Made by a program: the position numbers and the translations under genes. Positions 1-58,249 of a stretch of 58,249 nt of DNA are shown here, in pieces; the first letter of the stretch is position 1; each line of letters begins with the position of its first letter. Source of the stretch: Chlorobiaceae bacterium. Its GTDB lineage: Bacteria > Bacteroidota > Chlorobiia > Chlorobiales > Chlorobiaceae. The DNA is taken from the NCBI GenBank assembly GCA_013334525.1, contig JAAXXK010000013.1, positions 1 to 58,249 of the forward strand. Direction: 5' to 3'. The notes beneath the pieces were generated by a model that searched no databases, was not told where the DNA came from, and saw only the letters and a program-made list of their open reading frames with translations.

Positions 1-103
1 CGAATCAACTCCTCTTTCCTCAAACGGCTTTTTCGGTGTATATTCCGCAAGGAATTTTACTGGTGGTAACGATGATGTAAATGCACCGAACCTCTCTTGC
101 GCA

Positions 104-790
104 ATGAGTCATTTGTATAAAACGGCAAAAATCGACCATGACCCTAACCGACTGGATTACCGGTTCGAGTTCGCGCGCAAGTCCATCCACCTCTCTTCGC
201 TGCTGATCCCGCTGATCTACTGGTACATCGGCAGGAAACAGGCGCTGCTGATCATTGTTCCGATCACCGCCGGGTTTCTGTTTGTTGATGTGTTCAAGAA
301 TTTCATTCCCTCCCTTTCAAAGTGGTACCATGAAACGTTCGGCTCCATGCTCAGGCACCACGAGCTGAACAAAGAGCGCCTGCACCTTAACGGGGCGACA
401 TGGATAACCCTGTCTGCTCTCATATTGATCGCTTTTTTTCCTAAAACGATCGCCGTGGCGGCGTTCGCGATGGTGTCTGTCTCCGATACAATGGCTGCGC
501 TGGTCGGAAAGAAGTTCGGTCGTCACCGGTTCGGGGAAAAAAGCCTTGAGGGCAGCCTTGCTTTTTTCATCAGTGCGTTCATCGTGGTTTCTGTCGTACC
601 GGGACTGCTGCTTCCTGTCGGCGCAATAATGGCGCTGGCAGGCACCATTGCCGAAGCGTTGACCATCAGGATCGATGGCCTGAAAATCGACGACAACCTC
701 ACGGTCCCCATAGCCAGCGCACTGGCCGGCATCGCCTGTTATGCATGGCTTTTCCCTTCGGCGATGGGTACCATCCTCTCTTTTCCATAA
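104..790 (+). CDS. CTP-dependent polyprenol/phytol/diacylglycerol kinase-like membrane protein (SEC59/DGK1/VTE5 family)
   Basis: A 228-residue polytopic membrane protein with about six or seven hydrophobic segments. The family signature sits around residues 125-155 (VSVSDTMAALVGKKFG followed by KSLEGSLAFF). This is the CTP-binding region shared by dolichol kinase, yeast Dgk1 and plant phytol/farnesol kinases. Family members phosphorylate a lipid alcohol in the membrane; in a phototroph, phytol or farnesol salvage is a reasonable substrate guess, but the sequence does not decide it. It is often labelled phosphatidate cytidylyltransferase in automatic annotation. It is followed 15 bp later by the Sua5 gene on the same strand, so the two are probably co-transcribed. 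Confidence 0.75.
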   Translation: MSHLYKTAKIDHDPNRLDYRFEFARKSIHLSSLLIPLIYWYIGRKQALLIIVPITAGFLFVDVFKNFIPSLSKWYHETFGSMLRHHELNKERLHLNGATWITLSALILIAFFPKTIAVAAFAMVSVSDTMAALVGKKFGRHRFGEKSLEGSLAFFISAFIVVSVVPGLLLPVGAIMALAGTIAEALTIRIDGLKIDDNLTVPIASALAGIACYAWLFPSAMGTILSFP

Positions 791-805
791 TCATCCGGGC
801 CGGTC

Positions 806-1756
806 ATGCAGACCTTCGTCACCGATTCGCCTGAAGAGGCCGCCGCCTGCCTGAACCGCGGCGAAACGGTAGCGTTTCCGACAGAAACCGTGTACGGCCT
901 TGGGGCTGACATTTTCCGCGCCGAATCGATTGCCGCCATTTTCAAGGCCAAGGGCCGCCCTTCGGACAACCCGCTGATCGTGCATGTACAAAGCCCTGAC
1001 ATGATCAATGAGGTCGCAAGGGAGATCAATGAAGCTGCCAGGATCCTCATCGACCGCCTTTTCCCCGGCCCATTGACCCTGGTGCTGAAAAAACGCAGCT
1101 CAGTGCCCGATATCGTATCGGCCGGACTTCCGACGGTTGGCGTCCGCTGTCCGTCGCACCCGATAGCCTCGGCATTCCTCGGTTTTTGCGACCATCCGGT
1201 CGCCGCTCCGTCGGCCAACCTCTCCGGCAGGCCAAGCTCCACCGACTGGAAAACCGTTTATCACGATCTCGGAGGTAAAATCGATTGCCTCCTGCGAGGA
1301 GCGCCAAGCACCATCGGCCTCGAATCGACCATCGTGGACTGCTCGGTCGCCCCCCCGCTCCTGCTGCGGAGCGGAGCGGTGAGCATAGAGCGACTCCTGG
1401 AGTTGATTCCTGAAATGAAAATCGCTACATCCTGCCTGCCGGGCCAGGCACCGAAAAGTCCCGGCATGAAGTACCGGCACTACTCCCCTGAAGCCGCCAT
1501 CGTACTTCTCGACGCTCCGTCCCTTCAACTGCCCGCCGATCCCCACTCAGCCTGGATCGGCCTTTCGGCATTGCCGGAAGGGCTGATGCATTCACTCAGA
1601 TGCCACTCTGCCGATGAGTACGCGAGGGTACTGTTCGGATTTTTCCGCACCTGCGATGCACAAAATATCCACACAATCTATTGCGAACTCCCACCCGAAC
1701 AGGGCATAGGAAGGGCTATTCGCGACAGGCTGTTCAAGGCTGCGGGAAAGAATTGA
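806..1756 (+). CDS. L-threonylcarbamoyladenylate synthase (Sua5/YwlC)
   Basis: Makes threonylcarbamoyl-AMP from threonine, bicarbonate and ATP, the first step of the t6A37 modification of ANN-decoding tRNAs. The 316 residues cover the YrdC-type catalytic domain (about residues 10-195, with PTETVYGLGAD near the N-terminus and KGRPSDNPLIVH) plus a C-terminal Sua5 domain joined by the SPGMKYRHYSP linker. This is the long Sua5 form rather than the short TsaC form. The gene is 15 bp downstream of the lipid kinase gene. Its 3' end runs into a 9-bp-period repeat block. Confidence 0.93.
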   Translation: MQTFVTDSPEEAAACLNRGETVAFPTETVYGLGADIFRAESIAAIFKAKGRPSDNPLIVHVQSPDMINEVAREINEAARILIDRLFPGPLTLVLKKRSSVPDIVSAGLPTVGVRCPSHPIASAFLGFCDHPVAAPSANLSGRPSSTDWKTVYHDLGGKIDCLLRGAPSTIGLESTIVDCSVAPPLLLRSGAVSIERLLELIPEMKIATSCLPGQAPKSPGMKYRHYSPEAAIVLLDAPSLQLPADPHSAWIGLSALPEGLMHSLRCHSADEYARVLFGFFRTCDAQNIHTIYCELPPEQGIGRAIRDRLFKAAGKN

Positions 1757-1762
1757 AGAAAA

Positions 1763-1930
1763 GGACCAAAAGGACTCAAAGGACTTAAAGGACCTAAGGA
1801 AAGAAAAGAAGAGTGATTTTCGGAGAATCGATCTTGTTCTGCGTCGTTTTGGTCCCTTATGTCCTTTTGGTCCCTTTCCCTGTTTTTTTGGTCCCTTTCT
1901 TCAATCTTCCTTTTGGTCCTTTTTCTTTCT
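1763..1930. repeat. 9-bp-period GGAC repeats in inverted arrangement between convergent genes
   Basis: GGAC starts at 1763, 1772, 1781 and 1790, an exact 9-base period with unit GGACYNAAA. After about 55 bases the complementary form appears (GTCC at 1852, 1861, 1870, then more irregular copies to about 1930). Left and right halves could pair into a long imperfect hairpin. The element lies between the convergent Sua5 and HhH-protein genes, so it may act as a bidirectional terminator. The same unit recurs at 19463 and a related unit at 53922. Confidence 0.75.
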
Positions 1931-1937
1931 TCTTGCC

Positions 1938-3938
1938 TCAAAACTTCAGCATACATCCAACATGAAACGAACTCGGCGATGAGGTGGCTCGCTGGTCGTT
2001 GCCGGTGCCGCAGACTTTGCGGTCGCCGTACCAGGTGGTTTCGTATTTGGCCGACAGTCGGAAATTATGAGCTGCTTCGTAACTGACCATGGCAAACATC
2101 GCTTTTCCCCTGCCAGAATATGAGTTCAGCGAATAGACCAGCGGCAGGTCGTCCTCATAGGAGTAAAGGGCCGCATCGTAACTGTCGGTATCAAATCGGG
2201 TAAAGCGGGTTTTCAGGGCAAGGGTGCCGAGCGTGCAGTCGAGCTGCCCGTAAAGGAGCCATCCGTCATCGCGCTGCATCCTGTCGATATACCGGCTTTC
2301 GACGCTTTTATACTCCCCTTTGGTCTTGAGGGTGAGCACTGAAGTTAGCCTGGTTTTCAGGCCGAGCTGCACCCGGTTCGTGGTTTTCGGCACCGGCATG
2401 ACATACTCGAGAACCTCTCCAGCGTCGTTCTGAATGGCCGTCTCTTCCTTCTGTTTATGCTGGTAAAGGGCGTCCCAGGTCATTGCGCTGCTCTGGCGCC
2501 ATGTGGTGTAAAGGCGTGCGTCGTGGCCTGATGAGGGTAGCGCATAGGTGCTGCTGAGCTCGGGAAACCTGAAGATGTCGTACGATGCCCCTACGTTCAG
2601 GTTATCCAGAACCCTGGCTTTCAGGCCGAGATAGAATCCCTCTTCGTCCGCTCCATCACCACCTCGTTCGGCAAACACGCCGGCGAACGGGGAGTAGTAG
2701 CCAACGGCGTACTGACGCATGGATGCCACACCGGTAATTCCCTGGCCGAGATCGGCCTGCACGCCGCATATCCACGACAGGGCATCGGGGGCGCGGGTAC
2801 CGGCGGCTTCGCCAAACACCTGCACCGCCCTGTAAACGACGCTGGCCTCGACCGAACCGAGCCGGCGGCCCTGATCCAAGCCACCAAGCCATTCGAGGGG
2901 CAACCCGTAGCGATAGCTTGCCAGGGTGGCGCCAATGCCGGCTTTCAGGTCGCCGTGGCGGTACTTGTAGCGCAGATTGAACCCCTGGACATCCTGGCTC
3001 AGGTCATCCTTTTTGGCAATCTCATATGCTGTCCGGTGATAGCCGGTCGAAGAGAGGCTCGTGACCACTCCGCCATCAATGGTGGCATCGACCTTGTTGT
3101 GCGACTTAAACGCCGTGATTTCAAAAGGCCCGGGAGAGAGCGTCACAGCTGCCCCCTGCAGGAAGTTCTCTTCAGCAGCAGAGGTGTATGGGCGAAGCGC
3201 CGGAGAAAAGAGCAAAACCCCGTCGACGGCGTCGGTACCCTTGGAAAAATAGCGCCCCTGGCCGAAGAGCAAACCCTGCCCGAAGCTTAGCCGATAATCG
3301 CCGACGACCGCCTGGCTCAGGATGCCGAGCTGTTCTGCATGAACGCTGAAAGAGAGGAAATCTCCAAATCGGGGTTCGCCGATATCGCTCTCCTGGACGA
3401 AACTGACACCGTAATTCGATGTGCCGGCCTGAACGCGGTTGTAAACGCGCCGGTTATCCCCTGCATACTTGCCGTTTTCAATGCCCAATCTCGGTGGAAC
3501 CTCCCAGAATACGCGGTTGATAACGCTGCCCTTGAACTGATCGGCAGCTTTTTTCCCGGACCTGGCTTGCGCCGTTTCGAAGGTGAAATACTGGGCGACG
3601 CGCCTTGCGCCGGCTGAGCCGATTACCGCTTCAAGTTCTACGGCTGAGCCGATCGGGCCTTGCCGCTGCCGCCACTGGACGATCCTGGCAGCGTCGGCCG
3701 GGGTAAGCAGAGGCAGCCTGAGAAGCTGCTCCTCGCTTGCAAGGTTGAGCTGGACAGGGTTCATGCGTAAATCATGCAGGAGCCCGACCAGCTCTTCTGC
3801 GTTGCCTTCCGGTTCGGCGCGTTCGAAAAGCTCTTCGACGGATTCATTGGCCAAAACTGCTGGTGGCGTCGCAAAACCGATGCACAGCAAAGCTACCGCA
3901 GCCACGCAACGGTAGAGAGGGGTATGATGGTAATTCAT
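1938..3938 (-). CDS. Outer-membrane beta-barrel-like protein with N-terminal helix-hairpin-helix domain
   Basis: A 666-residue protein with a Sec signal peptide (about residues 1-30, hydrophobic CVAAVALLCIGFATPP, then ANES). Residues about 35-115 resemble the ComEA/GspK-type HhH region (LNLASEEQLLRLPLLTPADAARIVQW). The rest is rich in alternating aromatic strands such as YRLSFGQGLLFGQG and ends in a terminal Phe, consistent with an outer-membrane barrel. Function is unknown. An exported HhH could bind DNA or simply be a structural module. The gene stands alone, transcribed toward Sua5 with the repeat element between them. Confidence 0.6.
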   Translation of the reverse strand: MNYHHTPLYRCVAAVALLCIGFATPPAVLANESVEELFERAEPEGNAEELVGLLHDLRMNPVQLNLASEEQLLRLPLLTPADAARIVQWRQRQGPIGSAVELEAVIGSAGARRVAQYFTFETAQARSGKKAADQFKGSVINRVFWEVPPRLGIENGKYAGDNRRVYNRVQAGTSNYGVSFVQESDIGEPRFGDFLSFSVHAEQLGILSQAVVGDYRLSFGQGLLFGQGRYFSKGTDAVDGVLLFSPALRPYTSAAEENFLQGAAVTLSPGPFEITAFKSHNKVDATIDGGVVTSLSSTGYHRTAYEIAKKDDLSQDVQGFNLRYKYRHGDLKAGIGATLASYRYGLPLEWLGGLDQGRRLGSVEASVVYRAVQVFGEAAGTRAPDALSWICGVQADLGQGITGVASMRQYAVGYYSPFAGVFAERGGDGADEEGFYLGLKARVLDNLNVGASYDIFRFPELSSTYALPSSGHDARLYTTWRQSSAMTWDALYQHKQKEETAIQNDAGEVLEYVMPVPKTTNRVQLGLKTRLTSVLTLKTKGEYKSVESRYIDRMQRDDGWLLYGQLDCTLGTLALKTRFTRFDTDSYDAALYSYEDDLPLVYSLNSYSGRGKAMFAMVSYEAAHNFRLSAKYETTWYGDRKVCGTGNDQRATSSPSSFHVGCMLKF

Positions 3939-4047
3939 CGATAGGGGTCGATGTATTCCGGAAACAAAACCTTTTCAGGACCTTCAGCTCACCACCGTCT
4001 GCCGTGCGATCTGATCGCGACGGCAAACATGCGCAATTACAAGATAA

Positions 4048-4791
4048 TTACTTCTGACCACAAAGCCTATAGAGCTGTTCCACCTCTTTGCGGCTCAGGT
4101 AACGCCACTCGCCTCTCCTGAGTTCTCCCGGCGTAAGGCCTGCATAGGCGACCCTGTCGAGCCGCTTTACCTCAAAGCCGAGCGAGTCGAACATGCGCCG
4201 TACCTGATGGTTCTTGCCTTCGTGGATGCTGACAAGCACGCTCATCCCATCGTCGAGAATCTTGGCCCTGCATGGGCTCACCTTCTCTCCGGTGTCTTTC
4301 AGCCTCATGCCCGCCGTCAGCTGCTGCAGCATAGCGGGGGGGAATTTCGTATCGAGCGCAGCCAGATACTCTTTCTGTACCAGCGATGAAGGGTGCATCA
4401 ACAGGTGCGCCAGGGTTCCGTCGTTAGTCAGGAGCAGCAGGCCGGTGCTTTTCCTGTCGAGCCGTCCAACCGGGAATATCCGCTCCCGAACGTCGATGAA
4501 GTCGAGGATCTGTTGACGGTCACGTTCGTCATGGCTCGTGGTGATGACGTTTTTCGGCTTGTTGAAAAGAATGTAAACCTTATGCTCTTCGGGCTTGGCC
4601 AGAAAATTTCCGTCGACGACAACCTCGTCGTTGCGCGGATCAACCTTCAGGCCGGGCTCGACGATGATGCTCCCGTTCACCATCACCTTGCCTTCAAGCA
4701 CCATCTGATCAGCTGCACGCCTTGAGGCCACGCCGCACATTGCCAGATATTTATTGATCCTTACCTTCTCTTCCAGTACCTGCTTCTTCAT
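4048..4791 (-). CDS. rluB: Ribosomal large-subunit pseudouridine synthase, RsuA/RluB family
   Basis: Converts a specific uridine of rRNA (23S U2605 for RluB) to pseudouridine. It has an N-terminal S4 RNA-binding domain (RINKYLAMCGVASRRAADQMV, about residues 11-50) and a catalytic domain with the family aspartate motif PVGRLDRKSTGLLLLTNDG (about residues 105-123). At 247 residues it fits RluB better than RluE. The ATG overlaps the scpB stop by four bases (ATGA), so the two genes are translationally coupled, a pairing common in bacteria. Confidence 0.9.
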   Translation of the reverse strand: MKKQVLEEKVRINKYLAMCGVASRRAADQMVLEGKVMVNGSIIVEPGLKVDPRNDEVVVDGNFLAKPEEHKVYILFNKPKNVITTSHDERDRQQILDFIDVRERIFPVGRLDRKSTGLLLLTNDGTLAHLLMHPSSLVQKEYLAALDTKFPPAMLQQLTAGMRLKDTGEKVSPCRAKILDDGMSVLVSIHEGKNHQVRRMFDSLGFEVKRLDRVAYAGLTPGELRRGEWRYLSRKEVEQLYRLCGQK

Positions 4792-5471
4792 TCATTATCC
4801 TTTGTTTCGCTGATTTCATACTCTTCACGGGCAATATCATCCCCTGCAGATGCCAGATACTCCTGCTCCTCGTGCTCCTGGAGAATCTCCTTGATTTCGC
4901 GCAGCTTCGGCAGGTCCTTGAGGCTCGACAGGTGGAACAGGTCGAGAAACCCGGCCGTCGTCCCGTACTGCAGCGGCCTGCCGGGAGCCTCTGCTCGCCC
5001 CCTCACCTCGATCAGCCCGCGGGCAAGCAACCTGTCGATCGCGTAATCGGGGCTCACCCCCCTGATCTGGTGTATATCGCCTTTGGTGATCGGCTGGTGC
5101 CACGCCACGGCTGCCAGCACTTCAAGCATTGAGCGCGAAAGACGCCGCTGAATGACCGGTGCAAGCAGTTTACGTATGAGATCGCCATATTCGGGTTCGC
5201 TCAGGAATCGGTAACCTCCCGCAATCGAATGGATACGGAAGGTACGCCCGGTTGCCTCGTAGTCGCGATTAAGGAGCTCGACGGCCTTTTCGACATCGCT
5301 GTATTTGAGGTCCAGGCCGGCAAGTTGACAGATGGTCTGATAGGAAATAGCCTCTTCTGAAGCGAAAATCAGGGCTTCGATGGACTGGAGGAGTTGTCGA
5401 TCCTGATCCTGCACGATGCTTGCTTGTTTAAAATAAACTGAGGGCTCCTGCTGCTCCTTCAGGAACAGCAA
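4788..5471 (-). CDS. scpB: Segregation and condensation protein B
   Basis: ScpB is the winged-helix subunit that joins ScpA and SMC in the condensin complex for chromosome organisation. The winged-helix core is clear (SIEALIFASEEAISYQTI; then MLEVLAAVAWHQPITKGDIHQIRGVSPDYAIDRLL). The start is uncertain: the longest reading frame uses TTG at 5471 inside the hisA 3' end, and GTG at 5414 is an alternative just before the conserved region. Downstream it is coupled to rluB. No scpA is present in the window. Confidence 0.88.
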   Translation of the reverse strand: MLFLKEQQEPSVYFKQASIVQDQDRQLLQSIEALIFASEEAISYQTICQLAGLDLKYSDVEKAVELLNRDYEATGRTFRIHSIAGGYRFLSEPEYGDLIRKLLAPVIQRRLSRSMLEVLAAVAWHQPITKGDIHQIRGVSPDYAIDRLLARGLIEVRGRAEAPGRPLQYGTTAGFLDLFHLSSLKDLPKLREIKEILQEHEEQEYLASAGDDIAREEYEISETKDNE

Positions 5472-6241
5472 CCCTTCTTGCGGGCTGTGGAGAAATCGCC
5501 GTCGATCCCAAGCCCCTGTTCATAGGCATACCACATCTCCTGGCATGGGAAATTGGCTTCGTAGAGAGCTTTGCCGATGATGACGGAATCAACGCCGAAC
5601 CGTTCCAGCAGCCTGAGTTTGTTCAGGTCTTCGGAACTGCTGACACCTCCGGAGGCGGTCACCTTCATGCCGGCCTTTTCGGCAAACGCTCGGGTTGTTT
5701 CGTAACCGACACCCTGCAACATACCGTCACGCGTGATATCGGTGTAGATGATCCGCTCGACCCCGAGTTTTTTCATCTCAAGGGCAAGCTCATAATCCTT
5801 CATGCCGCTGGCCTCTGTCCAACCCTTGATCTTAGGCTCGCCGTGTTCGGCATCGATGCCTACGACGATCTGGGAAGCACGATATTTCTTCAGGAGATCA
5901 ACGATGAGTCCGGGATTGGTTACGGCCGCCGATCCGATGACAACTCGGCTGACGCCGATATCGAGGTACTTCGCCACGGCCTCGACGGAGCGGATGCCGC
6001 CGCCGACCTGGATCGGTATGTCGAGCATGGTGACGATCTCGCTGATCTTCTCGAAGTTGACCAGTTCACCGGTCAAGGCAGCATCGAGATCAACAATATG
6101 AAGCATCTTGGCGTTCTGCTTTCTCCAGATGACCGCCATGTCGCACGGGTTGTCGAGATAGATCTTCTTCTGGGTAAAATCTCCCCTGGTCAATCTGACG
6201 CACTTGCCGTCCTTTATATCAATAGCAGGAATAATCAACAT
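5459..6241 (-). CDS. hisA: Phosphoribosylformimino-5-aminoimidazole carboxamide ribotide isomerase
   Basis: Catalyses the Amadori rearrangement of ProFAR to PRFAR, the fourth step of histidine synthesis. The (beta-alpha)8 barrel carries the catalytic aspartates in PAIDIKDGKCVRL (residues 5-17) and in GIDAEHGEP, with phosphate-binding VGGGIRS and ASGGVSS loops. Its 260 residues include a short Cys-rich C-terminal extension (RKKGCCS). It follows hisH with a 21-bp gap, and its 3' end overlaps the longest scpB reading frame. Confidence 0.96.
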   Translation of the reverse strand: MLIIPAIDIKDGKCVRLTRGDFTQKKIYLDNPCDMAVIWRKQNAKMLHIVDLDAALTGELVNFEKISEIVTMLDIPIQVGGGIRSVEAVAKYLDIGVSRVVIGSAAVTNPGLIVDLLKKYRASQIVVGIDAEHGEPKIKGWTEASGMKDYELALEMKKLGVERIIYTDITRDGMLQGVGYETTRAFAEKAGMKVTASGGVSSSEDLNKLRLLERFGVDSVIIGKALYEANFPCQEMWYAYEQGLGIDGDFSTARKKGCCS

Positions 6242-6262
6242 AACTTGTAAGGCCTAAACGAC

Positions 6263-6871
6263 TTAAAACTCAGCAAAATTTTTCAGCACCTGCAGGCCCG
6301 CTTCAGAGCTCTTTTCAGGGTGGAACTGTACAGCGAAAATACCATTTTTTTCAATGGCCGAGCAGAAATTTTTTCCCGCGAAACTGGTGGTGGCGGCAAT
6401 GCTGTCGGCAGCATCGGGGCTGCAGTAGTATGAGTGTACAAAATAGAACCACGAATGGTCGGGAAGATTGCGAAAAAGAATCGAATCCTCCCTGCAGATA
6501 TCTGCGGAGTTCCAGCCAATCTGGGGAATCTTGTCGGTACTGCTCCTGAACTGGAGAACTGTGCCGGGGACTATGTCCAGCCCTTTGTGCGCACCCATCT
6601 CCTCGCTGCCCGTCAGGAAAAGCTGCATCCCGAGGCAGATGCCGAGTACGCTCCGCCCCTTGTCGATGTGCTCCCTGATGGCTTCGGTAAACCCGAGCCT
6701 GTTCAGTGCCTCCATCGCAGGACCGAAAGCCCCTACACCCGGAATCACCACCTTGTCGTAACCGGAAAGCTCTGAAGCTTTGTCACTGACGGCCGCCTTG
6801 ACGCCGAGATAATCGAAAGCCTTGTGCACTGAACGGAGGTTTCCTGCACCGTAGTCGGCAATAAATACCAT
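6263..6871 (-). CDS. hisH: Imidazole glycerol phosphate synthase, glutaminase subunit
   Basis: Supplies ammonia from glutamine to HisF for imidazole ring closure. It is a class I glutamine amidotransferase: oxyanion region PGVGAFGPAM, nucleophile Cys in GICLGMQLF, and His/Glu in VQFHPEKSS near the C-terminus. Length (202 residues) is normal. hisF is not in the window. hisH begins the leftward hisH-hisA-scpB-rluB run. It is divergent from nfnA, with 192 bp between them. Confidence 0.96.
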   Translation of the reverse strand: MVFIADYGAGNLRSVHKAFDYLGVKAAVSDKASELSGYDKVVIPGVGAFGPAMEALNRLGFTEAIREHIDKGRSVLGICLGMQLFLTGSEEMGAHKGLDIVPGTVLQFRSSTDKIPQIGWNSADICREDSILFRNLPDHSWFYFVHSYYCSPDAADSIAATTSFAGKNFCSAIEKNGIFAVQFHPEKSSEAGLQVLKNFAEF

Positions 6872-7063
6872 GAAAAAGAGATTAAATCATTCCTGACAGC
6901 CGTCCGGGAGCAAAAAAAATATTGTCCCGCCCTGAAAAAGCGTCAACCCCGCTTTTTATTAAGAAGTTCGCGCCGTATTATATAAGATTCTGTGGCTTCC
7001 AAATTTTCCTTGCTTCCCTGAAAGCCATTCCAATCCACATATCACGAGAAATCGCAAGAACCA

Positions 7064-7909
7064 ATGTACAGGATTGTTTCCGCTATTTTTTTAGCTGAAA
7101 ATATTAAAAAAATCGAAATAGAGGCCCCACGGATCGCAAAAAAGCGAAAAGCAGGCCAGTTCGTAATGCTCAGGAATGAGGCCAACGGGGAGCGCTTTCC
7201 CCTGACTATCGCCGATTCCGATCCTGAAAAAGGAACCATTACGATCATTGCCCAGGGAGCAGGGAAATCGACCAGGGAGCTTAACCGCAAAGAGGTCGGC
7301 GACACGATCGCCGATGTGGTCGGGCCTCTCGGGACGCCTTCCCATATCGAGAATTTCGGCACAGCCGTCAGTATCGGCGGCGGCGTCGGCACGGCCATCG
7401 CCTATCCTACGGCGGCGGCGCTTAAACAGGCGGGCAACTATGTGATCACCATCAACGGTGCCCGCAACAAGGATCTGGTCATTCTCGAAGAGGAGATGAA
7501 GGCGGTCAGCGACGAAGCCTACATCACCACTGACGATGGTTCCTACGGATTCAGTGGTTTTGTTACGCAGAAGCTGCAGGAGCTTATCGATTCAGGCCGG
7601 AAAATCGATTTCGTACTGGCCATAGGGCCGATCCCGATGATGAAGGCCGTAGCCGAGGTGACCCGTCCCTACAACATCAGGACCATGGTCAGCCTCAACC
7701 CAATCATGATCGATGGTACCGGCATGTGCGGTGGCTGCAGGGTCACTGTAGACAACCAGATCAAATTCGCCTGCGTCGACGGCCCTGAATTCGACGCCCA
7801 TCTTGTCGATTTCAAGAACCTTTCCGACAGAAACAGGATCTACCTGCACGAAGAAAAACAGTCCGACGAAGCCTTCGCGCACAAATGCAGGCTGCCACAA
7901 CATACATAA
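7064..7909 (+). CDS. nfnA: NfnA-type ferredoxin-NADP(H) oxidoreductase small subunit (also called sulfide dehydrogenase beta)
   Basis: FAD- and [2Fe-2S]-containing subunit of the electron-bifurcating NADH-dependent ferredoxin:NADP+ oxidoreductase. It has an N-terminal FAD domain (FPLTIADS), a nucleotide-binding domain with GGGVGTAIAYP, and a C-terminal cluster motif GTGMCGGCRV followed by FACVDGPEFD. Length (281 residues) is typical. It is followed by nfnB after 108 bp. In a green sulfur bacterium the complex would balance NADH, NADPH and the ferredoxin reduced by photosystem I-type reaction centres. Confidence 0.88.
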   Translation: MYRIVSAIFLAENIKKIEIEAPRIAKKRKAGQFVMLRNEANGERFPLTIADSDPEKGTITIIAQGAGKSTRELNRKEVGDTIADVVGPLGTPSHIENFGTAVSIGGGVGTAIAYPTAAALKQAGNYVITINGARNKDLVILEEEMKAVSDEAYITTDDGSYGFSGFVTQKLQELIDSGRKIDFVLAIGPIPMMKAVAEVTRPYNIRTMVSLNPIMIDGTGMCGGCRVTVDNQIKFACVDGPEFDAHLVDFKNLSDRNRIYLHEEKQSDEAFAHKCRLPQHT

Positions 7910-8017
7910 GCCCTGCCAACCAGCACAATTCACCGAATTTGCCTGCCCTCCGGTGCCGCTTGAACGGCACTCGGCGGAGCGGCTTGTCATGAAAAAACGT
8001 TTCACTGCAAAACAGCC

Positions 8018-9472
8018 ATGATCATGGACGCACGAAATATCACGACCAAAGAACGCCTTGCCATTCCCCGCCAGGAGATGCCGGCCCAGGATCCGGACAT
8101 CCGGAAGGGCAACTTCCAGGAGGTGCACCTTGGCCTGACTCCCGAACTTGCTCAGATGGAAGCCCTGCGCTGCATCCAGTGCAAAGACCCTGTCTGCATA
8201 GCGGGATGCCCGGTCAACATCAAGATTGACCAGTTCATCAAACTGATCGCTGAAGGCAATTTCATGGGCGCCGTCCGGAAAATCAAGGAGGATAACGTGC
8301 TCCCTGCCATCTGCGGTCGCGTCTGTCCCCAGGAGGACCAGTGCGAAAAGGTGTGCGTGATAGGCAAAAAACGTGAACCGGTAGCCATCGGCAACCTCGA
8401 ACGCTTCGTCGGCGATTACGAGCGCCTCACCGGCCAGAGAGTCGATCCTGAAATGGAGCCCCCGACTGGTAAAAAGGTGGCCATCATAGGCAGCGGCCCC
8501 GCCGGATTGAGCTGCGCAAACGATCTGGCCCGGTTCGGCCACAAGGTGGTCGTGTTCGAAGCGCTCCATGAACTCGGGGGCGTGCTCATGTACGGCATCC
8601 CCGAGTTTCGCCTCCCAAAAGAGATCGTCAGGGACGAACTCGACGGACTGCGCAGGATGGGCATCGAATTCAGGACCGACGTCGTGGTCGGAAGGACCAT
8701 CACCATCGACGAACTGATGGAAGAGGAGGGATTCGATGCGGTATTCATCGGCGTAGGAGCCGGCCTGCCATGGTTCATGGGCATCCCCGGTGAAAACCTG
8801 GTCGGCGTACTCTCGGCCAACGAGTTCCTGACAAGGGTCAACCTGATGAAAGCCTACGCCTTCCCTTCGAGCGACACCCCGGTATTTGACTGCAAGGGAA
8901 AAAGCGTCGCGGTGTTCGGAGGCGGCAACACGGCCATGGACGCCGTCCGCACGGCAAAAAGGCTCGGTGCCAAGCACGCATACATCGTCTATCGCCGTTC
9001 CGAAGCGGAAATGCCTGCCCGTGAAGAGGAGATCCACCATGCGCAGAAGGAGGGTATCGAGTTCCTGCTGCTGAACATACCCCTTGAATTCATCGGCGAT
9101 GAAAAGGCCTGGCTGACCGGCGTAAAGTGCCAGAAGATGGAACTCGGCGAACCCGACGATTCGGGACGACGCAAACCCGTTCCTGTCGAAGGCTCAGAAT
9201 ACCTGCTGCCGATAGACATGGCGGTCATATCGATCGGCAACGGCTCCAACCCGCTGATCAAGCAGACCACGCCCGATATCGAGGTCAGCAGGAAGGATAC
9301 GATCGTCGTCAATGTCAACACGATGGAAACCTCGAAAGAGAACGTCTATGCCGGAGGCGACATCGTCACGGGCGGCGCCACGGTGATCCTCGCCATGGGT
9401 GCAGGCCGTACTGCGGCGGCAGCCATCAACGAAAAACTCGCCGGCACGGCAAAACACTATAACGAGTGGTGA
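8018..9472 (+). CDS. nfnB: NfnB-type NADPH-binding subunit / glutamate synthase small-subunit-like protein
   Basis: Large subunit partner of NfnA. The N-terminal cluster domain has the GltD pattern (CIQCKDPVCIAGCP near residue 49; CGRVCPQEDQCEKVC near 92). Then comes the FAD Rossmann motif IIGSGPAGLSCA, an NADPH-binding motif GGGNTAMDAVR and a C-terminal FAD loop YAGGDIVTGGATV. Its 484 residues match GltA-type homotetrameric glutamate synthase small subunits, which is how it is often labelled; the adjacent nfnA favours NfnB. The start could be the ATG at 8018 or at 8024. Confidence 0.88.
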   Translation: MIMDARNITTKERLAIPRQEMPAQDPDIRKGNFQEVHLGLTPELAQMEALRCIQCKDPVCIAGCPVNIKIDQFIKLIAEGNFMGAVRKIKEDNVLPAICGRVCPQEDQCEKVCVIGKKREPVAIGNLERFVGDYERLTGQRVDPEMEPPTGKKVAIIGSGPAGLSCANDLARFGHKVVVFEALHELGGVLMYGIPEFRLPKEIVRDELDGLRRMGIEFRTDVVVGRTITIDELMEEEGFDAVFIGVGAGLPWFMGIPGENLVGVLSANEFLTRVNLMKAYAFPSSDTPVFDCKGKSVAVFGGGNTAMDAVRTAKRLGAKHAYIVYRRSEAEMPAREEEIHHAQKEGIEFLLLNIPLEFIGDEKAWLTGVKCQKMELGEPDDSGRRKPVPVEGSEYLLPIDMAVISIGNGSNPLIKQTTPDIEVSRKDTIVVNVNTMETSKENVYAGGDIVTGGATVILAMGAGRTAAAAINEKLAGTAKHYNEW

Positions 9473-9476
9473 ACCC

Positions 9477-9881
9477 ATGGGAGACCTCTACCGTTTCGGT
9501 ATTTCACTCGACAGGGAACTGATCGACTCCTTCGACAGGCATATTGCTGCCCAGCACTACCAGAGCCGGTCGGAGGCGATCCGCGACCTCATCCGCGAAG
9601 AGTTGCTGCGAAAAACTACTGCTGAGGGCGGGACCGTTGCCGGTGCCATCGTGATGACTTACGACCACCACAAGCGGGAGTTGGTCAACACGTTGATCGA
9701 CATCCAGCACGATTTCCACGAGATCATCATCTCGACCCAGCACGTTCATCTCGACCACGGCAACTGCCTTGAGGTGATTGCCGTCAAGGGGAGCGCACCT
9801 GAGATCGAGAAGCTCTCCACTGCACTCAAGGTACTTGTCGGTGTGAAGCACCTGAATCTCTGCGTCTCTACCTCAGACTGA
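9477..9881 (+). CDS. nikR: Nickel-responsive transcriptional regulator NikR
   Basis: A ribbon-helix-helix repressor with a C-terminal ACT-like nickel-sensing domain, 134 residues from the ATG at 9477. The N-terminal RHH segment is RFGISLDRELIDSFDRHI...SRSEAIRDLIREEL. Nickel ligands of the family are visible as His in MTYDHHKREL, HVHLDHGNCLEVI and the conserved Cys in the latter. It starts four bases after the nfnB stop. Two tandem operator-like inverted repeats lie just downstream, before the nickel/cobalt transporter operon, which is its probable target. Confidence 0.95.
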   Translation: MGDLYRFGISLDRELIDSFDRHIAAQHYQSRSEAIRDLIREELLRKTTAEGGTVAGAIVMTYDHHKRELVNTLIDIQHDFHEIIISTQHVHLDHGNCLEVIAVKGSAPEIEKLSTALKVLVGVKHLNLCVSTSD

Positions 9882-9934
9882 CAGTGAAGCTCTGATCCCC
9901 CTAGACAGCAATGCTGCTGCATTCCTCCTCCCGT

Positions 9935-9963
9935 GATAGCACATTTATTATTTTAATGCTACC
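9935..9963. promoter_or_regulatory. NikR-type operator, copy 1
   Basis: Inverted repeat GATAGCA-N15-TGCTACC (one mismatch in the right arm). It is nearly identical to copy 2, which begins 44 bp downstream. It lies between nikR and the transporter operon. NikR sites are known as long-spaced inverted repeats bound by the two RHH dimers of the tetramer. Assignment rests on position and symmetry. Confidence 0.75.
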
Positions 9964-9978
9964 TGCGCATTGACTTGC

Positions 9979-10007
9979 GATAGCACATTTATTATTTTAA
10001 TGCTATC
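9979..10007. promoter_or_regulatory. NikR-type operator, copy 2
   Basis: Perfect 7-bp inverted repeat GATAGCA-N15-TGCTATC whose inner spacer is the same as in copy 1. It ends 18 bp before the first ATG of the outer-membrane protein gene, so it probably overlaps the core promoter or leader of the transporter operon. Confidence 0.78.
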
Positions 10008-10025
10008 AGCAACCCCTAAAGGATA

Positions 10026-10823
10026 ATGGCCATGAAACAAAAAGCTCTTCTTACTGTAGTTGCGATGCTCTGGGCAACACCACTTCATGCTGCCCACCCG
10101 CTCATAACTGATGACACCGGCACCCAGGGCAAAGGACGATTCCAACTCGAATTAAACTCCGAATTCTCAAGCGAAACAGAAAAGGAAAACGGCATAAAAA
10201 TGCAAGAGAGGAGTGGAGAATCTGCCGCAACACTTTCGTACGGATTGTCCGACAACATAGACGTTGTCACTGGTTTACCCTGGCAATGGTTCTGCCTGAA
10301 AGAAGATGGCTCGATTGTCACCGATGGCAACGGCATTGGAGACCTCAGTTTTGAGATCAAATGGAGATTCTATGAAAACAAGGATCAAGGTCTGAGCCTG
10401 GCCATTAAACCAGGTATTTCACTTCCCACGGGGAACGAAAAAAAAGGATTCGGCAATGGCAGGATTTCCGAGGGAATTATGATGATTGCAACCAGGGAGT
10501 GGCAACATGGAGCTTTTCACTGCAATGTCGGTTACACTCATAATTCCTACAGTCAGGAGCAGGATAACGCCTCCCTGAAAAAGGATCTCTGGCATGCATC
10601 AGTCGCAACAGAGGTTAAAATGATGGAAAAACTTCGCTCGGTTTTCGATGTGGGCATTGACAGGAACACTGATAAGGCCATGGATGCAAATCCCGTTTAT
10701 CTCCTTGGCGGATTGATTTACAGCGTCACCGATAACTTCGACCTCGATATCGGTGTAAAAAAAGGGATGAACCATGCAGAAAGAGATAAAACGGTTCTTG
10801 CTGGTCTTACAGCAAGATTTTAA
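10026..10823 (+). CDS. Outer-membrane beta-barrel-like protein at head of nickel/cobalt transporter operon
   Basis: A 265-residue protein (263 if ATG 10032 is used) with a signal peptide ending near LHAAHP. After it comes a family-typical opening HPLITDDTGTQGKGRFQLELN and alternating strands ending in LTARF, with terminal Phe. It resembles the putative outer-membrane family related to MetA of phenol degradation (PF13557). Its place directly after two NikR-type operators and 63 bp before cbiM suggests it helps Ni/Co pass the outer membrane, but that is inference. It has no plug domain, so it would not be a TonB-dependent receptor. Confidence 0.65.
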   Translation: MAMKQKALLTVVAMLWATPLHAAHPLITDDTGTQGKGRFQLELNSEFSSETEKENGIKMQERSGESAATLSYGLSDNIDVVTGLPWQWFCLKEDGSIVTDGNGIGDLSFEIKWRFYENKDQGLSLAIKPGISLPTGNEKKGFGNGRISEGIMMIATREWQHGAFHCNVGYTHNSYSQEQDNASLKKDLWHASVATEVKMMEKLRSVFDVGIDRNTDKAMDANPVYLLGGLIYSVTDNFDLDIGVKKGMNHAERDKTVLAGLTARF

Positions 10824-10886
10824 TGACTTGTTTTCCGGCGAAGGTTTTGGTTCAAACATCTATCCGATATTTAAAGGAGCAAACAC

Positions 10887-11567
10887 ATGCACATACCTGA
10901 TGGATATCTAAGCCCGGAAACTTGCGTGGTTTTCGGTGCGGTAATGATCCCTGTATGGACTGTCGCCTCAAGGGCTGTCAGAAAAACACTGAGCGTGAGG
11001 CAGGTGCCGTTCCTTGCCGTCGGTGCCGCGTTCAGCTTTGTGATCATGATGTTCAATGTGCCTATCCCGGGAGGATCGACGGGTCATGCTGTCGGCGGCG
11101 TGCTTGTCGCCATTCTTCTGGGACCATGGGCTGCCTGTATCGCCGTTACGGTCGCCCTGGTGATCCAGGCGCTTTTGTTCGGTGACGGCGGTATCACCTC
11201 GATCGGAGCGAACTGTTTCAACATGGCGTTCGTTCTTCCTTTTGTCGGTTATTATGTCTACAGATTGATCAGTTCGGGCAGCCCGGTTGGATCAAACAGA
11301 CGTATAATTGCTGCTGGAGCTGGTGCTTACGTGGGGATTTGCATAGCAGCGCTGTGTGCCGGCATCGAATTTGGCGTTCAACCTTTATTGTTTCATACGG
11401 CGAACGGCCAGGCGCTCTACTGTCCTTACGGATTGAATATTGCTGTTCCCGCGATGACGGGGGAGCATCTTCTGATTTTCGGATGGGTGGAGGCTTTGGT
11501 TACGGCTCTTGTCTTACAATTTTTGCAGAAACAGGAATCACTTCTTGTCGAAGGAGGCATATCATGA
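10887..11567 (+). CDS. cbiM: Energy-coupling factor transporter substrate-specific component, CbiM/NikM type
   Basis: The metal-binding S component of a cobalt/nickel ECF transporter. It starts with the diagnostic MHIPDGYLSPE, whose N-terminal amine and His2 bind the metal, followed by six or so membrane segments and the conserved NVPIPGGSTGHAVGG. Length is 226 residues. A good ribosome-binding site (AAAGGAG) precedes the ATG. NikR-type sites upstream favour nickel over cobalt as substrate. It overlaps the next gene by ATGA. Confidence 0.93.
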   Translation: MHIPDGYLSPETCVVFGAVMIPVWTVASRAVRKTLSVRQVPFLAVGAAFSFVIMMFNVPIPGGSTGHAVGGVLVAILLGPWAACIAVTVALVIQALLFGDGGITSIGANCFNMAFVLPFVGYYVYRLISSGSPVGSNRRIIAAGAGAYVGICIAALCAGIEFGVQPLLFHTANGQALYCPYGLNIAVPAMTGEHLLIFGWVEALVTALVLQFLQKQESLLVEGGIS

Positions 11568-11899
11568 CGTTGACCAGAAAATTATGGATAGGGATTGGCG
11601 CATTAATCGCCCTGTCTCCATTGGGATTGATTTTGCCAGATCATTTCAAGGCCGGATCAGCCTGGGGAGAGTGGGGAACGGATGAAATCCAAAAAATGAC
11701 AGGCTATGTCCCCCAGGGTTTTCAACAACTCTCCGAACTCTGGAAAGCTCCAATGCCTGATTATGCGTTTCAGGGATGGGAGGGAAAGGATATTATTCAA
11801 CTGAGTCTGGCCTATGTCGTCTCTGCGGTTGTCGGAATTGCAATCATTGCCATATTTTCTCTGTTAATCGGCAAAGGGCTTGCTAAAAAGCATGTATAA
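11564..11899 (+). CDS. PDGLE-domain membrane protein (CbiN/NikN-like partner)
   Basis: A 111-residue protein starting at the ATG in the ATGA overlap with cbiM. It has one N-terminal and one C-terminal membrane segment. Between them is SPLGLILPDHFKAGSAWGEWG, which matches the PDGLE family found as the second small subunit of Ni/Co ECF transporters, replacing or fused to CbiN. It probably stabilises or gates the CbiM component. It overlaps cbiQ by 8 bp, so all of these genes are translationally coupled. Confidence 0.82.
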   Translation: MTLTRKLWIGIGALIALSPLGLILPDHFKAGSAWGEWGTDEIQKMTGYVPQGFQQLSELWKAPMPDYAFQGWEGKDIIQLSLAYVVSAVVGIAIIAIFSLLIGKGLAKKHV

Positions 11900-12743
11900 A
11901 CCATCGCACCGGAAAAGTGATTTTATCGAACGTTCAATCCTGAGCGCACTCGCTTTTTTAAAAGATGCGACCCTTTCCGAGGAGTATGCCAATCGCAGAG
12001 GTTTTCTGCAATCGCTGGACCCACGTATCAAAACCATCTCTTTTCTGGCTTTTCTGGTCACATCCATATCCCTTAAAAGCGCTGTCCTGATCAGCGCCCT
12101 CTATGGACTTTGTCTGATTCTCGTTATATTTTCCGCCATTCCGGTCGGCTACTTCCTGATGAGGACATTACTTTTCATCCCGTTGTTTTCCCTATGCATC
12201 GTGCTGCCCACCCTGTTCAGCGCAGTCACTCCCGGCGAGCCGCTCTGGACGTTTCATCTCTTCGGAATAAACGCTATCATAACCCGACAGGGTCTGGGCG
12301 GAGCTGTATTATTCGTGGTCAGGATCGCAACCTCGGTTTCGCTGGTCGTGCTGTTGTCTTTGACGACCCGCCACTCGGAGTTACTGAAGGTGCTGCGGTT
12401 TCTGGGAGTCCCGCAGATCTTCGTGTTGACGGTATCGATGTGTTACCGCTATCTGTATCTTTTTGCGACGATGGTCGAAAATATCTTCACGGCCATTAAA
12501 AGTCGAGTGGGAGTGGTGTCACAGCAGCAGCAGGGACGACAGATTGTGGCGTGGAATATCGCCAACACCTGGAACAGAACGACACAAATGAGTGAAGAGG
12601 TCTACATGGCGATGCTTTCGAGAGGCTATACCGGCGAGCCCCGACTGTTGTCTGAATTTCATGCGATGCCCAGAGATTGGGCCTGGCTTTTCTGTGCATT
12701 GATCGCTTGCGCAGGCCTATTATACAGAGGACATACCTTATGA
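11892..12743 (+). CDS. cbiQ: Energy-coupling factor transporter transmembrane protein
   Basis: The T component linking CbiM to the ATPase. It is 283 residues from ATG 11892; an in-frame TTG at 11880 is a less likely start. Several membrane segments are present, plus a cytoplasmic region with family features (LDPRIKTISFLAFL near the N-terminus, and MSEEVYMAMLSRGYTGE near residue 240, the coupling-helix region). Its stop codon overlaps the cbiO start. Confidence 0.92.
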   Translation: MYKPSHRKSDFIERSILSALAFLKDATLSEEYANRRGFLQSLDPRIKTISFLAFLVTSISLKSAVLISALYGLCLILVIFSAIPVGYFLMRTLLFIPLFSLCIVLPTLFSAVTPGEPLWTFHLFGINAIITRQGLGGAVLFVVRIATSVSLVVLLSLTTRHSELLKVLRFLGVPQIFVLTVSMCYRYLYLFATMVENIFTAIKSRVGVVSQQQQGRQIVAWNIANTWNRTTQMSEEVYMAMLSRGYTGEPRLLSEFHAMPRDWAWLFCALIACAGLLYRGHTL

Positions 12744-13549
12744 GCGATATTGTTTTTGAACTGACGGAGGTTCATTACTCCTATCCGGGCAAATTCCCGG
12801 CCTTGTGCGGCATCGACCTGACCGTTCGGTCGGGTGAAAAAATTGCGGTCATCGGCGCAAACGGAACCGGAAAGTCTACGTTGCTGCAATTACTGGATGG
12901 ACTTATTTTCCCTCATAAAGGCCAGGTGAGCGCATTCGGGGAAAGATTGAGTGAATGGGCCCATACAGATGAAAACGCCGCACATAGGTTCAGAAAAAGG
13001 GTTGGCCTTGTATTTCAGAACGCCGATATACAGCTTTTCTGCCCCTCGGTAAAAGAGGATATCGCCTTCGGGCCGCTGCAACTGGGTTTTTCGACGAAAG
13101 AAGTGGAGAGACGTCTTCTTGAGGTCTCCGGTGTTCTGGATATCCGGCATCTGCTGGACAGGGTCCCCCATCAGTTAAGTATCGGGGAAAAAAGACGGGT
13201 TGCGATAGCCTCCGTCCTTGCCATTGACCCCGATGTCTACCTGTTCGATGAACCTACCGCAGGGCTCGATCCTTCTACTGTTCGACATATCATTGATTTC
13301 ATCGTCGAAGCCAACCTGCGGGGTAAAACCATAATTACAGCTACCCATGATTTGCATATCATCGGGGAGATCGCGGATACGGTCTATGTATTTGGCCGAA
13401 ACAAACAAATCGTCAGGGAAGGGGCTCCGGAATCTGTCCTGAGTGACCGGTCATTCCTTGAGGCAAATAACCTTGTACATATACACCGCCATCACCATAA
13501 CAGCAAGGAACATCTTCACCAGCATATGCCCCTGGAGCCACATGAATGA
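12740..13549 (+). CDS. cbiO: Energy-coupling factor transporter ATP-binding protein with His-rich tail
   Basis: The A component that powers nickel/cobalt uptake, 269 residues from ATG 12740 (ATGA overlap with cbiQ). Walker A is GANGTGKST, the signature is LSIGEKRRVAIA (LSIGE rather than LSGGQ), Walker B is VYLFDEPTAGLDP, and the switch His is in ATHDLHI. The last 25 residues are unusually His-rich (HIHRHHHNSKEHLHQHM), a likely cytoplasmic metal-binding tail not needed for the ATPase fold. The gene converges on the DUF1499 gene 26 bp away. Confidence 0.94.
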   Translation: MSDIVFELTEVHYSYPGKFPALCGIDLTVRSGEKIAVIGANGTGKSTLLQLLDGLIFPHKGQVSAFGERLSEWAHTDENAAHRFRKRVGLVFQNADIQLFCPSVKEDIAFGPLQLGFSTKEVERRLLEVSGVLDIRHLLDRVPHQLSIGEKRRVAIASVLAIDPDVYLFDEPTAGLDPSTVRHIIDFIVEANLRGKTIITATHDLHIIGEIADTVYVFGRNKQIVREGAPESVLSDRSFLEANNLVHIHRHHHNSKEHLHQHMPLEPHE

Positions 13550-13575
13550 GTTGCCGCTGCGTCTTCAGGGTACGC

Positions 13576-14016
13576 TCAGGACCGACTGCTGAATCCGGCT
13601 CTCAGTTGCTCTACCCTTGCCCTGTTCACGCCAAGGTCGGAAAAACCGAGACGCGATGATGACCGGACATGGATCACCCCGGCAGAAGCGTCGAGCCTGA
13701 ACTCCACATCGTCTGTAAAGCCGAAAACGGGCACCACGAAGGTCGTCCAGAGGTAACCTGCCTCTTCATTGCAGACGGTGCCCCCCATTGAGGCAACGAC
13801 CTGCTTCAGAAGCTCCCATGCCTTGTCAGGCGAACCTTTGACAGAGAGGGGTTCTACATGCTCCCCCGGTTTTGCGCTTTCGCTGCTGACACAGTTCGGG
13901 GTTCCGGGACAGGGACGAAGCTTGCCGTTGACCAGATGCAGTTTTTCGGCAGGATGCGGCCATAAGCCTGACGCAACGCCCGTTACTCCGCCCAAAAGAT
14001 CGTCGATGATGCTCAT
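13576..14016 (-). CDS. DUF1499-family protein
   Basis: A 146-residue protein from ATG 14016, which is preceded by AAGGGAGA as ribosome-binding site. It carries the DUF1499 pattern: CPGTPNCVSSES near residue 35 and FGFTDDVEFRLD...IHVRSSSRLGFSDLGVNRARVEQL near the C-terminus. The biochemical role of this family is not established. It stands alone. The 269 bp between its start and the next gene hold nothing recognisable. Confidence 0.8.
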   Translation of the reverse strand: MSIIDDLLGGVTGVASGLWPHPAEKLHLVNGKLRPCPGTPNCVSSESAKPGEHVEPLSVKGSPDKAWELLKQVVASMGGTVCNEEAGYLWTTFVVPVFGFTDDVEFRLDASAGVIHVRSSSRLGFSDLGVNRARVEQLRAGFSSRS

Positions 14017-14285
14017 TATAATGTCTCCCTTGAATGGTAATTGCAGAAAAAAATGTTGAGGGCGATCCTGTCCATAGTCGCAACCGGATGGGCACAAGGC
14101 TGGCGAAGCGGGGAAAACGCAAGGGCGAACTGTTTTGTCCGCCCTTCAGTTTTTTCGAACCCGAAATGTCAGCATCTGCCAAGCCAATAGAATTGCTGAA
14201 CAGATAAACAGAAGCCTCCTTCAGATAATCAACACGCCATTCCCGTCAACTGTTCCTGCATGACCAGCTTCGTGACCGGGAGTGC

Positions 14286-15737
14286 TCACTCCCCAGGGGT
14301 CAACACAGGTTCGGAAGTTCCCGTACCGGATGGGGTCGACGGATTTTCGACTTCAGGCTTCCTTCTTGCTGGCCTCCGGGGATTGCGTTTCGGCCTGGCT
14401 TGAGGCTCTGGGGCTGGCGCAGATTCGGAGGTCTCGGGTTTGGAGGGAGCTGGTTCCGATTTTGCCGGCCTGGCAGCAGGAGATTTAGATGGCGCGGCTC
14501 TCTTGACCGATGGTTTCGGCCTGGACGGTTTCGCCGGTTTCGTAACCAGGAATTCCCTGGCCTCCGGTTTCGTGATCTCTGGTTCCGTAACCGCCGGTTT
14601 GGTGACCAGGAACTCCTGGGGCTCCGGTTTGGCAACGACTGGTTCCGAACTTGCCGGTTTGGTAACCAGGAACTCCTGGGACTCCGGCTTGGCAACGGCT
14701 GGTTCAGGAGTCGCCGGCCTGGTATATGCAGGTTCCGAACGGGTATGCCTGGTAAAAGGAGGCTCTGAACGTACCGGCTTGGTAAAGACCGGTTCCGTAA
14801 CGGCCGGCCTGGTAACCAGGAACTCCTGGGACTCCGGCACGGAAGCGGCAGGTTCAGGAGTCGCCGGTTTGGTATATGCAGGTTCCGAACGGGTATGCCT
14901 TGTATAATGGGGTTCAGTACGCACGGGCTTGGTAAAGACGGGTTCCGCAACCACAGGCTCTGACGGTACAGGGGACAATTCGCCCTCTGCCCCCCCATTC
15001 TCAGGCCTGCGTTTACGCCTGTCACGGATGTAAAGCTCGGAGTTGTTGTTCCGGAACTCGCTTTCGAAAAGGTCGATGGCACGGATCAGGTCTGAAAGAC
15101 GCTTGAATCCGTAGTTTCTCGGATCGAATGAGGCCTGGTTTGAGATGTTCTTGCCGATCTTGGCCAGGTTTGACCAGCCGTCCTCCTCCTGTGCGCTGTC
15201 GACGGCGTTCCTGACCAGGCTGAGGAGCTTGCTGTCGCTCTTGAGCTCCTGGGGAGATTTGCGGCGTCCGCCTTCGCTTCTCGATCGCTCCTGGGCCTGT
15301 CCTCCGAACGATTCGAGGTAAAGAAAGGTTGAACAGGCATTCACGAAGGGCGAAGGTGTCGATTTCTGGCCGAATCCATAAACGTTCAGCCCTTCGGAAA
15401 GGATTCGCATCACCAGCGGGGTGAAATCACTGTCGCTCGACACGATGCAGAATGCGTCGAGCTTGCTGCCGTAGAGAAGGTCCATCCCGTCAATGGTCAT
15501 GGCCATGTCTGTGGCGTTCTTGCCCTTGGTGTAATCGAACTGCTGAATCGGGCGGATTGCATAATCGTGAAGTTTGTCCTCCCACCCTTTCAAAGAGCTG
15601 CTTTTCCAGTTGCCGTAGGCCCGGCGGATGTTGACCACGCCGTACTTGGCCATCTCGGCCAGGATAAAATCAATTTTGTCGCTCGGGGAATTGTCGGCAT
15701 CGATAAGCATCGCTATCGTTTCCTTGCTGTGCTCCAT
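14286..15737 (-). CDS. NYN-domain (LabA/DUF88-like) ribonuclease with OST-HTH domain and Pro/Glu/Thr-rich repeat tail
   Basis: A 483-residue protein from ATG 15737 (an upstream in-frame GTG at 15833 is less likely). The N-terminal NYN PIN-like domain has the acidic site IAMLIDADNS, KNATDMAMTIDGMDLL and CIVSSDSDFTPLV. A LOTUS/OST-HTH-like segment follows (KLLSLVRNAVDSAQEEDGWSNLAKIG...NYGFKRLSDLI). The last roughly 220 residues are degenerate repeats built from units such as EPVFTKPVRSEP and KPESQEFLVTKPA, ending in a basic Pro-rich region. It is likely an RNA-binding or RNA-cleaving factor; the target is unknown. Confidence 0.85.
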   Translation of the reverse strand: MEHSKETIAMLIDADNSPSDKIDFILAEMAKYGVVNIRRAYGNWKSSSLKGWEDKLHDYAIRPIQQFDYTKGKNATDMAMTIDGMDLLYGSKLDAFCIVSSDSDFTPLVMRILSEGLNVYGFGQKSTPSPFVNACSTFLYLESFGGQAQERSRSEGGRRKSPQELKSDSKLLSLVRNAVDSAQEEDGWSNLAKIGKNISNQASFDPRNYGFKRLSDLIRAIDLFESEFRNNNSELYIRDRRKRRPENGGAEGELSPVPSEPVVAEPVFTKPVRTEPHYTRHTRSEPAYTKPATPEPAASVPESQEFLVTRPAVTEPVFTKPVRSEPPFTRHTRSEPAYTRPATPEPAVAKPESQEFLVTKPASSEPVVAKPEPQEFLVTKPAVTEPEITKPEAREFLVTKPAKPSRPKPSVKRAAPSKSPAARPAKSEPAPSKPETSESAPAPEPQARPKRNPRRPARRKPEVENPSTPSGTGTSEPVLTPGE

Positions 15738-15932
15738 AGTAGTATTCTTGTCGTTGATCCCGGCTGTTGGTTCACAGTAAACCGGCCGGAAATATTCGGA
15801 AATTGCGATCCTGACGGCATGGCGGGTGTTCACACCGAAGGACTGCCTCTCAGGCCCTCATGAAGAAAAACGTTGAAAAACCTTCATAAGTGACCCGCTC
15901 ATGTTTTCAATATACCTCGTTGATAGCATGAT

Positions 15933-16961
15933 TCACATGACATCGCTCCGCGAAACACCGGAAAAAGCAATAATCTGCGAAGCAGCCGAGGCTACCCTGC
16001 CGGCAAGGTAAGCGGAAAAGGCATGAGAATCGTTCAGGCAGGGTATCGATTCGACCTTGAGGGTCGGCGATACGGCGGCCAGGTGGGCTGCCTGATGAAT
16101 CGTTTCGTTGCCGTCTGAAAAATAACCTGCCGCAAACAGCGAAACGTGCCGGCATCCACTCCTGCCTACCTTCATGCAGACCTCGCCGAAAGAGGGAGTG
16201 CTCCACTCTCCTCCGACGTCATGGTTCAGGAAGGCGGTCATGATATTGCCCCATGGACTGCGAGGATCGGATTCGATGGCCGAGGTCAGGTGCGCAGAAA
16301 AAGCTTCTGTCTCTTTATGGCCTGTATGGAAGGATGGAACGGCTCCATTGCTGTCTTTGATGATCGTGCCGTGGAACAGCAGCATCAGCACGTTGTGCTC
16401 CCTTTTCGAAACAGGCATGGCGCGCCCGCTCTCGAACAGATGCTCCATATAGGCCCGATGCAGCGCTCCGTCCGTCCATAGCCGACCGATCACCCTTGTC
16501 CTGGAAAGCTCCAGGGAGGTGCTGGATCCGGCGAGATGAGCGCAAAGAACACCACAAATCAAGGCGTTGTCCACCGGAGCCATGGGCACCACTATCCGCC
16601 CGTCATATCCCCTGGTATCGGCAAGCACGTCCTCGACATAGGGTTCTGAGGCCGAATAAGCCGCCCTGACCTCGAACCTGATGCCTGGAAATGATGCCGT
16701 ATGGCGGTCGAGACGCTCCTGGAGGGTTACAGCCTGTGCGCGGGTAAGCTGGTTTTGGGGAGAACCGGCAGCCAGGCCGGCACGCATCTTTTTTTTCAGG
16801 GAGGAGCTCACCGATATCACCTGCCGGAGCAACGGCGGAATATGCATCACGGTTGATGCCCGATCGAGCGTGTGTCGGCTTACGCGGTAATTTTCGAAAA
16901 AACCTGAGGTTTCTGCTTCACCATGGGCGACCAGAACCACCGCTATCGTTTTTACTGCCAT
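15933..16961 (-). CDS. Ferrochelatase-family (HemH-like) protein
   Basis: A 342-residue protein of normal HemH length. Family traces are the N-terminal IAVVLVAHGEAET, SPQNQLTRAQAVTLQERL in the middle, LLFHGTI (metal-side His region) and the C-terminal GYFSDGNETIHQA, which resembles the ferrochelatase F-SD--ET motif with its conserved Glu. It may insert iron into protoporphyrin or be a divergent chelatase. Whether it is the organism's only HemH cannot be told. It lies 36 bp downstream of the efflux adaptor gene on the same strand. Confidence 0.65.
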   Translation of the reverse strand: MAVKTIAVVLVAHGEAETSGFFENYRVSRHTLDRASTVMHIPPLLRQVISVSSSLKKKMRAGLAAGSPQNQLTRAQAVTLQERLDRHTASFPGIRFEVRAAYSASEPYVEDVLADTRGYDGRIVVPMAPVDNALICGVLCAHLAGSSTSLELSRTRVIGRLWTDGALHRAYMEHLFESGRAMPVSKREHNVLMLLFHGTIIKDSNGAVPSFHTGHKETEAFSAHLTSAIESDPRSPWGNIMTAFLNHDVGGEWSTPSFGEVCMKVGRSGCRHVSLFAAGYFSDGNETIHQAAHLAAVSPTLKVESIPCLNDSHAFSAYLAGRVASAASQIIAFSGVSRSDVM

Positions 16962-16997
16962 GAACTTACTGCCATATAATACTGTAGATGATTCAGC

Positions 16998-18086
16998 TCA
17001 GGACTTGCCTTTTTTGCTGTTGACCAGACGGGCCTCCATACCCTCCCTGAATTTCTCCTGGGGTGAAATTACGACCATATCGCCCGGGGCCAACCCTTCG
17101 AGAACCTCGACATAGGTAAGATCGCTGTCGCCGCTGCGGACCTGCTGTTTTTTCAGCTTGCCTTTTTCGACCTTCCAGACGAAATTTTTCCGTTCCTCTT
17201 CGAAAACCGAACTTTTCCGGACCAGAAGTGCACCTTTCCTGGTGTTGTAGATGATGTTCGCCGTGGCCGTCATACCACCCTGCACCGTCGGAACCGCCTC
17301 GTTCAGCTTAAGATAGACGCGTGAGGTTTTGGTAACCTTGTCTGTCTGGGGAACAATCCTGCTGACCGTGGCCTGAAAACGTTTCTCAGGCATCGAATCG
17401 AACGCTATAACTGCAGCCATGCCGGTCCTGAGGCGGGGCACGTCAAGTTCGTCAACCTCTACGGTCACCATGTATCCGGTCGGATCGGTCACTGTCGCTA
17501 CTTCGGTGTTGGCCTTGACGAAATCTCCGGCCTTGACGTTCTGCAGGGTAAGTATCCCGTCGAAAGGAGCAACAACCGCCAACTTTTTCAGGTCGTCCTC
17601 ACGGCTTTTCAGCTGCAACTGCTTCTGGCGAAGCATTTCGAGCGACTGCGTGCTGTTGCGCTGCGCTTCATCGAACTGCTGGCGGGAAACGGCACCATCC
17701 TTTAACAGCATTCGATTTCTTTCGAGTTTCAGGCTGCTCTCCTTCACCGTGGCCTGCTGTTCGGCGACTGCAGCACGGGCCTCATCGACCGACAGCCCCG
17801 GTTGTTTACTATCGAACACGATGACTACCTGCCCTTTACGGACAGGCTGACCTTCGAGGGCGCCAATCGAACGAACCGTGCCGGATGTTTCGGAACTCAG
17901 GTTGGCGATATTGATCGCTTCGACAAAACCTGTCGCGTAAACAGCTTCGACAAGTTCGGATCTCGAAACCGCTGTGGCCTCGACATTGACCGTATTGCCA
18001 CGGGTAAGCAGATATCCGACAGTAACGACAAACACTACACCGAGCGCTATCGAAAACTTTGGAAGCATTTTCTGCAGGTTCTGCAT
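16998..18086 (-). CDS. HlyD/RND-type periplasmic adaptor protein
   Basis: A membrane-fusion protein of 362 residues with one N-terminal membrane anchor (FSIALGVVFVVTVGYLL). It has a lipoyl/biotinyl-like half motif (GTVRSIGALEGQPVRKGQVVIVFD), an alpha-helical hairpin (about residues 100-160, coiled coil), the second lipoyl half (APFDGILTLQNVKAGDFV) and beta-barrel domains. It resembles adaptors of MacAB-type or ABC exporters. No permease or outer-membrane channel is adjacent, so its partner is elsewhere. Confidence 0.88.
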   Translation of the reverse strand: MQNLQKMLPKFSIALGVVFVVTVGYLLTRGNTVNVEATAVSRSELVEAVYATGFVEAINIANLSSETSGTVRSIGALEGQPVRKGQVVIVFDSKQPGLSVDEARAAVAEQQATVKESSLKLERNRMLLKDGAVSRQQFDEAQRNSTQSLEMLRQKQLQLKSREDDLKKLAVVAPFDGILTLQNVKAGDFVKANTEVATVTDPTGYMVTVEVDELDVPRLRTGMAAVIAFDSMPEKRFQATVSRIVPQTDKVTKTSRVYLKLNEAVPTVQGGMTATANIIYNTRKGALLVRKSSVFEEERKNFVWKVEKGKLKKQQVRSGDSDLTYVEVLEGLAPGDMVVISPQEKFREGMEARLVNSKKGKS

Positions 18087-18303
18087 GACAGTCTGGGGAT
18101 TAACGTTTAAAATACTACTCGACGGTTACAACCTATGATGCCATATTGAAGCCTCTTTGGCAGTTTGCCATTTTTTCTCGGGTGCGACCTTGGTTTTTCA
18201 ATATTTTTATGAATCTTTAGGATCTCTTCGCCGGTCGTCTGACGATGGAAAAAATAAGCATAAATCGCAGGCTATACGGCAAAAATTCTAATCTACAGCT
18301 TCA

Positions 18304-18717
18304 ATGAGCGAGAATCAAGATACACAGAAGAGCTTTCTTGAAACGGTAAAATTCGATGAGAAAGGGTTGGTACCCGCCATCGTGCAGGATCATGAGACCG
18401 GAAAGGTCCTGATGATGGCCTGGATGAACCGTGAAAGCCTCCAGATGACCATCGAAAAGAAAAAAGCCTGTTACTGGAGCCGCAGCAGGAAAGAGCTCTG
18501 GCTCAAGGGCGAATCGTCGGGAAACATGCAGGATGTGCACGACATCCTCATCGACTGCGACGGCGACACGCTGCTCCTCAAGGTTTCACAGACTGGCGGC
18601 GCCTGCCATGTGGGATATCACTCCTGCTTCTTCAGGAGAACAACCGACGGGCAATCAATGGAGATCTGCGATACGCTGATGTTCAATCCCGAAGATGTTT
18701 ACGGCAAAAAAAGCTGA
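18304..18717 (+). CDS. hisI: Phosphoribosyl-AMP cyclohydrolase
   Basis: Third step of histidine synthesis, opening the purine ring of PR-AMP. At 137 residues it is the stand-alone HisI without the HisE domain. Zn/Mg ligands and active-site features are visible: [43 protein letters not shown] and [13 protein letters not shown]. The 217 bp upstream separate it divergently from the adaptor gene. It is followed 6 bp later by menG/ubiE. Confidence 0.96.
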
Positions 18718-18723
18718 TACACG

Positions 18724-19449
18724 ATGCGTAGTTCAAAAGAAACGGCCAAGTCGCTTATCCAGTCAAAATCGCGCTCCTCGATCAGGAACATGTTCGACGA
18801 GGTCGCCCCGACCTACGACTTCCTCAACCACCTGTTGAGCCTCGGAATCGACAACTACTGGCGGTCGGTTGCCTCCGGAAAGGCACGGGAACTCCTTGGC
18901 GGGGTCCGTGAACCCAAAATCCTCGACGTGGCCACAGGCACCGGCGACCTGGCTGCCTCGATGGCGAAAATCAAGGGCGCGAAGGTCACCGGTTTCGACC
19001 TCTCGCCTGAAATGCTTGCCATAGCGCGGAAAAAATATCCCGGCATCGAGTTCATCGAAGGGTATGCAGAAAAGCTGCCGTTCGAGGACAGGAGCTTCAA
19101 TGTGGTCAGCGCAGGATTCGGGGTCAGGAACTTTGAAAACCTCGAACAGGGCATGCGCGAGTTTCACCGGGTCCTCAAACCCGGCGGCTGCGCCTACATC
19201 ATCGAGCCGATGATACCCCGCAACGCCGTCATGAAAAAGCTCTACCTGATCTATTTCAAGAAGGTGCTGCCAAAAATCGCCGGACTGTTCAGCAAATCGA
19301 CCTTCGCCTACGATTACCTCCCAAACTCGGTTGAGCAGTTCCCGCAGGCCGAGGCGTTCACGAAAATCCTCAGGAACGCCGGCTTCAAAAAGGCCGAATA
19401 CCAGCCGATGACCTTCGAGACCTCGATCCTCTATATCGCGACGAAATAA
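18724..19449 (+). CDS. menG: Demethylmenaquinone methyltransferase (UbiE/MenG family)
   Basis: SAM-dependent C-methylation in menaquinone synthesis (and chlorobiumquinone precursors in this group). It has 241 residues, with the N-terminal [21 protein letters not shown] signature, SAM motif [16 protein letters not shown], and motif [25 protein letters not shown]. Because green sulfur bacteria use menaquinones rather than ubiquinone, MenG is the preferred label. It is probably co-transcribed with hisI. A repeat-rich intergenic region follows. Confidence 0.93.
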
Positions 19450-19462
19450 GATAAAATTTCAG

Positions 19463-19740
19463 GGACCAAAGGGACTTAAAGGACCAAAAGGAGATAAAGT
19501 GGGGCAAGAAAGAAGGATGAGACAGCCTCTTATTGTCAACATGGTACGAAAGGGCGGTTCGCGAACCGCCCCTAAATAAGAGAGAGAAGCCATTCCCGGG
19601 TTTCAACCTCTTACATTCGAGGAGTCCCGACTCGTCGGGACGACGGACATTCAAGATATTCTCCCTCCCCAATTGCCCCGGACTTCAGTCAGGGGGGTTA
19701 GAGCTCTAAAATAAATCTTCGGGCTTCAGCCCAATTTCTT
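19463..19740. repeat. Repeat-rich intergenic region: 9-bp GGAC repeats and several REP-like palindromes
   Basis: This roughly 325-bp gap between convergent genes holds no coding sequence. GGAC units start at 19463, 19472 and 19481, with a GGAG variant at 19490 (9-bp period). A perfect 20-bp palindrome (GGGCGGTTCG and its complement) lies at 19552-19571. GTCCCGA-ctcg-TCGGGAC lies at 19624-19641. Near 19676-19696 is an imperfect CCGGACTTCAGTCAGGGG stem, and near 19721-19732 GGGCTTCAGCCC. The clustered short GC-rich hairpins look like REP elements. Confidence 0.75.
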
Positions 19741-19774
19741 CATGCCAGGTTCTCAGCGGGATCCTCGCCCCGAT

Positions 19775-20212
19775 TTATTTCACCAGCGCGAAGACTCCCT
19801 CGAACTTAACAGCCTCTTTGCCCTTCTCGCCGACGACCGCGTTGATCACGATCTTTGCCATCCCTTTCTGCTCGAAGTGTTCGAGAAACCCGTTGAAATC
19901 ATCTTCCGGCGGCATGGTGCCCGTTGCGACGATGTCGCTGGTGACAGGGCGCAAATATTCGACGCTCCCCTTGCTGATAACAATACTGCCCTTCACCCCT
20001 GCCTCCCTGAGCCTGAGGAACAGGAGTCCCCACGACGAGAGCACCGCCGCGATATAGAGGCTGCCACCGAAAGCCGTGCCGAGATGGTTGAAGTTGTTGG
20101 CAAGCGGGGCGATGATGGTCAGCTCCTGCTTCGTGTAGCGCTCGACAATGATTCCCATGGCCTGCGTCAGCGGAATCGCCTTGTTGAGGATATCCTGGAG
20201 TTTCTGTTCCAT
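19775..20212 (-). CDS. Hotdog-fold putative thioesterase (YiiD C-terminal-like)
   Basis: A 145-residue single-domain hotdog protein. Features include the N-terminal helix region MGIIVERYTKQELTIIAPL, then NHLGTAFGGSLYIAAVLSSWGLLFLRL, which aligns with the hotdog helix of the YiiD_C thioesterase family. Substrate is unknown. It is likely co-transcribed with the upstream LOG-family gene, 27 bp away. Confidence 0.75.
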   Translation of the reverse strand: MEQKLQDILNKAIPLTQAMGIIVERYTKQELTIIAPLANNFNHLGTAFGGSLYIAAVLSSWGLLFLRLREAGVKGSIVISKGSVEYLRPVTSDIVATGTMPPEDDFNGFLEHFEQKGMAKIVINAVVGEKGKEAVKFEGVFALVK

Positions 20213-20239
20213 ATTGAATGATTGATGCGGCGTGACCGT

Positions 20240-20869
20240 TCAGAAACGGTCGCGGTCCCTGATTTCCACCCTGTACTGGTTAAAATTCCTGCAGACATGC
20301 TCCTGTTTCGACCGGTCCCTGTGGATTCTGACAACCAGGTCGACCACATGGGCAGGCTCCATGACGTGGAATATATTGTGCATCTCATGCCTGTCGAACA
20401 ACCTGCTCTGCATCACCTCGGCCTCAAGCCAGGTGAGCATGTTCGTCCAGATCCCGCCGTACAGTATGATCGGGGTTTCACAGAGCTGGTGCACCTGGGT
20501 GAGCTGCCATGTGTAGAACAGCTCCAGCAGGGTGCCTATGCCTCCTGGAGCCACGACCACCGCGTCGGACAGCGCCATGAAGGCGTCGATGCGGTTGCTG
20601 AAACGATCGAACTCCTCCTTTATGTCGAGATAGGGGTTCGGATGCTGTTCGTGGGGCAGCTTGATGTTCAGCCCGATGGACTGACCGCCCTTCGCTACGC
20701 TCTTGGAGCCGGCGTTGGCCGCCTGCATCAGGCCGGGGCCGCCACCGGTAACGATATCGAACCCCTCCGCCGACAGGCCGCTGGCGATCTCGAATACATC
20801 GCGGTACGAATCATCCCCTTCGTTGATCCTGGCCGATCCGAAAATGGCTACCCGGTAATGAGGTTCCAT
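20240..20869 (-). CDS. LOG-family (TIGR00730-like) Rossmann-fold nucleotide-processing protein
   Basis: A 209-residue protein from ATG 20869. The family signature [16 protein letters not shown] is present near residues 105-120, with an N-terminal Rossmann segment VAIFGSARI and [13 protein letters not shown]. Relatives are cytokinin-activating phosphoribohydrolases or PpnN-like nucleotide 5'-monophosphate nucleosidases; in bacteria nucleotide salvage is the usual inference. It is probably expressed with the thioesterase gene downstream. Confidence 0.82.
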
Positions 20870-20935
20870 GGTCTGTCCGAAATTTGGTTGCACCTGCCGT
20901 ACGCCGGCAACCGGCAACGCAGGCATTGAAGTCGA

Positions 20936-21412
20936 TCACTTTGCTGCCGATGCTCCATCGCGCTTCCACGTCTCCGTCCGCCCGAAAAGGGATATGCCGA
21001 CAAATCCGCGCAGAAGCAGCGTGTTCCTGTCTGCGCCCTCTTCAGCCAGCTTCATGGATGCACTGTAATCGTGGCCGCTATCGGGATCGTAGATGTGGCC
21101 GCTCTTCCACTTGTTCTCGCCACCGTAGATAAAGTCGCGCAGGATGACCTGGCCCAGCAGGACCTGACTCCTTTTGGCCGGATCGGGATTTTTTGCGTCA
21201 AGGAGCCCCGGATGCTCTCCCCAGACAATCCGCCCCTCGTAGGTATTTTTTTCGCTCCTGTAGATCTCGATCGTAGAGCGGTGGCGGCCATCCTTGAAGG
21301 TCTGCCATTTTCCGACGACATCTTCTGCCGCCACCGTTCCGGCGTTTGCAGGCATGGCTGATGCCAGGCAGAGCAGCAAAGCCGTGAGGAATGAAATCGC
21401 GATTCTGTTCAT
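20936..21412 (-). CDS. DUF2147-family exported protein
   Basis: A 158-residue protein with a signal peptide (ISFLTALLLCLASAMPANA) and a lipocalin-like DUF2147 domain (VVGKWQTFKDGRHRSTIEIY...YEGRIVW; then GQVILRDFIYGGENKW and GHIYDPDSGHDYSASMKL). Periplasmic location is expected; the function of the family is not established. It lies 28 bp downstream of ligA on the same strand. Confidence 0.85.
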   Translation of the reverse strand: MNRIAISFLTALLLCLASAMPANAGTVAAEDVVGKWQTFKDGRHRSTIEIYRSEKNTYEGRIVWGEHPGLLDAKNPDPAKRSQVLLGQVILRDFIYGGENKWKSGHIYDPDSGHDYSASMKLAEEGADRNTLLLRGFVGISLFGRTETWKRDGASAAK

Positions 21413-21440
21413 GGATTAAACTTTTTTTGTTCATGCATCT

Positions 21441-23465
<2,025 letters not shown>

Positions 23466-25004
23466 TCAGGAGTGCTGTTTTGATGGTGCCATAGCCCAAC
23501 CGGCAAGGTTCTTCAGGAATCCGGCCGACCCCGACACTCCGAGTTTGTCCAGGGTCGCCTTAAGAACTCGCGGGTAACGCCATGCAACCTTGAGCATGAC
23601 GGTCACCAGCTCTTCGATCTTCATCTCGTCCCGGAACATGGCCTGCCGGTAACGGGGAGGCAGTTCGTCAAGCACGATCATCACCTCATTCATCAGTTCA
23701 TTCACGAAATTGGGCTGGTCGGTGTCGGGGTCGTAGCACATGTACTTCATCAGGTTGGCCATTGAAGCCACGTTCGGCTCGTAGGCGCTGATCTCACCGA
23801 GATCTTTCCTGCCCAGCCGGTTCTCCTGGATGGCACGCTCTAGCCCTGCGGTCACACGACCGAGGTTCCTGACCATCGAGCCGAAGCCGCAGAAGGTAAG
23901 CGGAGAGGAGAGCGAAGCCGAATCACCGATCATGACGATGCGGTCATCCGAAACCACCCTGGTGCAGCCGACCCCATCGTGGAACCAGGCTGGAATGATG
24001 CCGTATACCGGCCTGTGGATCGTGAAATCCGGCCCCGGTTTCTTGTAGTCGGGAAGCTTGCGGAAATAGGTTTCGAACAGGCTGAGCAACGACTTGTCGT
24101 TCAAGGAATCAACCTTGTCGTAAAAGAACAGATAGGTAATGTACTCGCTCCCTTTCGCTGGAAATCCCTCCCAGATGAACTGCCGCCCCCTGCCCGGGGA
24201 AGTTTCAGCAGGCTCGGTGCTGGCAAGGATCTCGCCGACCTCGAAATCGACGTTCTCGAAGCCGCTGGCTATCGTGCCGACCGTGGGACAGACATGGGTC
24301 TGGGGCCGACCGCCATTGAGCTGCATTGCAACCGGGGAGAGGATACCCATCGCGTCAGCCAGAACCTGCGCCCTGAAAAAGAGGGGCGTTCCATCCCTAT
24401 CCCTGGCCTGGACAACCAGATGGTCGGCAAACCGGTAGCAACAGACGAATGAGGTTTGGCCCAGCACCATTGACCCTTCGACTTCGAGCACCTTCTGCCT
24501 TGCCAGACCGAGCAGAAGGTCGGCATCAACCGCGCAATCGAGCACATCGTCGATGTACAGGCGTTTCTGACGACCGTCAGGCATGTAAAACTCCACCCAG
24601 CCGGTCCTGTAGCTCCTGACGATGGTCGACTCAAGCTCGGCGGTGGTAAAAACCCCCGTTTCAGCGAGCCGATGCAGTTCGCTGCGTGAAATGTTCCAGT
24701 CCCGGGTGGTACGACCCGGTTCTCCCCTGTCGATCACCAGCACCTTCCGTCCGTATTGTCTCGCCATGACTGCCGCATGGAGCATGCCGAGCGTGCCGCC
24801 GGCATAGACGATATCGTAACTGTCGGAGATCCTCGTGCCGGGCGAAAGCCGGGAGGCATCCCTGATAACGCCAGGAAGTGGATGCATCAAGTCATCCCAG
24901 TAACGGTCGATCGACAGGATAGCCTGAAGATGACGCTCACCATCTTCCATGGCGCTGAACCGGCTATAGACGAGGGGGTGCGTGTTCCTGATCTGCTCGA
25001 GCAT
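23466..25004 (-). CDS. cruA: CruA-type lycopene cyclase (FAD-dependent)
   Basis: A 512-residue flavoprotein from ATG 25004. The N-terminal Rossmann motif is modified (YDIVYAGGTLGMLHAAVMA), followed by VLVIDRGEPGRTTRDWNISRSELHRL. That WNISR-EL element is characteristic of the CruA/CruP cyclases of green sulfur bacteria and cyanobacteria. A GDSASLSSPLTFCGFGSM motif lies near residue 310. CruA converts lycopene to gamma-carotene on the way to chlorobactene. It lies between lolD and ligA; no other carotenoid gene is nearby. If not CruA, it is a close paralogue of unknown substrate. Confidence 0.82.
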   Translation of the reverse strand: MLEQIRNTHPLVYSRFSAMEDGERHLQAILSIDRYWDDLMHPLPGVIRDASRLSPGTRISDSYDIVYAGGTLGMLHAAVMARQYGRKVLVIDRGEPGRTTRDWNISRSELHRLAETGVFTTAELESTIVRSYRTGWVEFYMPDGRQKRLYIDDVLDCAVDADLLLGLARQKVLEVEGSMVLGQTSFVCCYRFADHLVVQARDRDGTPLFFRAQVLADAMGILSPVAMQLNGGRPQTHVCPTVGTIASGFENVDFEVGEILASTEPAETSPGRGRQFIWEGFPAKGSEYITYLFFYDKVDSLNDKSLLSLFETYFRKLPDYKKPGPDFTIHRPVYGIIPAWFHDGVGCTRVVSDDRIVMIGDSASLSSPLTFCGFGSMVRNLGRVTAGLERAIQENRLGRKDLGEISAYEPNVASMANLMKYMCYDPDTDQPNFVNELMNEVMIVLDELPPRYRQAMFRDEMKIEELVTVMLKVAWRYPRVLKATLDKLGVSGSAGFLKNLAGWAMAPSKQHS

Positions 25005-25050
25005 GGATTTTATTGGATGGTGAAGGTTGATTGATCGGGCTCCGGCGACG

Positions 25051-25764
25051 TCACGCCAACACCGGAACGGTCGAACCAGAGTCGCTTGCAATCATCCCGT
25101 CGACCAGGTGGATGCGGCGACCGGCCCGGTTCGCGAACTCCTCGTCATGGGTAACGACGATCACTGTCTGGTTAAGCTCCCTGTTCAGACGGTCGAAAAG
25201 CTGATAGACGTTATCGGCTGATTTCGAGTCGAGGTTTCCTGTCGGCTCGTCGCCGAGCAATACCTTGGGCTCATTTGCCAGCGCCCTGGCGATGGCTACG
25301 CGCTGCTGCTGTCCACCTGAGAGCTGGTTCGGCTTGTTGGTGTACTTGTTCTCGAGGCCGACCATATCGAGCAGCTTTATGGCACGCTCCCGTATCTCTT
25401 TTTTCCCGAACTTACGGCGGATCAGCATGGGCAGGCTTACATTCTCGATCGCGTTGAATTCGGGCAGCAGAAAATGGAACTGGTAAATAAAACCTATCTT
25501 CTGGTTCCTGATGACGGTCATCTCGGCCTCGTCAATATTGGTAATGTCCTCCCCGTCAAGCCATACCTTTCCGAACGTCGGCTGATCCAATCCGCCCATG
25601 ATATAGAGAAGTGTGGATTTTCCGGAACCGGACGGCCCGGTGATGGCCACAAACTCCCCCTTTAAAATATCGAGCGAAAGGTTGGGAATGATCGTCTGCC
25701 GGACATCCCTCGACAGTGCCAGCTCCTTGCGGATACCCTCAAGACGTACAATCGATTCAGCCAT
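25051..25764 (-). CDS. lolD: ABC transporter ATP-binding protein, LolD-like
   Basis: A 237-residue ATPase from ATG 25764. Walker A is GPSGSGKST, then [13 protein letters not shown], signature [15 protein letters not shown], Walker [15 protein letters not shown] and switch VVTHDEEFA. This is the MacB/LolD subfamily. In the Lol pathway it drives release of lipoproteins from the inner membrane; no lolC/E permease is adjacent, so the assignment is by family only. Upstream is a 480-bp gap with ModE-type sites that face modD. Confidence 0.85.
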
Positions 25765-25964
25765 CAGCCTCAGTTTTCGTTCATCGTTGCCAGTTCGCCG
25801 GACATATTTGCCCGGACCGGCCACGACCGGCCGGCACTACTAACTAAAGTATAAGAAAAAAGCCCCTAATGAGGGAGCCGGATCTGGGCAGCGCATCCAT
25901 TTATTCTCCCGTTCGTTATAAAACGGTTGATATGATCTGCCGGAAGATCTTTTTCATTTATTTT

Positions 25965-25988
25965 CGTTATAACCTATATTACATATCG
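25965..25988. promoter_or_regulatory. ModE-type box, distal site upstream of modD
   Basis: CGTTATA-N10-CATATCG. The E. coli modA operator has the form CGTTATA-N10-CATAACG; here 13 of the 14 arm positions agree. It lies about 260 bp upstream of modD. Confidence 0.65.
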
Positions 25989-26206
25989 TAACAGGTGACA
26001 ACGATTACCCGCCTAAGGGCTGAATCGACACAAACGTAGATAAAACAAGTGGCGAAAGTGTCGTATATCTGATTTATTTAGGGCTTTTATTATATTTTCC
26101 TTACTTTATTAGGCGTGTGGCGGCGATCAGCAATCAAATCGGAGAACCGTTACCCTGACTGATGCCATGGCAAAAGGGAGCCGAAAAGAGAAATAACCGC
26201 GCCTGA

Positions 26207-26230
26207 CGATATAGCCTTAATAACATAACG
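26207..26230. promoter_or_regulatory. ModE-type box, proximal site upstream of modD
   Basis: CGATATA-N10-CATAACG, 13 of 14 arm positions matching the E. coli ModE operator at the same spacing. It ends 16 bp before the modD ATG, a position suited to repression by Mo- or W-loaded ModE. Confidence 0.75.
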
Positions 26231-26246
26231 ACCGTACTTTATCAAG

Positions 26247-27098
26247 ATGTATTACCCGATTCCCGACATAGAAATCGAACGATATCTCGAAGAGGATGTT
26301 CCTTACGGCGACCTGACGACCAGCCTGCTCGGCATTGGCGGCAACGAAGGCGAAATAATATTTACGACACGCCAGCGAACCGTAGCCTGCTGCACCGAAG
26401 AGGCCGGGCGTGTGCTGGAGAAATGCGGGGCGCAGATCATCTATTCTGTCCCCTCGGGATCCGTCGTTGAACCCGGCACCCTCATCCTGAAGGCCAAAGG
26501 CCAGGCAGGAGCCCTGCATGGGGGTTGGAAAGTCGCACTCAACCTCCTGGAGTACGCATCAGGAATAGCGACCAATACCGCAGCCATCGTTGATAGCGCA
26601 CGCGCTGCCAACCCGGAGGTCAGTGTCGTTACGACAAGGAAGTCGTTTCCCGGAAGCAAAAAGGTGGCTATCAAGGCGATCATGGCGGGCGGTGCGCTGC
26701 CCCATAGGCTTGGCCTGTCGGAATCGATTCTCGTGTTCCCACACCACACCGTTTTTCTCGGCGGCCTCGAACCGTTTCTCGACAGCCTCGCGGCTTTGAA
26801 AAAGAGAGCCCCGGAACAGAAAATAATCGTCGAGGCGGAAACGCCTGAAGAAGCTCTGCTCATCGCAAGGGCAGGCGCCGATGTGGTGCAGGTCGACAAG
26901 ATCTCCATCGCGGCGCTGTCGAAACTGGTGCTTGATATCCGCGCCACCTGCCCCGGCGTGGCAATTTCCGCCGCAGGAGGGATCAACGCCGACAATGCAG
27001 CCGCGTATGCAGCCACAGGCATCGACATCATCGTACTCTCTTCGGTCTATTTCGGCAAGCCGTCTGATATTTCAGCAATCATCAACAAACAACCATAA
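26247..27098 (+). CDS. modD: ModD: quinolinate phosphoribosyltransferase-like protein of the molybdenum locus
   Basis: A 283-residue homologue of nicotinate-nucleotide pyrophosphorylase (NadC). It has the N-terminal LEEDVPYGDLTTSLLGI and catalytic-domain segments VVTTRKSFPGSKKVAIKAIMAGGALPHRLGLSESILVF, where true NadC usually has RKT-PG-R. C-terminal AISAAGGINADNAAAYAATGIDIIV follows. The MAGG and GLSESILVF variants plus the position before modABC mark the ModD branch. Its reaction is not established. It lies 22 bp before modA, behind two ModE-type boxes. Confidence 0.9.
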   Translation: MYYPIPDIEIERYLEEDVPYGDLTTSLLGIGGNEGEIIFTTRQRTVACCTEEAGRVLEKCGAQIIYSVPSGSVVEPGTLILKAKGQAGALHGGWKVALNLLEYASGIATNTAAIVDSARAANPEVSVVTTRKSFPGSKKVAIKAIMAGGALPHRLGLSESILVFPHHTVFLGGLEPFLDSLAALKKRAPEQKIIVEAETPEEALLIARAGADVVQVDKISIAALSKLVLDIRATCPGVAISAAGGINADNAAAYAATGIDIIVLSSVYFGKPSDISAIINKQP

Positions 27099-27120
27099 CC
27101 CTAAACAAACGATCATAGCA

Positions 27121-27870
27121 ATGAAATACTCATTCCAGCGCATCATCGTGCTGCTCTGCACATTCATGGCAACGGCACTGCCCGCCATGGCCGGCCAGCT
27201 CAACCTTTCGGCGGCGGCAAGCCTGAAAGAGAGCCTCAACGAGATGACCGACAAGTACACGGCAACCCATCCCGGTACTACGTTCGTCAAGAATTTCGGG
27301 GCTTCGGGTGCCCTTGCAGGCCAGATCGAGAACGGCGCTCCGGCCGACCTGTTCATTTCGGCGAGCACTGAATGGATGGATTACCTGAAAAACAAAAAAC
27401 TGGTGGACGCGGCAAGCGAGAAGAATTTTGCCTACAACCTGCTGGTTTTTGCAGGTTCTACAGGTAAAAAAGTCACCGGTATGAACGATCTTGCAGGAGT
27501 CGACAAGATCGCCATCGGCAGCCCTAAGAGCGTACCGGCAGGCGATTACGCGATGCAGGCCATCAAAAAATCCGGACTCGACCAGAAGCTTGCCGGTAAA
27601 CTGGTCATGGGCAAGGATGTCAGGGAGTGCCTCATGTATGCCGAACTTGGCGAAGTTGACGGCGCTTTCGTCTACAGGACCGATGCGCTCCAGGCAAAAA
27701 AGGCGAAAATCCTTTTCACCGTACCCGCCAATCTCTATTCGAGAGTCACCTATCCTATGGCATTGACTTCAACTGCCGCCAAAAACAGCGAGGCAAAAGC
27801 CTTCATCGACTGGCTGCAGGGTAGTGACGCCAAATCGATCCTGAAAAAATACGGTTTTGAACTTAACTGA
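27121..27870 (+). CDS. modA: Molybdate ABC transporter substrate-binding protein
   Basis: Periplasmic molybdate/tungstate-binding protein of 249 residues from ATG 27121. It has a signal peptide ending at LPAMAG, then LSAAASLKESLNEM (oxyanion-binding Ser), FGASGALAGQIENGAPADLFISAS, and VRECLMYAELGEVDGAFVYRTDA. Length and motifs are typical of ModA rather than WtpA. The modB start is 20 bp downstream. Confidence 0.96.
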   Translation: MKYSFQRIIVLLCTFMATALPAMAGQLNLSAAASLKESLNEMTDKYTATHPGTTFVKNFGASGALAGQIENGAPADLFISASTEWMDYLKNKKLVDAASEKNFAYNLLVFAGSTGKKVTGMNDLAGVDKIAIGSPKSVPAGDYAMQAIKKSGLDQKLAGKLVMGKDVRECLMYAELGEVDGAFVYRTDALQAKKAKILFTVPANLYSRVTYPMALTSTAAKNSEAKAFIDWLQGSDAKSILKKYGFELN

Positions 27871-27890
27871 GTTACAGGAGCTACTGAATC

Positions 27891-28586
27891 GTGCAGTTAA
27901 TGAACCTTTCGCCCTCGGATATCGAGGCTATAGCGCTGTCGATGAAGATAGCCGTTTCGGCTACGCTCATCTCCCTGCCGACAGGTTTCGCCGTAGCCGG
28001 GCTGCTGGTGTTCGGCAAGTTCAGGGGCAAAGTACTGCTCGAAGTCCTTGTCAACCTCCCCCTGACCCTTCCTCCGGTGGTGATCGGCTATTTCCTGCTG
28101 CTCCTGCTCGGCAAACACGGCTGGGCGGGCTCGGCGCTCAGGACAATGGGCATCGAGATCATCTTCACCTGGAAGGCCGCCGTCATCGCATCGGCGACCG
28201 TCGGCTTTCCCCTGCTCGTGCGTTCGATACGGCTCGGCATGGAGTCGATCGACCGGCAGCTCCTCCAGGCTTCCCGTAGCCTGGGAGCCCCATGGTACGA
28301 CACCCTGGCGACCATCGTCCTGCCGCTCTCATTCAGGGGAATGCTTGCAGGCTCCTCCCTGATGTTCGCCAGAAGCCTCGGTGAGTTCGGTGCGACCATC
28401 ATCGTAGCGGGCAATATTCCGGGAGTGACCCAGACCATTCCGCTCGCCATTTACGAATATGCAAGCTCACCGACCGGCACATCCATGGCCCTTTCGCTCT
28501 GCCTCGTCTCCGTCATTCTTTCAGTCGCAATCCTATTCGTGCACGAGGGGATCGGCAAAAAACTTGAACACGGGAGGGGCTCATGA
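27891..28586 (+). CDS. modB: Molybdate ABC transporter permease
   Basis: Integral membrane subunit, 231 residues, with about five membrane segments. The permease-ATPase coupling motif is QASRSLGAPWYDTLATIVLPLSFRGMLAG. The start is taken as GTG 27891 with CAGGAG upstream; ATG 27900 is an alternative. It overlaps modC by four bases (ATGA). Confidence 0.95.
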   Translation: MQLMNLSPSDIEAIALSMKIAVSATLISLPTGFAVAGLLVFGKFRGKVLLEVLVNLPLTLPPVVIGYFLLLLLGKHGWAGSALRTMGIEIIFTWKAAVIASATVGFPLLVRSIRLGMESIDRQLLQASRSLGAPWYDTLATIVLPLSFRGMLAGSSLMFARSLGEFGATIIVAGNIPGVTQTIPLAIYEYASSPTGTSMALSLCLVSVILSVAILFVHEGIGKKLEHGRGS

Positions 28587-29638
28587 TCCTTCGTATCGAC
28601 ATCGAAAAAACGCTTGGAGAGTTTTCGCTCAAAATGAAAAGCGAGATTTCGGGTGAGCGTATCGGCATATTCGGAGCTTCCGGAAGCGGCAAATCTACCC
28701 TCGTGCACCTGATAGCAGGCCTGCTGCATCCAGACTCGGGGGAGCTCTATCTCGATGACGCATGTCTTTACAGCGGCAGGAAAAGCATCAACCTCTCTCC
28801 TGAACAGCGCCGTATCGCCCTCGTCTTCCAGCAGGCGATGCTCTTTCCGCACCTTGGAGTCAAGGCGAACCTTCTCTACGGCTACAAGCGTTGCCGCCCT
28901 GAACACCGGAAAATCACCCCGGAGGCGCTGACAAAGGTGCTTAACCTTGAACACCTGCTTGATCGCGGTGTGGGCAACCTCTCCGGCGGTGAAAAACAGC
29001 GCGTCGCCCTCGGCAGGGCAGTGCTTGCCAACCCCCGGCTCCTGGTCATGGACGAACCGCTTTCGGCGCTCGACGACTCGTTGCGTTACCAGATCATTCC
29101 CTACCTGAGAAGCGTCAGCGAAGAGTTCAGGATTCCCTACATCTTCATCTCACATTCGATCACCGAGATGCAACTGATGACCGACAGGGTGCTCGTGGTG
29201 CAGAATGGGCGGATCTCCGGCGTTTCGACACCCGACGAACTGGCCCGCGCCAACATGTCTGTCAGCCCGCACGGTTACATGAACCTTCTGCGCCTGAAAG
29301 ATCCCGTCATGCAGGAGGGTCTTTTCCACTACCCATGGGGAAACGGCTCACTGATCGTTTCGTACGGCCGGCTGGAGGGCGAATCGCTGTTCGAGCTCTC
29401 GTCACGCGACATCATCCTGTTCAAGAAAAACCCTGAAGCGATCAGCGCACGAAACCTCATCGAATGCAGGGTTGCGGAGATATTCGACTCGGGAGGCAGG
29501 AAAGGAGTCGTACTTGAATCGGGCACCCAGAAGCTGGTCGCCGAAATTGTCCGCACTGCTGCTGAAGAGCTTGAAATATCGCCCGGTGCAACACTGTTCG
29601 CCGCAGTCAAAGCCTCGTCATTCAGATTGCTCGGATAA
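28583..29638 (+). CDS. modC: Molybdate ABC transporter ATP-binding protein
   Basis: A 351-residue ATPase that powers ModB. Walker A is GASGSGKST, signature NLSGGEKQRVALGRAV, Walker B LLVMDEPLSALDD and switch FISHSITEM. A C-terminal TOBE/Mop-like regulatory domain (about residues 290-350, LIECRVAEIFDSGGRKGVVLES) may bind molybdate and inhibit transport. It ends the modDABC operon and converges on the Moco-domain gene, with a structured element between them. Confidence 0.95.
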   Translation: MILRIDIEKTLGEFSLKMKSEISGERIGIFGASGSGKSTLVHLIAGLLHPDSGELYLDDACLYSGRKSINLSPEQRRIALVFQQAMLFPHLGVKANLLYGYKRCRPEHRKITPEALTKVLNLEHLLDRGVGNLSGGEKQRVALGRAVLANPRLLVMDEPLSALDDSLRYQIIPYLRSVSEEFRIPYIFISHSITEMQLMTDRVLVVQNGRISGVSTPDELARANMSVSPHGYMNLLRLKDPVMQEGLFHYPWGNGSLIVSYGRLEGESLFELSSRDIILFKKNPEAISARNLIECRVAEIFDSGGRKGVVLESGTQKLVAEIVRTAAEELEISPGATLFAAVKASSFRLLG

Positions 29639-29643
29639 AAAAA

Positions 29644-29740
29644 GGACACCTCTGTCCCGGTTGTTACCGCAAGGGGGTCAAGCGGCAGAAGCCGGACCGG
29701 TCCTGCGTTGCGCAGAAGACCGGCTAAAACAGAGATGTCC
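29644..29740. other. Highly structured intergenic element (97 bp) between convergent modC and Moco-domain gene
   Basis: The outer arms GGACACCTCTGT (29644-29655) and ACAGAGATGTCC (29729-29740) pair at 11 of 12 positions. Inside is a strong hairpin: CCGGTC-CTGCG (29697-29707), loop TTG, CGCAG-aa-GACCGG (29711-29723). CCGC (29667) and GCGG (29682) can form a further stem. Together they could fold as a three-way junction on either strand. It could be a bidirectional terminator, a small MITE with 12-bp terminal repeats, or a structured RNA. Confidence 0.55.
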
Positions 29741-29748
29741 GGAAACCA

Positions 29749-30291
29749 TTATTTCACGCCGGACGGAATTTTCGATATTTCAATACTCCGCACCAGTTTG
29801 ACGTGCCTGGGTCCGCTCTGCAGGTCAATGTCGCAGAAAACAACGAACGGGCCGTCCTTCCCTATCGCTCGGCCATCCTCCTCGATAACGAGCCAGGTAG
29901 CATCACCTGCCGCTCCGTAACAGAGCTCGTTATAGGAAAACAGCACGTTGTAGTCATCCTCCGAACGGACGAGCACATAATACTCTCCCCGCCTGCGGGG
30001 GTCGGGCATCGTGACCACGGCAGCATCGACGATGTCGCGCAACAGCACCCCCCGGAAGCTTTTCAGCGCATGTTTCGTCTCTCCGGATCCGCACACGATG
30101 TTCGTGTTCCCTTTTTCGACAACCTTCATCTTTCCGAGCGCTTCGACCGAAAGGTCAAGAGGATGCTCCACCAGCCCCGAGACCTTCAACGTTACCGGAG
30201 CAACCTTCCCGGCATCGGCATATGCAACAGAAAAAAGCGGAATGCATAGTGAAAAGGCAAGAATGACGAATCTGGCAATTCTTTTTTTCAT
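29749..30291 (-). CDS. Exported molybdopterin-binding domain protein (sulfite-oxidase-like fold)
   Basis: A 180-residue protein with a signal peptide ([18 protein letters not shown]) and a compact version of the oxidoreductase molybdopterin-binding domain (PF00174-like). The Cys in [27 protein letters not shown] would be the molybdenum thiolate ligand of this fold. It is half the length of sulfite oxidases, with no heme or dimerisation domain. It is the last gene of the long minus-strand metal operon, 18 bp after the TonB receptor. It might be a Moco enzyme, or a pterin/metal-binding accessory. Confidence 0.65.
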
Positions 30292-30309
30292 GACATCGGT
30301 ATCTTTTGG

Positions 30310-32376
30310 TTACAGGCGATAATTCAGACCGCCATAGAAATAGGTGCCGGTCATACCGGCTCCTTCGTTGTTGCCGTATCCGGCACTGGTATCCTGATTG
30401 AAGAGGTTGTCCACACCGGCAAACAGATCGGTTCCTTTAAAAACCGTTTTTGAGATGAAACAGTTGAGCAGGGTGTATCCTCCGGCCTTCTCGCTGGCCG
30501 ATATGTACTGATGGCCCGTAGAGATCACCCTGATGTTGCCCTTCAGGCCGATGGCGGCATCGGCATAGGAGAGCTTGACCATGTTGGTGAAGTCGGGTGC
30601 GAAGAGCAGCTTGTTGCCGGTCGTCTCGTTTTTGGTATCGAGGAACGAAACCTGGTCGGAAAGCGTCCACCCATGCTGCAACTTCAATGAGCCCCTGAAT
30701 TCGATACCACGGGTCACCGCCTCCAATACGTTTTCGAACCTGTAGGTCGCAGGTGTCGTCGTCGCATCGACAAGAGCCTGTGAAATCATGTTCTTCACCT
30801 CTGTCCTGAAACCGGTAATGCCCGATTCGAAAACGCCGGATACTAAGTCGGCTCCAAGTTCGAAGCTTCTCGATGTCTCGGCGGCGAGATCGGGATTGGC
30901 CAGTATGATGCTTTTCCTGGACTGGACCGATCCTGTGTAAAGCTCATAGAGTGAAGGCGCCCTGAACCCCTCGCCATAAGTGGCCCTCAGCTTCAGGTGC
31001 TCGTCGATCCTCAGGACTGAGGCGATTTTTGGACTGAACTCTGACCCGAAGTCGGAATGGTCGTCGAACCGGACTCCTGCAATGAAAGAGAGCGGTTCGG
31101 AGACATGGAACTCGTCCTGCGCGAAAAGGCCGAGGTTGGATGAATCGTGCGAAAGCCTCGACAGATCCGTCGTCGAGGTGGTTGTCGGACCGCTGGTTAT
31201 CACCCCGGTCGACACATTGTTCTTCGTCACGACCTTCCTTGTCGTCGTTTTACTGTAATCCTCCCTGTTTTCGGAGCGGTATTCCACCCCGGTCGTCAGG
31301 CGATGGGTGTCGGAAAGCATTCCCGTCCACTGCGCATCGAACTGGGAGGCATCCTGGGATACCTTTGTCAGCGTCGAGGTGTAGTTGTTTGTGGTCGTCT
31401 TTATCCCTGAGGCGATCGCCGTGGTGACGTAAGGCAATCCACCCAGATTATTCATATCCGAAGACCAGTCATAGGTGCTCCTCGAAACTCGCAGCGAAAG
31501 ATTCGATACCGTGCCGGTCCTGATTTCGGCACCGGCATATGCCATCAACCTGGTGCTCTCGACAAACCTGTCGAAATTACCTGTTGCCTGCGCACGGATT
31601 CCATCGAGCGTGTTATAGGCATAGATCGTGCCCGATGTCAGCTTCACGTCGGGTGTCAGCGCATAGGTCAACGCCACAGAACCGGAGGCGATGCGCTTGT
31701 CGTCGCCATCGGTGGTCAGGTCACTGGTATCCCGATCATACCGGCCACGGTCGTACCAGGAACCGGCGACTGCATAACCGAGCCTGCCTGTCGTTCCGGT
31801 CGCCCACCCGTCAGTCTGGACGGTTCCAGCCTGGCCGTACCGGCTTCCACCGCCCGATACCGTCAACCCCGCCTGCGCCTCCCGGCCCGGCTTCCGCGTT
31901 ATCACGTTGACCACCCCGCCAACGGCATCGCTGCCGTAAAGCGCCGACCCGGCCCCTCTGACGATCTCTATCCGATCTATTATTCCCGAAGGGATTTCGT
32001 GAAGGTCGATATAGCCCTGGAACCCGGAAGTAGGCCGTACTCCATCGATGAGAACAAGGGTCATGCGGCTGTCCAGCCCCCTCATCATCGCAACGCCGAG
32101 CCTTCCGTTGGTCGGTTCCACGGCATTGACATCCTGTGCCTCCGCAAGTATATCAGCAAGGTTCAGCGCTCCGCTCTCTTCTATCTGGGCTCTTGTGATC
32201 ACCTCGACGGCCAACGGCAGCCGGGATACGGGATTGGGTGTGCGGGTGGCGGTGACAACGATCTCCTCTCCCTGGACTGCAGGGGACAATCCGGCAGCCT
32301 GGATATTACCGTTAACACAACCGATCGCTGCAGCACCCATGAGCAGGCTGCAGGAATGTTTTTTCAGAAGCACCAT
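30310..32376 (-). CDS. TonB-dependent outer-membrane receptor (BtuB-like)
   Basis: A 688-residue receptor with a signal peptide, a TonB-box-like stretch GEEIVVTATRTPNPVSRLP and a plug domain (about residues 45-160: ADILAEAQDVNAVE..., RGLDSRMTLVLIDGVRP, IDRIEIVRGAGSALYGSDAVGGVVNVITRKP). A beta-barrel ending near GGLNYRL follows. It resembles cobalamin/siderophore receptors; the ligand is unknown. It is 65 bp after the ATPase gene in the minus-strand operon. A ModE-type box sits immediately before its ATG, and no strong ribosome-binding site is seen. Confidence 0.85.
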   Translation of the reverse strand: MVLLKKHSCSLLMGAAAIGCVNGNIQAAGLSPAVQGEEIVVTATRTPNPVSRLPLAVEVITRAQIEESGALNLADILAEAQDVNAVEPTNGRLGVAMMRGLDSRMTLVLIDGVRPTSGFQGYIDLHEIPSGIIDRIEIVRGAGSALYGSDAVGGVVNVITRKPGREAQAGLTVSGGGSRYGQAGTVQTDGWATGTTGRLGYAVAGSWYDRGRYDRDTSDLTTDGDDKRIASGSVALTYALTPDVKLTSGTIYAYNTLDGIRAQATGNFDRFVESTRLMAYAGAEIRTGTVSNLSLRVSRSTYDWSSDMNNLGGLPYVTTAIASGIKTTTNNYTSTLTKVSQDASQFDAQWTGMLSDTHRLTTGVEYRSENREDYSKTTTRKVVTKNNVSTGVITSGPTTTSTTDLSRLSHDSSNLGLFAQDEFHVSEPLSFIAGVRFDDHSDFGSEFSPKIASVLRIDEHLKLRATYGEGFRAPSLYELYTGSVQSRKSIILANPDLAAETSRSFELGADLVSGVFESGITGFRTEVKNMISQALVDATTTPATYRFENVLEAVTRGIEFRGSLKLQHGWTLSDQVSFLDTKNETTGNKLLFAPDFTNMVKLSYADAAIGLKGNIRVISTGHQYISASEKAGGYTLLNCFISKTVFKGTDLFAGVDNLFNQDTSAGYGNNEGAGMTGTYFYGGLNYRL

Positions 32377-32378
32377 AT

Positions 32379-32402
32379 CGTTATGTATTTGATGTTATAA
32401 TG
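32379..32402. promoter_or_regulatory. ModE-type box abutting the start of the second TonB receptor
   Basis: CGTTATG-N10-TATAATG, one mismatch in each arm from CGTTATA-N10-TATAACG, flanked by AT on both sides. It ends 2 bp from the receptor ATG (minus strand) and lies inside the operon, suggesting an internal promoter or operator. Confidence 0.55.
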
Positions 32403-32441
32403 ATGAGCAATAAACAAATGATCCCACAAGAATTTAACCGC

Positions 32442-33437
32442 TCAGGGGACCTCTTCGATCAGCTCGCCGTTCCGCAGGCGGGTACGAAGGGCGAGCAACC
32501 TGTTATCGAACGATTCGAGCACCGTCAGGTTCTCTTTCTCCCTCTCCGTGGTTGTGATCACCCGGTGGATCCCGCCGTTCCTGATCACCATGCGCTGATC
32601 GGCCATCAGGGCGAGTATCGGGTCGTGCGTTGCCATGAGCACGATCTTCTCTCTCCTGACCAGCAGCGACAGCGCCCGTTTCCGGTCGATTCCCGCGTTT
32701 TCGATCTCGTCGATCAGTACGACCGGCGAGGAACTGAGAAAAGCGGTGTCTGCGATCATCAGCGCCCTCGACTGCCCTCCCGAAAGCGAAGTGACCGGGG
32801 TGTCTGCGCTGAAAGGTTCGCCGGCAAGCTGGTTGGCCTGCATGATGATCTCTTCGACCACACCGGCGATGTTCTCCACCATACGGCTTTCGGCGTGCAT
32901 CGCCACAAACTCGGCGACCGTGGTGTCCATAACGAAGTTCATGTTTTGTGAAAGCTGGGCGACCAGTTTGTACTCGAGCGAAAACCTCAGTTCCGGATCC
33001 GGTTTTTCACCGTTGACCAGTATCGCCCGACCAGTCGGCGTATCGCACTGCGCCATCCATTCGATGTCGGCCAGCAGGCGGCTCTTGCCCGAACCCGTAG
33101 GGCCAACGATACTGGTGACCGATCCGCGTGTCAGTGTCAGCCGCAGCTGTTCCGGAGTACCGCTCTTGTCACGGCCGCCTATGACCGTAATTTCATTGAC
33201 TACAGGAAGATGGCCACTTTGAAGCATCAGTTGCTGAAGGAGGTACTCTTCGAGGTTTTCGACAAGACCCTGCATGTCGATGCCGATATCTTCGTACATC
33301 TCATCGGGAAGCGACTCCAGCCAGAGGCCGAGCGTAATGCCGCGCTCAAGGGGATCGAGACCGTAATCGCCCAGGAAAAGCGCGACCTGGGGCATATTCT
33401 CGTAAAGGTCTGCTATGGTTCTCTCAAGGATGTTCAT
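32442..33437 (-). CDS. Stand-alone ABC-type ATPase with N-terminal DUF1858-like segment
   Basis: A 331-residue cytoplasmic ATPase. Residues about 1-70 form an acidic helical region (VALFLGDYGLDPLERG) reminiscent of DUF1858/ScdA-N modules. Walker A is VGPTGSGKSRLL, the signature is TSLSGGQSRALMIAD, Walker B is VVLIDEIENAG and the switch is MATHDPILAL. The Asp-Glu-Ile-Glu Walker B and the unusual signature surroundings set it apart from import ATPases; the operon already has one. It is coupled by ATGA overlap to the GTPase gene. A cytoplasmic metal-handling role is inferred from context. Confidence 0.7.
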   Translation of the reverse strand: MNILERTIADLYENMPQVALFLGDYGLDPLERGITLGLWLESLPDEMYEDIGIDMQGLVENLEEYLLQQLMLQSGHLPVVNEITVIGGRDKSGTPEQLRLTLTRGSVTSIVGPTGSGKSRLLADIEWMAQCDTPTGRAILVNGEKPDPELRFSLEYKLVAQLSQNMNFVMDTTVAEFVAMHAESRMVENIAGVVEEIIMQANQLAGEPFSADTPVTSLSGGQSRALMIADTAFLSSSPVVLIDEIENAGIDRKRALSLLVRREKIVLMATHDPILALMADQRMVIRNGGIHRVITTTEREKENLTVLESFDNRLLALRTRLRNGELIEEVP

Positions 33438-34135
33438 GCAATCGGCTCCTCTTTCAGTTTGATCCTCTTGATGTTCCCGAGCTGATGCTCCATGCCGATC
33501 CTCGTTTCCCCGAGGCAGTAGGAGCAGAGTGCCGCCGGCATCGAAAAGCGCAGGCGGGAGCCGTCAAGGCATGTGGTTTCCGGTGCGTTCAGGAACTGGG
33601 ATGCCAGTTCGGCCGCACCCTGGCCGGTAATGCCGTTGACATGCATGATCCTGGCCTTCGGGTTGGCCCGCCTGACCTGGAAGGCGAAAACCTCTCGCTC
33701 AGCCTGGGAGACTATGTCCCCCTTGGTGATGACCACGATGTCGGCATACTTGAGCATTGGCCCGATCTTCTTCGGGGTGGTTGCGCCCATGAGGTTGTCA
33801 ATGACGCAGACTGCCAGCACCCCCTTGATATGCGGAGCGCAACGGTTGCAGAGGCCGGCGCTTTCGGAGAGCAGGAAATCCAGCCCCTGGCTAAAACCCC
33901 AGTCGAGGCATTCCTCGATATTGCTCACAAAGTAGTGGTCCGGACAGAGGTTGCCCGACAAACCGGTCTGCACGGGTACGCCCAGCGATCGGAAAATGGC
34001 ATCGTCATCCGTGGTCAGACAGTCGTACTTCAACGCTCCGACCTTGACGCCCGAAGCGATCATCGAGCGGATGACCCCGGCAAGAACAGCGGTCTTTCCG
34101 GATGAAGGCGGACCCGATATAGTGACAAGTTTCAT
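33434..34135 (-). CDS. P-loop GTPase-like protein with two CxxC motifs (HypB/CobW-like)
   Basis: A 233-residue protein with P-loop SGPPSSGKTAVLAGVI at residues 6-21, a probable switch/base region IVVITKGD (NKxD-like), and two Cys pairs, LCNRCAPH (about residue 97) and LCSYCLGET (about residue 204). This layout recalls HypB, UreG and CobW metal-insertion GTPases, but the sequence is not one of them. The Cys pairs could bind metal. It sits between a binding-protein gene and an ATPase gene, and its stop overlaps the ATPase start. Confidence 0.7.
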   Translation of the reverse strand: MKLVTISGPPSSGKTAVLAGVIRSMIASGVKVGALKYDCLTTDDDAIFRSLGVPVQTGLSGNLCPDHYFVSNIEECLDWGFSQGLDFLLSESAGLCNRCAPHIKGVLAVCVIDNLMGATTPKKIGPMLKYADIVVITKGDIVSQAEREVFAFQVRRANPKARIMHVNGITGQGAAELASQFLNAPETTCLDGSRLRFSMPAALCSYCLGETRIGMEHQLGNIKRIKLKEEPIA

Positions 34136-34154
34136 GATTGATCTCAGAATTCAG

Positions 34155-35225
34155 TCAGGTTTGAAAAACATCAGGGCGAAGCCCTTTTTTCAGTTCGGTG
34201 TTTAGCGACTCGGTCATTGCCTCGTAGTCGCACTGCAGGAGAAAGTCCCACGACGGGAAGCAGAATGGCTGCGTCCAGTCGAAATCGTCCGCATGGTGGA
34301 AGTCGCCCCTGCGAAGGGCCTGCCGCATGATATTGCTGTGCATGAAGTTGATCAGCGGGCGGCACTCCTCCATCCTTGAGGCCTTGACATACATGAGCAT
34401 GGGAGCGAGAATCGGCCCATCCTCGAACTCGAGAATCGCTCCCCGCTTGTTTGAAGGCATCTGCACTGTGGCGGCATTTGGCAGCAGGTTGAACGGTGTA
34501 CGCCTCGGCTCGGACGAATCGATACGCTTCAGGATCTCGGCGAAATGCCAGACGTTGCGGATATTGGCGGCAAAGTCCGTAATGGCGCTGCTGCCGAGCT
34601 GCTCCCTGAGCAGGAGAAGCAGGGAGGCGATGCTCGCCTTGCCGTTGTAGCCGTGCACCGTGATGAGATCCTTGTAGCGCGGATCGACCAGGTCGACCCA
34701 TCGCCCAGGATAGGGCACACCGGAATCAAGGGAGAGATCGCATACGACGCTCCAGAATCCCGTGCTGTAAATCCCGATGTTATGCTGTGATACCAATTGG
34801 CGGTACAATTCGGGCATTTTGGCGAGAGCGGACTCGCTGGTGACCCCGCGGTATACGCCGGTATCGATGAAGCGCTCCCTGAACCCTTTCGAAAGGACCG
34901 TATGCAGACCGGAAGCGATAAGAACCTCGGGAAGTTCGTCCTCGGTCATTGCCGCCTTGAGCTCCCCTTCAATGCCTTTCGAGTCGCCGTCGAGAAGCAT
35001 CGGAGAGTATATGGGCACATCATGCGAGCTGTTGTAGAGCGCGGCGAATTCGCCGATCACCATTTTGCAAACCACCTTGAGGGGGCATGGCATGTTCATG
35101 TAGAGGTTGATAGCCCCTTTTCTCAGTAACGGCACCCCGTTTCCGGTGGCTTTCCGATGGAGCGGCGGAGCTCCGCAGTATGCAAGAAGGCTGCCCTCCC
35201 TGTCCGTTTTATCGACTGTGTTCAT
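34155..35225 (-). CDS. Periplasmic-binding-protein-like protein without a signal peptide
   Basis: A 356-residue type II (Fe3+/oxyanion-type) solute-binding fold. Recognisable parts are VLIASGLHTVLSKGFRERF, VPYPGRWVDLVDPRYKDLITVHGYNGKA and IMRQALRRGDFHHADDFDW. The N-terminus (MNTVDKTDREGSLLAYCGAPP) shows no signal peptide or lipobox, so it should be cytoplasmic. A CPLKVVC pair near residue 47 could bind metal. Its start overlaps the end of the FecB gene by 17 bp, behind GAGGGAC. It is likely an intracellular ligand carrier rather than a transporter subunit. Confidence 0.7.
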   Translation of the reverse strand: MNTVDKTDREGSLLAYCGAPPLHRKATGNGVPLLRKGAINLYMNMPCPLKVVCKMVIGEFAALYNSSHDVPIYSPMLLDGDSKGIEGELKAAMTEDELPEVLIASGLHTVLSKGFRERFIDTGVYRGVTSESALAKMPELYRQLVSQHNIGIYSTGFWSVVCDLSLDSGVPYPGRWVDLVDPRYKDLITVHGYNGKASIASLLLLLREQLGSSAITDFAANIRNVWHFAEILKRIDSSEPRRTPFNLLPNAATVQMPSNKRGAILEFEDGPILAPMLMYVKASRMEECRPLINFMHSNIMRQALRRGDFHHADDFDWTQPFCFPSWDFLLQCDYEAMTESLNTELKKGLRPDVFQT

Positions 35226-36333
35226 AATGTCCCTCAGGTTTATTTTCGATCTGTCCCTTACGGCTGCCCGCTGGAAGATGGGTATCCAGTACCTCCTTCA
35301 GTTCGGCATCAGATAGATCGCGGTGAAAAAAGAGGCTGAAATACTCCTTCACAGCCCGCTCAAGATCGATATGATACACATCGGGATAGAGCAGGTCGGC
35401 CAGCCATATAGCCCCGAGAATCCTGTTGGTTCCCGGAGGCCGGTCGAACCAGCCGAACGGTTTGCAGGGAATCTGGTACATCCGGTGATCCCTGACGGCA
35501 GGAACCTTCGCCCACAGCGGATCGCCGGAGATGTTCCGGTATGTGGTCAATTCGGGTCCCATGCCGGTCCAGACGATGACGACATCGGGGTTCCACTTCA
35601 GGATCTGCTCCATCGAAACCGCGCTCATCCCTTTCCCGGACATGAGCTGGACCTTTGCCACGTTGGTTCCACCAACCAGGTCGATCACCTCGCTGTGGAA
35701 CGACCCCGAGGGATCGGTATTCAGCCCCATGCCGCCCTCGGCGTAATAGATCTTTTTCCTGCTGCTGTCGGGTATTTGCCCGGCCTTGTCGAACACCGGG
35801 GTGAGCCATGTATCGATGTATCGGATCATCCTGTCGGTCTGTTCCCTGCGGCCAAGCAGCTCTCCCATCGCCGCGAACGACTTCGTATAGCGCTTCATGT
35901 CCATGTCGACCATGAAGACCGGGACACCGGTTTTGGCACTGAGCCGGTCAGCCTCTTCTATCGACTTGGGGTTGATGTTGAAATAGGAGATGATAACGTC
36001 CGGATGGAACTTGATGATCTCTTCTGCCGACCCGTCCGCAAAGGGCAGCTTCAGGTAGGCTTCGCTCATGAACTTTTCCGATCCATCGGTCATCCAGAGC
36101 GAACGGTTCACCATAAGGTCCGGTGCGACAGCATAGAGCACCACGCTTCCCGGCCTGGTCGAGTAGACTTTCTTTATGACGGTCGGAACTGCCATTTTCC
36201 TGCCGGCCATATCCGTGACCTGTCGCGTGTCGAGGCGGGTTTTGCCGGCTTTGCCACACGCGCAGAGCGTCAGGAGCAGCAGCGGCAAGATCATCCGGAG
36301 AAGACGGTATTGATTCATAAAGTTTCTTTTCAT
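35209..36333 (-). CDS. ABC transporter substrate-binding lipoprotein (FecB/BtuF class)
   Basis: A 374-residue protein from ATG 36333, with a near-perfect ribosome-binding site (GAGGAGGT). The signal sequence ends in the lipobox LTLC-ACG. The mature part has class III binding-protein features: RQVTDMAGRKMAVPTVIKKV, FHPDVIISYFNINPKSIEEADRLSAKTGVPVFMVDMD and VSMEQILKWNPDVVIVWTG. It would deliver a metal chelate to the FecC permease encoded in the same operon. Its start overlaps the methyltransferase stop (ATGA). Confidence 0.85.
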   Translation of the reverse strand: MKRNFMNQYRLLRMILPLLLLTLCACGKAGKTRLDTRQVTDMAGRKMAVPTVIKKVYSTRPGSVVLYAVAPDLMVNRSLWMTDGSEKFMSEAYLKLPFADGSAEEIIKFHPDVIISYFNINPKSIEEADRLSAKTGVPVFMVDMDMKRYTKSFAAMGELLGRREQTDRMIRYIDTWLTPVFDKAGQIPDSSRKKIYYAEGGMGLNTDPSGSFHSEVIDLVGGTNVAKVQLMSGKGMSAVSMEQILKWNPDVVIVWTGMGPELTTYRNISGDPLWAKVPAVRDHRMYQIPCKPFGWFDRPPGTNRILGAIWLADLLYPDVYHIDLERAVKEYFSLFFHRDLSDAELKEVLDTHLPAGSRKGQIENKPEGHYEHSR

Positions 36334-36962
36334 GGTTTTACCTCCTCGGGTTTGCTGAATATGATCCAGGTGCCGGCCTCTTCGTGCTCCACCGTCCCGG
36401 TGATTCCGAGCCTTTTGAGCAGCGCCCGGTAATGCTCCGGAGGGTTCTTTGTCATCCGCTCCTTTCGTTTCCGGCTCCATTCCGGATCGTTCGCCCTGAG
36501 TTGTTCGACCTCGCGGAGCAATTCCAGGGTTCCGAAACCACCGCCTATGAACGCCCATCCTCCCGGCCTGAGAACACGGAATACTTCGGCAAGCCCCTGT
36601 TGCTGGTTCTCCCAGAAAAAGATCGATCCCCGGCTCACGACAAGATCGATCGATCTATCTTCGAAAGGCAGCTCCTCAGCCACCCCCTGCATGGCATCGA
36701 CCCGGTGCCCGTAGCCCTCTTCAAGGCTGTTCTGCCGCACCAGCTCGACGCACTCCTGCATGAGGTCGACCACCGTCACGCGAAGCATGGTGATCTTTGC
36801 AATGGAGATACCGAGCATCCCCGGCCCTCCGCCCAGGTCGATGCATCTGCCGGTGATCACGCCGGTCCGGTTGATGACCTGCCTGGCTATCTCCGGATAG
36901 ATTTTCCGGAAATGCCCCTTCATGACCTTCTCGTTGAACTCAACCGCATCCATGGTATACAT
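36330..36962 (-). CDS. Class I SAM-dependent methyltransferase
   Basis: A 210-residue UbiE-like methyltransferase. SAM motif I is CIDLGGGPGMLGISIAK, then VTVVDLMQECVELVR, EELPFEDRSIDLVVSRGSIFFW and VFRVLRPGGWAFIGGGFG. ATG 36962 follows GGAGGAGAAACGCG. It is embedded between the ABC ATPase and FecB genes and overlaps fecB, so it belongs to the transporter unit. Modifying an imported chelate or tetrapyrrole is a possible role; the substrate is not readable from sequence. Confidence 0.82.
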   Translation of the reverse strand: MYTMDAVEFNEKVMKGHFRKIYPEIARQVINRTGVITGRCIDLGGGPGMLGISIAKITMLRVTVVDLMQECVELVRQNSLEEGYGHRVDAMQGVAEELPFEDRSIDLVVSRGSIFFWENQQQGLAEVFRVLRPGGWAFIGGGFGTLELLREVEQLRANDPEWSRKRKERMTKNPPEHYRALLKRLGITGTVEHEEAGTWIIFSKPEEVKP

Positions 36963-37003
36963 CGCGTTTCTCCTCCGTTATCTCTCTATTGTTAGTATCG
37001 TTC

Positions 37004-37804
37004 TCACCCCACCACCGGTGCACAGACCTTTCTTGTACCCGCGCCATCGTCCGGCGCGTCAAACACCTGGACATCCACTCCATACACGCTCTTCAGTGTC
37101 TCGGGAGTCAGCATCGCGTCGGGAGAACCTTTGTGGCTGAGCCTCCCGGCGGCCAGCACGGCGACCCTCGAGGCCGTCATGAAAGCATGATCAGGATGGT
37201 GCGTCGCCATGAGGATGCCGATCGAACGACCGGCAAGTTCCCGGATCTTCCTGATGACCCTTACCTGGTTGCCGTAATCGAGGTTCGATGCCGGCTCGTC
37301 GAGAATCATAAAACGTGCCTCCTGGGCAAGTGCCCTTGCGATGATGACCATCTGGCGCTCGCCTCCGCTGAGTTCGTTGAACGACCGGTCGGCAAGGTGC
37401 GCCATTTCGAGGATTTCGAGACACTCAGCAGCGATCGAACGGTCTTTCTTTCCCGGCGCCGCGAACAGGCCGAGATGCGCTGTACGGCCAAACAGAACGA
37501 CATCACGTACCTTGTATGAGAACGGCATGGCATACGATTGCGGCACATATGAAACGAATCCGGCCACCTCTTTCGGGGAAAGGCGCGACAGATCCCTGCC
37601 GTCGACGCTGATCGTGCCATAAACCGGCTTGATGAACCCGAGCATCGTCCTGAACAGGGTCGTTTTGCCGGCTCCGTTCTGGCCAAGAAGGCAAAGAATG
37701 TCACCCGACCGGATCTCCAGGTCGACATCATGCACAATGGCCTTGCCGTTGTAGCCCAACCCCGCCCCTTTCATTTGAAGCACAATGCCGTTACTGTTCA
37801 CCAT
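37004..37804 (-). CDS. ABC transporter ATP-binding protein (FecE/BtuD class)
   Basis: A 266-residue ATPase from ATG 37804, which overlaps the permease stop. Walker A is GQNGAGKTTLFRTM, signature LSGGERQMVIIARALA, Walker B FMILDEPASNLDYG, switch ATHHPDHAF. It powers the FecC permease encoded just upstream. 41 bp separate it from the methyltransferase gene. Confidence 0.9.
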   Translation of the reverse strand: MVNSNGIVLQMKGAGLGYNGKAIVHDVDLEIRSGDILCLLGQNGAGKTTLFRTMLGFIKPVYGTISVDGRDLSRLSPKEVAGFVSYVPQSYAMPFSYKVRDVVLFGRTAHLGLFAAPGKKDRSIAAECLEILEMAHLADRSFNELSGGERQMVIIARALAQEARFMILDEPASNLDYGNQVRVIRKIRELAGRSIGILMATHHPDHAFMTASRVAVLAAGRLSHKGSPDAMLTPETLKSVYGVDVQVFDAPDDGAGTRKVCAPVVG

Positions 37805-38793
37805 GAGTGTATCGATGATTTTTTCATGACCCATATGAAAAAGGGAGCACCCGCAACCGCCGTGATGATGCCGATCGGAATCTCCACGGAAACCGCCGAA
37901 CGGGCAACCGTATCGACCGCAAGCATAAACGCCGCTCCGATCAGGAACGAGACCGGTAGGAGCATTCGGTGATTCGGGCCTGCCACGAACCTCGATATGT
38001 GGGGCACGACCAGCCCCACCCAACCAATGATGCCGCACACCGAAATCACGCTGGCCGTCACCATTGTCGCGCAAACGATGACCACAGCGCGCATCATACC
38101 GGTGTGCAGGCCGAGCGATCGGGCCTCCTCCTCGCCAAAAGACAGAACGTTAAGCCGCCAACTTACCAGCATCAACGGCACGGCTCCGGCTGTGACCATG
38201 AAAAGCACCGTTTTGAGCTCCCGCATACGGATGTCGGCGAGGCTTCCCATAAGCCAGTATGTAATGGCAGGTAGCTTGTCGAGTGGGTCGGCCACATACT
38301 TGAGCATCGACAGCAACGCGCCGAACAACGACGAAACAACGATACCGGAAAGCACCAGCACGAGCACCGAATCGTTTCCCTTGCCGATAGCCCGACTGAC
38401 TGCAACGGCAACAAGCACCGCGGATATGCCGCCCGTGAACGACATGATCTGGACAACCGCCGCTGGCATCGATAGCAGGATGGCGAGCGCTGCCCCGAAA
38501 CCAGCTCCCGAAGAGACTCCTAGGATGTCGGGGCTGACCATCGGATTGCGGAAAAGACCCTGATAGGCCGCTCCTGAAATCGCGAGCGCCCCACCAGCAG
38601 CAATGGCAGCAATCAGGCGAGGCAGCCGAATGCCTTCCATGATGAGCGGTACGTTAACATCTGCGATCCCCCCCGTTATCAGCCATGAGATGATCGTGCC
38701 CGGTGAAACCGGATACCGGCCGATTCCGAGGGAGAGGATGCAAATGCCTGCAAGCACACACATGCAGAGCAGGATCAGGGAAATACTTTTCAT
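37798..38793 (-). CDS. FecCD-family ABC transporter permease
   Basis: A 331-residue permease with about nine or ten membrane helices. Family signatures are RLPRLIAAIAAGGALAISGAAYQGLFRNP, LGVSSGAGFGAALAI and the coupling region CGIIGWVGLVVPHISRFVAGPNH. It is the BtuC/FhuB class that imports cobalamin, heme, siderophores or, in H. influenzae MolB, molybdate. The ligand here is undetermined; context points to a Mo-responsive chelate. Confidence 0.92.
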   Translation of the reverse strand: MKSISLILLCMCVLAGICILSLGIGRYPVSPGTIISWLITGGIADVNVPLIMEGIRLPRLIAAIAAGGALAISGAAYQGLFRNPMVSPDILGVSSGAGFGAALAILLSMPAAVVQIMSFTGGISAVLVAVAVSRAIGKGNDSVLVLVLSGIVVSSLFGALLSMLKYVADPLDKLPAITYWLMGSLADIRMRELKTVLFMVTAGAVPLMLVSWRLNVLSFGEEEARSLGLHTGMMRAVVIVCATMVTASVISVCGIIGWVGLVVPHISRFVAGPNHRMLLPVSFLIGAAFMLAVDTVARSAVSVEIPIGIITAVAGAPFFIWVMKKSSIHSW

Positions 38794-38880
38794 GGTACAT
38801 CAACAACTGGTTGACCGACATCCGGACCCGAGAACTTGCAAAAGGCTGAGCCCGGATCGCCATTGATAACTGCCGTGAAA

Positions 38881-40881
38881 TCAGAAGGCATAAGCCATCG
38901 AAATCACATAGGTCCTTCCAGGTTCCGGATAGCCCTCAGCAACCTGATAGTTCCTGTCGAAAAGGTTTTCAACAGCCGCCTGCAATGACAGTGCGCTGTT
39001 AAGGCCCAGGCTCCCCCTGAGATTGATCAGACCATGACCTCCAGCCGAATAATTGCCGTTGCTCGTGCTGTAGCGCTTCGAATCATACTCGCCCTCGACA
39101 AGTGTCCATGTTTGTTTGTCATGCAAGAACTGAACAGCACCATTGAACTTCTGCTTCGGTACGTCGGTAAAATAGAGCGATGGATTGCTGTCGTTCTTCC
39201 TGTCGATATAACTGTACCCACCAAAAACCTTGATCCAGGATGCTGGCGTCCATTCAGACGACAGATCAAACCCCTTGTAGGTCGCTTTTCCTGTGTTCTG
39301 ATACTGGTAAACCCATATGCTGTTGACATAAGCGACATTATCAACCTGCTGGATCACATCGCTCAGTTTGCTCAGGTAAACCGAAGCTGTTAATTTGAGC
39401 TTTTCAGCAGGCTTGAATGAATAGTCTATCCCGTAGTTCCAGCTTTGTTCGGGAGCAAGTGACGGATTTGGCAAGGCGCTTCCCATACGGTAGGAATAGC
39501 GGTCTTTCAGCGTCGGAAACCTGGTCGTCCTTGCGACATATCCCGTCAACTCCTGATTTACACCGGGATGTCCAACAACGGCGATCTGATAGTTCGTTGC
39601 GGAATTGTCGTCAAGCGGGAACGAGGAAAGCGATGTACCCTGCAGATCCTGCGCCCTGATCGTTTTCCTGAAATCCTGCCTCACTCCGACAATCACGTTG
39701 ACATCGTAGGATGCCGTCCATGTATTTTCAGCTGCGATCGAGAACGTATTGTCTTCAAAATGTTTCGCTGTCTGCCCGACGTTGTACTCGCGATGCATGT
39801 CGTGCTTCTCATGGAGGGCCAGCTTCAGGATATCGTCCTTGGCGATCTCTGTTCCAAGCTCTGCAGATGCCCCGAATGTCTTGTCGTCATAGATACTGGT
39901 GAACGACGATTTTTTCTTCTGCGTAGTATAGGTGGCGTCGTCATAGCTGTCGAGCGCATTGTAATAGCCGTCGAAATAGGCTTTTGTTTTGAGATACGTT
40001 TTGCTGCCCAGCATGGTCTTTCCGATGTAATAGATGCTCGACTTGTCCCAGTCAGTGTATTTCCAGTACCTGATGGCACTGGATGGATTCGACCCTGTGT
40101 AAACCGGTACCCCCTTGCTGGAGCTGATCCCGTTGAACGACAGGACGTATTCATCTGTGCTGTTTGGTGTAAAGCCTATTTTCAACCCGCCGGTCAAATC
40201 GTCTGTCTGTGAATTATCCCTCTTGCCACCGTTTTCATATCTCTTCGGAGTGAACTTTCCCGACAATGGCCAGAATTTCCGGTTAAGATCTGAAATGCTG
40301 CCCTGGACATACCACGTCCCATGATTGGAACCGATATTAAGTGCACCATACTCTGAAGCGAGTTGTTCATCGCCGAAGGTAATTCCCGACCGCAGGCTTC
40401 CCTCGAATTCCTTTTCCGGCTTCCGTGTAACAAGGTTAATAGCACCACCAAGGGTATTCGGACCGTACAGAACTGATGAATAACCTTTTGAAACAGTAAT
40501 CTGGGACAATTCGAACGTCGTGAACCGGTTGGGATCTACATATCCGTCATAAGGTACGTACTGCGGCACACCGTCCAGGTAGAGCGGGACCTGCCTCATG
40601 TCAAAACCCCTGACATAGATCATACCTTCGTTCCGGGCCCCGACATTGCCGAAGTTCACTCCTGGCAGGAGATTTACCGCTCGGGCTATGTCGGTTTTAT
40701 CAAGTTCCTCAATCCGGCTCGATGAAACCGTATTGGCAGGGGTATCTTTCTTGCCAGTTACGACAACCTCGCCTGGTGTAAATACTCTTGCAGAGCCCGT
40801 ATCGGCTATCAAGGGGGCCTCTGCTGCCATCGCCGGCCGGACTGCGGCCAGCAATAAAACCATCAATATCGTTTTTTTCAT
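38881..40881 (-). CDS. TonB-dependent outer-membrane receptor (siderophore type)
   Basis: A 666-residue receptor from ATG 40881 with a signal peptide (ILMVLLLAAVRPAMA) and a TonB-box-like GEVVVTGKKDTP. The plug has RGFDMRQVPLYLDGVPQYVPYDGYVDPNRF and VSKGYSSVLYGPNTLGGAINLVTRKP, and the barrel ends in a terminal Phe (ISMAYAF). The plug resembles ferric-siderophore and copper receptors. A ModE-type box lies 16 bp upstream of the ATG. The fecC gene follows after 87 bp. Confidence 0.88.
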   Translation of the reverse strand: MKKTILMVLLLAAVRPAMAAEAPLIADTGSARVFTPGEVVVTGKKDTPANTVSSSRIEELDKTDIARAVNLLPGVNFGNVGARNEGMIYVRGFDMRQVPLYLDGVPQYVPYDGYVDPNRFTTFELSQITVSKGYSSVLYGPNTLGGAINLVTRKPEKEFEGSLRSGITFGDEQLASEYGALNIGSNHGTWYVQGSISDLNRKFWPLSGKFTPKRYENGGKRDNSQTDDLTGGLKIGFTPNSTDEYVLSFNGISSSKGVPVYTGSNPSSAIRYWKYTDWDKSSIYYIGKTMLGSKTYLKTKAYFDGYYNALDSYDDATYTTQKKKSSFTSIYDDKTFGASAELGTEIAKDDILKLALHEKHDMHREYNVGQTAKHFEDNTFSIAAENTWTASYDVNVIVGVRQDFRKTIRAQDLQGTSLSSFPLDDNSATNYQIAVVGHPGVNQELTGYVARTTRFPTLKDRYSYRMGSALPNPSLAPEQSWNYGIDYSFKPAEKLKLTASVYLSKLSDVIQQVDNVAYVNSIWVYQYQNTGKATYKGFDLSSEWTPASWIKVFGGYSYIDRKNDSNPSLYFTDVPKQKFNGAVQFLHDKQTWTLVEGEYDSKRYSTSNGNYSAGGHGLINLRGSLGLNSALSLQAAVENLFDRNYQVAEGYPEPGRTYVISMAYAF

Positions 40882-40896
40882 TGGATCTGGTAGTTG

Positions 40897-40920
40897 CGTT
40901 ATAACTTTCACTACATAACT
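40897..40920. promoter_or_regulatory. ModE-type box upstream of first TonB receptor
   Basis: CGTTATA-N10-CATAACT, 13 of 14 arm positions identical to the E. coli ModE operator. It lies between the tetrapyrrole-type methyltransferase gene and the receptor gene. Confidence 0.72.
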
Positions 40921-40937
40921 GTTTTCAAAAAAAGGGG

Positions 40938-41741
40938 TCACTCTGCACATTTCAAGAAAATGGCAGAACGGTTCCGGGATTCAAATGGCGATCTCCTCAC
41001 CCTCACATATCGTCCGATAGTGAAGACCACGGGATCGTTTATCCCCAGTGAAAACCTTTCAGCTCCCATCGCGCCCAGCGTGGTTTCAACCATGGCCTCT
41101 TCAGGCCAGCCAGCCTTGCTGACTGCGACAACCGGAGTATCATCCGGAACCCCTTCTTCAGTGAATATCCCAAGTATGAAGGGAAGGTTTGCAGTAGCCA
41201 TATAGAGTACCATGGTAGCACCATGTCCGAACATTTTCGCCCCGTTTCGGAGATGATGTTCGAGATCATCGGTTACTTCGTTGGCAATGATGTTGACTAC
41301 GGCATCGCACTCGAATTTGCGGCTTATCGGCATGGCGTAAGCGCTGGCCGCAGCGGCTCCGGCAGATACTCCCGGTAAGATCACATAGGGAATACCGATC
41401 TGGTCGAGGACGTCACACTCGTCCACTTCGCCTCCGAACAGTGTCGGATCGCCGGCCTTCAGGCGAACGACCTTTTGTCCTCCGAGATAATGATCCCGGA
41501 TAGACCTGATCATCGGCGTCTCCTCGCGGCACCCCTCACCATTTTCGTACTGCGAACGTTCAACGGCAATAACGTTTGCGGTTTCGGATGCGACACGCAA
41601 TGCAGGCTCGACCGTTTTGCAGTCATACAGGATTACTTCGGCATTGCGGATCGCCGAAGCCGCCTTCACCGTCAGCAGTTCGGGATCACCGGGGCCTGTG
41701 CCGACAATCAATACGGTGTTTTTCTGTTTGTTTTCTATCAT
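40938..41741 (-). CDS. Divergent tetrapyrrole-type (SUMT/CobA-like) SAM methyltransferase
   Basis: A 267-residue protein from ATG 41741 (an upstream GTG at 41765 is possible). The family core is clear: VGTGPGDPELLTVKAASAI, VVRLKAGDPTLFGGEVDE and VILPGVSAGAAAASAYAMP. It departs from uroporphyrinogen-III methyltransferase after PGVSA: the usual T-H-R and V-TGH elements are replaced by ISRKFECDAVVNIIANEV. The substrate may therefore be another corrin/porphyrin or a different compound. It is the first gene of the long minus-strand operon, right after a ModE-type box. Confidence 0.75.
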   Translation of the reverse strand: MIENKQKNTVLIVGTGPGDPELLTVKAASAIRNAEVILYDCKTVEPALRVASETANVIAVERSQYENGEGCREETPMIRSIRDHYLGGQKVVRLKAGDPTLFGGEVDECDVLDQIGIPYVILPGVSAGAAAASAYAMPISRKFECDAVVNIIANEVTDDLEHHLRNGAKMFGHGATMVLYMATANLPFILGIFTEEGVPDDTPVVAVSKAGWPEEAMVETTLGAMGAERFSLGINDPVVFTIGRYVRVRRSPFESRNRSAIFLKCAE

Positions 41742-41767
41742 GATGACTAACTTTTTAAGTTCCACTC

Positions 41768-41791
41768 GTTATAGTTGTACCGTTATAACGA
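41768..41791. promoter_or_regulatory. ModE-type box at the head of the long metal operon
   Basis: Perfect inverted repeat CGTTATA-N10-TATAACG, followed by AT as in the extended E. coli consensus. This is the best site in the window. It is 26 bp upstream of ATG 41741. Confidence 0.8.
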
Positions 41792-41994
41792 TAATCAAAA
41801 AAAAGAGAAGCACAATCCCTATGAATTTCCGATTAATAAACTAAAAAAACAAATTTTATTTACATTTTAGTATTAAAATCTTGTACAGAAAAAGACGGTA
41901 ACCTAAATTTTGAAGGCGCAACTTAATTTTTCATGGGCATGATCAAAAAAAAACAAATATTTACTGCTGCCGACGGCAACACTATACTGAAGGC

Positions 41995-42138
41995 ATGAAT
42001 CGATTGAAGAATATGAATATCTACGATCTCTCTTCTCCATCGTCATTTTTTGCGGAATCCAGACACAAATCACCTCTTACGGAACCTTCTGTCGAAACAC
42101 CACATTCCATTAACGTCAACAGCGCAACCATCAACTAA
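41995..42138 (+). CDS. Possible 47-residue ORF upstream of mop
   Basis: An ATG-to-TAA frame of 47 codons (begins MNRLKNMNIYDLSS) ending 15 bp before the mop ATG. GAAGG precedes it, but too close to the ATG for a good ribosome-binding site. Composition is Ser/Pro/Thr-rich with no recognisable domain. It may be a leader peptide or chance; the rest of the 41.8-42.15 kb gap holds nothing else recognised. Confidence 0.25.
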   Translation: MNRLKNMNIYDLSSPSSFFAESRHKSPLTEPSVETPHSINVNSATIN

Positions 42139-42153
42139 AGAGTACATACAATC

Positions 42154-42579
42154 ATGAACATCAGCGCACGCAACATCTTCAAGGGCACAGTTTCATCAGT
42201 AGTAAACGGCTCCGTCAATGCCGAGGTCTCGATCACCCTTGCCGATGGGACACAGATCGTTTCGGTCATAACCAACGGGGCCGTTGAACGGCTTGGGCTG
42301 AAAGAGGGTATGGTCGCCAGCGCAATCGTCAAGGCCAGCTCGATCATCGTCGGCACCTTCCTGCTGGACGCAAAACTGAGCGCCAGGAACATCCTCAGCG
42401 GCACAATCACCAAAGTGATCGAAGGGCCTGTAAGCTCAGAGGTCGATATTGAAATCGGCAGCGGCAACATCCTGTCGGCCGTCATCACCCACGGCAGCTC
42501 AACCAAAATGGGGCTCGCAGCCGGCAGCAGGGCCTGCGCAATCTTCAAGGCCTCCAGCGTCATCATCGGCGTAGACTGA
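42154..42579 (+). CDS. mop: Di-Mop molybdenum-pterin-binding protein (molbindin)
   Basis: A 141-residue cytoplasmic protein made of two tandem Mop/TOBE domains (about residues 1-68 and 73-141). Each starts with a SARN(I)F/L-KGT-like motif (ISARNIFKGTVSSVVNGSV; LSARNILSGTITKVIEGPV) and ends with VKASSIIVG or FKASSVIIG. Such proteins bind molybdate or tungstate for homeostasis. The gene sits at the right end of the metal island on the opposite strand to the long operon; no ModE-type box was found directly before it. Confidence 0.92.
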   Translation: MNISARNIFKGTVSSVVNGSVNAEVSITLADGTQIVSVITNGAVERLGLKEGMVASAIVKASSIIVGTFLLDAKLSARNILSGTITKVIEGPVSSEVDIEIGSGNILSAVITHGSSTKMGLAAGSRACAIFKASSVIIGVD

Positions 42580-42615
42580 GCCATTCCCGCCCTACATCCA
42601 CGGTGTTTTCCTGAC

Positions 42616-42728
42616 CGATAGGGGCGCCCCTACGTTCATTCCGATCATTCCGATCATCCCGATCATTCCGGCCATGCAACGACCAACCCGGAATCTGAAC
42701 AATGGGCAACCGCAAGGGGCGCCCCTAC
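42616..42728. repeat. Pair of REP-like GGGGCGCCCCTACG palindromes in the RAYT remnant
   Basis: GGGGCGCCCCTACG occurs just after 42620 (preceded by GATA) and again at about 42716-42729. A run of GATCATTCC/GATCATCCC direct repeats (9-bp period) follows the first copy. The second copy is inside the transposase reading frame and encodes the RGAPT segment that precedes VGNIIGAYKSL. Confidence 0.65.
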
Positions 42729-42975
42729 GGTTGGCAATATCATCGGGGCATATAAATCATTATGCATCCATCAGGGGTTGACCAGGATCGAACAGGATTT
42801 CCCCGGGCGAACATTGGGTAAATTGTGGCAACGCAATTACTGGGAACACATCATCCGCAATGAACAGGATCTGAAACGAATCCGGGAATATATCTGTACC
42901 AACCCATCCCGATGGGAACTGGATACCTTGAATCCCTTTCAAACAAATGGTCCATCAACAGCGTTTTCGTCGTGA
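42622..42975 (+). pseudogene. C-terminal remnant of a REP-associated tyrosine transposase (RAYT, IS200-like)
   Basis: From just after an in-frame TAG (42619-42621), 117 codons encode a RAYT tail: TVGNIIGAYKSL, then LGKLWQRNYWEHIIRNEQ and DLKRIREYI...NPSRWELD. These match the C-terminal half of RAYT proteins. The N-terminal catalytic half (HUH motif and start) is absent. An Asp-His repeat (SDHSDHPDHSGH) lies near the truncation. Two GGGGCGCCCC-TACG palindromes bracket the remnant's 5' part (42622 and about 42716). Confidence 0.75.
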
Positions 42976-43031
42976 TTTTGACTTACCTTTCGGTTGAATA
43001 GGATATCCGGAAACATTCCAATAGAAAACAT

Positions 43032-43769
43032 ATGAGCGCTTCGGGCAAAAAGGTCTGCTTCATGACCGGGGCTTCAGGCAAGCTCGGCAGCGAGATCGCA
43101 CTCGCCATAGCAGGGCAGGGGTATTCGATCTTTTTCACATGGAACTCTTCGAGGCAGAAGGCGGAGGAGACGCTGGAAAAGATCCGCTGGGTCAGTCCCG
43201 AATCACAGATGATCCAGTGCGATGTCGCAAAAAAGGTTGATATCGATCGGGCATTCACTGAATTCAGCAACCATTTCGACCGGCTCGACCTGCTGGTGGC
43301 CAGCGCATCGAACTTTTTCCGCACCGACCTGCTTGAGGTCACCGAACCGGACTGGGACAGCCTGGTCGACACCAACCTCAAGGGCACATTCTTTACGATG
43401 CAGTCGGCCGCACGGATCATGCTGAAACAGTCCTACGTTTCCCGCATGATCACCATGTCCGACATTTCGGCCGGACTTGTCTGGCGAAATTATGCCCCCT
43501 ACACCGTTTCGAAGGCCGGCATACAGCATCTGACGAGGATATTTGCCCGTGAAACAGCGCCGCGGATACTGGTCAACTCCATCGCGCCAGGAACCGTCTC
43601 TGCATACCCTGGCCGGGAGGAGGAGCCGGAAGGGGATCTGGTGAAGAAAATCCCGATGAAACGGCTGGGAGATCCGATGGATATCATCATGGCCGTAAGG
43701 TTCCTGATGGAAAGCGAGTACATCACCGGCCAGGTCATCAATGTAGATGGCGGCAGGCTCCTCTATTGA
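43032..43769 (+). CDS. Short-chain dehydrogenase/reductase, pteridine-reductase-like
   Basis: A 245-residue SDR. NAD(P)-binding TGASGKLGSEIA, the usual NNAG replaced by VASASNF, catalytic Ser in MSDISAG and Tyr/Lys in YAPYTVSKAGIQ, and C-terminal TGQVINVDGG. The DISAG-plus-YTVSKAG context is reminiscent of FolM/PTR1 pteridine reductases, so a pterin substrate is possible but unproven. It stands alone between the RAYT remnant and a membrane-protein trio. Confidence 0.8.
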   Translation: MSASGKKVCFMTGASGKLGSEIALAIAGQGYSIFFTWNSSRQKAEETLEKIRWVSPESQMIQCDVAKKVDIDRAFTEFSNHFDRLDLLVASASNFFRTDLLEVTEPDWDSLVDTNLKGTFFTMQSAARIMLKQSYVSRMITMSDISAGLVWRNYAPYTVSKAGIQHLTRIFARETAPRILVNSIAPGTVSAYPGREEEPEGDLVKKIPMKRLGDPMDIIMAVRFLMESEYITGQVINVDGGRLLY

Positions 43770-43947
43770 CAGGACCGTATCACCGTTTTTTTACCTGGAA
43801 TGAGGGATACGATTTTTCATATATTTACCTGAAAGCAGGTGTCTTCGGGTCAATGCCATCGGCTATAGCAAGCGATGAACCTACAAGGCCGGCAACGCAG
43901 GGAATAGGTTGGGCATATTGACCTTCAACCAGAATTCATCGAGAACA

Positions 43948-44226
43948 ATGGAACAGCAAATACCGATTACCGACATAACTCCGGAACTGCCGAAAGTGAC
44001 GAAAGTGACGCCAACTGTCCGTGAAGAGCTGCCTGAACCGATCAGGGAGGTCAGCGAGAAAGTTTCAAAGGCTATCAGGGAGTTCCAGGAGAGCGAAACC
44101 TATGAAAAGATCCTCAACGCGAAGGATAAGGCCGGCAACTACATCAAGGACAATCCGGTGAACTCTTTCTTTTATGCTCTGGGTGCCGGCCTGTTTCTCG
44201 GCCTCATCCTGAAGAGGAATAAATAG
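43948..44226 (+). CDS. Small YqjD/DUF883-like membrane-anchored protein
   Basis: A 92-residue protein from ATG 43948. It has an amphipathic N-terminal region (LPEPIREVSEKVSKAIREFQ) and a C-terminal membrane segment YIKDNPVNSFFYALGAGLFLGLILKR, the ElaB/YqjD layout that anchors proteins (ribosome-associated in E. coli) to the inner membrane. It is the first of three co-directional small genes. Confidence 0.65.
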   Translation: MEQQIPITDITPELPKVTKVTPTVREELPEPIREVSEKVSKAIREFQESETYEKILNAKDKAGNYIKDNPVNSFFYALGAGLFLGLILKRNK

Positions 44227-44238
44227 AAACAGGAACGC

Positions 44239-44649
44239 ATGAGCCGCAATAAACAGGAGATCGCCTCCTCCAACTCCCGAAAAGAGCGACCGGAAAAGTC
44301 AAGGACAGGAATACCCGGATTGATCGACGATACGGTGAGTTCGACCTACGAGGACCTGATGGCTATCATCGAGGCCAAACTGGAGCTTCTCAGGATAGAG
44401 CTGACCGACAAGGTGGCCCTGGTCAGTGCGCTGGTGATCCTGGCGGTCATCCTCATGATCGGTACAGCTTATCTGATCACTTCGATCGCCCTGATGATCG
44501 GGGAGCTTCTCGGACATGCCTGGCTCGGCTACCTTGCCGTGAGCATGATCTTCCTGATCTGTTTTGTCGTATTCACGAAAGTCAGGCCGGAGATGCTGAA
44601 AAATTTCATCCATAAAATCCTTCTTTCCGCCAATGACTACCGCAAATGA
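44239..44649 (+). CDS. Phage-holin-superfamily (YqjE-like, PF07332) membrane protein
   Basis: A 136-residue protein with two membrane segments (VALVSALVILAVILMIGTAYLI; WLGYLAVSMIFLICFVVF) after a basic N-terminus and an amphipathic helix. The fold class is called holin-like, but in a chromosomal operon with YqjD-like genes it is a stress or envelope protein rather than a lysis gene. It overlaps the next gene by 17 bp. Confidence 0.72.
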   Translation: MSRNKQEIASSNSRKERPEKSRTGIPGLIDDTVSSTYEDLMAIIEAKLELLRIELTDKVALVSALVILAVILMIGTAYLITSIALMIGELLGHAWLGYLAVSMIFLICFVVFTKVRPEMLKNFIHKILLSANDYRK

Positions 44650-45028
44650 CCCGATAAAAAGCATCCAGTCGAGGATTGACGAACTCGAACAGACCATCAG
44701 TGAAAAGGGTGAGCAGATCAAGTCGCGGACAAAACAGCTGAAAGAGGAGCTTCAGGATGAGCTGTCCCCTGCTGAACTGATCAGGAAGCATCCATTAGAA
44801 GCAGCCGGAGCCTCCTTTGTGGGTGGGGTGATTCTGGGGCGTGTGATCAAGGCAGTCGTTTCTCCGTCACACAAAAGCCATGCGGTCAAACCACTGCCGG
44901 CTGAGAGATCGAACTCCACGCTGAGCGCCACCATCGGCATCATTGGGGTTGAACTGCTCCACACGGCCAAGGATCTGGGCATCGCCTGGATTAAAAGCTA
45001 CATCGAAGAGAAGAAGAAAAAGCCCTGA
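44633..45028 (+). CDS. Hypothetical protein, coiled-coil then glycine-rich membrane segment
   Basis: 131 residues: an N-terminal coiled coil (IDELEQTISEKGEQIKSRTKQLKEELQDEL), a membrane-like stretch HPLEAAGASFVGGVILGRVIKAV resembling the DUF883 anchor, then a C-terminal helical region ending KKKKP. With the two preceding genes it forms a YqjD/YqjE-type trio. It converges with lptE, 13 bp apart. Confidence 0.6.
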   Translation: MTTANDPIKSIQSRIDELEQTISEKGEQIKSRTKQLKEELQDELSPAELIRKHPLEAAGASFVGGVILGRVIKAVVSPSHKSHAVKPLPAERSNSTLSATIGIIGVELLHTAKDLGIAWIKSYIEEKKKKP

Positions 45029-45041
45029 GGCCGGCACCTGC

Positions 45042-45551
45042 CTACCAGTTCGAAATCATCCTGTTGAACATTTCATCGACGGCCTGGTTCAATGCACTCT
45101 GGATGGCGCTCTGCTGGGCAGAGTAATTGCCGACCGAATAATCCGCAAAGCCGACGAAAGACTGGGAGAATATCCTGGTGTGCTTGACCCGGTCATCGAA
45201 ATCGCCCCTGATGACGATCGTGATCCTGTTGGTAACGGCGCGCTCTGTTGTGCCTCCCAGTTGGCTCGGTTCATCGACGTAGGAAACAATGGTACCCGTC
45301 AGTACGGTGTTGGCGCGAGCCGGATCTGGCTCCAGCAAAAGGCTGGTCTGTGATTCGATCTTGTTGATGATGCTACGGGTGATCGACTCCCTGAACTGCG
45401 CAATGCCGGCCTGCGAGGTGTCGTTGAACAGCGGTACCGAGACGCTCTGTATGTGCGACGGGAACGAAGCGCCTGAAAAGCTGTAACAGCCCTGAAGGAG
45501 AACAAGCACCATGGAGAGCAGCAGCGTAACGGTTCTGGTCATCTTCAGCAT
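45042..45551 (-). CDS. lptE: LptE-family lipoprotein
   Basis: A 169-residue lipoprotein: signal peptide with lipobox LLQG-CYSF, then FPSHIQSVSVPLFNDTSQAGIAQFRESITRSI, and LTGTIVSYVDEPSQLGGTTERAVTNRITIVIRG. This is the LptE pattern of the lipopolysaccharide transport outer-membrane complex with LptD. 11 bp separate it from the SDR gene upstream, and it could share that transcript. Confidence 0.85.
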   Translation of the reverse strand: MLKMTRTVTLLLSMVLVLLQGCYSFSGASFPSHIQSVSVPLFNDTSQAGIAQFRESITRSIINKIESQTSLLLEPDPARANTVLTGTIVSYVDEPSQLGGTTERAVTNRITIVIRGDFDDRVKHTRIFSQSFVGFADYSVGNYSAQQSAIQSALNQAVDEMFNRMISNW

Positions 45552-45562
45552 ATCGTTCCTGA

Positions 45563-46393
45563 TTAATAGGTTCGGCGATCGATTCTGTTCATCAGTTTAC
45601 GAAACGGATAGCTTAATAGCATGAGCTTCCTGCGTTTTCCGTCGAGCGCGGAGAGATAGAGGCCCGATTTGCCGTCACTCCAGGATGAGGCCATCTTCAC
45701 CGCGTAACGGGCCGCCCGATCGGGACTCTGCGAAAAGATGTCCTGGATGATGTTGAAGGTCTTGAGCTGCTTTTGCAGTTCAGGAGTCGGATGATCGGGA
45801 TTGATCATGCCGGTCCTGACGAGGCCCGGGTGCAGAAGCATGATCGAAACCGGACTGTTGCCGCACTCTGCAGCCATGGCGAAGGTGAAGCGGGCGATGG
45901 CCGATTTTGTGGAGCCGTATGCGGAAATGAAGGGAGTGTTTGAGCGCTTGTCGGTACCGGATCCCGCCATGTTGATGATTTTACCCGCCTTCCCCTCCGC
46001 AAGGAAATATTTTATGGCCGCACGGCAGCCATAGTAGGTCCCCTTGAGGTTCGTGTCGATCACCCGACCCCACTCTTCAGGGTTGCTGTCGGATACGCTG
46101 GTGAAGGACTCGGAGATGCCTGCATTGTTGATCAGGCAGTCGATGGTACCGAACCGTTCAACGGTTGCCCGTATCAACCCCTCCATTTCAGCGTACGACG
46201 AGACATCGCAGACATGACCATAAACCGTTCCCGGCCCTTCGGAAAACTCGCGAACTGCTGCATCCACGTTCTCCCTGCGACTGGAGGTGATGACCACCCT
46301 GGCCCCCTCCCTGACGAACTCGTGGGCAATTGCCCTGCCGATTCCCTTGGTCGATCCTGTGATGATCGCGACCCTGTTTTCAAGCTTTTTCAT
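45563..46393 (-). CDS. Short-chain dehydrogenase/reductase downstream of the RuBisCO-like gene
   Basis: A 276-residue classical SDR: ITGSTKGIGRAIA cofactor motif, LINNAGIS, catalytic Tyr-Lys in ISAYGSTKSAIARF, and a C-terminal extension rich in basic residues. Substrate is unknown. It is 61 bp downstream of the RuBisCO-like gene on the same strand, so it is probably co-expressed and may act on a related metabolite. Confidence 0.85.
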   Translation of the reverse strand: MKKLENRVAIITGSTKGIGRAIAHEFVREGARVVITSSRRENVDAAVREFSEGPGTVYGHVCDVSSYAEMEGLIRATVERFGTIDCLINNAGISESFTSVSDSNPEEWGRVIDTNLKGTYYGCRAAIKYFLAEGKAGKIINMAGSGTDKRSNTPFISAYGSTKSAIARFTFAMAAECGNSPVSIMLLHPGLVRTGMINPDHPTPELQKQLKTFNIIQDIFSQSPDRAARYAVKMASSWSDGKSGLYLSALDGKRRKLMLLSYPFRKLMNRIDRRTY

Positions 46394-46454
46394 GATGAGC
46401 TGATGGTTGGGTATCCGGCGAACGACCGGGTCCCGTTACCGATATGATTCCGGT

Positions 46455-47771
46455 TTATTTCCTGGCAACTGCCAGATCAAGCATCGCCTTGAGTTCCGGG
46501 TGGCTCTGGGAGTAGCTTTCAATCGAAACGCCTTTTTCGATGGCCTCCCATGCCTGCCTGATGCTCATTGCACCGGCTTTTGGTCCCATGGGATGACCGA
46601 ATACGCCACGACCGGGCACAAAACCGAAATCGACGTTACCAACCTTCCTGTATACCGTTTCAAGGGTCAATGCCGAATCGCTCCCTCCGGGCACCGGAAG
46701 GCAGGGCTTGATATGCCCCATCGGCTTGGTGCACTCCTCTATATTTTCGACAACCTCCTCCTCCGGCGTCATCATCCTGTCGCCGAAGCCGGGCATGATG
46801 ACGGCATCGAGGCCGGCAAGCCTCTGGAGCTTGGTCATCACCCTGGAGTGAATACCGTATTTTTCCATCCTGCTGAAGGAGGCGATAAACGGGAAGTGGC
46901 CTATCAGGGGCACCTGGGTGTAGTTGCTGAGCATCCTGACGGCACTCAACCCTACCGGCAAAGCGTTGAGGAGCAGGGCGTTGGCGCCGTTACGCACAGC
47001 GACGTCGTGCTTCTCGATCAGGCTGTCAACCTCATCGGTGATGTTGGCAAGGTAGATTTTGGGTTCGCCGGTCTCGGCTTCGGCCTTGCGCCTTGCCTCT
47101 CCAAGATGGGCGGCGCGATCGGCCATTGCCGACCAGGTTACATCAGCAAGCATTTCATCGTCCTTGGCGATATCAAGGCCGCCCAGCCAGCTCTGGTGGG
47201 CAATCTCACAGAACTCTTCCGGGCTGAGCCCGATATTGGGCTTTACGACGCCGAAGAATATGGGACGGCCGTGTGCATGCAGGATGTTGCGCAATCCCTC
47301 GATGCCGAAGCGCGGCCCTTCGAAATCGGCGAGATAGGTATCTGGAAACGCAATGTCCATAAGCTTGACCACCGGCACGCCGGGAGTAAAGAAGGTACCC
47401 TCCCCGCAAACCGCCGTCAGGAGATTGGGAATCTTGGGGCCGAAGTTGCAGTGCGGATGGGCTATGGTCACACGGCACGCATGGATTTTCCCGGTTTCGG
47501 CGTGTTTTACAGGATAGCTCAACTGCGACAGCTCTTCAACGATTTCAAGTCCTATGACTTTGGCGGCATGAACCGGCCTGAAATCCTCGTCGATACCGAC
47601 CCTCTTCCACTGGGCGGTAGACTGTTCACTGCAGAAATGGGCAAGGGCTGTCTCAATATCCCCGACACATTCGAGGTAATAATCAAGAACAAGGTATTGC
47701 TCCATATCGAGCGTGTCCCTGGAAGCAAAAAACCCTTTGACGTCTTCAGCATTCATAATTTGGTCCATCAA
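46455..47771 (-). CDS. RuBisCO-like protein (form IV)
   Basis: A 438-residue homologue of the RuBisCO large subunit. Recognisable parts are the loop [13 protein letters not shown] (canonical TIKPKLGLS, so the second Lys is Asn here), [11 protein letters not shown] (canonical GGLDFTKDDE, carbamylated Lys kept) and [20 protein letters not shown]. Form IV proteins of green sulfur bacteria lack several carboxylase residues and are not CO2-fixing; in Chlorobaculum tepidum loss affects sulfur oxidation and stress. The true substrate is not established. A terminator precedes it. Confidence 0.92.
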
Positions 47772-47782
47772 CCGCAGTAGTT

Positions 47783-47816
47783 AGAAAAAAGAGGGAGGCA
47801 GCGTCGACTGCCTCCT
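47783..47816 (-). terminator. Rho-independent terminator between the LsrF-like and RuBisCO-like genes
   Basis: Hairpin GGAGGCAG (47794-47801), loop CGTCGA, CTGCCTCC (47808-47815). Read on the minus strand it is followed by CTCTTTTTTCT, the U-rich tail. It ends the LsrF-like transcript only 12 bp before the RuBisCO-like start, so it might also be an attenuator. Confidence 0.75.
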
Positions 47817-47852
47817 TGTAGACAGTGCAGGCAAAAATACCTGCAAACAATC

Positions 47853-48734
47853 TCAGGCCTTGGCCTTGAGAGCGTTGAAATACTCGAACGCTTCGGCAGG
47901 GGTATAATTCTCGTGAACGATCTTGTTGACCGCCTTCATCATCTCTTCAGGTGCATCGCTCTGGAAGATATTGCGACCCATATCCACACCCGAAGCTCCC
48001 TCCTGAATGGCGTTGTAGGACATGGTCAGGGCTTCAAGTTCCGGAAGCTTCTTGCCGCCTGCCATGACGATCGGCACAGGGCATGAGGCGACGACCGTAT
48101 CGAAGTCCTCAGGTACGTAGTAGGTTTTGACAATCTGTGCACCAAGCTCGGCACAGATGCGGCAGGCCAGACGGAAATATTTTGCATCGCGCACCATGTC
48201 CTTGCCGACGGCCGTAACAGCCATAGTGGGAATGCCGTAACGCAGACCCATGTCGACCAGTTTGGTCATGTTGTGGATCGAACGGGTCTCGTACTCGCCG
48301 CCGATGAACACCTGAAGCGTAATGGCCGCGACATTCATCCTGATGGCGTCCTCGATATCGACGGCCAGCTCCTCGTCGGAGAGCTCCTTCAGGATGCTCG
48401 GGCCGCCGCTGCAACGCATGACCACTGCCTTGGTGAGGCTCGGCGGAACGGTCGTCCTGAGGATACCCCTGGTCAGCATGATGGCGTCGGCGTGGGGCAT
48501 CAGCGGTACGATGTTGACGTCCGGACGTTCGAGGCCGGTTGTCGGACCCTGAAAGTAGCCGTGATCGATGGCGAACATGACCGTCCTGCCGGTATCGGGC
48601 CTGAAAATCCTCGAAAGGCGGTTCTTCATACCCCAGTCGAGCGAATGGGCTCCCTTCAGGAAAAAGCCGTAATTATTGAAAGGGATGTCGGTATAGTACT
48701 CTTTTGCCTGTTTGTCCTTATCGTATTCCGCCAT
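47853..48734 (-). CDS. LsrF-like class I aldolase/thiolase (DeoC/FbaB superfamily)
   Basis: A 293-residue protein strongly resembling E. coli LsrF, the thiolase of phospho-AI-2 breakdown: [35 protein letters not shown]-like [20 protein letters not shown], and [12 protein letters not shown] with the Schiff-base Lys. C-terminal [10 protein letters not shown]-like [13 protein letters not shown] and [20 protein letters not shown] follow. No other lsr genes are present, so its substrate may differ; archaeal-type FBP aldolase relatives are also close. It lies 48 bp after the aldolase/SDR fusion gene. Confidence 0.82.
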
Positions 48735-48782
48735 CGTCGTGATCTCCTGGTTCGGTTGTTGAATTATAAAAGTGGGCGTTGC

Positions 48783-50903
48783 TCATCGAAGAGCGGCTGC
48801 AATGTTGCCGCCGTCGACAGTGGTCACCGACCCGGTCGTTTTGGTCTCGAGGGCGAGATGGACGAATGCGTCAGCAACATCCTCGGCCGTCACTTCCAGG
48901 TTGAGCAGATTGCCTGACATGTACTCCTTTTCGCTCAGTCCGCGAGCCGTCGAGCGCGCCTTGATCATCTCAGGGGTAAGAAGGCCGCTGCGAATCCTGT
49001 CGGCGTTCACGCCGTTGGCCCGGATGCCGTCTCGTCCGTGGTCGAGGGCGTACTGCCTGAGGAGGAAAAGGGTCGCCGCCTTGGGCAGGCCGTAGGGGCC
49101 GAAATCGGGGCCGGGGTTCACGGCCTGTTTCGAAACGTTGAAAAGCAGGACTCCGCCCGTACCCTGCCTGCGCATAACCTTGACCGCGTTCTGCGCGATC
49201 GTCTGGTGCGAGAAAAAGTTGATCTCAAAGCTTTTCCTGAGCAGTTCGTCGGAAACATCCCCGATCCTGCCCTGAAGGGCCACGCCGACGTTTGAAACAA
49301 CGATGTCCAGCCCGCCGAAACTCCTGCAGACCGTATCGAAAGCCCCGCGCACCGCATCCCTGTCGGTCACGTCGCAGGCGATGGTAAGCGTGCCGGCGCC
49401 AAGCTCAACTGCCGCCCGCTCAAGGGCCGACGGATCGAGGTCCATGATCACGACTTCCGCACCCCTCTGTCTGAATGCCTTTGCGGTCGCAAGGCCAATG
49501 GCGCCTGCTCCGCCGGTCACCAGGGCAACCTTTCCAGCAAACTCTCCGCCGTTGCGGTTCCTGCGGACCTTGGCCTGTTCCATGTCCCAGTACTCGATTT
49601 CGAAGGCGTCTTTTTCGGAGATCGATTCGAAGCAGCCCACCGACTCGGCATCAAGCATGGCGATCGCCGAGTGCTCGGCGATATCGGCGGTCAGCCTTGC
49701 GTCGGCTCGGGAGCGCCCTAGACCGAAAAGGCCAAGCCCCGGTACCATGACAACCCTCGGCATCGGATCGATCATCGAAACCTGCGCTCCTGTCGCCTCC
49801 CTCTGGCGTTCGAAGTATTCACGGTAATCCTCCTTGAAACGCTCCACACGATCAAGGACGGCCGCCCTGAATCCTTCGAGGTCGGCTGCATCGGGAGCAG
49901 GCACAACCAGCGGATGGTTCTTCGTACGGATGATGAAATCCGGGGTCATCGCCCCCTTGCGGCTGAACGACTCCAGGTCGGCGGTATTGAGATATGCCAT
50001 GAGGGCAGGTGAGCTCCTGAATTCGAGGACGAATCCCTCATAATCCTTTTCACCGGGCGTTTTCTCGAAAAAGCAGGCTCCCCTGACGATCGGCGCCACA
50101 TCCTCAATGCTCGCGATGGAAGGTGGCAATGCAGAAGAAGGAAAAGTCTTACGGTCAGTCGAAGCGATCCTCTCCTCAATGCTGTTGACCCCCTCGATCA
50201 TACGGTCATACGCTTCCCTGGCACTGTCGCCGAAGGTGACCAGGCCGTGCTTGTGCAGAACCATGCCGTGGATCGAAGGGTTCTCTTCATAGGCATTCAG
50301 CGAGAGCTTGGCCAGACCGAGGCCGGGCTGGATGTAGGGAACCATGCCGAACCCGGGGCCCAGTGCCTCACGACAGAGGCGGTCACCCTCGGACTGGTTG
50401 CTCAGCGTCAGGAGGGCAAGCGAATGGGTATGGAAAATGTAACGATGGGGAAGGAACGCGTGCAGCAGGGTTTCAATCGAAGGACTGAGCGATCGGCTGA
50501 CCATCTGGTCGGTCAGTGAGAAGAGGTTCAGGTAGAGGAAGTTCTTGAACTCCCTGGTAGAAAACCTCCTGATGTCCTCTTCGCTGTGCCGCTGGCCTGA
50601 AGCATACATCTTCTGCAGCTTTTGCAGCGGATCGATCCGGACAGGGGTGAAATCGTGGACGTCAACGGAAGCGAGGTTGACGCCGCTGGCCTTGATGAAT
50701 ATGACGTTGGAGTGATTGCCAATGAAATCGGTCAGGACGCTTTTGACGGAGGTGTTCCCGCCACCGTGCATGACCAGCCGGTCATCCTTGCCGAGAAGCC
50801 TTGAAGCATAAACCAGTTCAACAAGTTCGGCGGGGGTATCGGCAGCATCGATCCTGCCTGCCGCCGTCGATTTCAGATCAGACTCGTTCCAGAGATTCTG
50901 CAT
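48783..50903 (-). CDS. Bifunctional class II aldolase / short-chain dehydrogenase (RhaD-SDR, YuxG-like)
   Basis: A 706-residue fusion. The N-terminal class II aldolase/adducin domain (about 1-400) has LVMHGGGNTSVKS, HAFLPHRYIFHTHSLALLTLSN and HKHGLVTFGDSAREAY, with the zinc His pair. The C-terminal SDR domain (about 430-706) has ALVTGGAGAIGLATA, the Ser region LLFNVSKQA and YGLPKAATLFLL. Such fusions are annotated as rhamnulose-1-phosphate aldolase/lactaldehyde dehydrogenase. No rhamnose genes are here, so another ketose or sulfo-sugar phosphate is possible. Confidence 0.88.
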   Translation of the reverse strand: MQNLWNESDLKSTAAGRIDAADTPAELVELVYASRLLGKDDRLVMHGGGNTSVKSVLTDFIGNHSNVIFIKASGVNLASVDVHDFTPVRIDPLQKLQKMYASGQRHSEEDIRRFSTREFKNFLYLNLFSLTDQMVSRSLSPSIETLLHAFLPHRYIFHTHSLALLTLSNQSEGDRLCREALGPGFGMVPYIQPGLGLAKLSLNAYEENPSIHGMVLHKHGLVTFGDSAREAYDRMIEGVNSIEERIASTDRKTFPSSALPPSIASIEDVAPIVRGACFFEKTPGEKDYEGFVLEFRSSPALMAYLNTADLESFSRKGAMTPDFIIRTKNHPLVVPAPDAADLEGFRAAVLDRVERFKEDYREYFERQREATGAQVSMIDPMPRVVMVPGLGLFGLGRSRADARLTADIAEHSAIAMLDAESVGCFESISEKDAFEIEYWDMEQAKVRRNRNGGEFAGKVALVTGGAGAIGLATAKAFRQRGAEVVIMDLDPSALERAAVELGAGTLTIACDVTDRDAVRGAFDTVCRSFGGLDIVVSNVGVALQGRIGDVSDELLRKSFEINFFSHQTIAQNAVKVMRRQGTGGVLLFNVSKQAVNPGPDFGPYGLPKAATLFLLRQYALDHGRDGIRANGVNADRIRSGLLTPEMIKARSTARGLSEKEYMSGNLLNLEVTAEDVADAFVHLALETKTTGSVTTVDGGNIAAALR

Positions 50904-50952
50904 AGTAGGGGAAAAGTGCTCAGGTGAGCACGGTTAAGGTACAAAAGTGAGC

Positions 50953-51174
50953 TCAGGACTGCTTGTCCCGCATTTTCTTCGTATGACTTTTCTCGATCAG
51001 GAATCCTGAAACATACATCAGGATAAATCCCGGAATAACGATTGAGAGAAACAGGTAATGTTGAGCCTCAGTCTTAAGCTGACCGGAGGTCCAGATCATC
51101 CAGGCAAGTGCAGCCCAGAGCGGTCCGACAGCATAAAAAGTCCTGTTCCAGAGAGTTTTGAAACTGTAGTTCAT
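50953..51174 (-). CDS. Small membrane protein between bchV and the aldolase fusion gene
   Basis: 73 residues with two membrane helices (FYAVGPLWAALAWMIW; HYLFLSIVIPGFILMYVSGFLI) and a basic C-terminus. I do not recognise the family. It lies 44 bp downstream of bchV on the same strand, so it is probably co-transcribed with it; a role in pigment or chlorosome membrane biology would be a guess. Confidence 0.6.
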   Translation of the reverse strand: MNYSFKTLWNRTFYAVGPLWAALAWMIWTSGQLKTEAQHYLFLSIVIPGFILMYVSGFLIEKSHTKKMRDKQS

Positions 51175-51218
51175 TGTCGTAATTCCTGTTTTGCTGACGA
51201 AAGGGAAAACCGGCTCGG

Positions 51219-51692
51219 TCAGAGCTGACCCTGGAGAATCAGTTTTTTCTCGTTGCGTTTTTCAAGATAGATTCTGGCAAGGTACTGAAGCGCATTGATG
51301 ATGTAGCTGAGATAGGCGACATAGCCAGCCGTGACGAGGACATTCTCTGCCGTACCCATCCATGAGAGCACGAAATAGAGAATATGAAAAAAACCGGCGA
51401 CCGTACTTCCTACATCCTCCCAGAAAAAGGCTTTTGAAAATACCCAATGGCCAAAGATCTCTTTTTCGAAAAACATGCCCGTGATAAACAGAATGGCAAA
51501 AAAGAGTGTCTTGAACAGGATGGCGAGACTGATCCATATAAAATCTATGTTCGCGATGTGGTTCACATAGAGGGTATTGAGGACTACGCCTGTAAGGAAA
51601 ATCAGGAACTGCACAGGTGCAAGGAGGATCTGGAGATAGGTCCAGACCGATGCGTTGCGCATGGCGAGCTGTTCAGGTGTGTAACGGGCCAT
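51219..51692 (-). CDS. bchV: 3-vinyl bacteriochlorophyllide hydratase (BchF/BchV family)
   Basis: A 157-residue membrane enzyme that hydrates the C-3 vinyl group to hydroxyethyl in bacteriochlorophyll synthesis. It starts with the family motif [28 protein letters not shown] and has [20 protein letters not shown], with about five membrane segments. Green sulfur bacteria carry two paralogues, BchF and BchV. The adjacent divergent bchQ-like gene and small membrane gene favour BchV, which prefers highly methylated chlorosome pigment precursors. Confidence 0.8.
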
Positions 51693-51988
51693 AACTTGGT
51701 GGGCTTACATCTTTGGAGGATAAATCAACCTTAAACGACTGAATTAAACAGAGAATATAGCAAAATCCGGATAGCCTTAAAAACCGTTAAGCGCTGAAAT
51801 AATCATCTTCAATGGGCATTTTTTACGTCATGGGCGTAAATAACCGCAATAGAATGTTTTGGGAAAATCTTAAGGTTTTGTAGGTTTTACCTGTCAGGTT
51901 CCCTGTCCTGTATCTATATTCAATAAATACAGGGCAATCCTGTTCAAATGAGCAATGGTTTTTTCGAAATATCCGGTAGTTCACCTGA
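51693..51988. promoter_or_regulatory. Divergent bchV/bchQ promoter region with inverted repeats
   Basis: About 296 bp shared by two chlorosome-pigment genes. Inverted repeats: TTTACG-N7-CGTAAA (51822-51840), the palindrome ACCTGTCAGGT (51889-51899), and CCTGTAT-N13-ATACAGG (51907-51933). They could be operators for joint control; no known regulator consensus is assigned. Confidence 0.5.
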
Positions 51989-53410
51989 ATGCAATTTCCT
52001 GACCCGGCATCAACCCGCCCGCTGAAAATCCTGCTCGTGTCGCCGCAGGGGAAAATGGATGACGACAGCAATCAGAAACCTCTTTTCCATATGGCTTTGG
52101 GCGTGCTTGCCAGCCTCACGCCACCCCAACACGGGCTTGAGATTGTTGACGAGCACTTCCACGATCCACTCGATTACGACGGAGACTACGATCTTGTAGG
52201 GATCACCTCGAGAACCCTTGAGGCGACTCGAGCGTATGAGATCGCCGACGAGTTCAGGAAACATGGAAAAACGGTGGTACTCGGTGGCCTTCATATCTCA
52301 TTCAATCCCGAAGAGGCCGCCAGGCATGGCGACTCAATCGTCGTGGGTGAAGCCGACAACCTCTGGACGACGGTGCTCGAAGACGCCGCCGGCAAGCAAC
52401 TGAAGCCTCGCTACGATGCCAAGGATTTCCCGCCGGTCAAAACGATCGTACCGATAAACTACGAACGCGTCGCAAAAGCCTCGAAACGTGGCAAAGTCGA
52501 TGGAACCAAGTCGATTCCCATCTTCCTCACCAGGGGTTGCCCGTTCAACTGTTCGTTCTGCGTCACGCCGAACTTCACTGGAAAACAGTATCGCGTCCAG
52601 GATCCCGAATCGCTGAAAGCCCAGGTTGAGCAGGCAAAAAAGTACTTTTTCAAAGCCACGAAAAAGAGTTCAAAACCCTGGTTCATGCTTACCGACGAGA
52701 ACCTCGGCATCAACAAAAACAAGCTCTGGGAGTCGCTCGACCTGCTCAAGGATTGCAATATCACCTTCAGCGTCTTTCTCAGCGTCAACTTCCTTGAAGA
52801 TGCGACAACCGTAAAAAAACTGGTTGACGCAGGATGCAACTTCGTGCTCGCAGGCCTCGAATCGATCAAGCAGAGCACCCTTGAAGCTTACAACAAGGGG
52901 CATGTGAACTCTGCCGAGAAGTATTCGAAGATCATCGACGATTGCCGCAAGGCCGGCCTGAACATTCAGGGCAATTTCCTGTTCAACCCGGCCATCGACA
53001 CCTTCGAAGATATCGACGACCTTGTGCATTTCGTGAAGAGCAACCACATCTTCATGCCTATTTTCCAGATCATCACCCCATATCCCGGTACCCAGATGTA
53101 TAAGGAATACAAGGAAAAGGGGCTGATCACCGACGAGGACTGGGAAAAATACAATGCGCTCCACCTGGTCATAAAATCAGACCGCTACGACCCGCTCCTG
53201 TTCCAGTACAAGGTGCTGAAGAGCTATGTCAGCGTCTACTCCTGGCAAACCATTTTCGGCAGGATCTGGAATAACCCGAAAAAGATGATCAACTTCATCA
53301 CCAGCTTTGCCTTCAGGAGGCTCCTGACCTCCGAACTGGCGACGTTCGAACGCAGCCACAAGATTAACCCCGGTATGCTGGTCGGAGTAAAACCCAAGGG
53401 AGATGGATGA
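51989..53410 (+). CDS. bchQ: Radical SAM/B12-binding methyltransferase, BchQ-like
   Basis: A 473-residue class B radical SAM enzyme: N-terminal B12-binding-like Rossmann domain ([45 protein letters not shown]), then the cluster motif [15 protein letters not shown] (CxxxCxxC) and AGLESI near residue 290. BchQ methylates the C-8 ethyl side chain (C-8-2) of bacteriochlorophylls c, d and e; its paralogue BchR acts at C-12-1. The divergent bchV favours BchQ here. The stop overlaps recX by 8 bp. Confidence 0.82.
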
Positions 53411-53879
53411 GAAAAAGTGGGTGGCTGCGCTCAATCAGGCGGTCAGACTCCTGGCAGTCAGGGCCCACAGCCGAGCGGAGCTCGAAGGTAAGCTGAAGGG
53501 CAGGGGATACGAGCCTGAAGCCATATTGAAGGCCATGGAAAGGCTCGAACAACTCAAGCTGATCGATGACAGGACCTTCGCCGGAAACTGTATGGAGAGC
53601 CTTGCGCGTCGCAGGCCCGAAGGCCGGATCAAAACCCAGGCGAGGCTGAAACAGAAGGGACTTTCCGAAGAGATTGTCGACGAAATAATGGTCGGTTACG
53701 ATCAGTTGAAACTGTGTACAACTGCCGCCGAAAAAAAAATGCGCTCCCTGTCGGGAACGCCTGAAGCTAAAAGGAAAAAACTCCTCACCTTCCTCAAAAA
53801 CCGCGGATTCGACTGGCCGACAATCAGCCAGACCCTCTCAAAACTCGGTACCCCACCTGAAGAACAGGAAGATTATTAG
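53403..53879 (+). CDS. recX: Regulatory protein RecX
   Basis: A 158-residue inhibitor of RecA filaments. Three-helix repeats are visible: [69 protein letters not shown] and [21 protein letters not shown]. It starts inside the end of bchQ and is probably co-transcribed; recA is not in the window. Confidence 0.9.
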
Positions 53880-53921
53880 ACCCTGTCTCAAGCAGAAAGT
53901 CTCAGACCAGAATGTAAGAGA

Positions 53922-54045
53922 TGGACGGTATGGACATGATGGACAGGTGCTATGGTAAACGTTCAGGATACTGGTAGATTTATTTTCTACTGTCCATTAA
54001 GTCCATTTCCCAAATTCGTCCATTCCGTCCATCACGTCCATCTCT
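53922..54045. repeat. 9-bp-period TGGAC repeats in inverted arrangement
   Basis: TGGAC starts at 53922, 53931 and 53940 (unit ATGGACNNN, exact 9-base period). The complementary form GTCCA follows at 53992, 54001, 54018, 54027 and 54036. It lies between the convergent recX and pyrH genes, about 200 bp with no other feature. It is a related but distinct family from the GGACYNAAA units at 1763 and 19463. Confidence 0.75.
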
Positions 54046-54076
54046 CCTATCCTCTCCTTTTCTCTCCTTTTCCCGC

Positions 54077-54802
54077 CTAGACCTGCCCCTCTTCGACCTG
54101 CACCAATGTGCCGATCGCCTCACCCTTGAGCAGACGGGTGAAGTTGCCGTTCGTGTTCATGTTCATCACGACGATGGGGAGGCTGTTCTCGCGGCAAAGC
54201 GTGATGGCCGTCATGTCCATGACCCTGAGGTTTTTCCTGAGTACGTCGATATAGGATATTTTCGGGAAGAATTCGGCGTCCGGGTTTTTTTCGGGATCAG
54301 AATCGTAAACCCCTTCGACCCTTGTGCCTTTTACGATAACATCGGCCTCAATTTCGATCGCCCGAAGTGACGCTGCCGTATCGGTAGTAAAATATGGGTT
54401 ACCGGTGCCTGCGCCGAAAATGACCACACGCCCCTTTTCGAGGTGACGGACCGCCCTGCGCCTGATGAACGGTTCAGCGATCTGCTCCATTTTGATGGCC
54501 GTCACAAGACGGGTATACATGCCTTTCCTTTCCAGTGCATCCTGAAGGGCCAGTGAGTTGATGACCGTGGCCAGCATCCCCATGTAATCGGCCTGGACAC
54601 GATCCATGCTTGCCGCCGCCGTCGAGAGCCCCCTGAAAATATTTCCTCCACCGATCACCAGTGCAATCTCTGCCCCAAGGTCGCACGCCTCCTTGATATC
54701 ATCGGCAAACCTTTCGAGGACAGTGGCATCGATGCCGTAGCCTGCAGCTCCGGCAAGAGCTTCACCGCTGATCTTGAGCAGGATCCTTTTGTACTTTAAC
54801 AT
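54077..54802 (-). CDS. pyrH: UMP kinase
   Basis: Phosphorylates UMP to UDP. 241 residues from ATG 54802, preceded by AAAGGGGGAC. Motifs: [71 protein letters not shown] and [14 protein letters not shown]. It follows tsf in the rpsB-tsf-pyrH order that is widely conserved, after a terminator. Confidence 0.96.
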
Positions 54803-54848
54803 GGCTGTCCCCCTTTGCTGATTGGCTGTATCATCAATGAAAATACAC

Positions 54849-54882
54849 AAAAAAAAAGCCTCGTTGGCAACGAGGCTTTTTT
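54849..54882 (-). terminator. Rho-independent terminator after tsf
   Basis: Stem GCCTCGTT (54858-54865), loop GGC, AACGAGGC (54869-54876), with A/T tracts on both sides. On the minus strand the stem is followed by nine T, so it terminates or attenuates tsf transcripts before pyrH. Confidence 0.88.
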
Positions 54883-54888
54883 AAAGTT

Positions 54889-55755
54889 TTACGCTCCCAA
54901 CTGGTAGCGGACAAATGCCTTGACTTCGGCCTGCGCCTGGTTCTTCTTCCTGAACTCGTTCAGCACTTCCGATACTCGAACATTCTGGTCCTTGATAAAG
55001 ACCTGCTCGGTAAGCACAACCTCCTGGTAATACTTGTCCATTCGCCCGATGACGATCTTTTCGACAAACTGCTCAGCCTTGCCCTGGGAAAGAGCCTGCT
55101 GACGATAGATATCCATCTCCTTTTCAATATAATCTGCCGGCACTGAAGAACGGTCGACCACGATCGGAGCCGAAGCTGCGACCTGCATGGCGAGGTCCTT
55201 TGCAAGAGCCTTTGCCTTTTCAGGCTGGTCGCTTGAGATCGAAATAAGTGCGCCAAGCTGCGATCCGGGGTGAATGTATGATTCAAGCACACCCTCTTCA
55301 GCCGTGAGCAACGCCATACGTTTCAGCTCAAGTTTCTCCCCGAGTTTGCCGGTCATTGACTTGAGAGCCTCTTCGACGCTCTCTCCACCGTATGCTTCGC
55401 CAAGTTTCACGGCAAGCAGTTGCTCTCTTGAAGAGCATTTCTGATCGAGGGCAAGAGTTGCAAGCTCGTTGGCAAATCCGGTAAAGACTTCGCCACGGGC
55501 CACAAAGTCAGTTTCGCAGTTCAGTTCGAAGATGACGCCTGTTTTCTGGTCGTCACTGATCCTGATGCAGATCGCACCTTCGCCTGCTTCACGGTCGGCT
55601 CTTTTGGCCGCCATCGCAGCGCCTTTCTTGCGAAGATATTCAATGGCTTTCTGCATGTCGCCGCCGGTCTCTTCGAGGGCTTTCTTGCACTCCATCATGC
55701 CTACGCCGGTGGTATCCCTGAGGTCCTTGACGTCTTTGGCTGAAATCTGGCTCAT
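54889..55755 (-). CDS. tsf: Elongation factor Ts
   Basis: GDP/GTP exchange factor for EF-Tu, 288 residues. N-terminal UBA-like region with [21 protein letters not shown], core motif [18 protein letters not shown], dimerisation/coiled-coil region and C-terminal [15 protein letters not shown]. It lies 84 bp downstream of rpsB on the same strand. Confidence 0.98.
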
Positions 55756-55839
55756 ATATCTATCTGGAATTATCGTGGATGTTTAACGGAAACCCCTGCA
55801 TACCCGCTTGCGAGATACAGAGGTCCGATACTCTTAATT

Positions 55840-56598
55840 TCAGGCCTTCTCTGCGCCCTCTGCTTCCTCTTCGGCCGGTCCCTCTTCCATCTCGGCAAGA
55901 ACCTCCTGTTCGACCTGCAATGCACGGGCATTGATGATCGTATCGGCAACTGCCTTGACCATGAGGTCGATCGAGCGGATGGCATCGTCGTTTGCCGGAA
56001 TCACGAAATCGACTTCGTCAGGATCGCAGTTGGTGTCGACCATGGCGAAAATCGGGATACCGAGTGTGCGGGCTTCCTTGATGGCGATGTGCTCTTTCTT
56101 GATATCGACCACAAACAGTGCCGCAGGCAGCCTGTTCATGTTGGCGATACCGCCGAGGATTCGTACGAGCTTGTCTTTTTCACGAAGGAGCATGAGGCGC
56201 TCTTTCTTGGTGATCATGTCGAAGGTTCCGTCCGTCTCCATCCTGTCGATGGAGTTCATGCGCCTGATGCTCTGGCGAATGGTGGAGAAGTTGGTCAGCA
56301 TGCCGCCAAGCCAGCGCTCGCAGACATACGGCATTCCTGCGCGTTCCGCCTGTTCCGAGATGATGACCTTGGCCTGCTTCTTCGTGCCGACGAGCATGAT
56401 TTCCCTTCCGGTCTGGGCAATGGCTTCGATTGCCTTTATGGCCTCTTCGGCCATGACGAGGGTTTTCTTGAGATCGATGATGTGAACGCCGTTCTTCTCC
56501 ATGAAGATGTACGGCTTCATTTTCGGGCTCCAGCGGCGGGCGAGGTGACCGAAGTGCACGCCGGCCTTGAGCATTTCTTCAAGCTGAAAGTGTGACAT
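55840..56598 (-). CDS. rpsB: 30S ribosomal protein S2
   Basis: 252 residues from ATG 56598 (a second ATG at 56604 is possible; AAGGATG lies upstream). Signatures: [42 protein letters not shown] and [24 protein letters not shown]. The C-terminus is acidic and Ala/Glu-rich. It is the first gene of rpsB-tsf-pyrH. Confidence 0.98.
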
Positions 56599-56740
56599 TG
56601 TCATCCTTTTATTTTAGTTGTTACCTCTACCCTGTCTCTGTCCATGGGTATCCGGCACCATGGTGCCGGACACTTCCCCTGAACCTCATCCGAATAACCG
56701 GAATAACAGGATATGCGATTTGAGTAATGAAAAAACGATA

Positions 56741-57130
56741 TCAGCGTTTCGAGAACTGGAAGGATTTACGAGCCTTCTTGCGGCCGTATTTCTTTCTCTC
56801 GACCATTCGGGGATCTCTGGTAAGGAGACGGTCTTTGCGGAGCAGTGCGCGGATCGATTCGTCGAATTCGACAAGAGCCCTTGCGATGCCAAGGCTGACT
56901 GCGCCGGACTGGCCGGTAACACCGCCGCCACGCACGTTGACCTTGATATCGAACTCGTTGAGTTTTTCGGCGGCAACCAGCGGTTTCAACGCCTGGCTTC
57001 TTTTGAACTCATCCTTGAAATACTCTTCGACCGGAAGCTTGTTGATCACGATCCTTCCCTTGCCCGGCGACATAAATACTCTTGCGACCGAGGTTTTACG
57101 GCGGCCTACAGTATCGATAACCTCTTTCAT
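56741..57130 (-). CDS. rpsI: 30S ribosomal protein S9
   Basis: 129 residues: [52 protein letters not shown], and the C-terminal [17 protein letters not shown] that reaches the P-site tRNA. It follows rplM by 15 bp, the usual pair. Confidence 0.98.
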
Positions 57131-57145
57131 CAGTATAGGTTGTGT

Positions 57146-57598
57146 TTATTGATTGACTTTCATTTCCACCGGGCACTGTGCGGCATGCGGATGCTCTGTG
57201 CCTGCATATACTTTCAGTTTCCTGAACAGCTGCCTGCCGAGGTTGTTATGCGGAAGCATACCCCAGACTGCGTGCTCGATCACCTTCTCCGGTTTTTTAC
57301 GAAGCACATCCTTCACCTTCTCGATCCTGACACCACCCGGGTAATGGGAGTGCGAGAAATAGGTCTTGTCATCCTGCTTCTTGCCGGTCAGAGCGACCTT
57401 CTCGGCATTGGTCACGACCACAAAATCACCGGTATCGATATGCGGGGTGAACTGCGGCTTGTGCTTTCCTCTCAGAACGGTTGCTATCTGAACGGCCAGC
57501 CTGCCAAGCACCTGGTCCTCCGCATCAATGACATACCATACCTTTTCCACCTCAGTCGGCTTGGCTGAGTATGTTTTAAAACTTAACGTCTTGCTCAT
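57146..57598 (-). CDS. rplM: 50S ribosomal protein L13
   Basis: 150 residues with the family core [43 protein letters not shown] and [24 protein letters not shown]. It is the first gene of the rplM-rpsI pair. Divergent from der, with a 168-bp AT-rich promoter region between. Confidence 0.98.
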
Positions 57599-57766
57599 GC
57601 TTCTCTATGGGATTAACTGGTCTATTCCGAAAAATAAAGTTGAGCAATGTAATTTATTTCGATTAATTCTACAAACTATTATACCTTGTTCTTCTTGCAG
57701 AACACCCAACCGAAAGGAAACAGAGCCGCAGATGTGTATGCTGCGGACGTTTACGATGCTTAAGAC

Positions 57767-58249
57767 ATGAAACCACTGATCGCTCTCGTAGGCCGACCGA
57801 ATGTCGGCAAATCAACCCTTTTCAACAGGATTCTCAGGCAGCAAAGCGCCATCGTCGATCCAACGCCCGGAGTGACGAGGGACAGGCACATCTGTCCGGG
57901 GGAGTGGCAGGGTAAGCAGTTCCTGCTCATGGATACCGGCGGATACGCGCCGGAGAACGACACGATGAGCATTGCGATGCTCGAACAGACGATGCACGCG
58001 TTCAAGGATGCCGATGCGATCATATTCGTCGTCGATGCCCGTTCGGGACTCACCTATGTCGACCTCGACATCATCAAGCTCCTCCAGAGGACATTCAGCG
58101 AAAAGAAAATATTCTTCGTGGTCAACAAGGTGGACAACCCGCAGGTTGCCCTCGAAGCCGCAGGCCTTGTCAGAAGCGGATTCACCGACCCCTATTACAT
58201 CTCGGCCAGGGATGGAAGCGGCGTGGCCGACATGCTCGACGACGTGCTC
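57767..58249 (+). CDS. der: Ribosome-assembly GTPase Der (EngA), 3' end outside the window
   Basis: The first 161 codons of a double-GTPase 50S assembly factor. G1 is [15 protein letters not shown]2 PGVTRDR, G3 DTGGY, and G4 NKVDNP. Only the first G domain is visible; the second G and KH domains should lie beyond the right edge. Confidence 0.95.

Follow-up and report, generated by a model that had tools for sequence, protein, structure and literature searches.

Genes and ModE-type boxes of the island

The window, that is, the whole stretch of DNA analysed, comprises 58,249 nt (positions 1-58,249 of contig JAAXXK010000013.1) from a 2.55-Mb assembly of a Chlorobiaceae bacterium (GCA_013334525.1; completeness 93.9%). 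In it, 11 co-directional genes run along the minus strand from a tetrapyrrole methylase (41765) to a protein with an Oxidored_molyb domain (29749), with modDABC on the plus strand, which is the gene order that an earlier note on this DNA had described. Three neighbouring genes of the run, referred to here as the trio, encode an SBP_bac_6 protein (SBP6), a GTPase and an ABC ATPase. Starts of the binding protein (36333) and the FecE-like ATPase (~37804) were re-read from translations, as was that of TonB1 (40881), which makes Mo-box B intergenic.

25965..25988, no strand: Mo-box E, 1 mismatch, between modD and a divergent lolD-like gene
26207..26230, no strand: Mo-box D, 1 mismatch, 17-40 bp upstream of the modD ATG
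26247..27098, plus: modD (TIGR01334 above cut-off)
27121..27870, plus: modA (TIGR01256 above cut-off; ATG at 27121)
27891..28586, plus: modB (TIGR02141 above cut-off)
28583..29638, plus: modC (TIGR02142 above cut-off)
29749..30291, minus: small Oxidored_molyb-domain protein (PF00174, 28.8 bits, cut-off 24), adjoining TonB2
30310..32376, minus: TonB-dependent receptor 2 (TonB2); best PDB match colicin I receptor (CirA), E=1.5e-47
32379..32402, no strand: Mo-box C, 1 mismatch, 3-26 bp upstream of the TonB2 ATG (32376)
32442..33437, minus: trio ABC ATPase (PF00005), no permease of its own alongside
33434..34135, minus: trio HypB/UreG-like GTPase (PF02492), six near-invariant Cys
34155..35225, minus: trio SBP6 (PF13343), cytosolic-looking, near-invariant Cys47
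35209..36333, minus: MolA-like binding protein (PF01497), LCAC lipobox by eye
36330..36962, minus: class I SAM methyltransferase (PF08241)
37004..37804, minus: MolC-like ATPase, best PDB match HI1470 (E=2.3e-41), start estimated
37798..38793, minus: MolB-like FecCD permease (PF01032), best PDB match HI1471
38881..40881, minus: TonB-dependent receptor 1 (TonB1), plug and barrel Pfam domains, start corrected
40897..40920, no strand: Mo-box B, 1 mismatch, 16-39 bp upstream of the TonB1 start
40938..41765, minus: tetrapyrrole (SUMT-like) methylase (PF00590), island-specific paralogue
41767..41790, no strand: Mo-box A, 0 mismatches, upstream of the methylase
42154..42579, plus: molbindin (Mop; PF03459, 106.9 bits, two TOBE stretches)

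We searched both strands with the pattern CGTTATA-N10-YATAACG, allowing up to 3 mismatches and counting palindromes on each strand. The window contains 15 matches, compared to a mean of 2.8 and a maximum of 8 in shuffled sequence, and 15 or more were reached in 0 of 100 shuffles. Across the whole assembly, sites with at most one mismatch occur in five places, all five inside the window. With two mismatches allowed there is hardly an excess (7+8 for the box versus 6+8 for the reversed pattern). Because the reversed pattern is about equally frequent, we dropped the genome-wide count as a test of significance, and the case for the boxes is built on the strong sites, which cluster and are conserved. 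The five boxes claimed in the earlier note are real, lying ahead of modD, TonB1 and the methylase and abutting TonB2 as it had them, except that the perfect site begins at 41767 rather than 41768.

The Mop gene starts 364 bp from Mo-box A, on the side opposite the methylase. It goes unmentioned in the earlier note, which did not single out the trio either. GC content does not differ between the island (0.550) and the rest (0.543), so base composition gives no hint that the island was acquired recently.

The ModE gene and conservation of the boxes

Of the three things on which the earlier note had made its reading depend, a ModE homologue in the genome and retention of the boxes in orthologous upstream regions were both found. 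Elsewhere in the genome, near nif-like genes, lies a full-length ModE gene with HTH_1 and two TOBE stretches; the protein passes TIGR00637 (104.2 bits versus a cut-off of 98.5) and combines a DNA-binding domain with two Mop domains. Among the fetched islands that have the promoter in question, Mo-box A is kept in 11/11 (own included), Mo-box B in 11/11 and Mo-box C in 9/9, with two mismatches in some copies (box A in L031, L035 and L036; box B in L032). This sample consists of the window and the fetched stretches holding the promoter; in L172 and L173, which were left out, boxes A and B are also visible. Boxes D and E are both present in locus L029 as well. Pairwise identity is 0.86-0.88 in the box arms, a value raised by choosing sites on their match to the pattern, versus 0.45-0.78 in the spacer, 0.42-0.46 in the upstream flank and 0.39-0.68 in the downstream flank.

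The 31 aligned sites share a TT 8 bp ahead of the box (31/31, extended to TTG in 22) and ATA in the right arm (31). At three promoters, a TT(G/A) element precedes the box, whose ATA-containing right arm falls where a −10 element would be. In this arrangement, bound ModE would block RNA polymerase.

At the group level, motif abundance follows the regulator. The 47 genomes with ModE have 243 box matches, compared to 63 for the reversed-pattern control, whereas the 32 genomes lacking a ModE match have 32, compared to 171. Of the latter group's 32 matches, 19 (4 in the control) come from three Chlorobiaceae (G006, G009 and G043), in which a ModE gene may have escaped assembly. G068 and G077, whose ModE matches are weak, were counted separately (2 versus 24), and some ModE-bearing genomes, such as G047 (0 versus 2), show no excess. 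The weak ModE match of the second G050 copy was rejected as a LysR regulator.

ModE boxes are predicted elsewhere too. In the delta-proteobacteria, sites are tabulated at mod operons (excerpt of PMC545781), and those of G. sulfurreducens are said to include several transport systems (excerpt of PMC2700814). Like the E. coli-type regulon, in which modABC is repressed, the island has the same box arms and spacing, a full-length ModE and a box before the mod genes; it differs by including TonB receptors, along with a MolABC-like importer and the trio.

Importer and outer-membrane receptors

The proposed analogy to MolBC has sequence support among solved structures, although the best NCBIfam models of the importer proteins are B12- and F420-type, all under cut-off, with no Mol model among the matches. 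The permease is nearest HI1471 (E=2.8e-65) and the ATPase nearest HI1470, while for the binding protein, probably a lipoprotein, HI1472 (MolA, 3psa) comes third, after 4pag and 4ovk. We take HI1470-1472 to be the molybdate/tungstate importer MolBC-A. In H. influenzae, this system is a low-affinity molybdate importer, deletion of which leaves low-molybdate uptake unaffected, and molB is repressed by molybdate through an unknown regulatory factor (excerpts of PMC4031551). Molybdate repression of molB has its parallel in the predicted control of the island importer by the box. The island importer, unlike MolBC-A, sits together with TonB receptors and the trio in a set of genes preceded by ModE boxes.

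Both receptors have the PF07715 plug and the PF00593 barrel. Matches of TonB1 to solved structures (BtuB, the colicin I receptor and CntO) are weak. In six Chlorobiaceae loci, the trio is adjoined by a gene from a single cluster, the tested member of which is a TonB protein. In the island of G010, the GTPase, the ATPase and, apart from a fragment, SBP6 are missing; the importer and TonB2 are still there.

Azotobacter takes up Mo by means of siderophores (catecholates). Entry of a Mo chelate across the outer membrane would be common to both systems, and CirA, the best solved relative of TonB2, is a catecholate receptor. The island differs in its ModE-type boxes and in that no chelator synthesis was recognised among its genes.

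As for the remaining genes, the Oxidored_molyb-domain protein has a signal-like N terminus (by eye), and a PDB search with it gave no match. The island methylase scores 154 bits, under the SUMT cut-off of 185. We rejected a housekeeping role for it, as several island bearers (G002, G003, G007 and G014) have an additional SUMT above cut-off. None was found above cut-off in the genome studied here (93.9% complete) or in G001 (84%), which may reflect an assembly gap.

The trio, nitrogenase and candidate functions

SBP6 fits the SBP_bac_6 ferric-binding family, both by PF13343 and by the FbpA/FutA fold that Foldseek finds for its structure model (pLDDT 91.8). A signal-like N terminus is evident in none of its 76 listed relatives, as judged by hydropathy and by eye, with several starts uncertain; conservation was scored in the 70/76 adjoining the GTPase or ATPase. 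For the GTPase, UreG and HypB are the best matches by fold, and scores stay far under the family cut-offs (hypB, 48.0 versus 121.2 bits; ureG, 25.9 versus 204.2). Sequence comparison suggests a protein that works like HypB/UreG and is not filed in those families. Its model is poor near the C-terminal cysteines (pLDDT <50 at 208-233). The metallochaperone GTPases HypB, UreG and CobW share its fold, P-loop and many cysteines; peculiar to the trio GTPase are the CNRC and CSYC motifs and its partners, a protein of SBP fold and an ABC ATPase, the latter fused to it at some loci. No Ni enzyme was recognised among the island genes.

The island has a patchy distribution: intact SBP6 is found in 14/81 genomes, own included, and a nitrogenase-family match in 51/81. 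The trio is also found in Clostridia, Geobacter-type bacteria, Deferribacteres, Bacteroidales and Spirochaetes. Its neighbours there are often mod, MolABC-like or nif genes, and in some cases it lies under boxes; at 24/63 non-Chlorobiaceae loci, none of the neighbours is a Mol, mod, Mop or nif gene. Of the 31 loci (among these 63) that qualified for the count, 5 have a box no more than 250 bp upstream of SBP6, compared to 0/31 for the control. L116 has one 87 bp upstream of SBP6 and fell outside this count because its GTPase ORF was uncalled.

NifH exceeds its cut-off in 44/50 genomes bearing the trio GTPase. These represent 50 of the 63 non-Chlorobiaceae loci, which are those nearest to the Chlorobi GTPase; left out were L104, which shares its genome with L101, and 12 further loci. 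For background, we used the 225 genomes of one order and 14 control genomes (3 above cut-off). In that order, to which C. ljungdahlii belongs, NifH and the GTPase co-occur (Fisher p=8e-9): NifH is present in 37/180 genomes without the GTPase, and 15/45 with the GTPase are without NifH above cut-off. The latter rules out strict dependence. The trio is associated with nitrogenase and not exclusive to it.

At L129, GTPase-ATPase and SBP6 stand together with mod genes and with a NifD that matches the Mo-type model best (638 bits, slightly below the cut-off of 653.55). L114, L123 and L144 resemble it by ORF cluster, and L116 has mod genes with NifD above cut-off. We rejected an Fe-only nitrogenase for the clostridial loci, given the best model of this NifD and an AnfO-like protein that is under cut-off.

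The reading of the locus as a Mo/W-responsive acquisition island, put forward in the earlier note, is well supported at the sequence level by the boxes, the ModE gene, box conservation, kinship to MolBC and the Mop gene beyond the strongest box. A Mo-sensing switch thus appears to control Mo-acquisition genes in green sulfur bacteria, outer-membrane receptors included, and a three-protein unit common to many other anaerobic bacteria appears to belong to the set. Our favoured explanation, which we regard as probable, is a Mo-scarcity regulon that couples TonB and MolABC-type import to an intracellular Mo-handling unit; repression, cargo, nitrogenase as customer and the task of the trio are what we infer within it. 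ModE with bound molybdate or tungstate would occupy the 24-bp boxes, and a drop in Mo would allow the two receptors, the MolABC-type importer and ModABC to be made. The imported Mo species may be too scarce or too large for porins; candidates are chelates, catecholates among them, and a thiomolybdate from sulfidic water. The trio would free, carry or insert the metal in NTP-driven steps, Mop would buffer it, and nitrogenase would be a main customer.

NifQ is the Mo donor for the nitrogenase cofactor FeMo-co. The NifQ family PF04891 has no match in 61/64 genomes holding SBP6 or the GTPase, none among the Pfam matches of the island proteins and none in G000. Tentatively, the trio could be an NTP-driven machine in which the GTPase and ABC ATPase load or unload the SBP6 carrier, passing Mo from chelate or thiomolybdate to FeMo-co in NifQ's place in anaerobes. 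The two might share this donor role as unrelated proteins, and the trio would be a conserved gene target for how Mo reaches nitrogenase without NifQ. Mo is scarce in sulfidic water, and green sulfur bacteria fix N2 there, which a ModE-controlled route of this kind would explain. It would also suggest why the low-affinity MolBC-A is repressed by molybdate: what it truly transports may be a complex of Mo. Neither such an island nor the trio is described among the listed titles and abstract openings of open-licence PMC papers.

The island might instead serve Mo-independent metabolism, with ModE, once Mo is lacking, releasing genes that import Fe, V or some other chelate, chiefly to supply Fe-only nitrogenase. 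AnfD is indeed enriched, exceeding its cut-off in 5/14 island genomes versus 2/67 others (p=0.0013; within the family, 4/13 versus 2/36, p=0.036). In 4/5 (G002, G030, G042 and G050), anfD shares a contig with an SBP6 copy no more than 25 kb away. In G050, anfO is followed by a boxed SBP6 paralogue, and the SBP6 fold is that of ferric-binding proteins. However, 9/14 island genomes, own included, have no AnfD above cut-off, which argues against restriction to alternative nitrogenase; the permease and ATPase are nearest MolBC among solved proteins, and mod genes accompany NifD at L129, the loci resembling it and L116. We consider this explanation unlikely, and the earlier note's alternative, some other chelate needed under Mo scarcity, less likely than a Mo/W complex.

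A tetrapyrrole, corrinoid or pterin-like cofactor tied to Mo status, processed or bound by the methylase and the Oxidored_molyb protein, is a still more doubtful cargo. The SUMT-like methylase heads the operon, the PF00174 protein adjoins TonB2, and the best NCBIfam models are BtuC for the permease (232.6 bits, cut-off 461) and the B12 receptor for TonB2 (TIGR01779, 203.8 bits, cut-off 599.7), both under cut-off. Yet the permease is closer to HI1471 (224 bits) than to BtuC (145), the methylase is absent from the Chlorobium-type islands L037, L039 and L040, and every Rfam family stays below its gathering score across the window.

In other bacteria, ModE also acts as an activator at some promoters, and a box by itself does not tell activation from repression. 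Activation, or another regulator with the same motif, is nonetheless improbable here, given the overlap of the box with the presumed core promoter at three promoters, the same box ahead of modD and a motif excess that tracks ModE. Chance AT-rich palindromes, suggested by the parity with the reversed pattern at two mismatches, can be set aside almost entirely, since the strong sites are confined to the window and kept at three promoters in relatives.

A boxed receptor also occurs where SBP6 has no match in the genome. In G031, a protein resembling TonB2 (43% identity) stands directly behind a box, and 3-5 kb away are matches resembling modA (27%, partial) and modB as well as a Mop match; L038 has a similar arrangement.

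Candidate ModE operators and their conservation

The earlier note had placed a 24-bp ModE-type motif, CGTTATA-N10-YATAACG (the box), at sites in the window; these positions were confirmed, except that one site was off by one base (41767). Allowing up to three mismatches, the window holds 15 matches against 2.8 expected, and 0 of 100 shuffles got to 15. Five places in the 2.55-Mb assembly match with at most one mismatch, all of them inside the window, while assembly totals at two mismatches (7+8) are close to those of the reversed-pattern control (6+8). Motif counting by itself is thus weak support for the sites, and the case is carried by clustering and conservation.

A full-type ModE (HTH_1 plus two TOBE stretches) is encoded elsewhere in the same assembly (C69:68699), behind nifD/E-like matches (C69:60786-65267) and with a candidate box of two mismatches upstream (C69:68456). 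Among the 81 genomes compared, own included, 49 have a ModE match, 46 over the cut-off. Counting boxes with at most one mismatch, 47 genomes with ModE gave 243 matches versus 63 for the control, and 32 genomes without ModE gave 32 versus 171, with 19 of those 32 coming from three Chlorobiaceae in which modE was not found. Two genomes with weak ModE matches were kept apart (2 versus 24). G047, for example, bears ModE and lies below its control (0 versus 2). The motif tracks ModE as a group effect, and individual ModE genomes can fall below control.

Intact copies of SBP6, an SBP_bac_6 protein of the island, were found in 14 of the 81 genomes (own counted; one holds two), and fragments in two more. 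For conservation, we took 17 stretches plus our own window and allowed at most two mismatches. Own window counted, a box precedes the methylase in 11/11 islands holding that promoter, TonB-dependent receptor 1 (TonB1) in 11/11, and a close receptor 2 (TonB2) in 9/9; in Chlorobium-type islands without the methylase, it precedes the permease in 3/3. Pairwise identity is 0.86-0.88 in the box arms, a figure raised by choosing sites by match, versus 0.42-0.46 in the upstream flanks; it is 0.68 downstream of the TonB1 box because that stretch runs into the gene. The 31 aligned sites all share a TT 8 bp ahead of the box, extended to TTG in 22 of them, and an ATA within its right arm. This arrangement resembles a -35/-10 pair spaced by 19 bp and overlain by the box, a layout that would suit repression.

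G010 (L045:9470-9710) is an island remnant in which the stretch between importer and TonB2 lacks the GTPase, the ATPase and all but a fragment of SBP6, and in the G006 remnant (L173:5522-6357) TonB1 continues into the end of the ATPase. G001 (assembly 84% complete, 5% contaminated) has a second start, Mop-box-methylase-box-TonB1-permease, at a contig end (L172:1-4200).

In the portion of Rodionov 2004 consulted (PMC545781), all ModE sites tabulated for the species covered are at mod operons. The predicted G. sulfurreducens ModE regulon of Aklujkar 2009 (PMC2700814, likewise in part) includes several transport systems, listed in its supplement, and part of the trio described below may be among them. 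Titles and abstract starts among the open-licence PMC matches listed contain no published description of the island.

Gene content and a possible Mo-scarcity regulon

Genes of the island, which also includes modDABC and a Mop gene
41765 to 29749 (-), eleven-gene run:
SUMT-like methylase
TonB1
FecCD permease
importer ATPase
class I methyltransferase
Peripla_BP_2 lipoprotein
SBP6
HypB/UreG-like GTPase
soluble ABC ATPase
TonB2
PF00174 protein

The closest solved relatives of the permease and importer ATPase are HI1471 (MolB) and HI1470 (MolC), and HI1472 (MolA) ranks third for the binding protein, after 4pag and 4ovk. The top NCBIfam models, all below cut-off, count against a Mol reading: the permease is matched best by BtuC (232.6 bits; cut-off 461), the ATPase by an F420-0 transporter (216.3; 372.4) and TonB2 by the B12 receptor (203.8; 599.7). 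The closest solved relative of TonB2 is the colicin I receptor CirA; TonB1 has only weak matches among solved structures. A molbindin with two domains is encoded at 42154. The methylase is an island paralogue, with a SUMT over the cut-off encoded as well in bearers such as G002, G003, G007 and G014. A gene of one cluster adjoins the trio in six Chlorobiaceae loci, and the one member tested is a TonB protein. G031, a genome without any SBP6 match, has a TonB2 relative behind a box, with matches to Mop and modA/B-like genes 3-5 kb away.

The simplest account of the island would be a Mo-scarcity regulon, for which we infer transport, metal and direction of control. A single switch would control the receptors of the outer membrane and two importers of the inner membrane, along with a probable storage protein and a trio of cytosolic proteins (SBP6, GTPase and soluble ATPase). 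H. influenzae MolBC-A is reported, in the part of the source consulted, to be of low affinity yet molybdate-repressed (PMC4031551), a combination compatible with a Mo complex being the true substrate; TonB receptors inside the same regulon also point that way. The trio is similar to metallochaperone systems, and it may shift Mo between carriers.

The trio and its links to nitrogenase

The GTPase is highly conserved, with copies 78-96% identical to the window's. From a profile scan yielding 110 relatives, we kept the best 80 loci; ATPase-cluster ORFs occur in 63, ORFs of two SBP6 clusters in 69, and both partners were called in 56. Clostridial fusions carry GTPase and ATPase on a single chain. 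GTPase Cys64, 96, 99 and 110 are invariant (68/68), Cys204 and 207 are kept in 67/68, and the nearest folds to its model are UreG and HypB. One SBP6 cysteine is kept in 69/70. The SBP6 model (pLDDT 91.8) has a ferric-binding-protein fold (TM about 0.6), with Cys47 starting the helix after strand 39-43, a position at which this fold binds ligands. No evident signal peptide was seen among the 76 SBP6 relatives listed, and four tested have an N-terminal DUF1858 match, one over the cut-off and three below.

Among the 63 non-Chlorobiaceae loci of these best 80 of 110, MolB/A-like genes occur in 26, mod in 17, Mop in 9 and nif-type genes (by ORF cluster) in 7; 24 of the loci have none of these, the other 39 one or more. 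Box matches over the best 80 number 85 versus 16 for the control: 38 versus 0 in the 17 Chlorobiaceae loci and 47 versus 16 elsewhere. In 5/31 qualifying non-Chlorobiaceae loci (control 0/31), SBP6 has a box no more than 250 bp upstream; by record title these five belong to Desulfuromonadaceae, Geobacter (two), Deferribacterales and Proteobacteria.

NifH is over the cut-off in 44/50 GTPase-bearing genomes tested. Across 225 genomes from the same order as the C. ljungdahlii genome, 45 have the GTPase, 67 have NifH over the cut-off and 30 have both (odds ratio 7.7, p=8e-9), so with NifH in 30/45 GTPase genomes the tie is strong, not strict. AnfD is over the cut-off in 5/14 island genomes versus 2/67 others, and NifQ matches in 3/64 genomes holding SBP6 or GTPase.

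Genes for DUF364/DUF4213 (putative heavy-metal chelation) adjoin the trio in Clostridium ljungdahlii (L138:11740-12498; Pfam match) and a Pelosinus MAG (L131:10726-11487; assigned by cluster). In G050 (L042:3926-12649), a paralogue of SBP6 that has a box to itself stands behind anfO, and after it come a sigma-54 activator and a regulator of the LysR type.

Other features of the window

An ARAGORN tRNA call with undefined anticodon (20172-20260) is probably spurious. Between the Mop and SDR genes, 42790-42975 looks by eye like a remnant, similar to the C terminus of a REP-associated (Y1-type) transposase. A RuBisCO-like large-chain protein (PF00016) is encoded at 46455-47771 (-), near short-chain dehydrogenases at 45563-46393 and 48783-50903.
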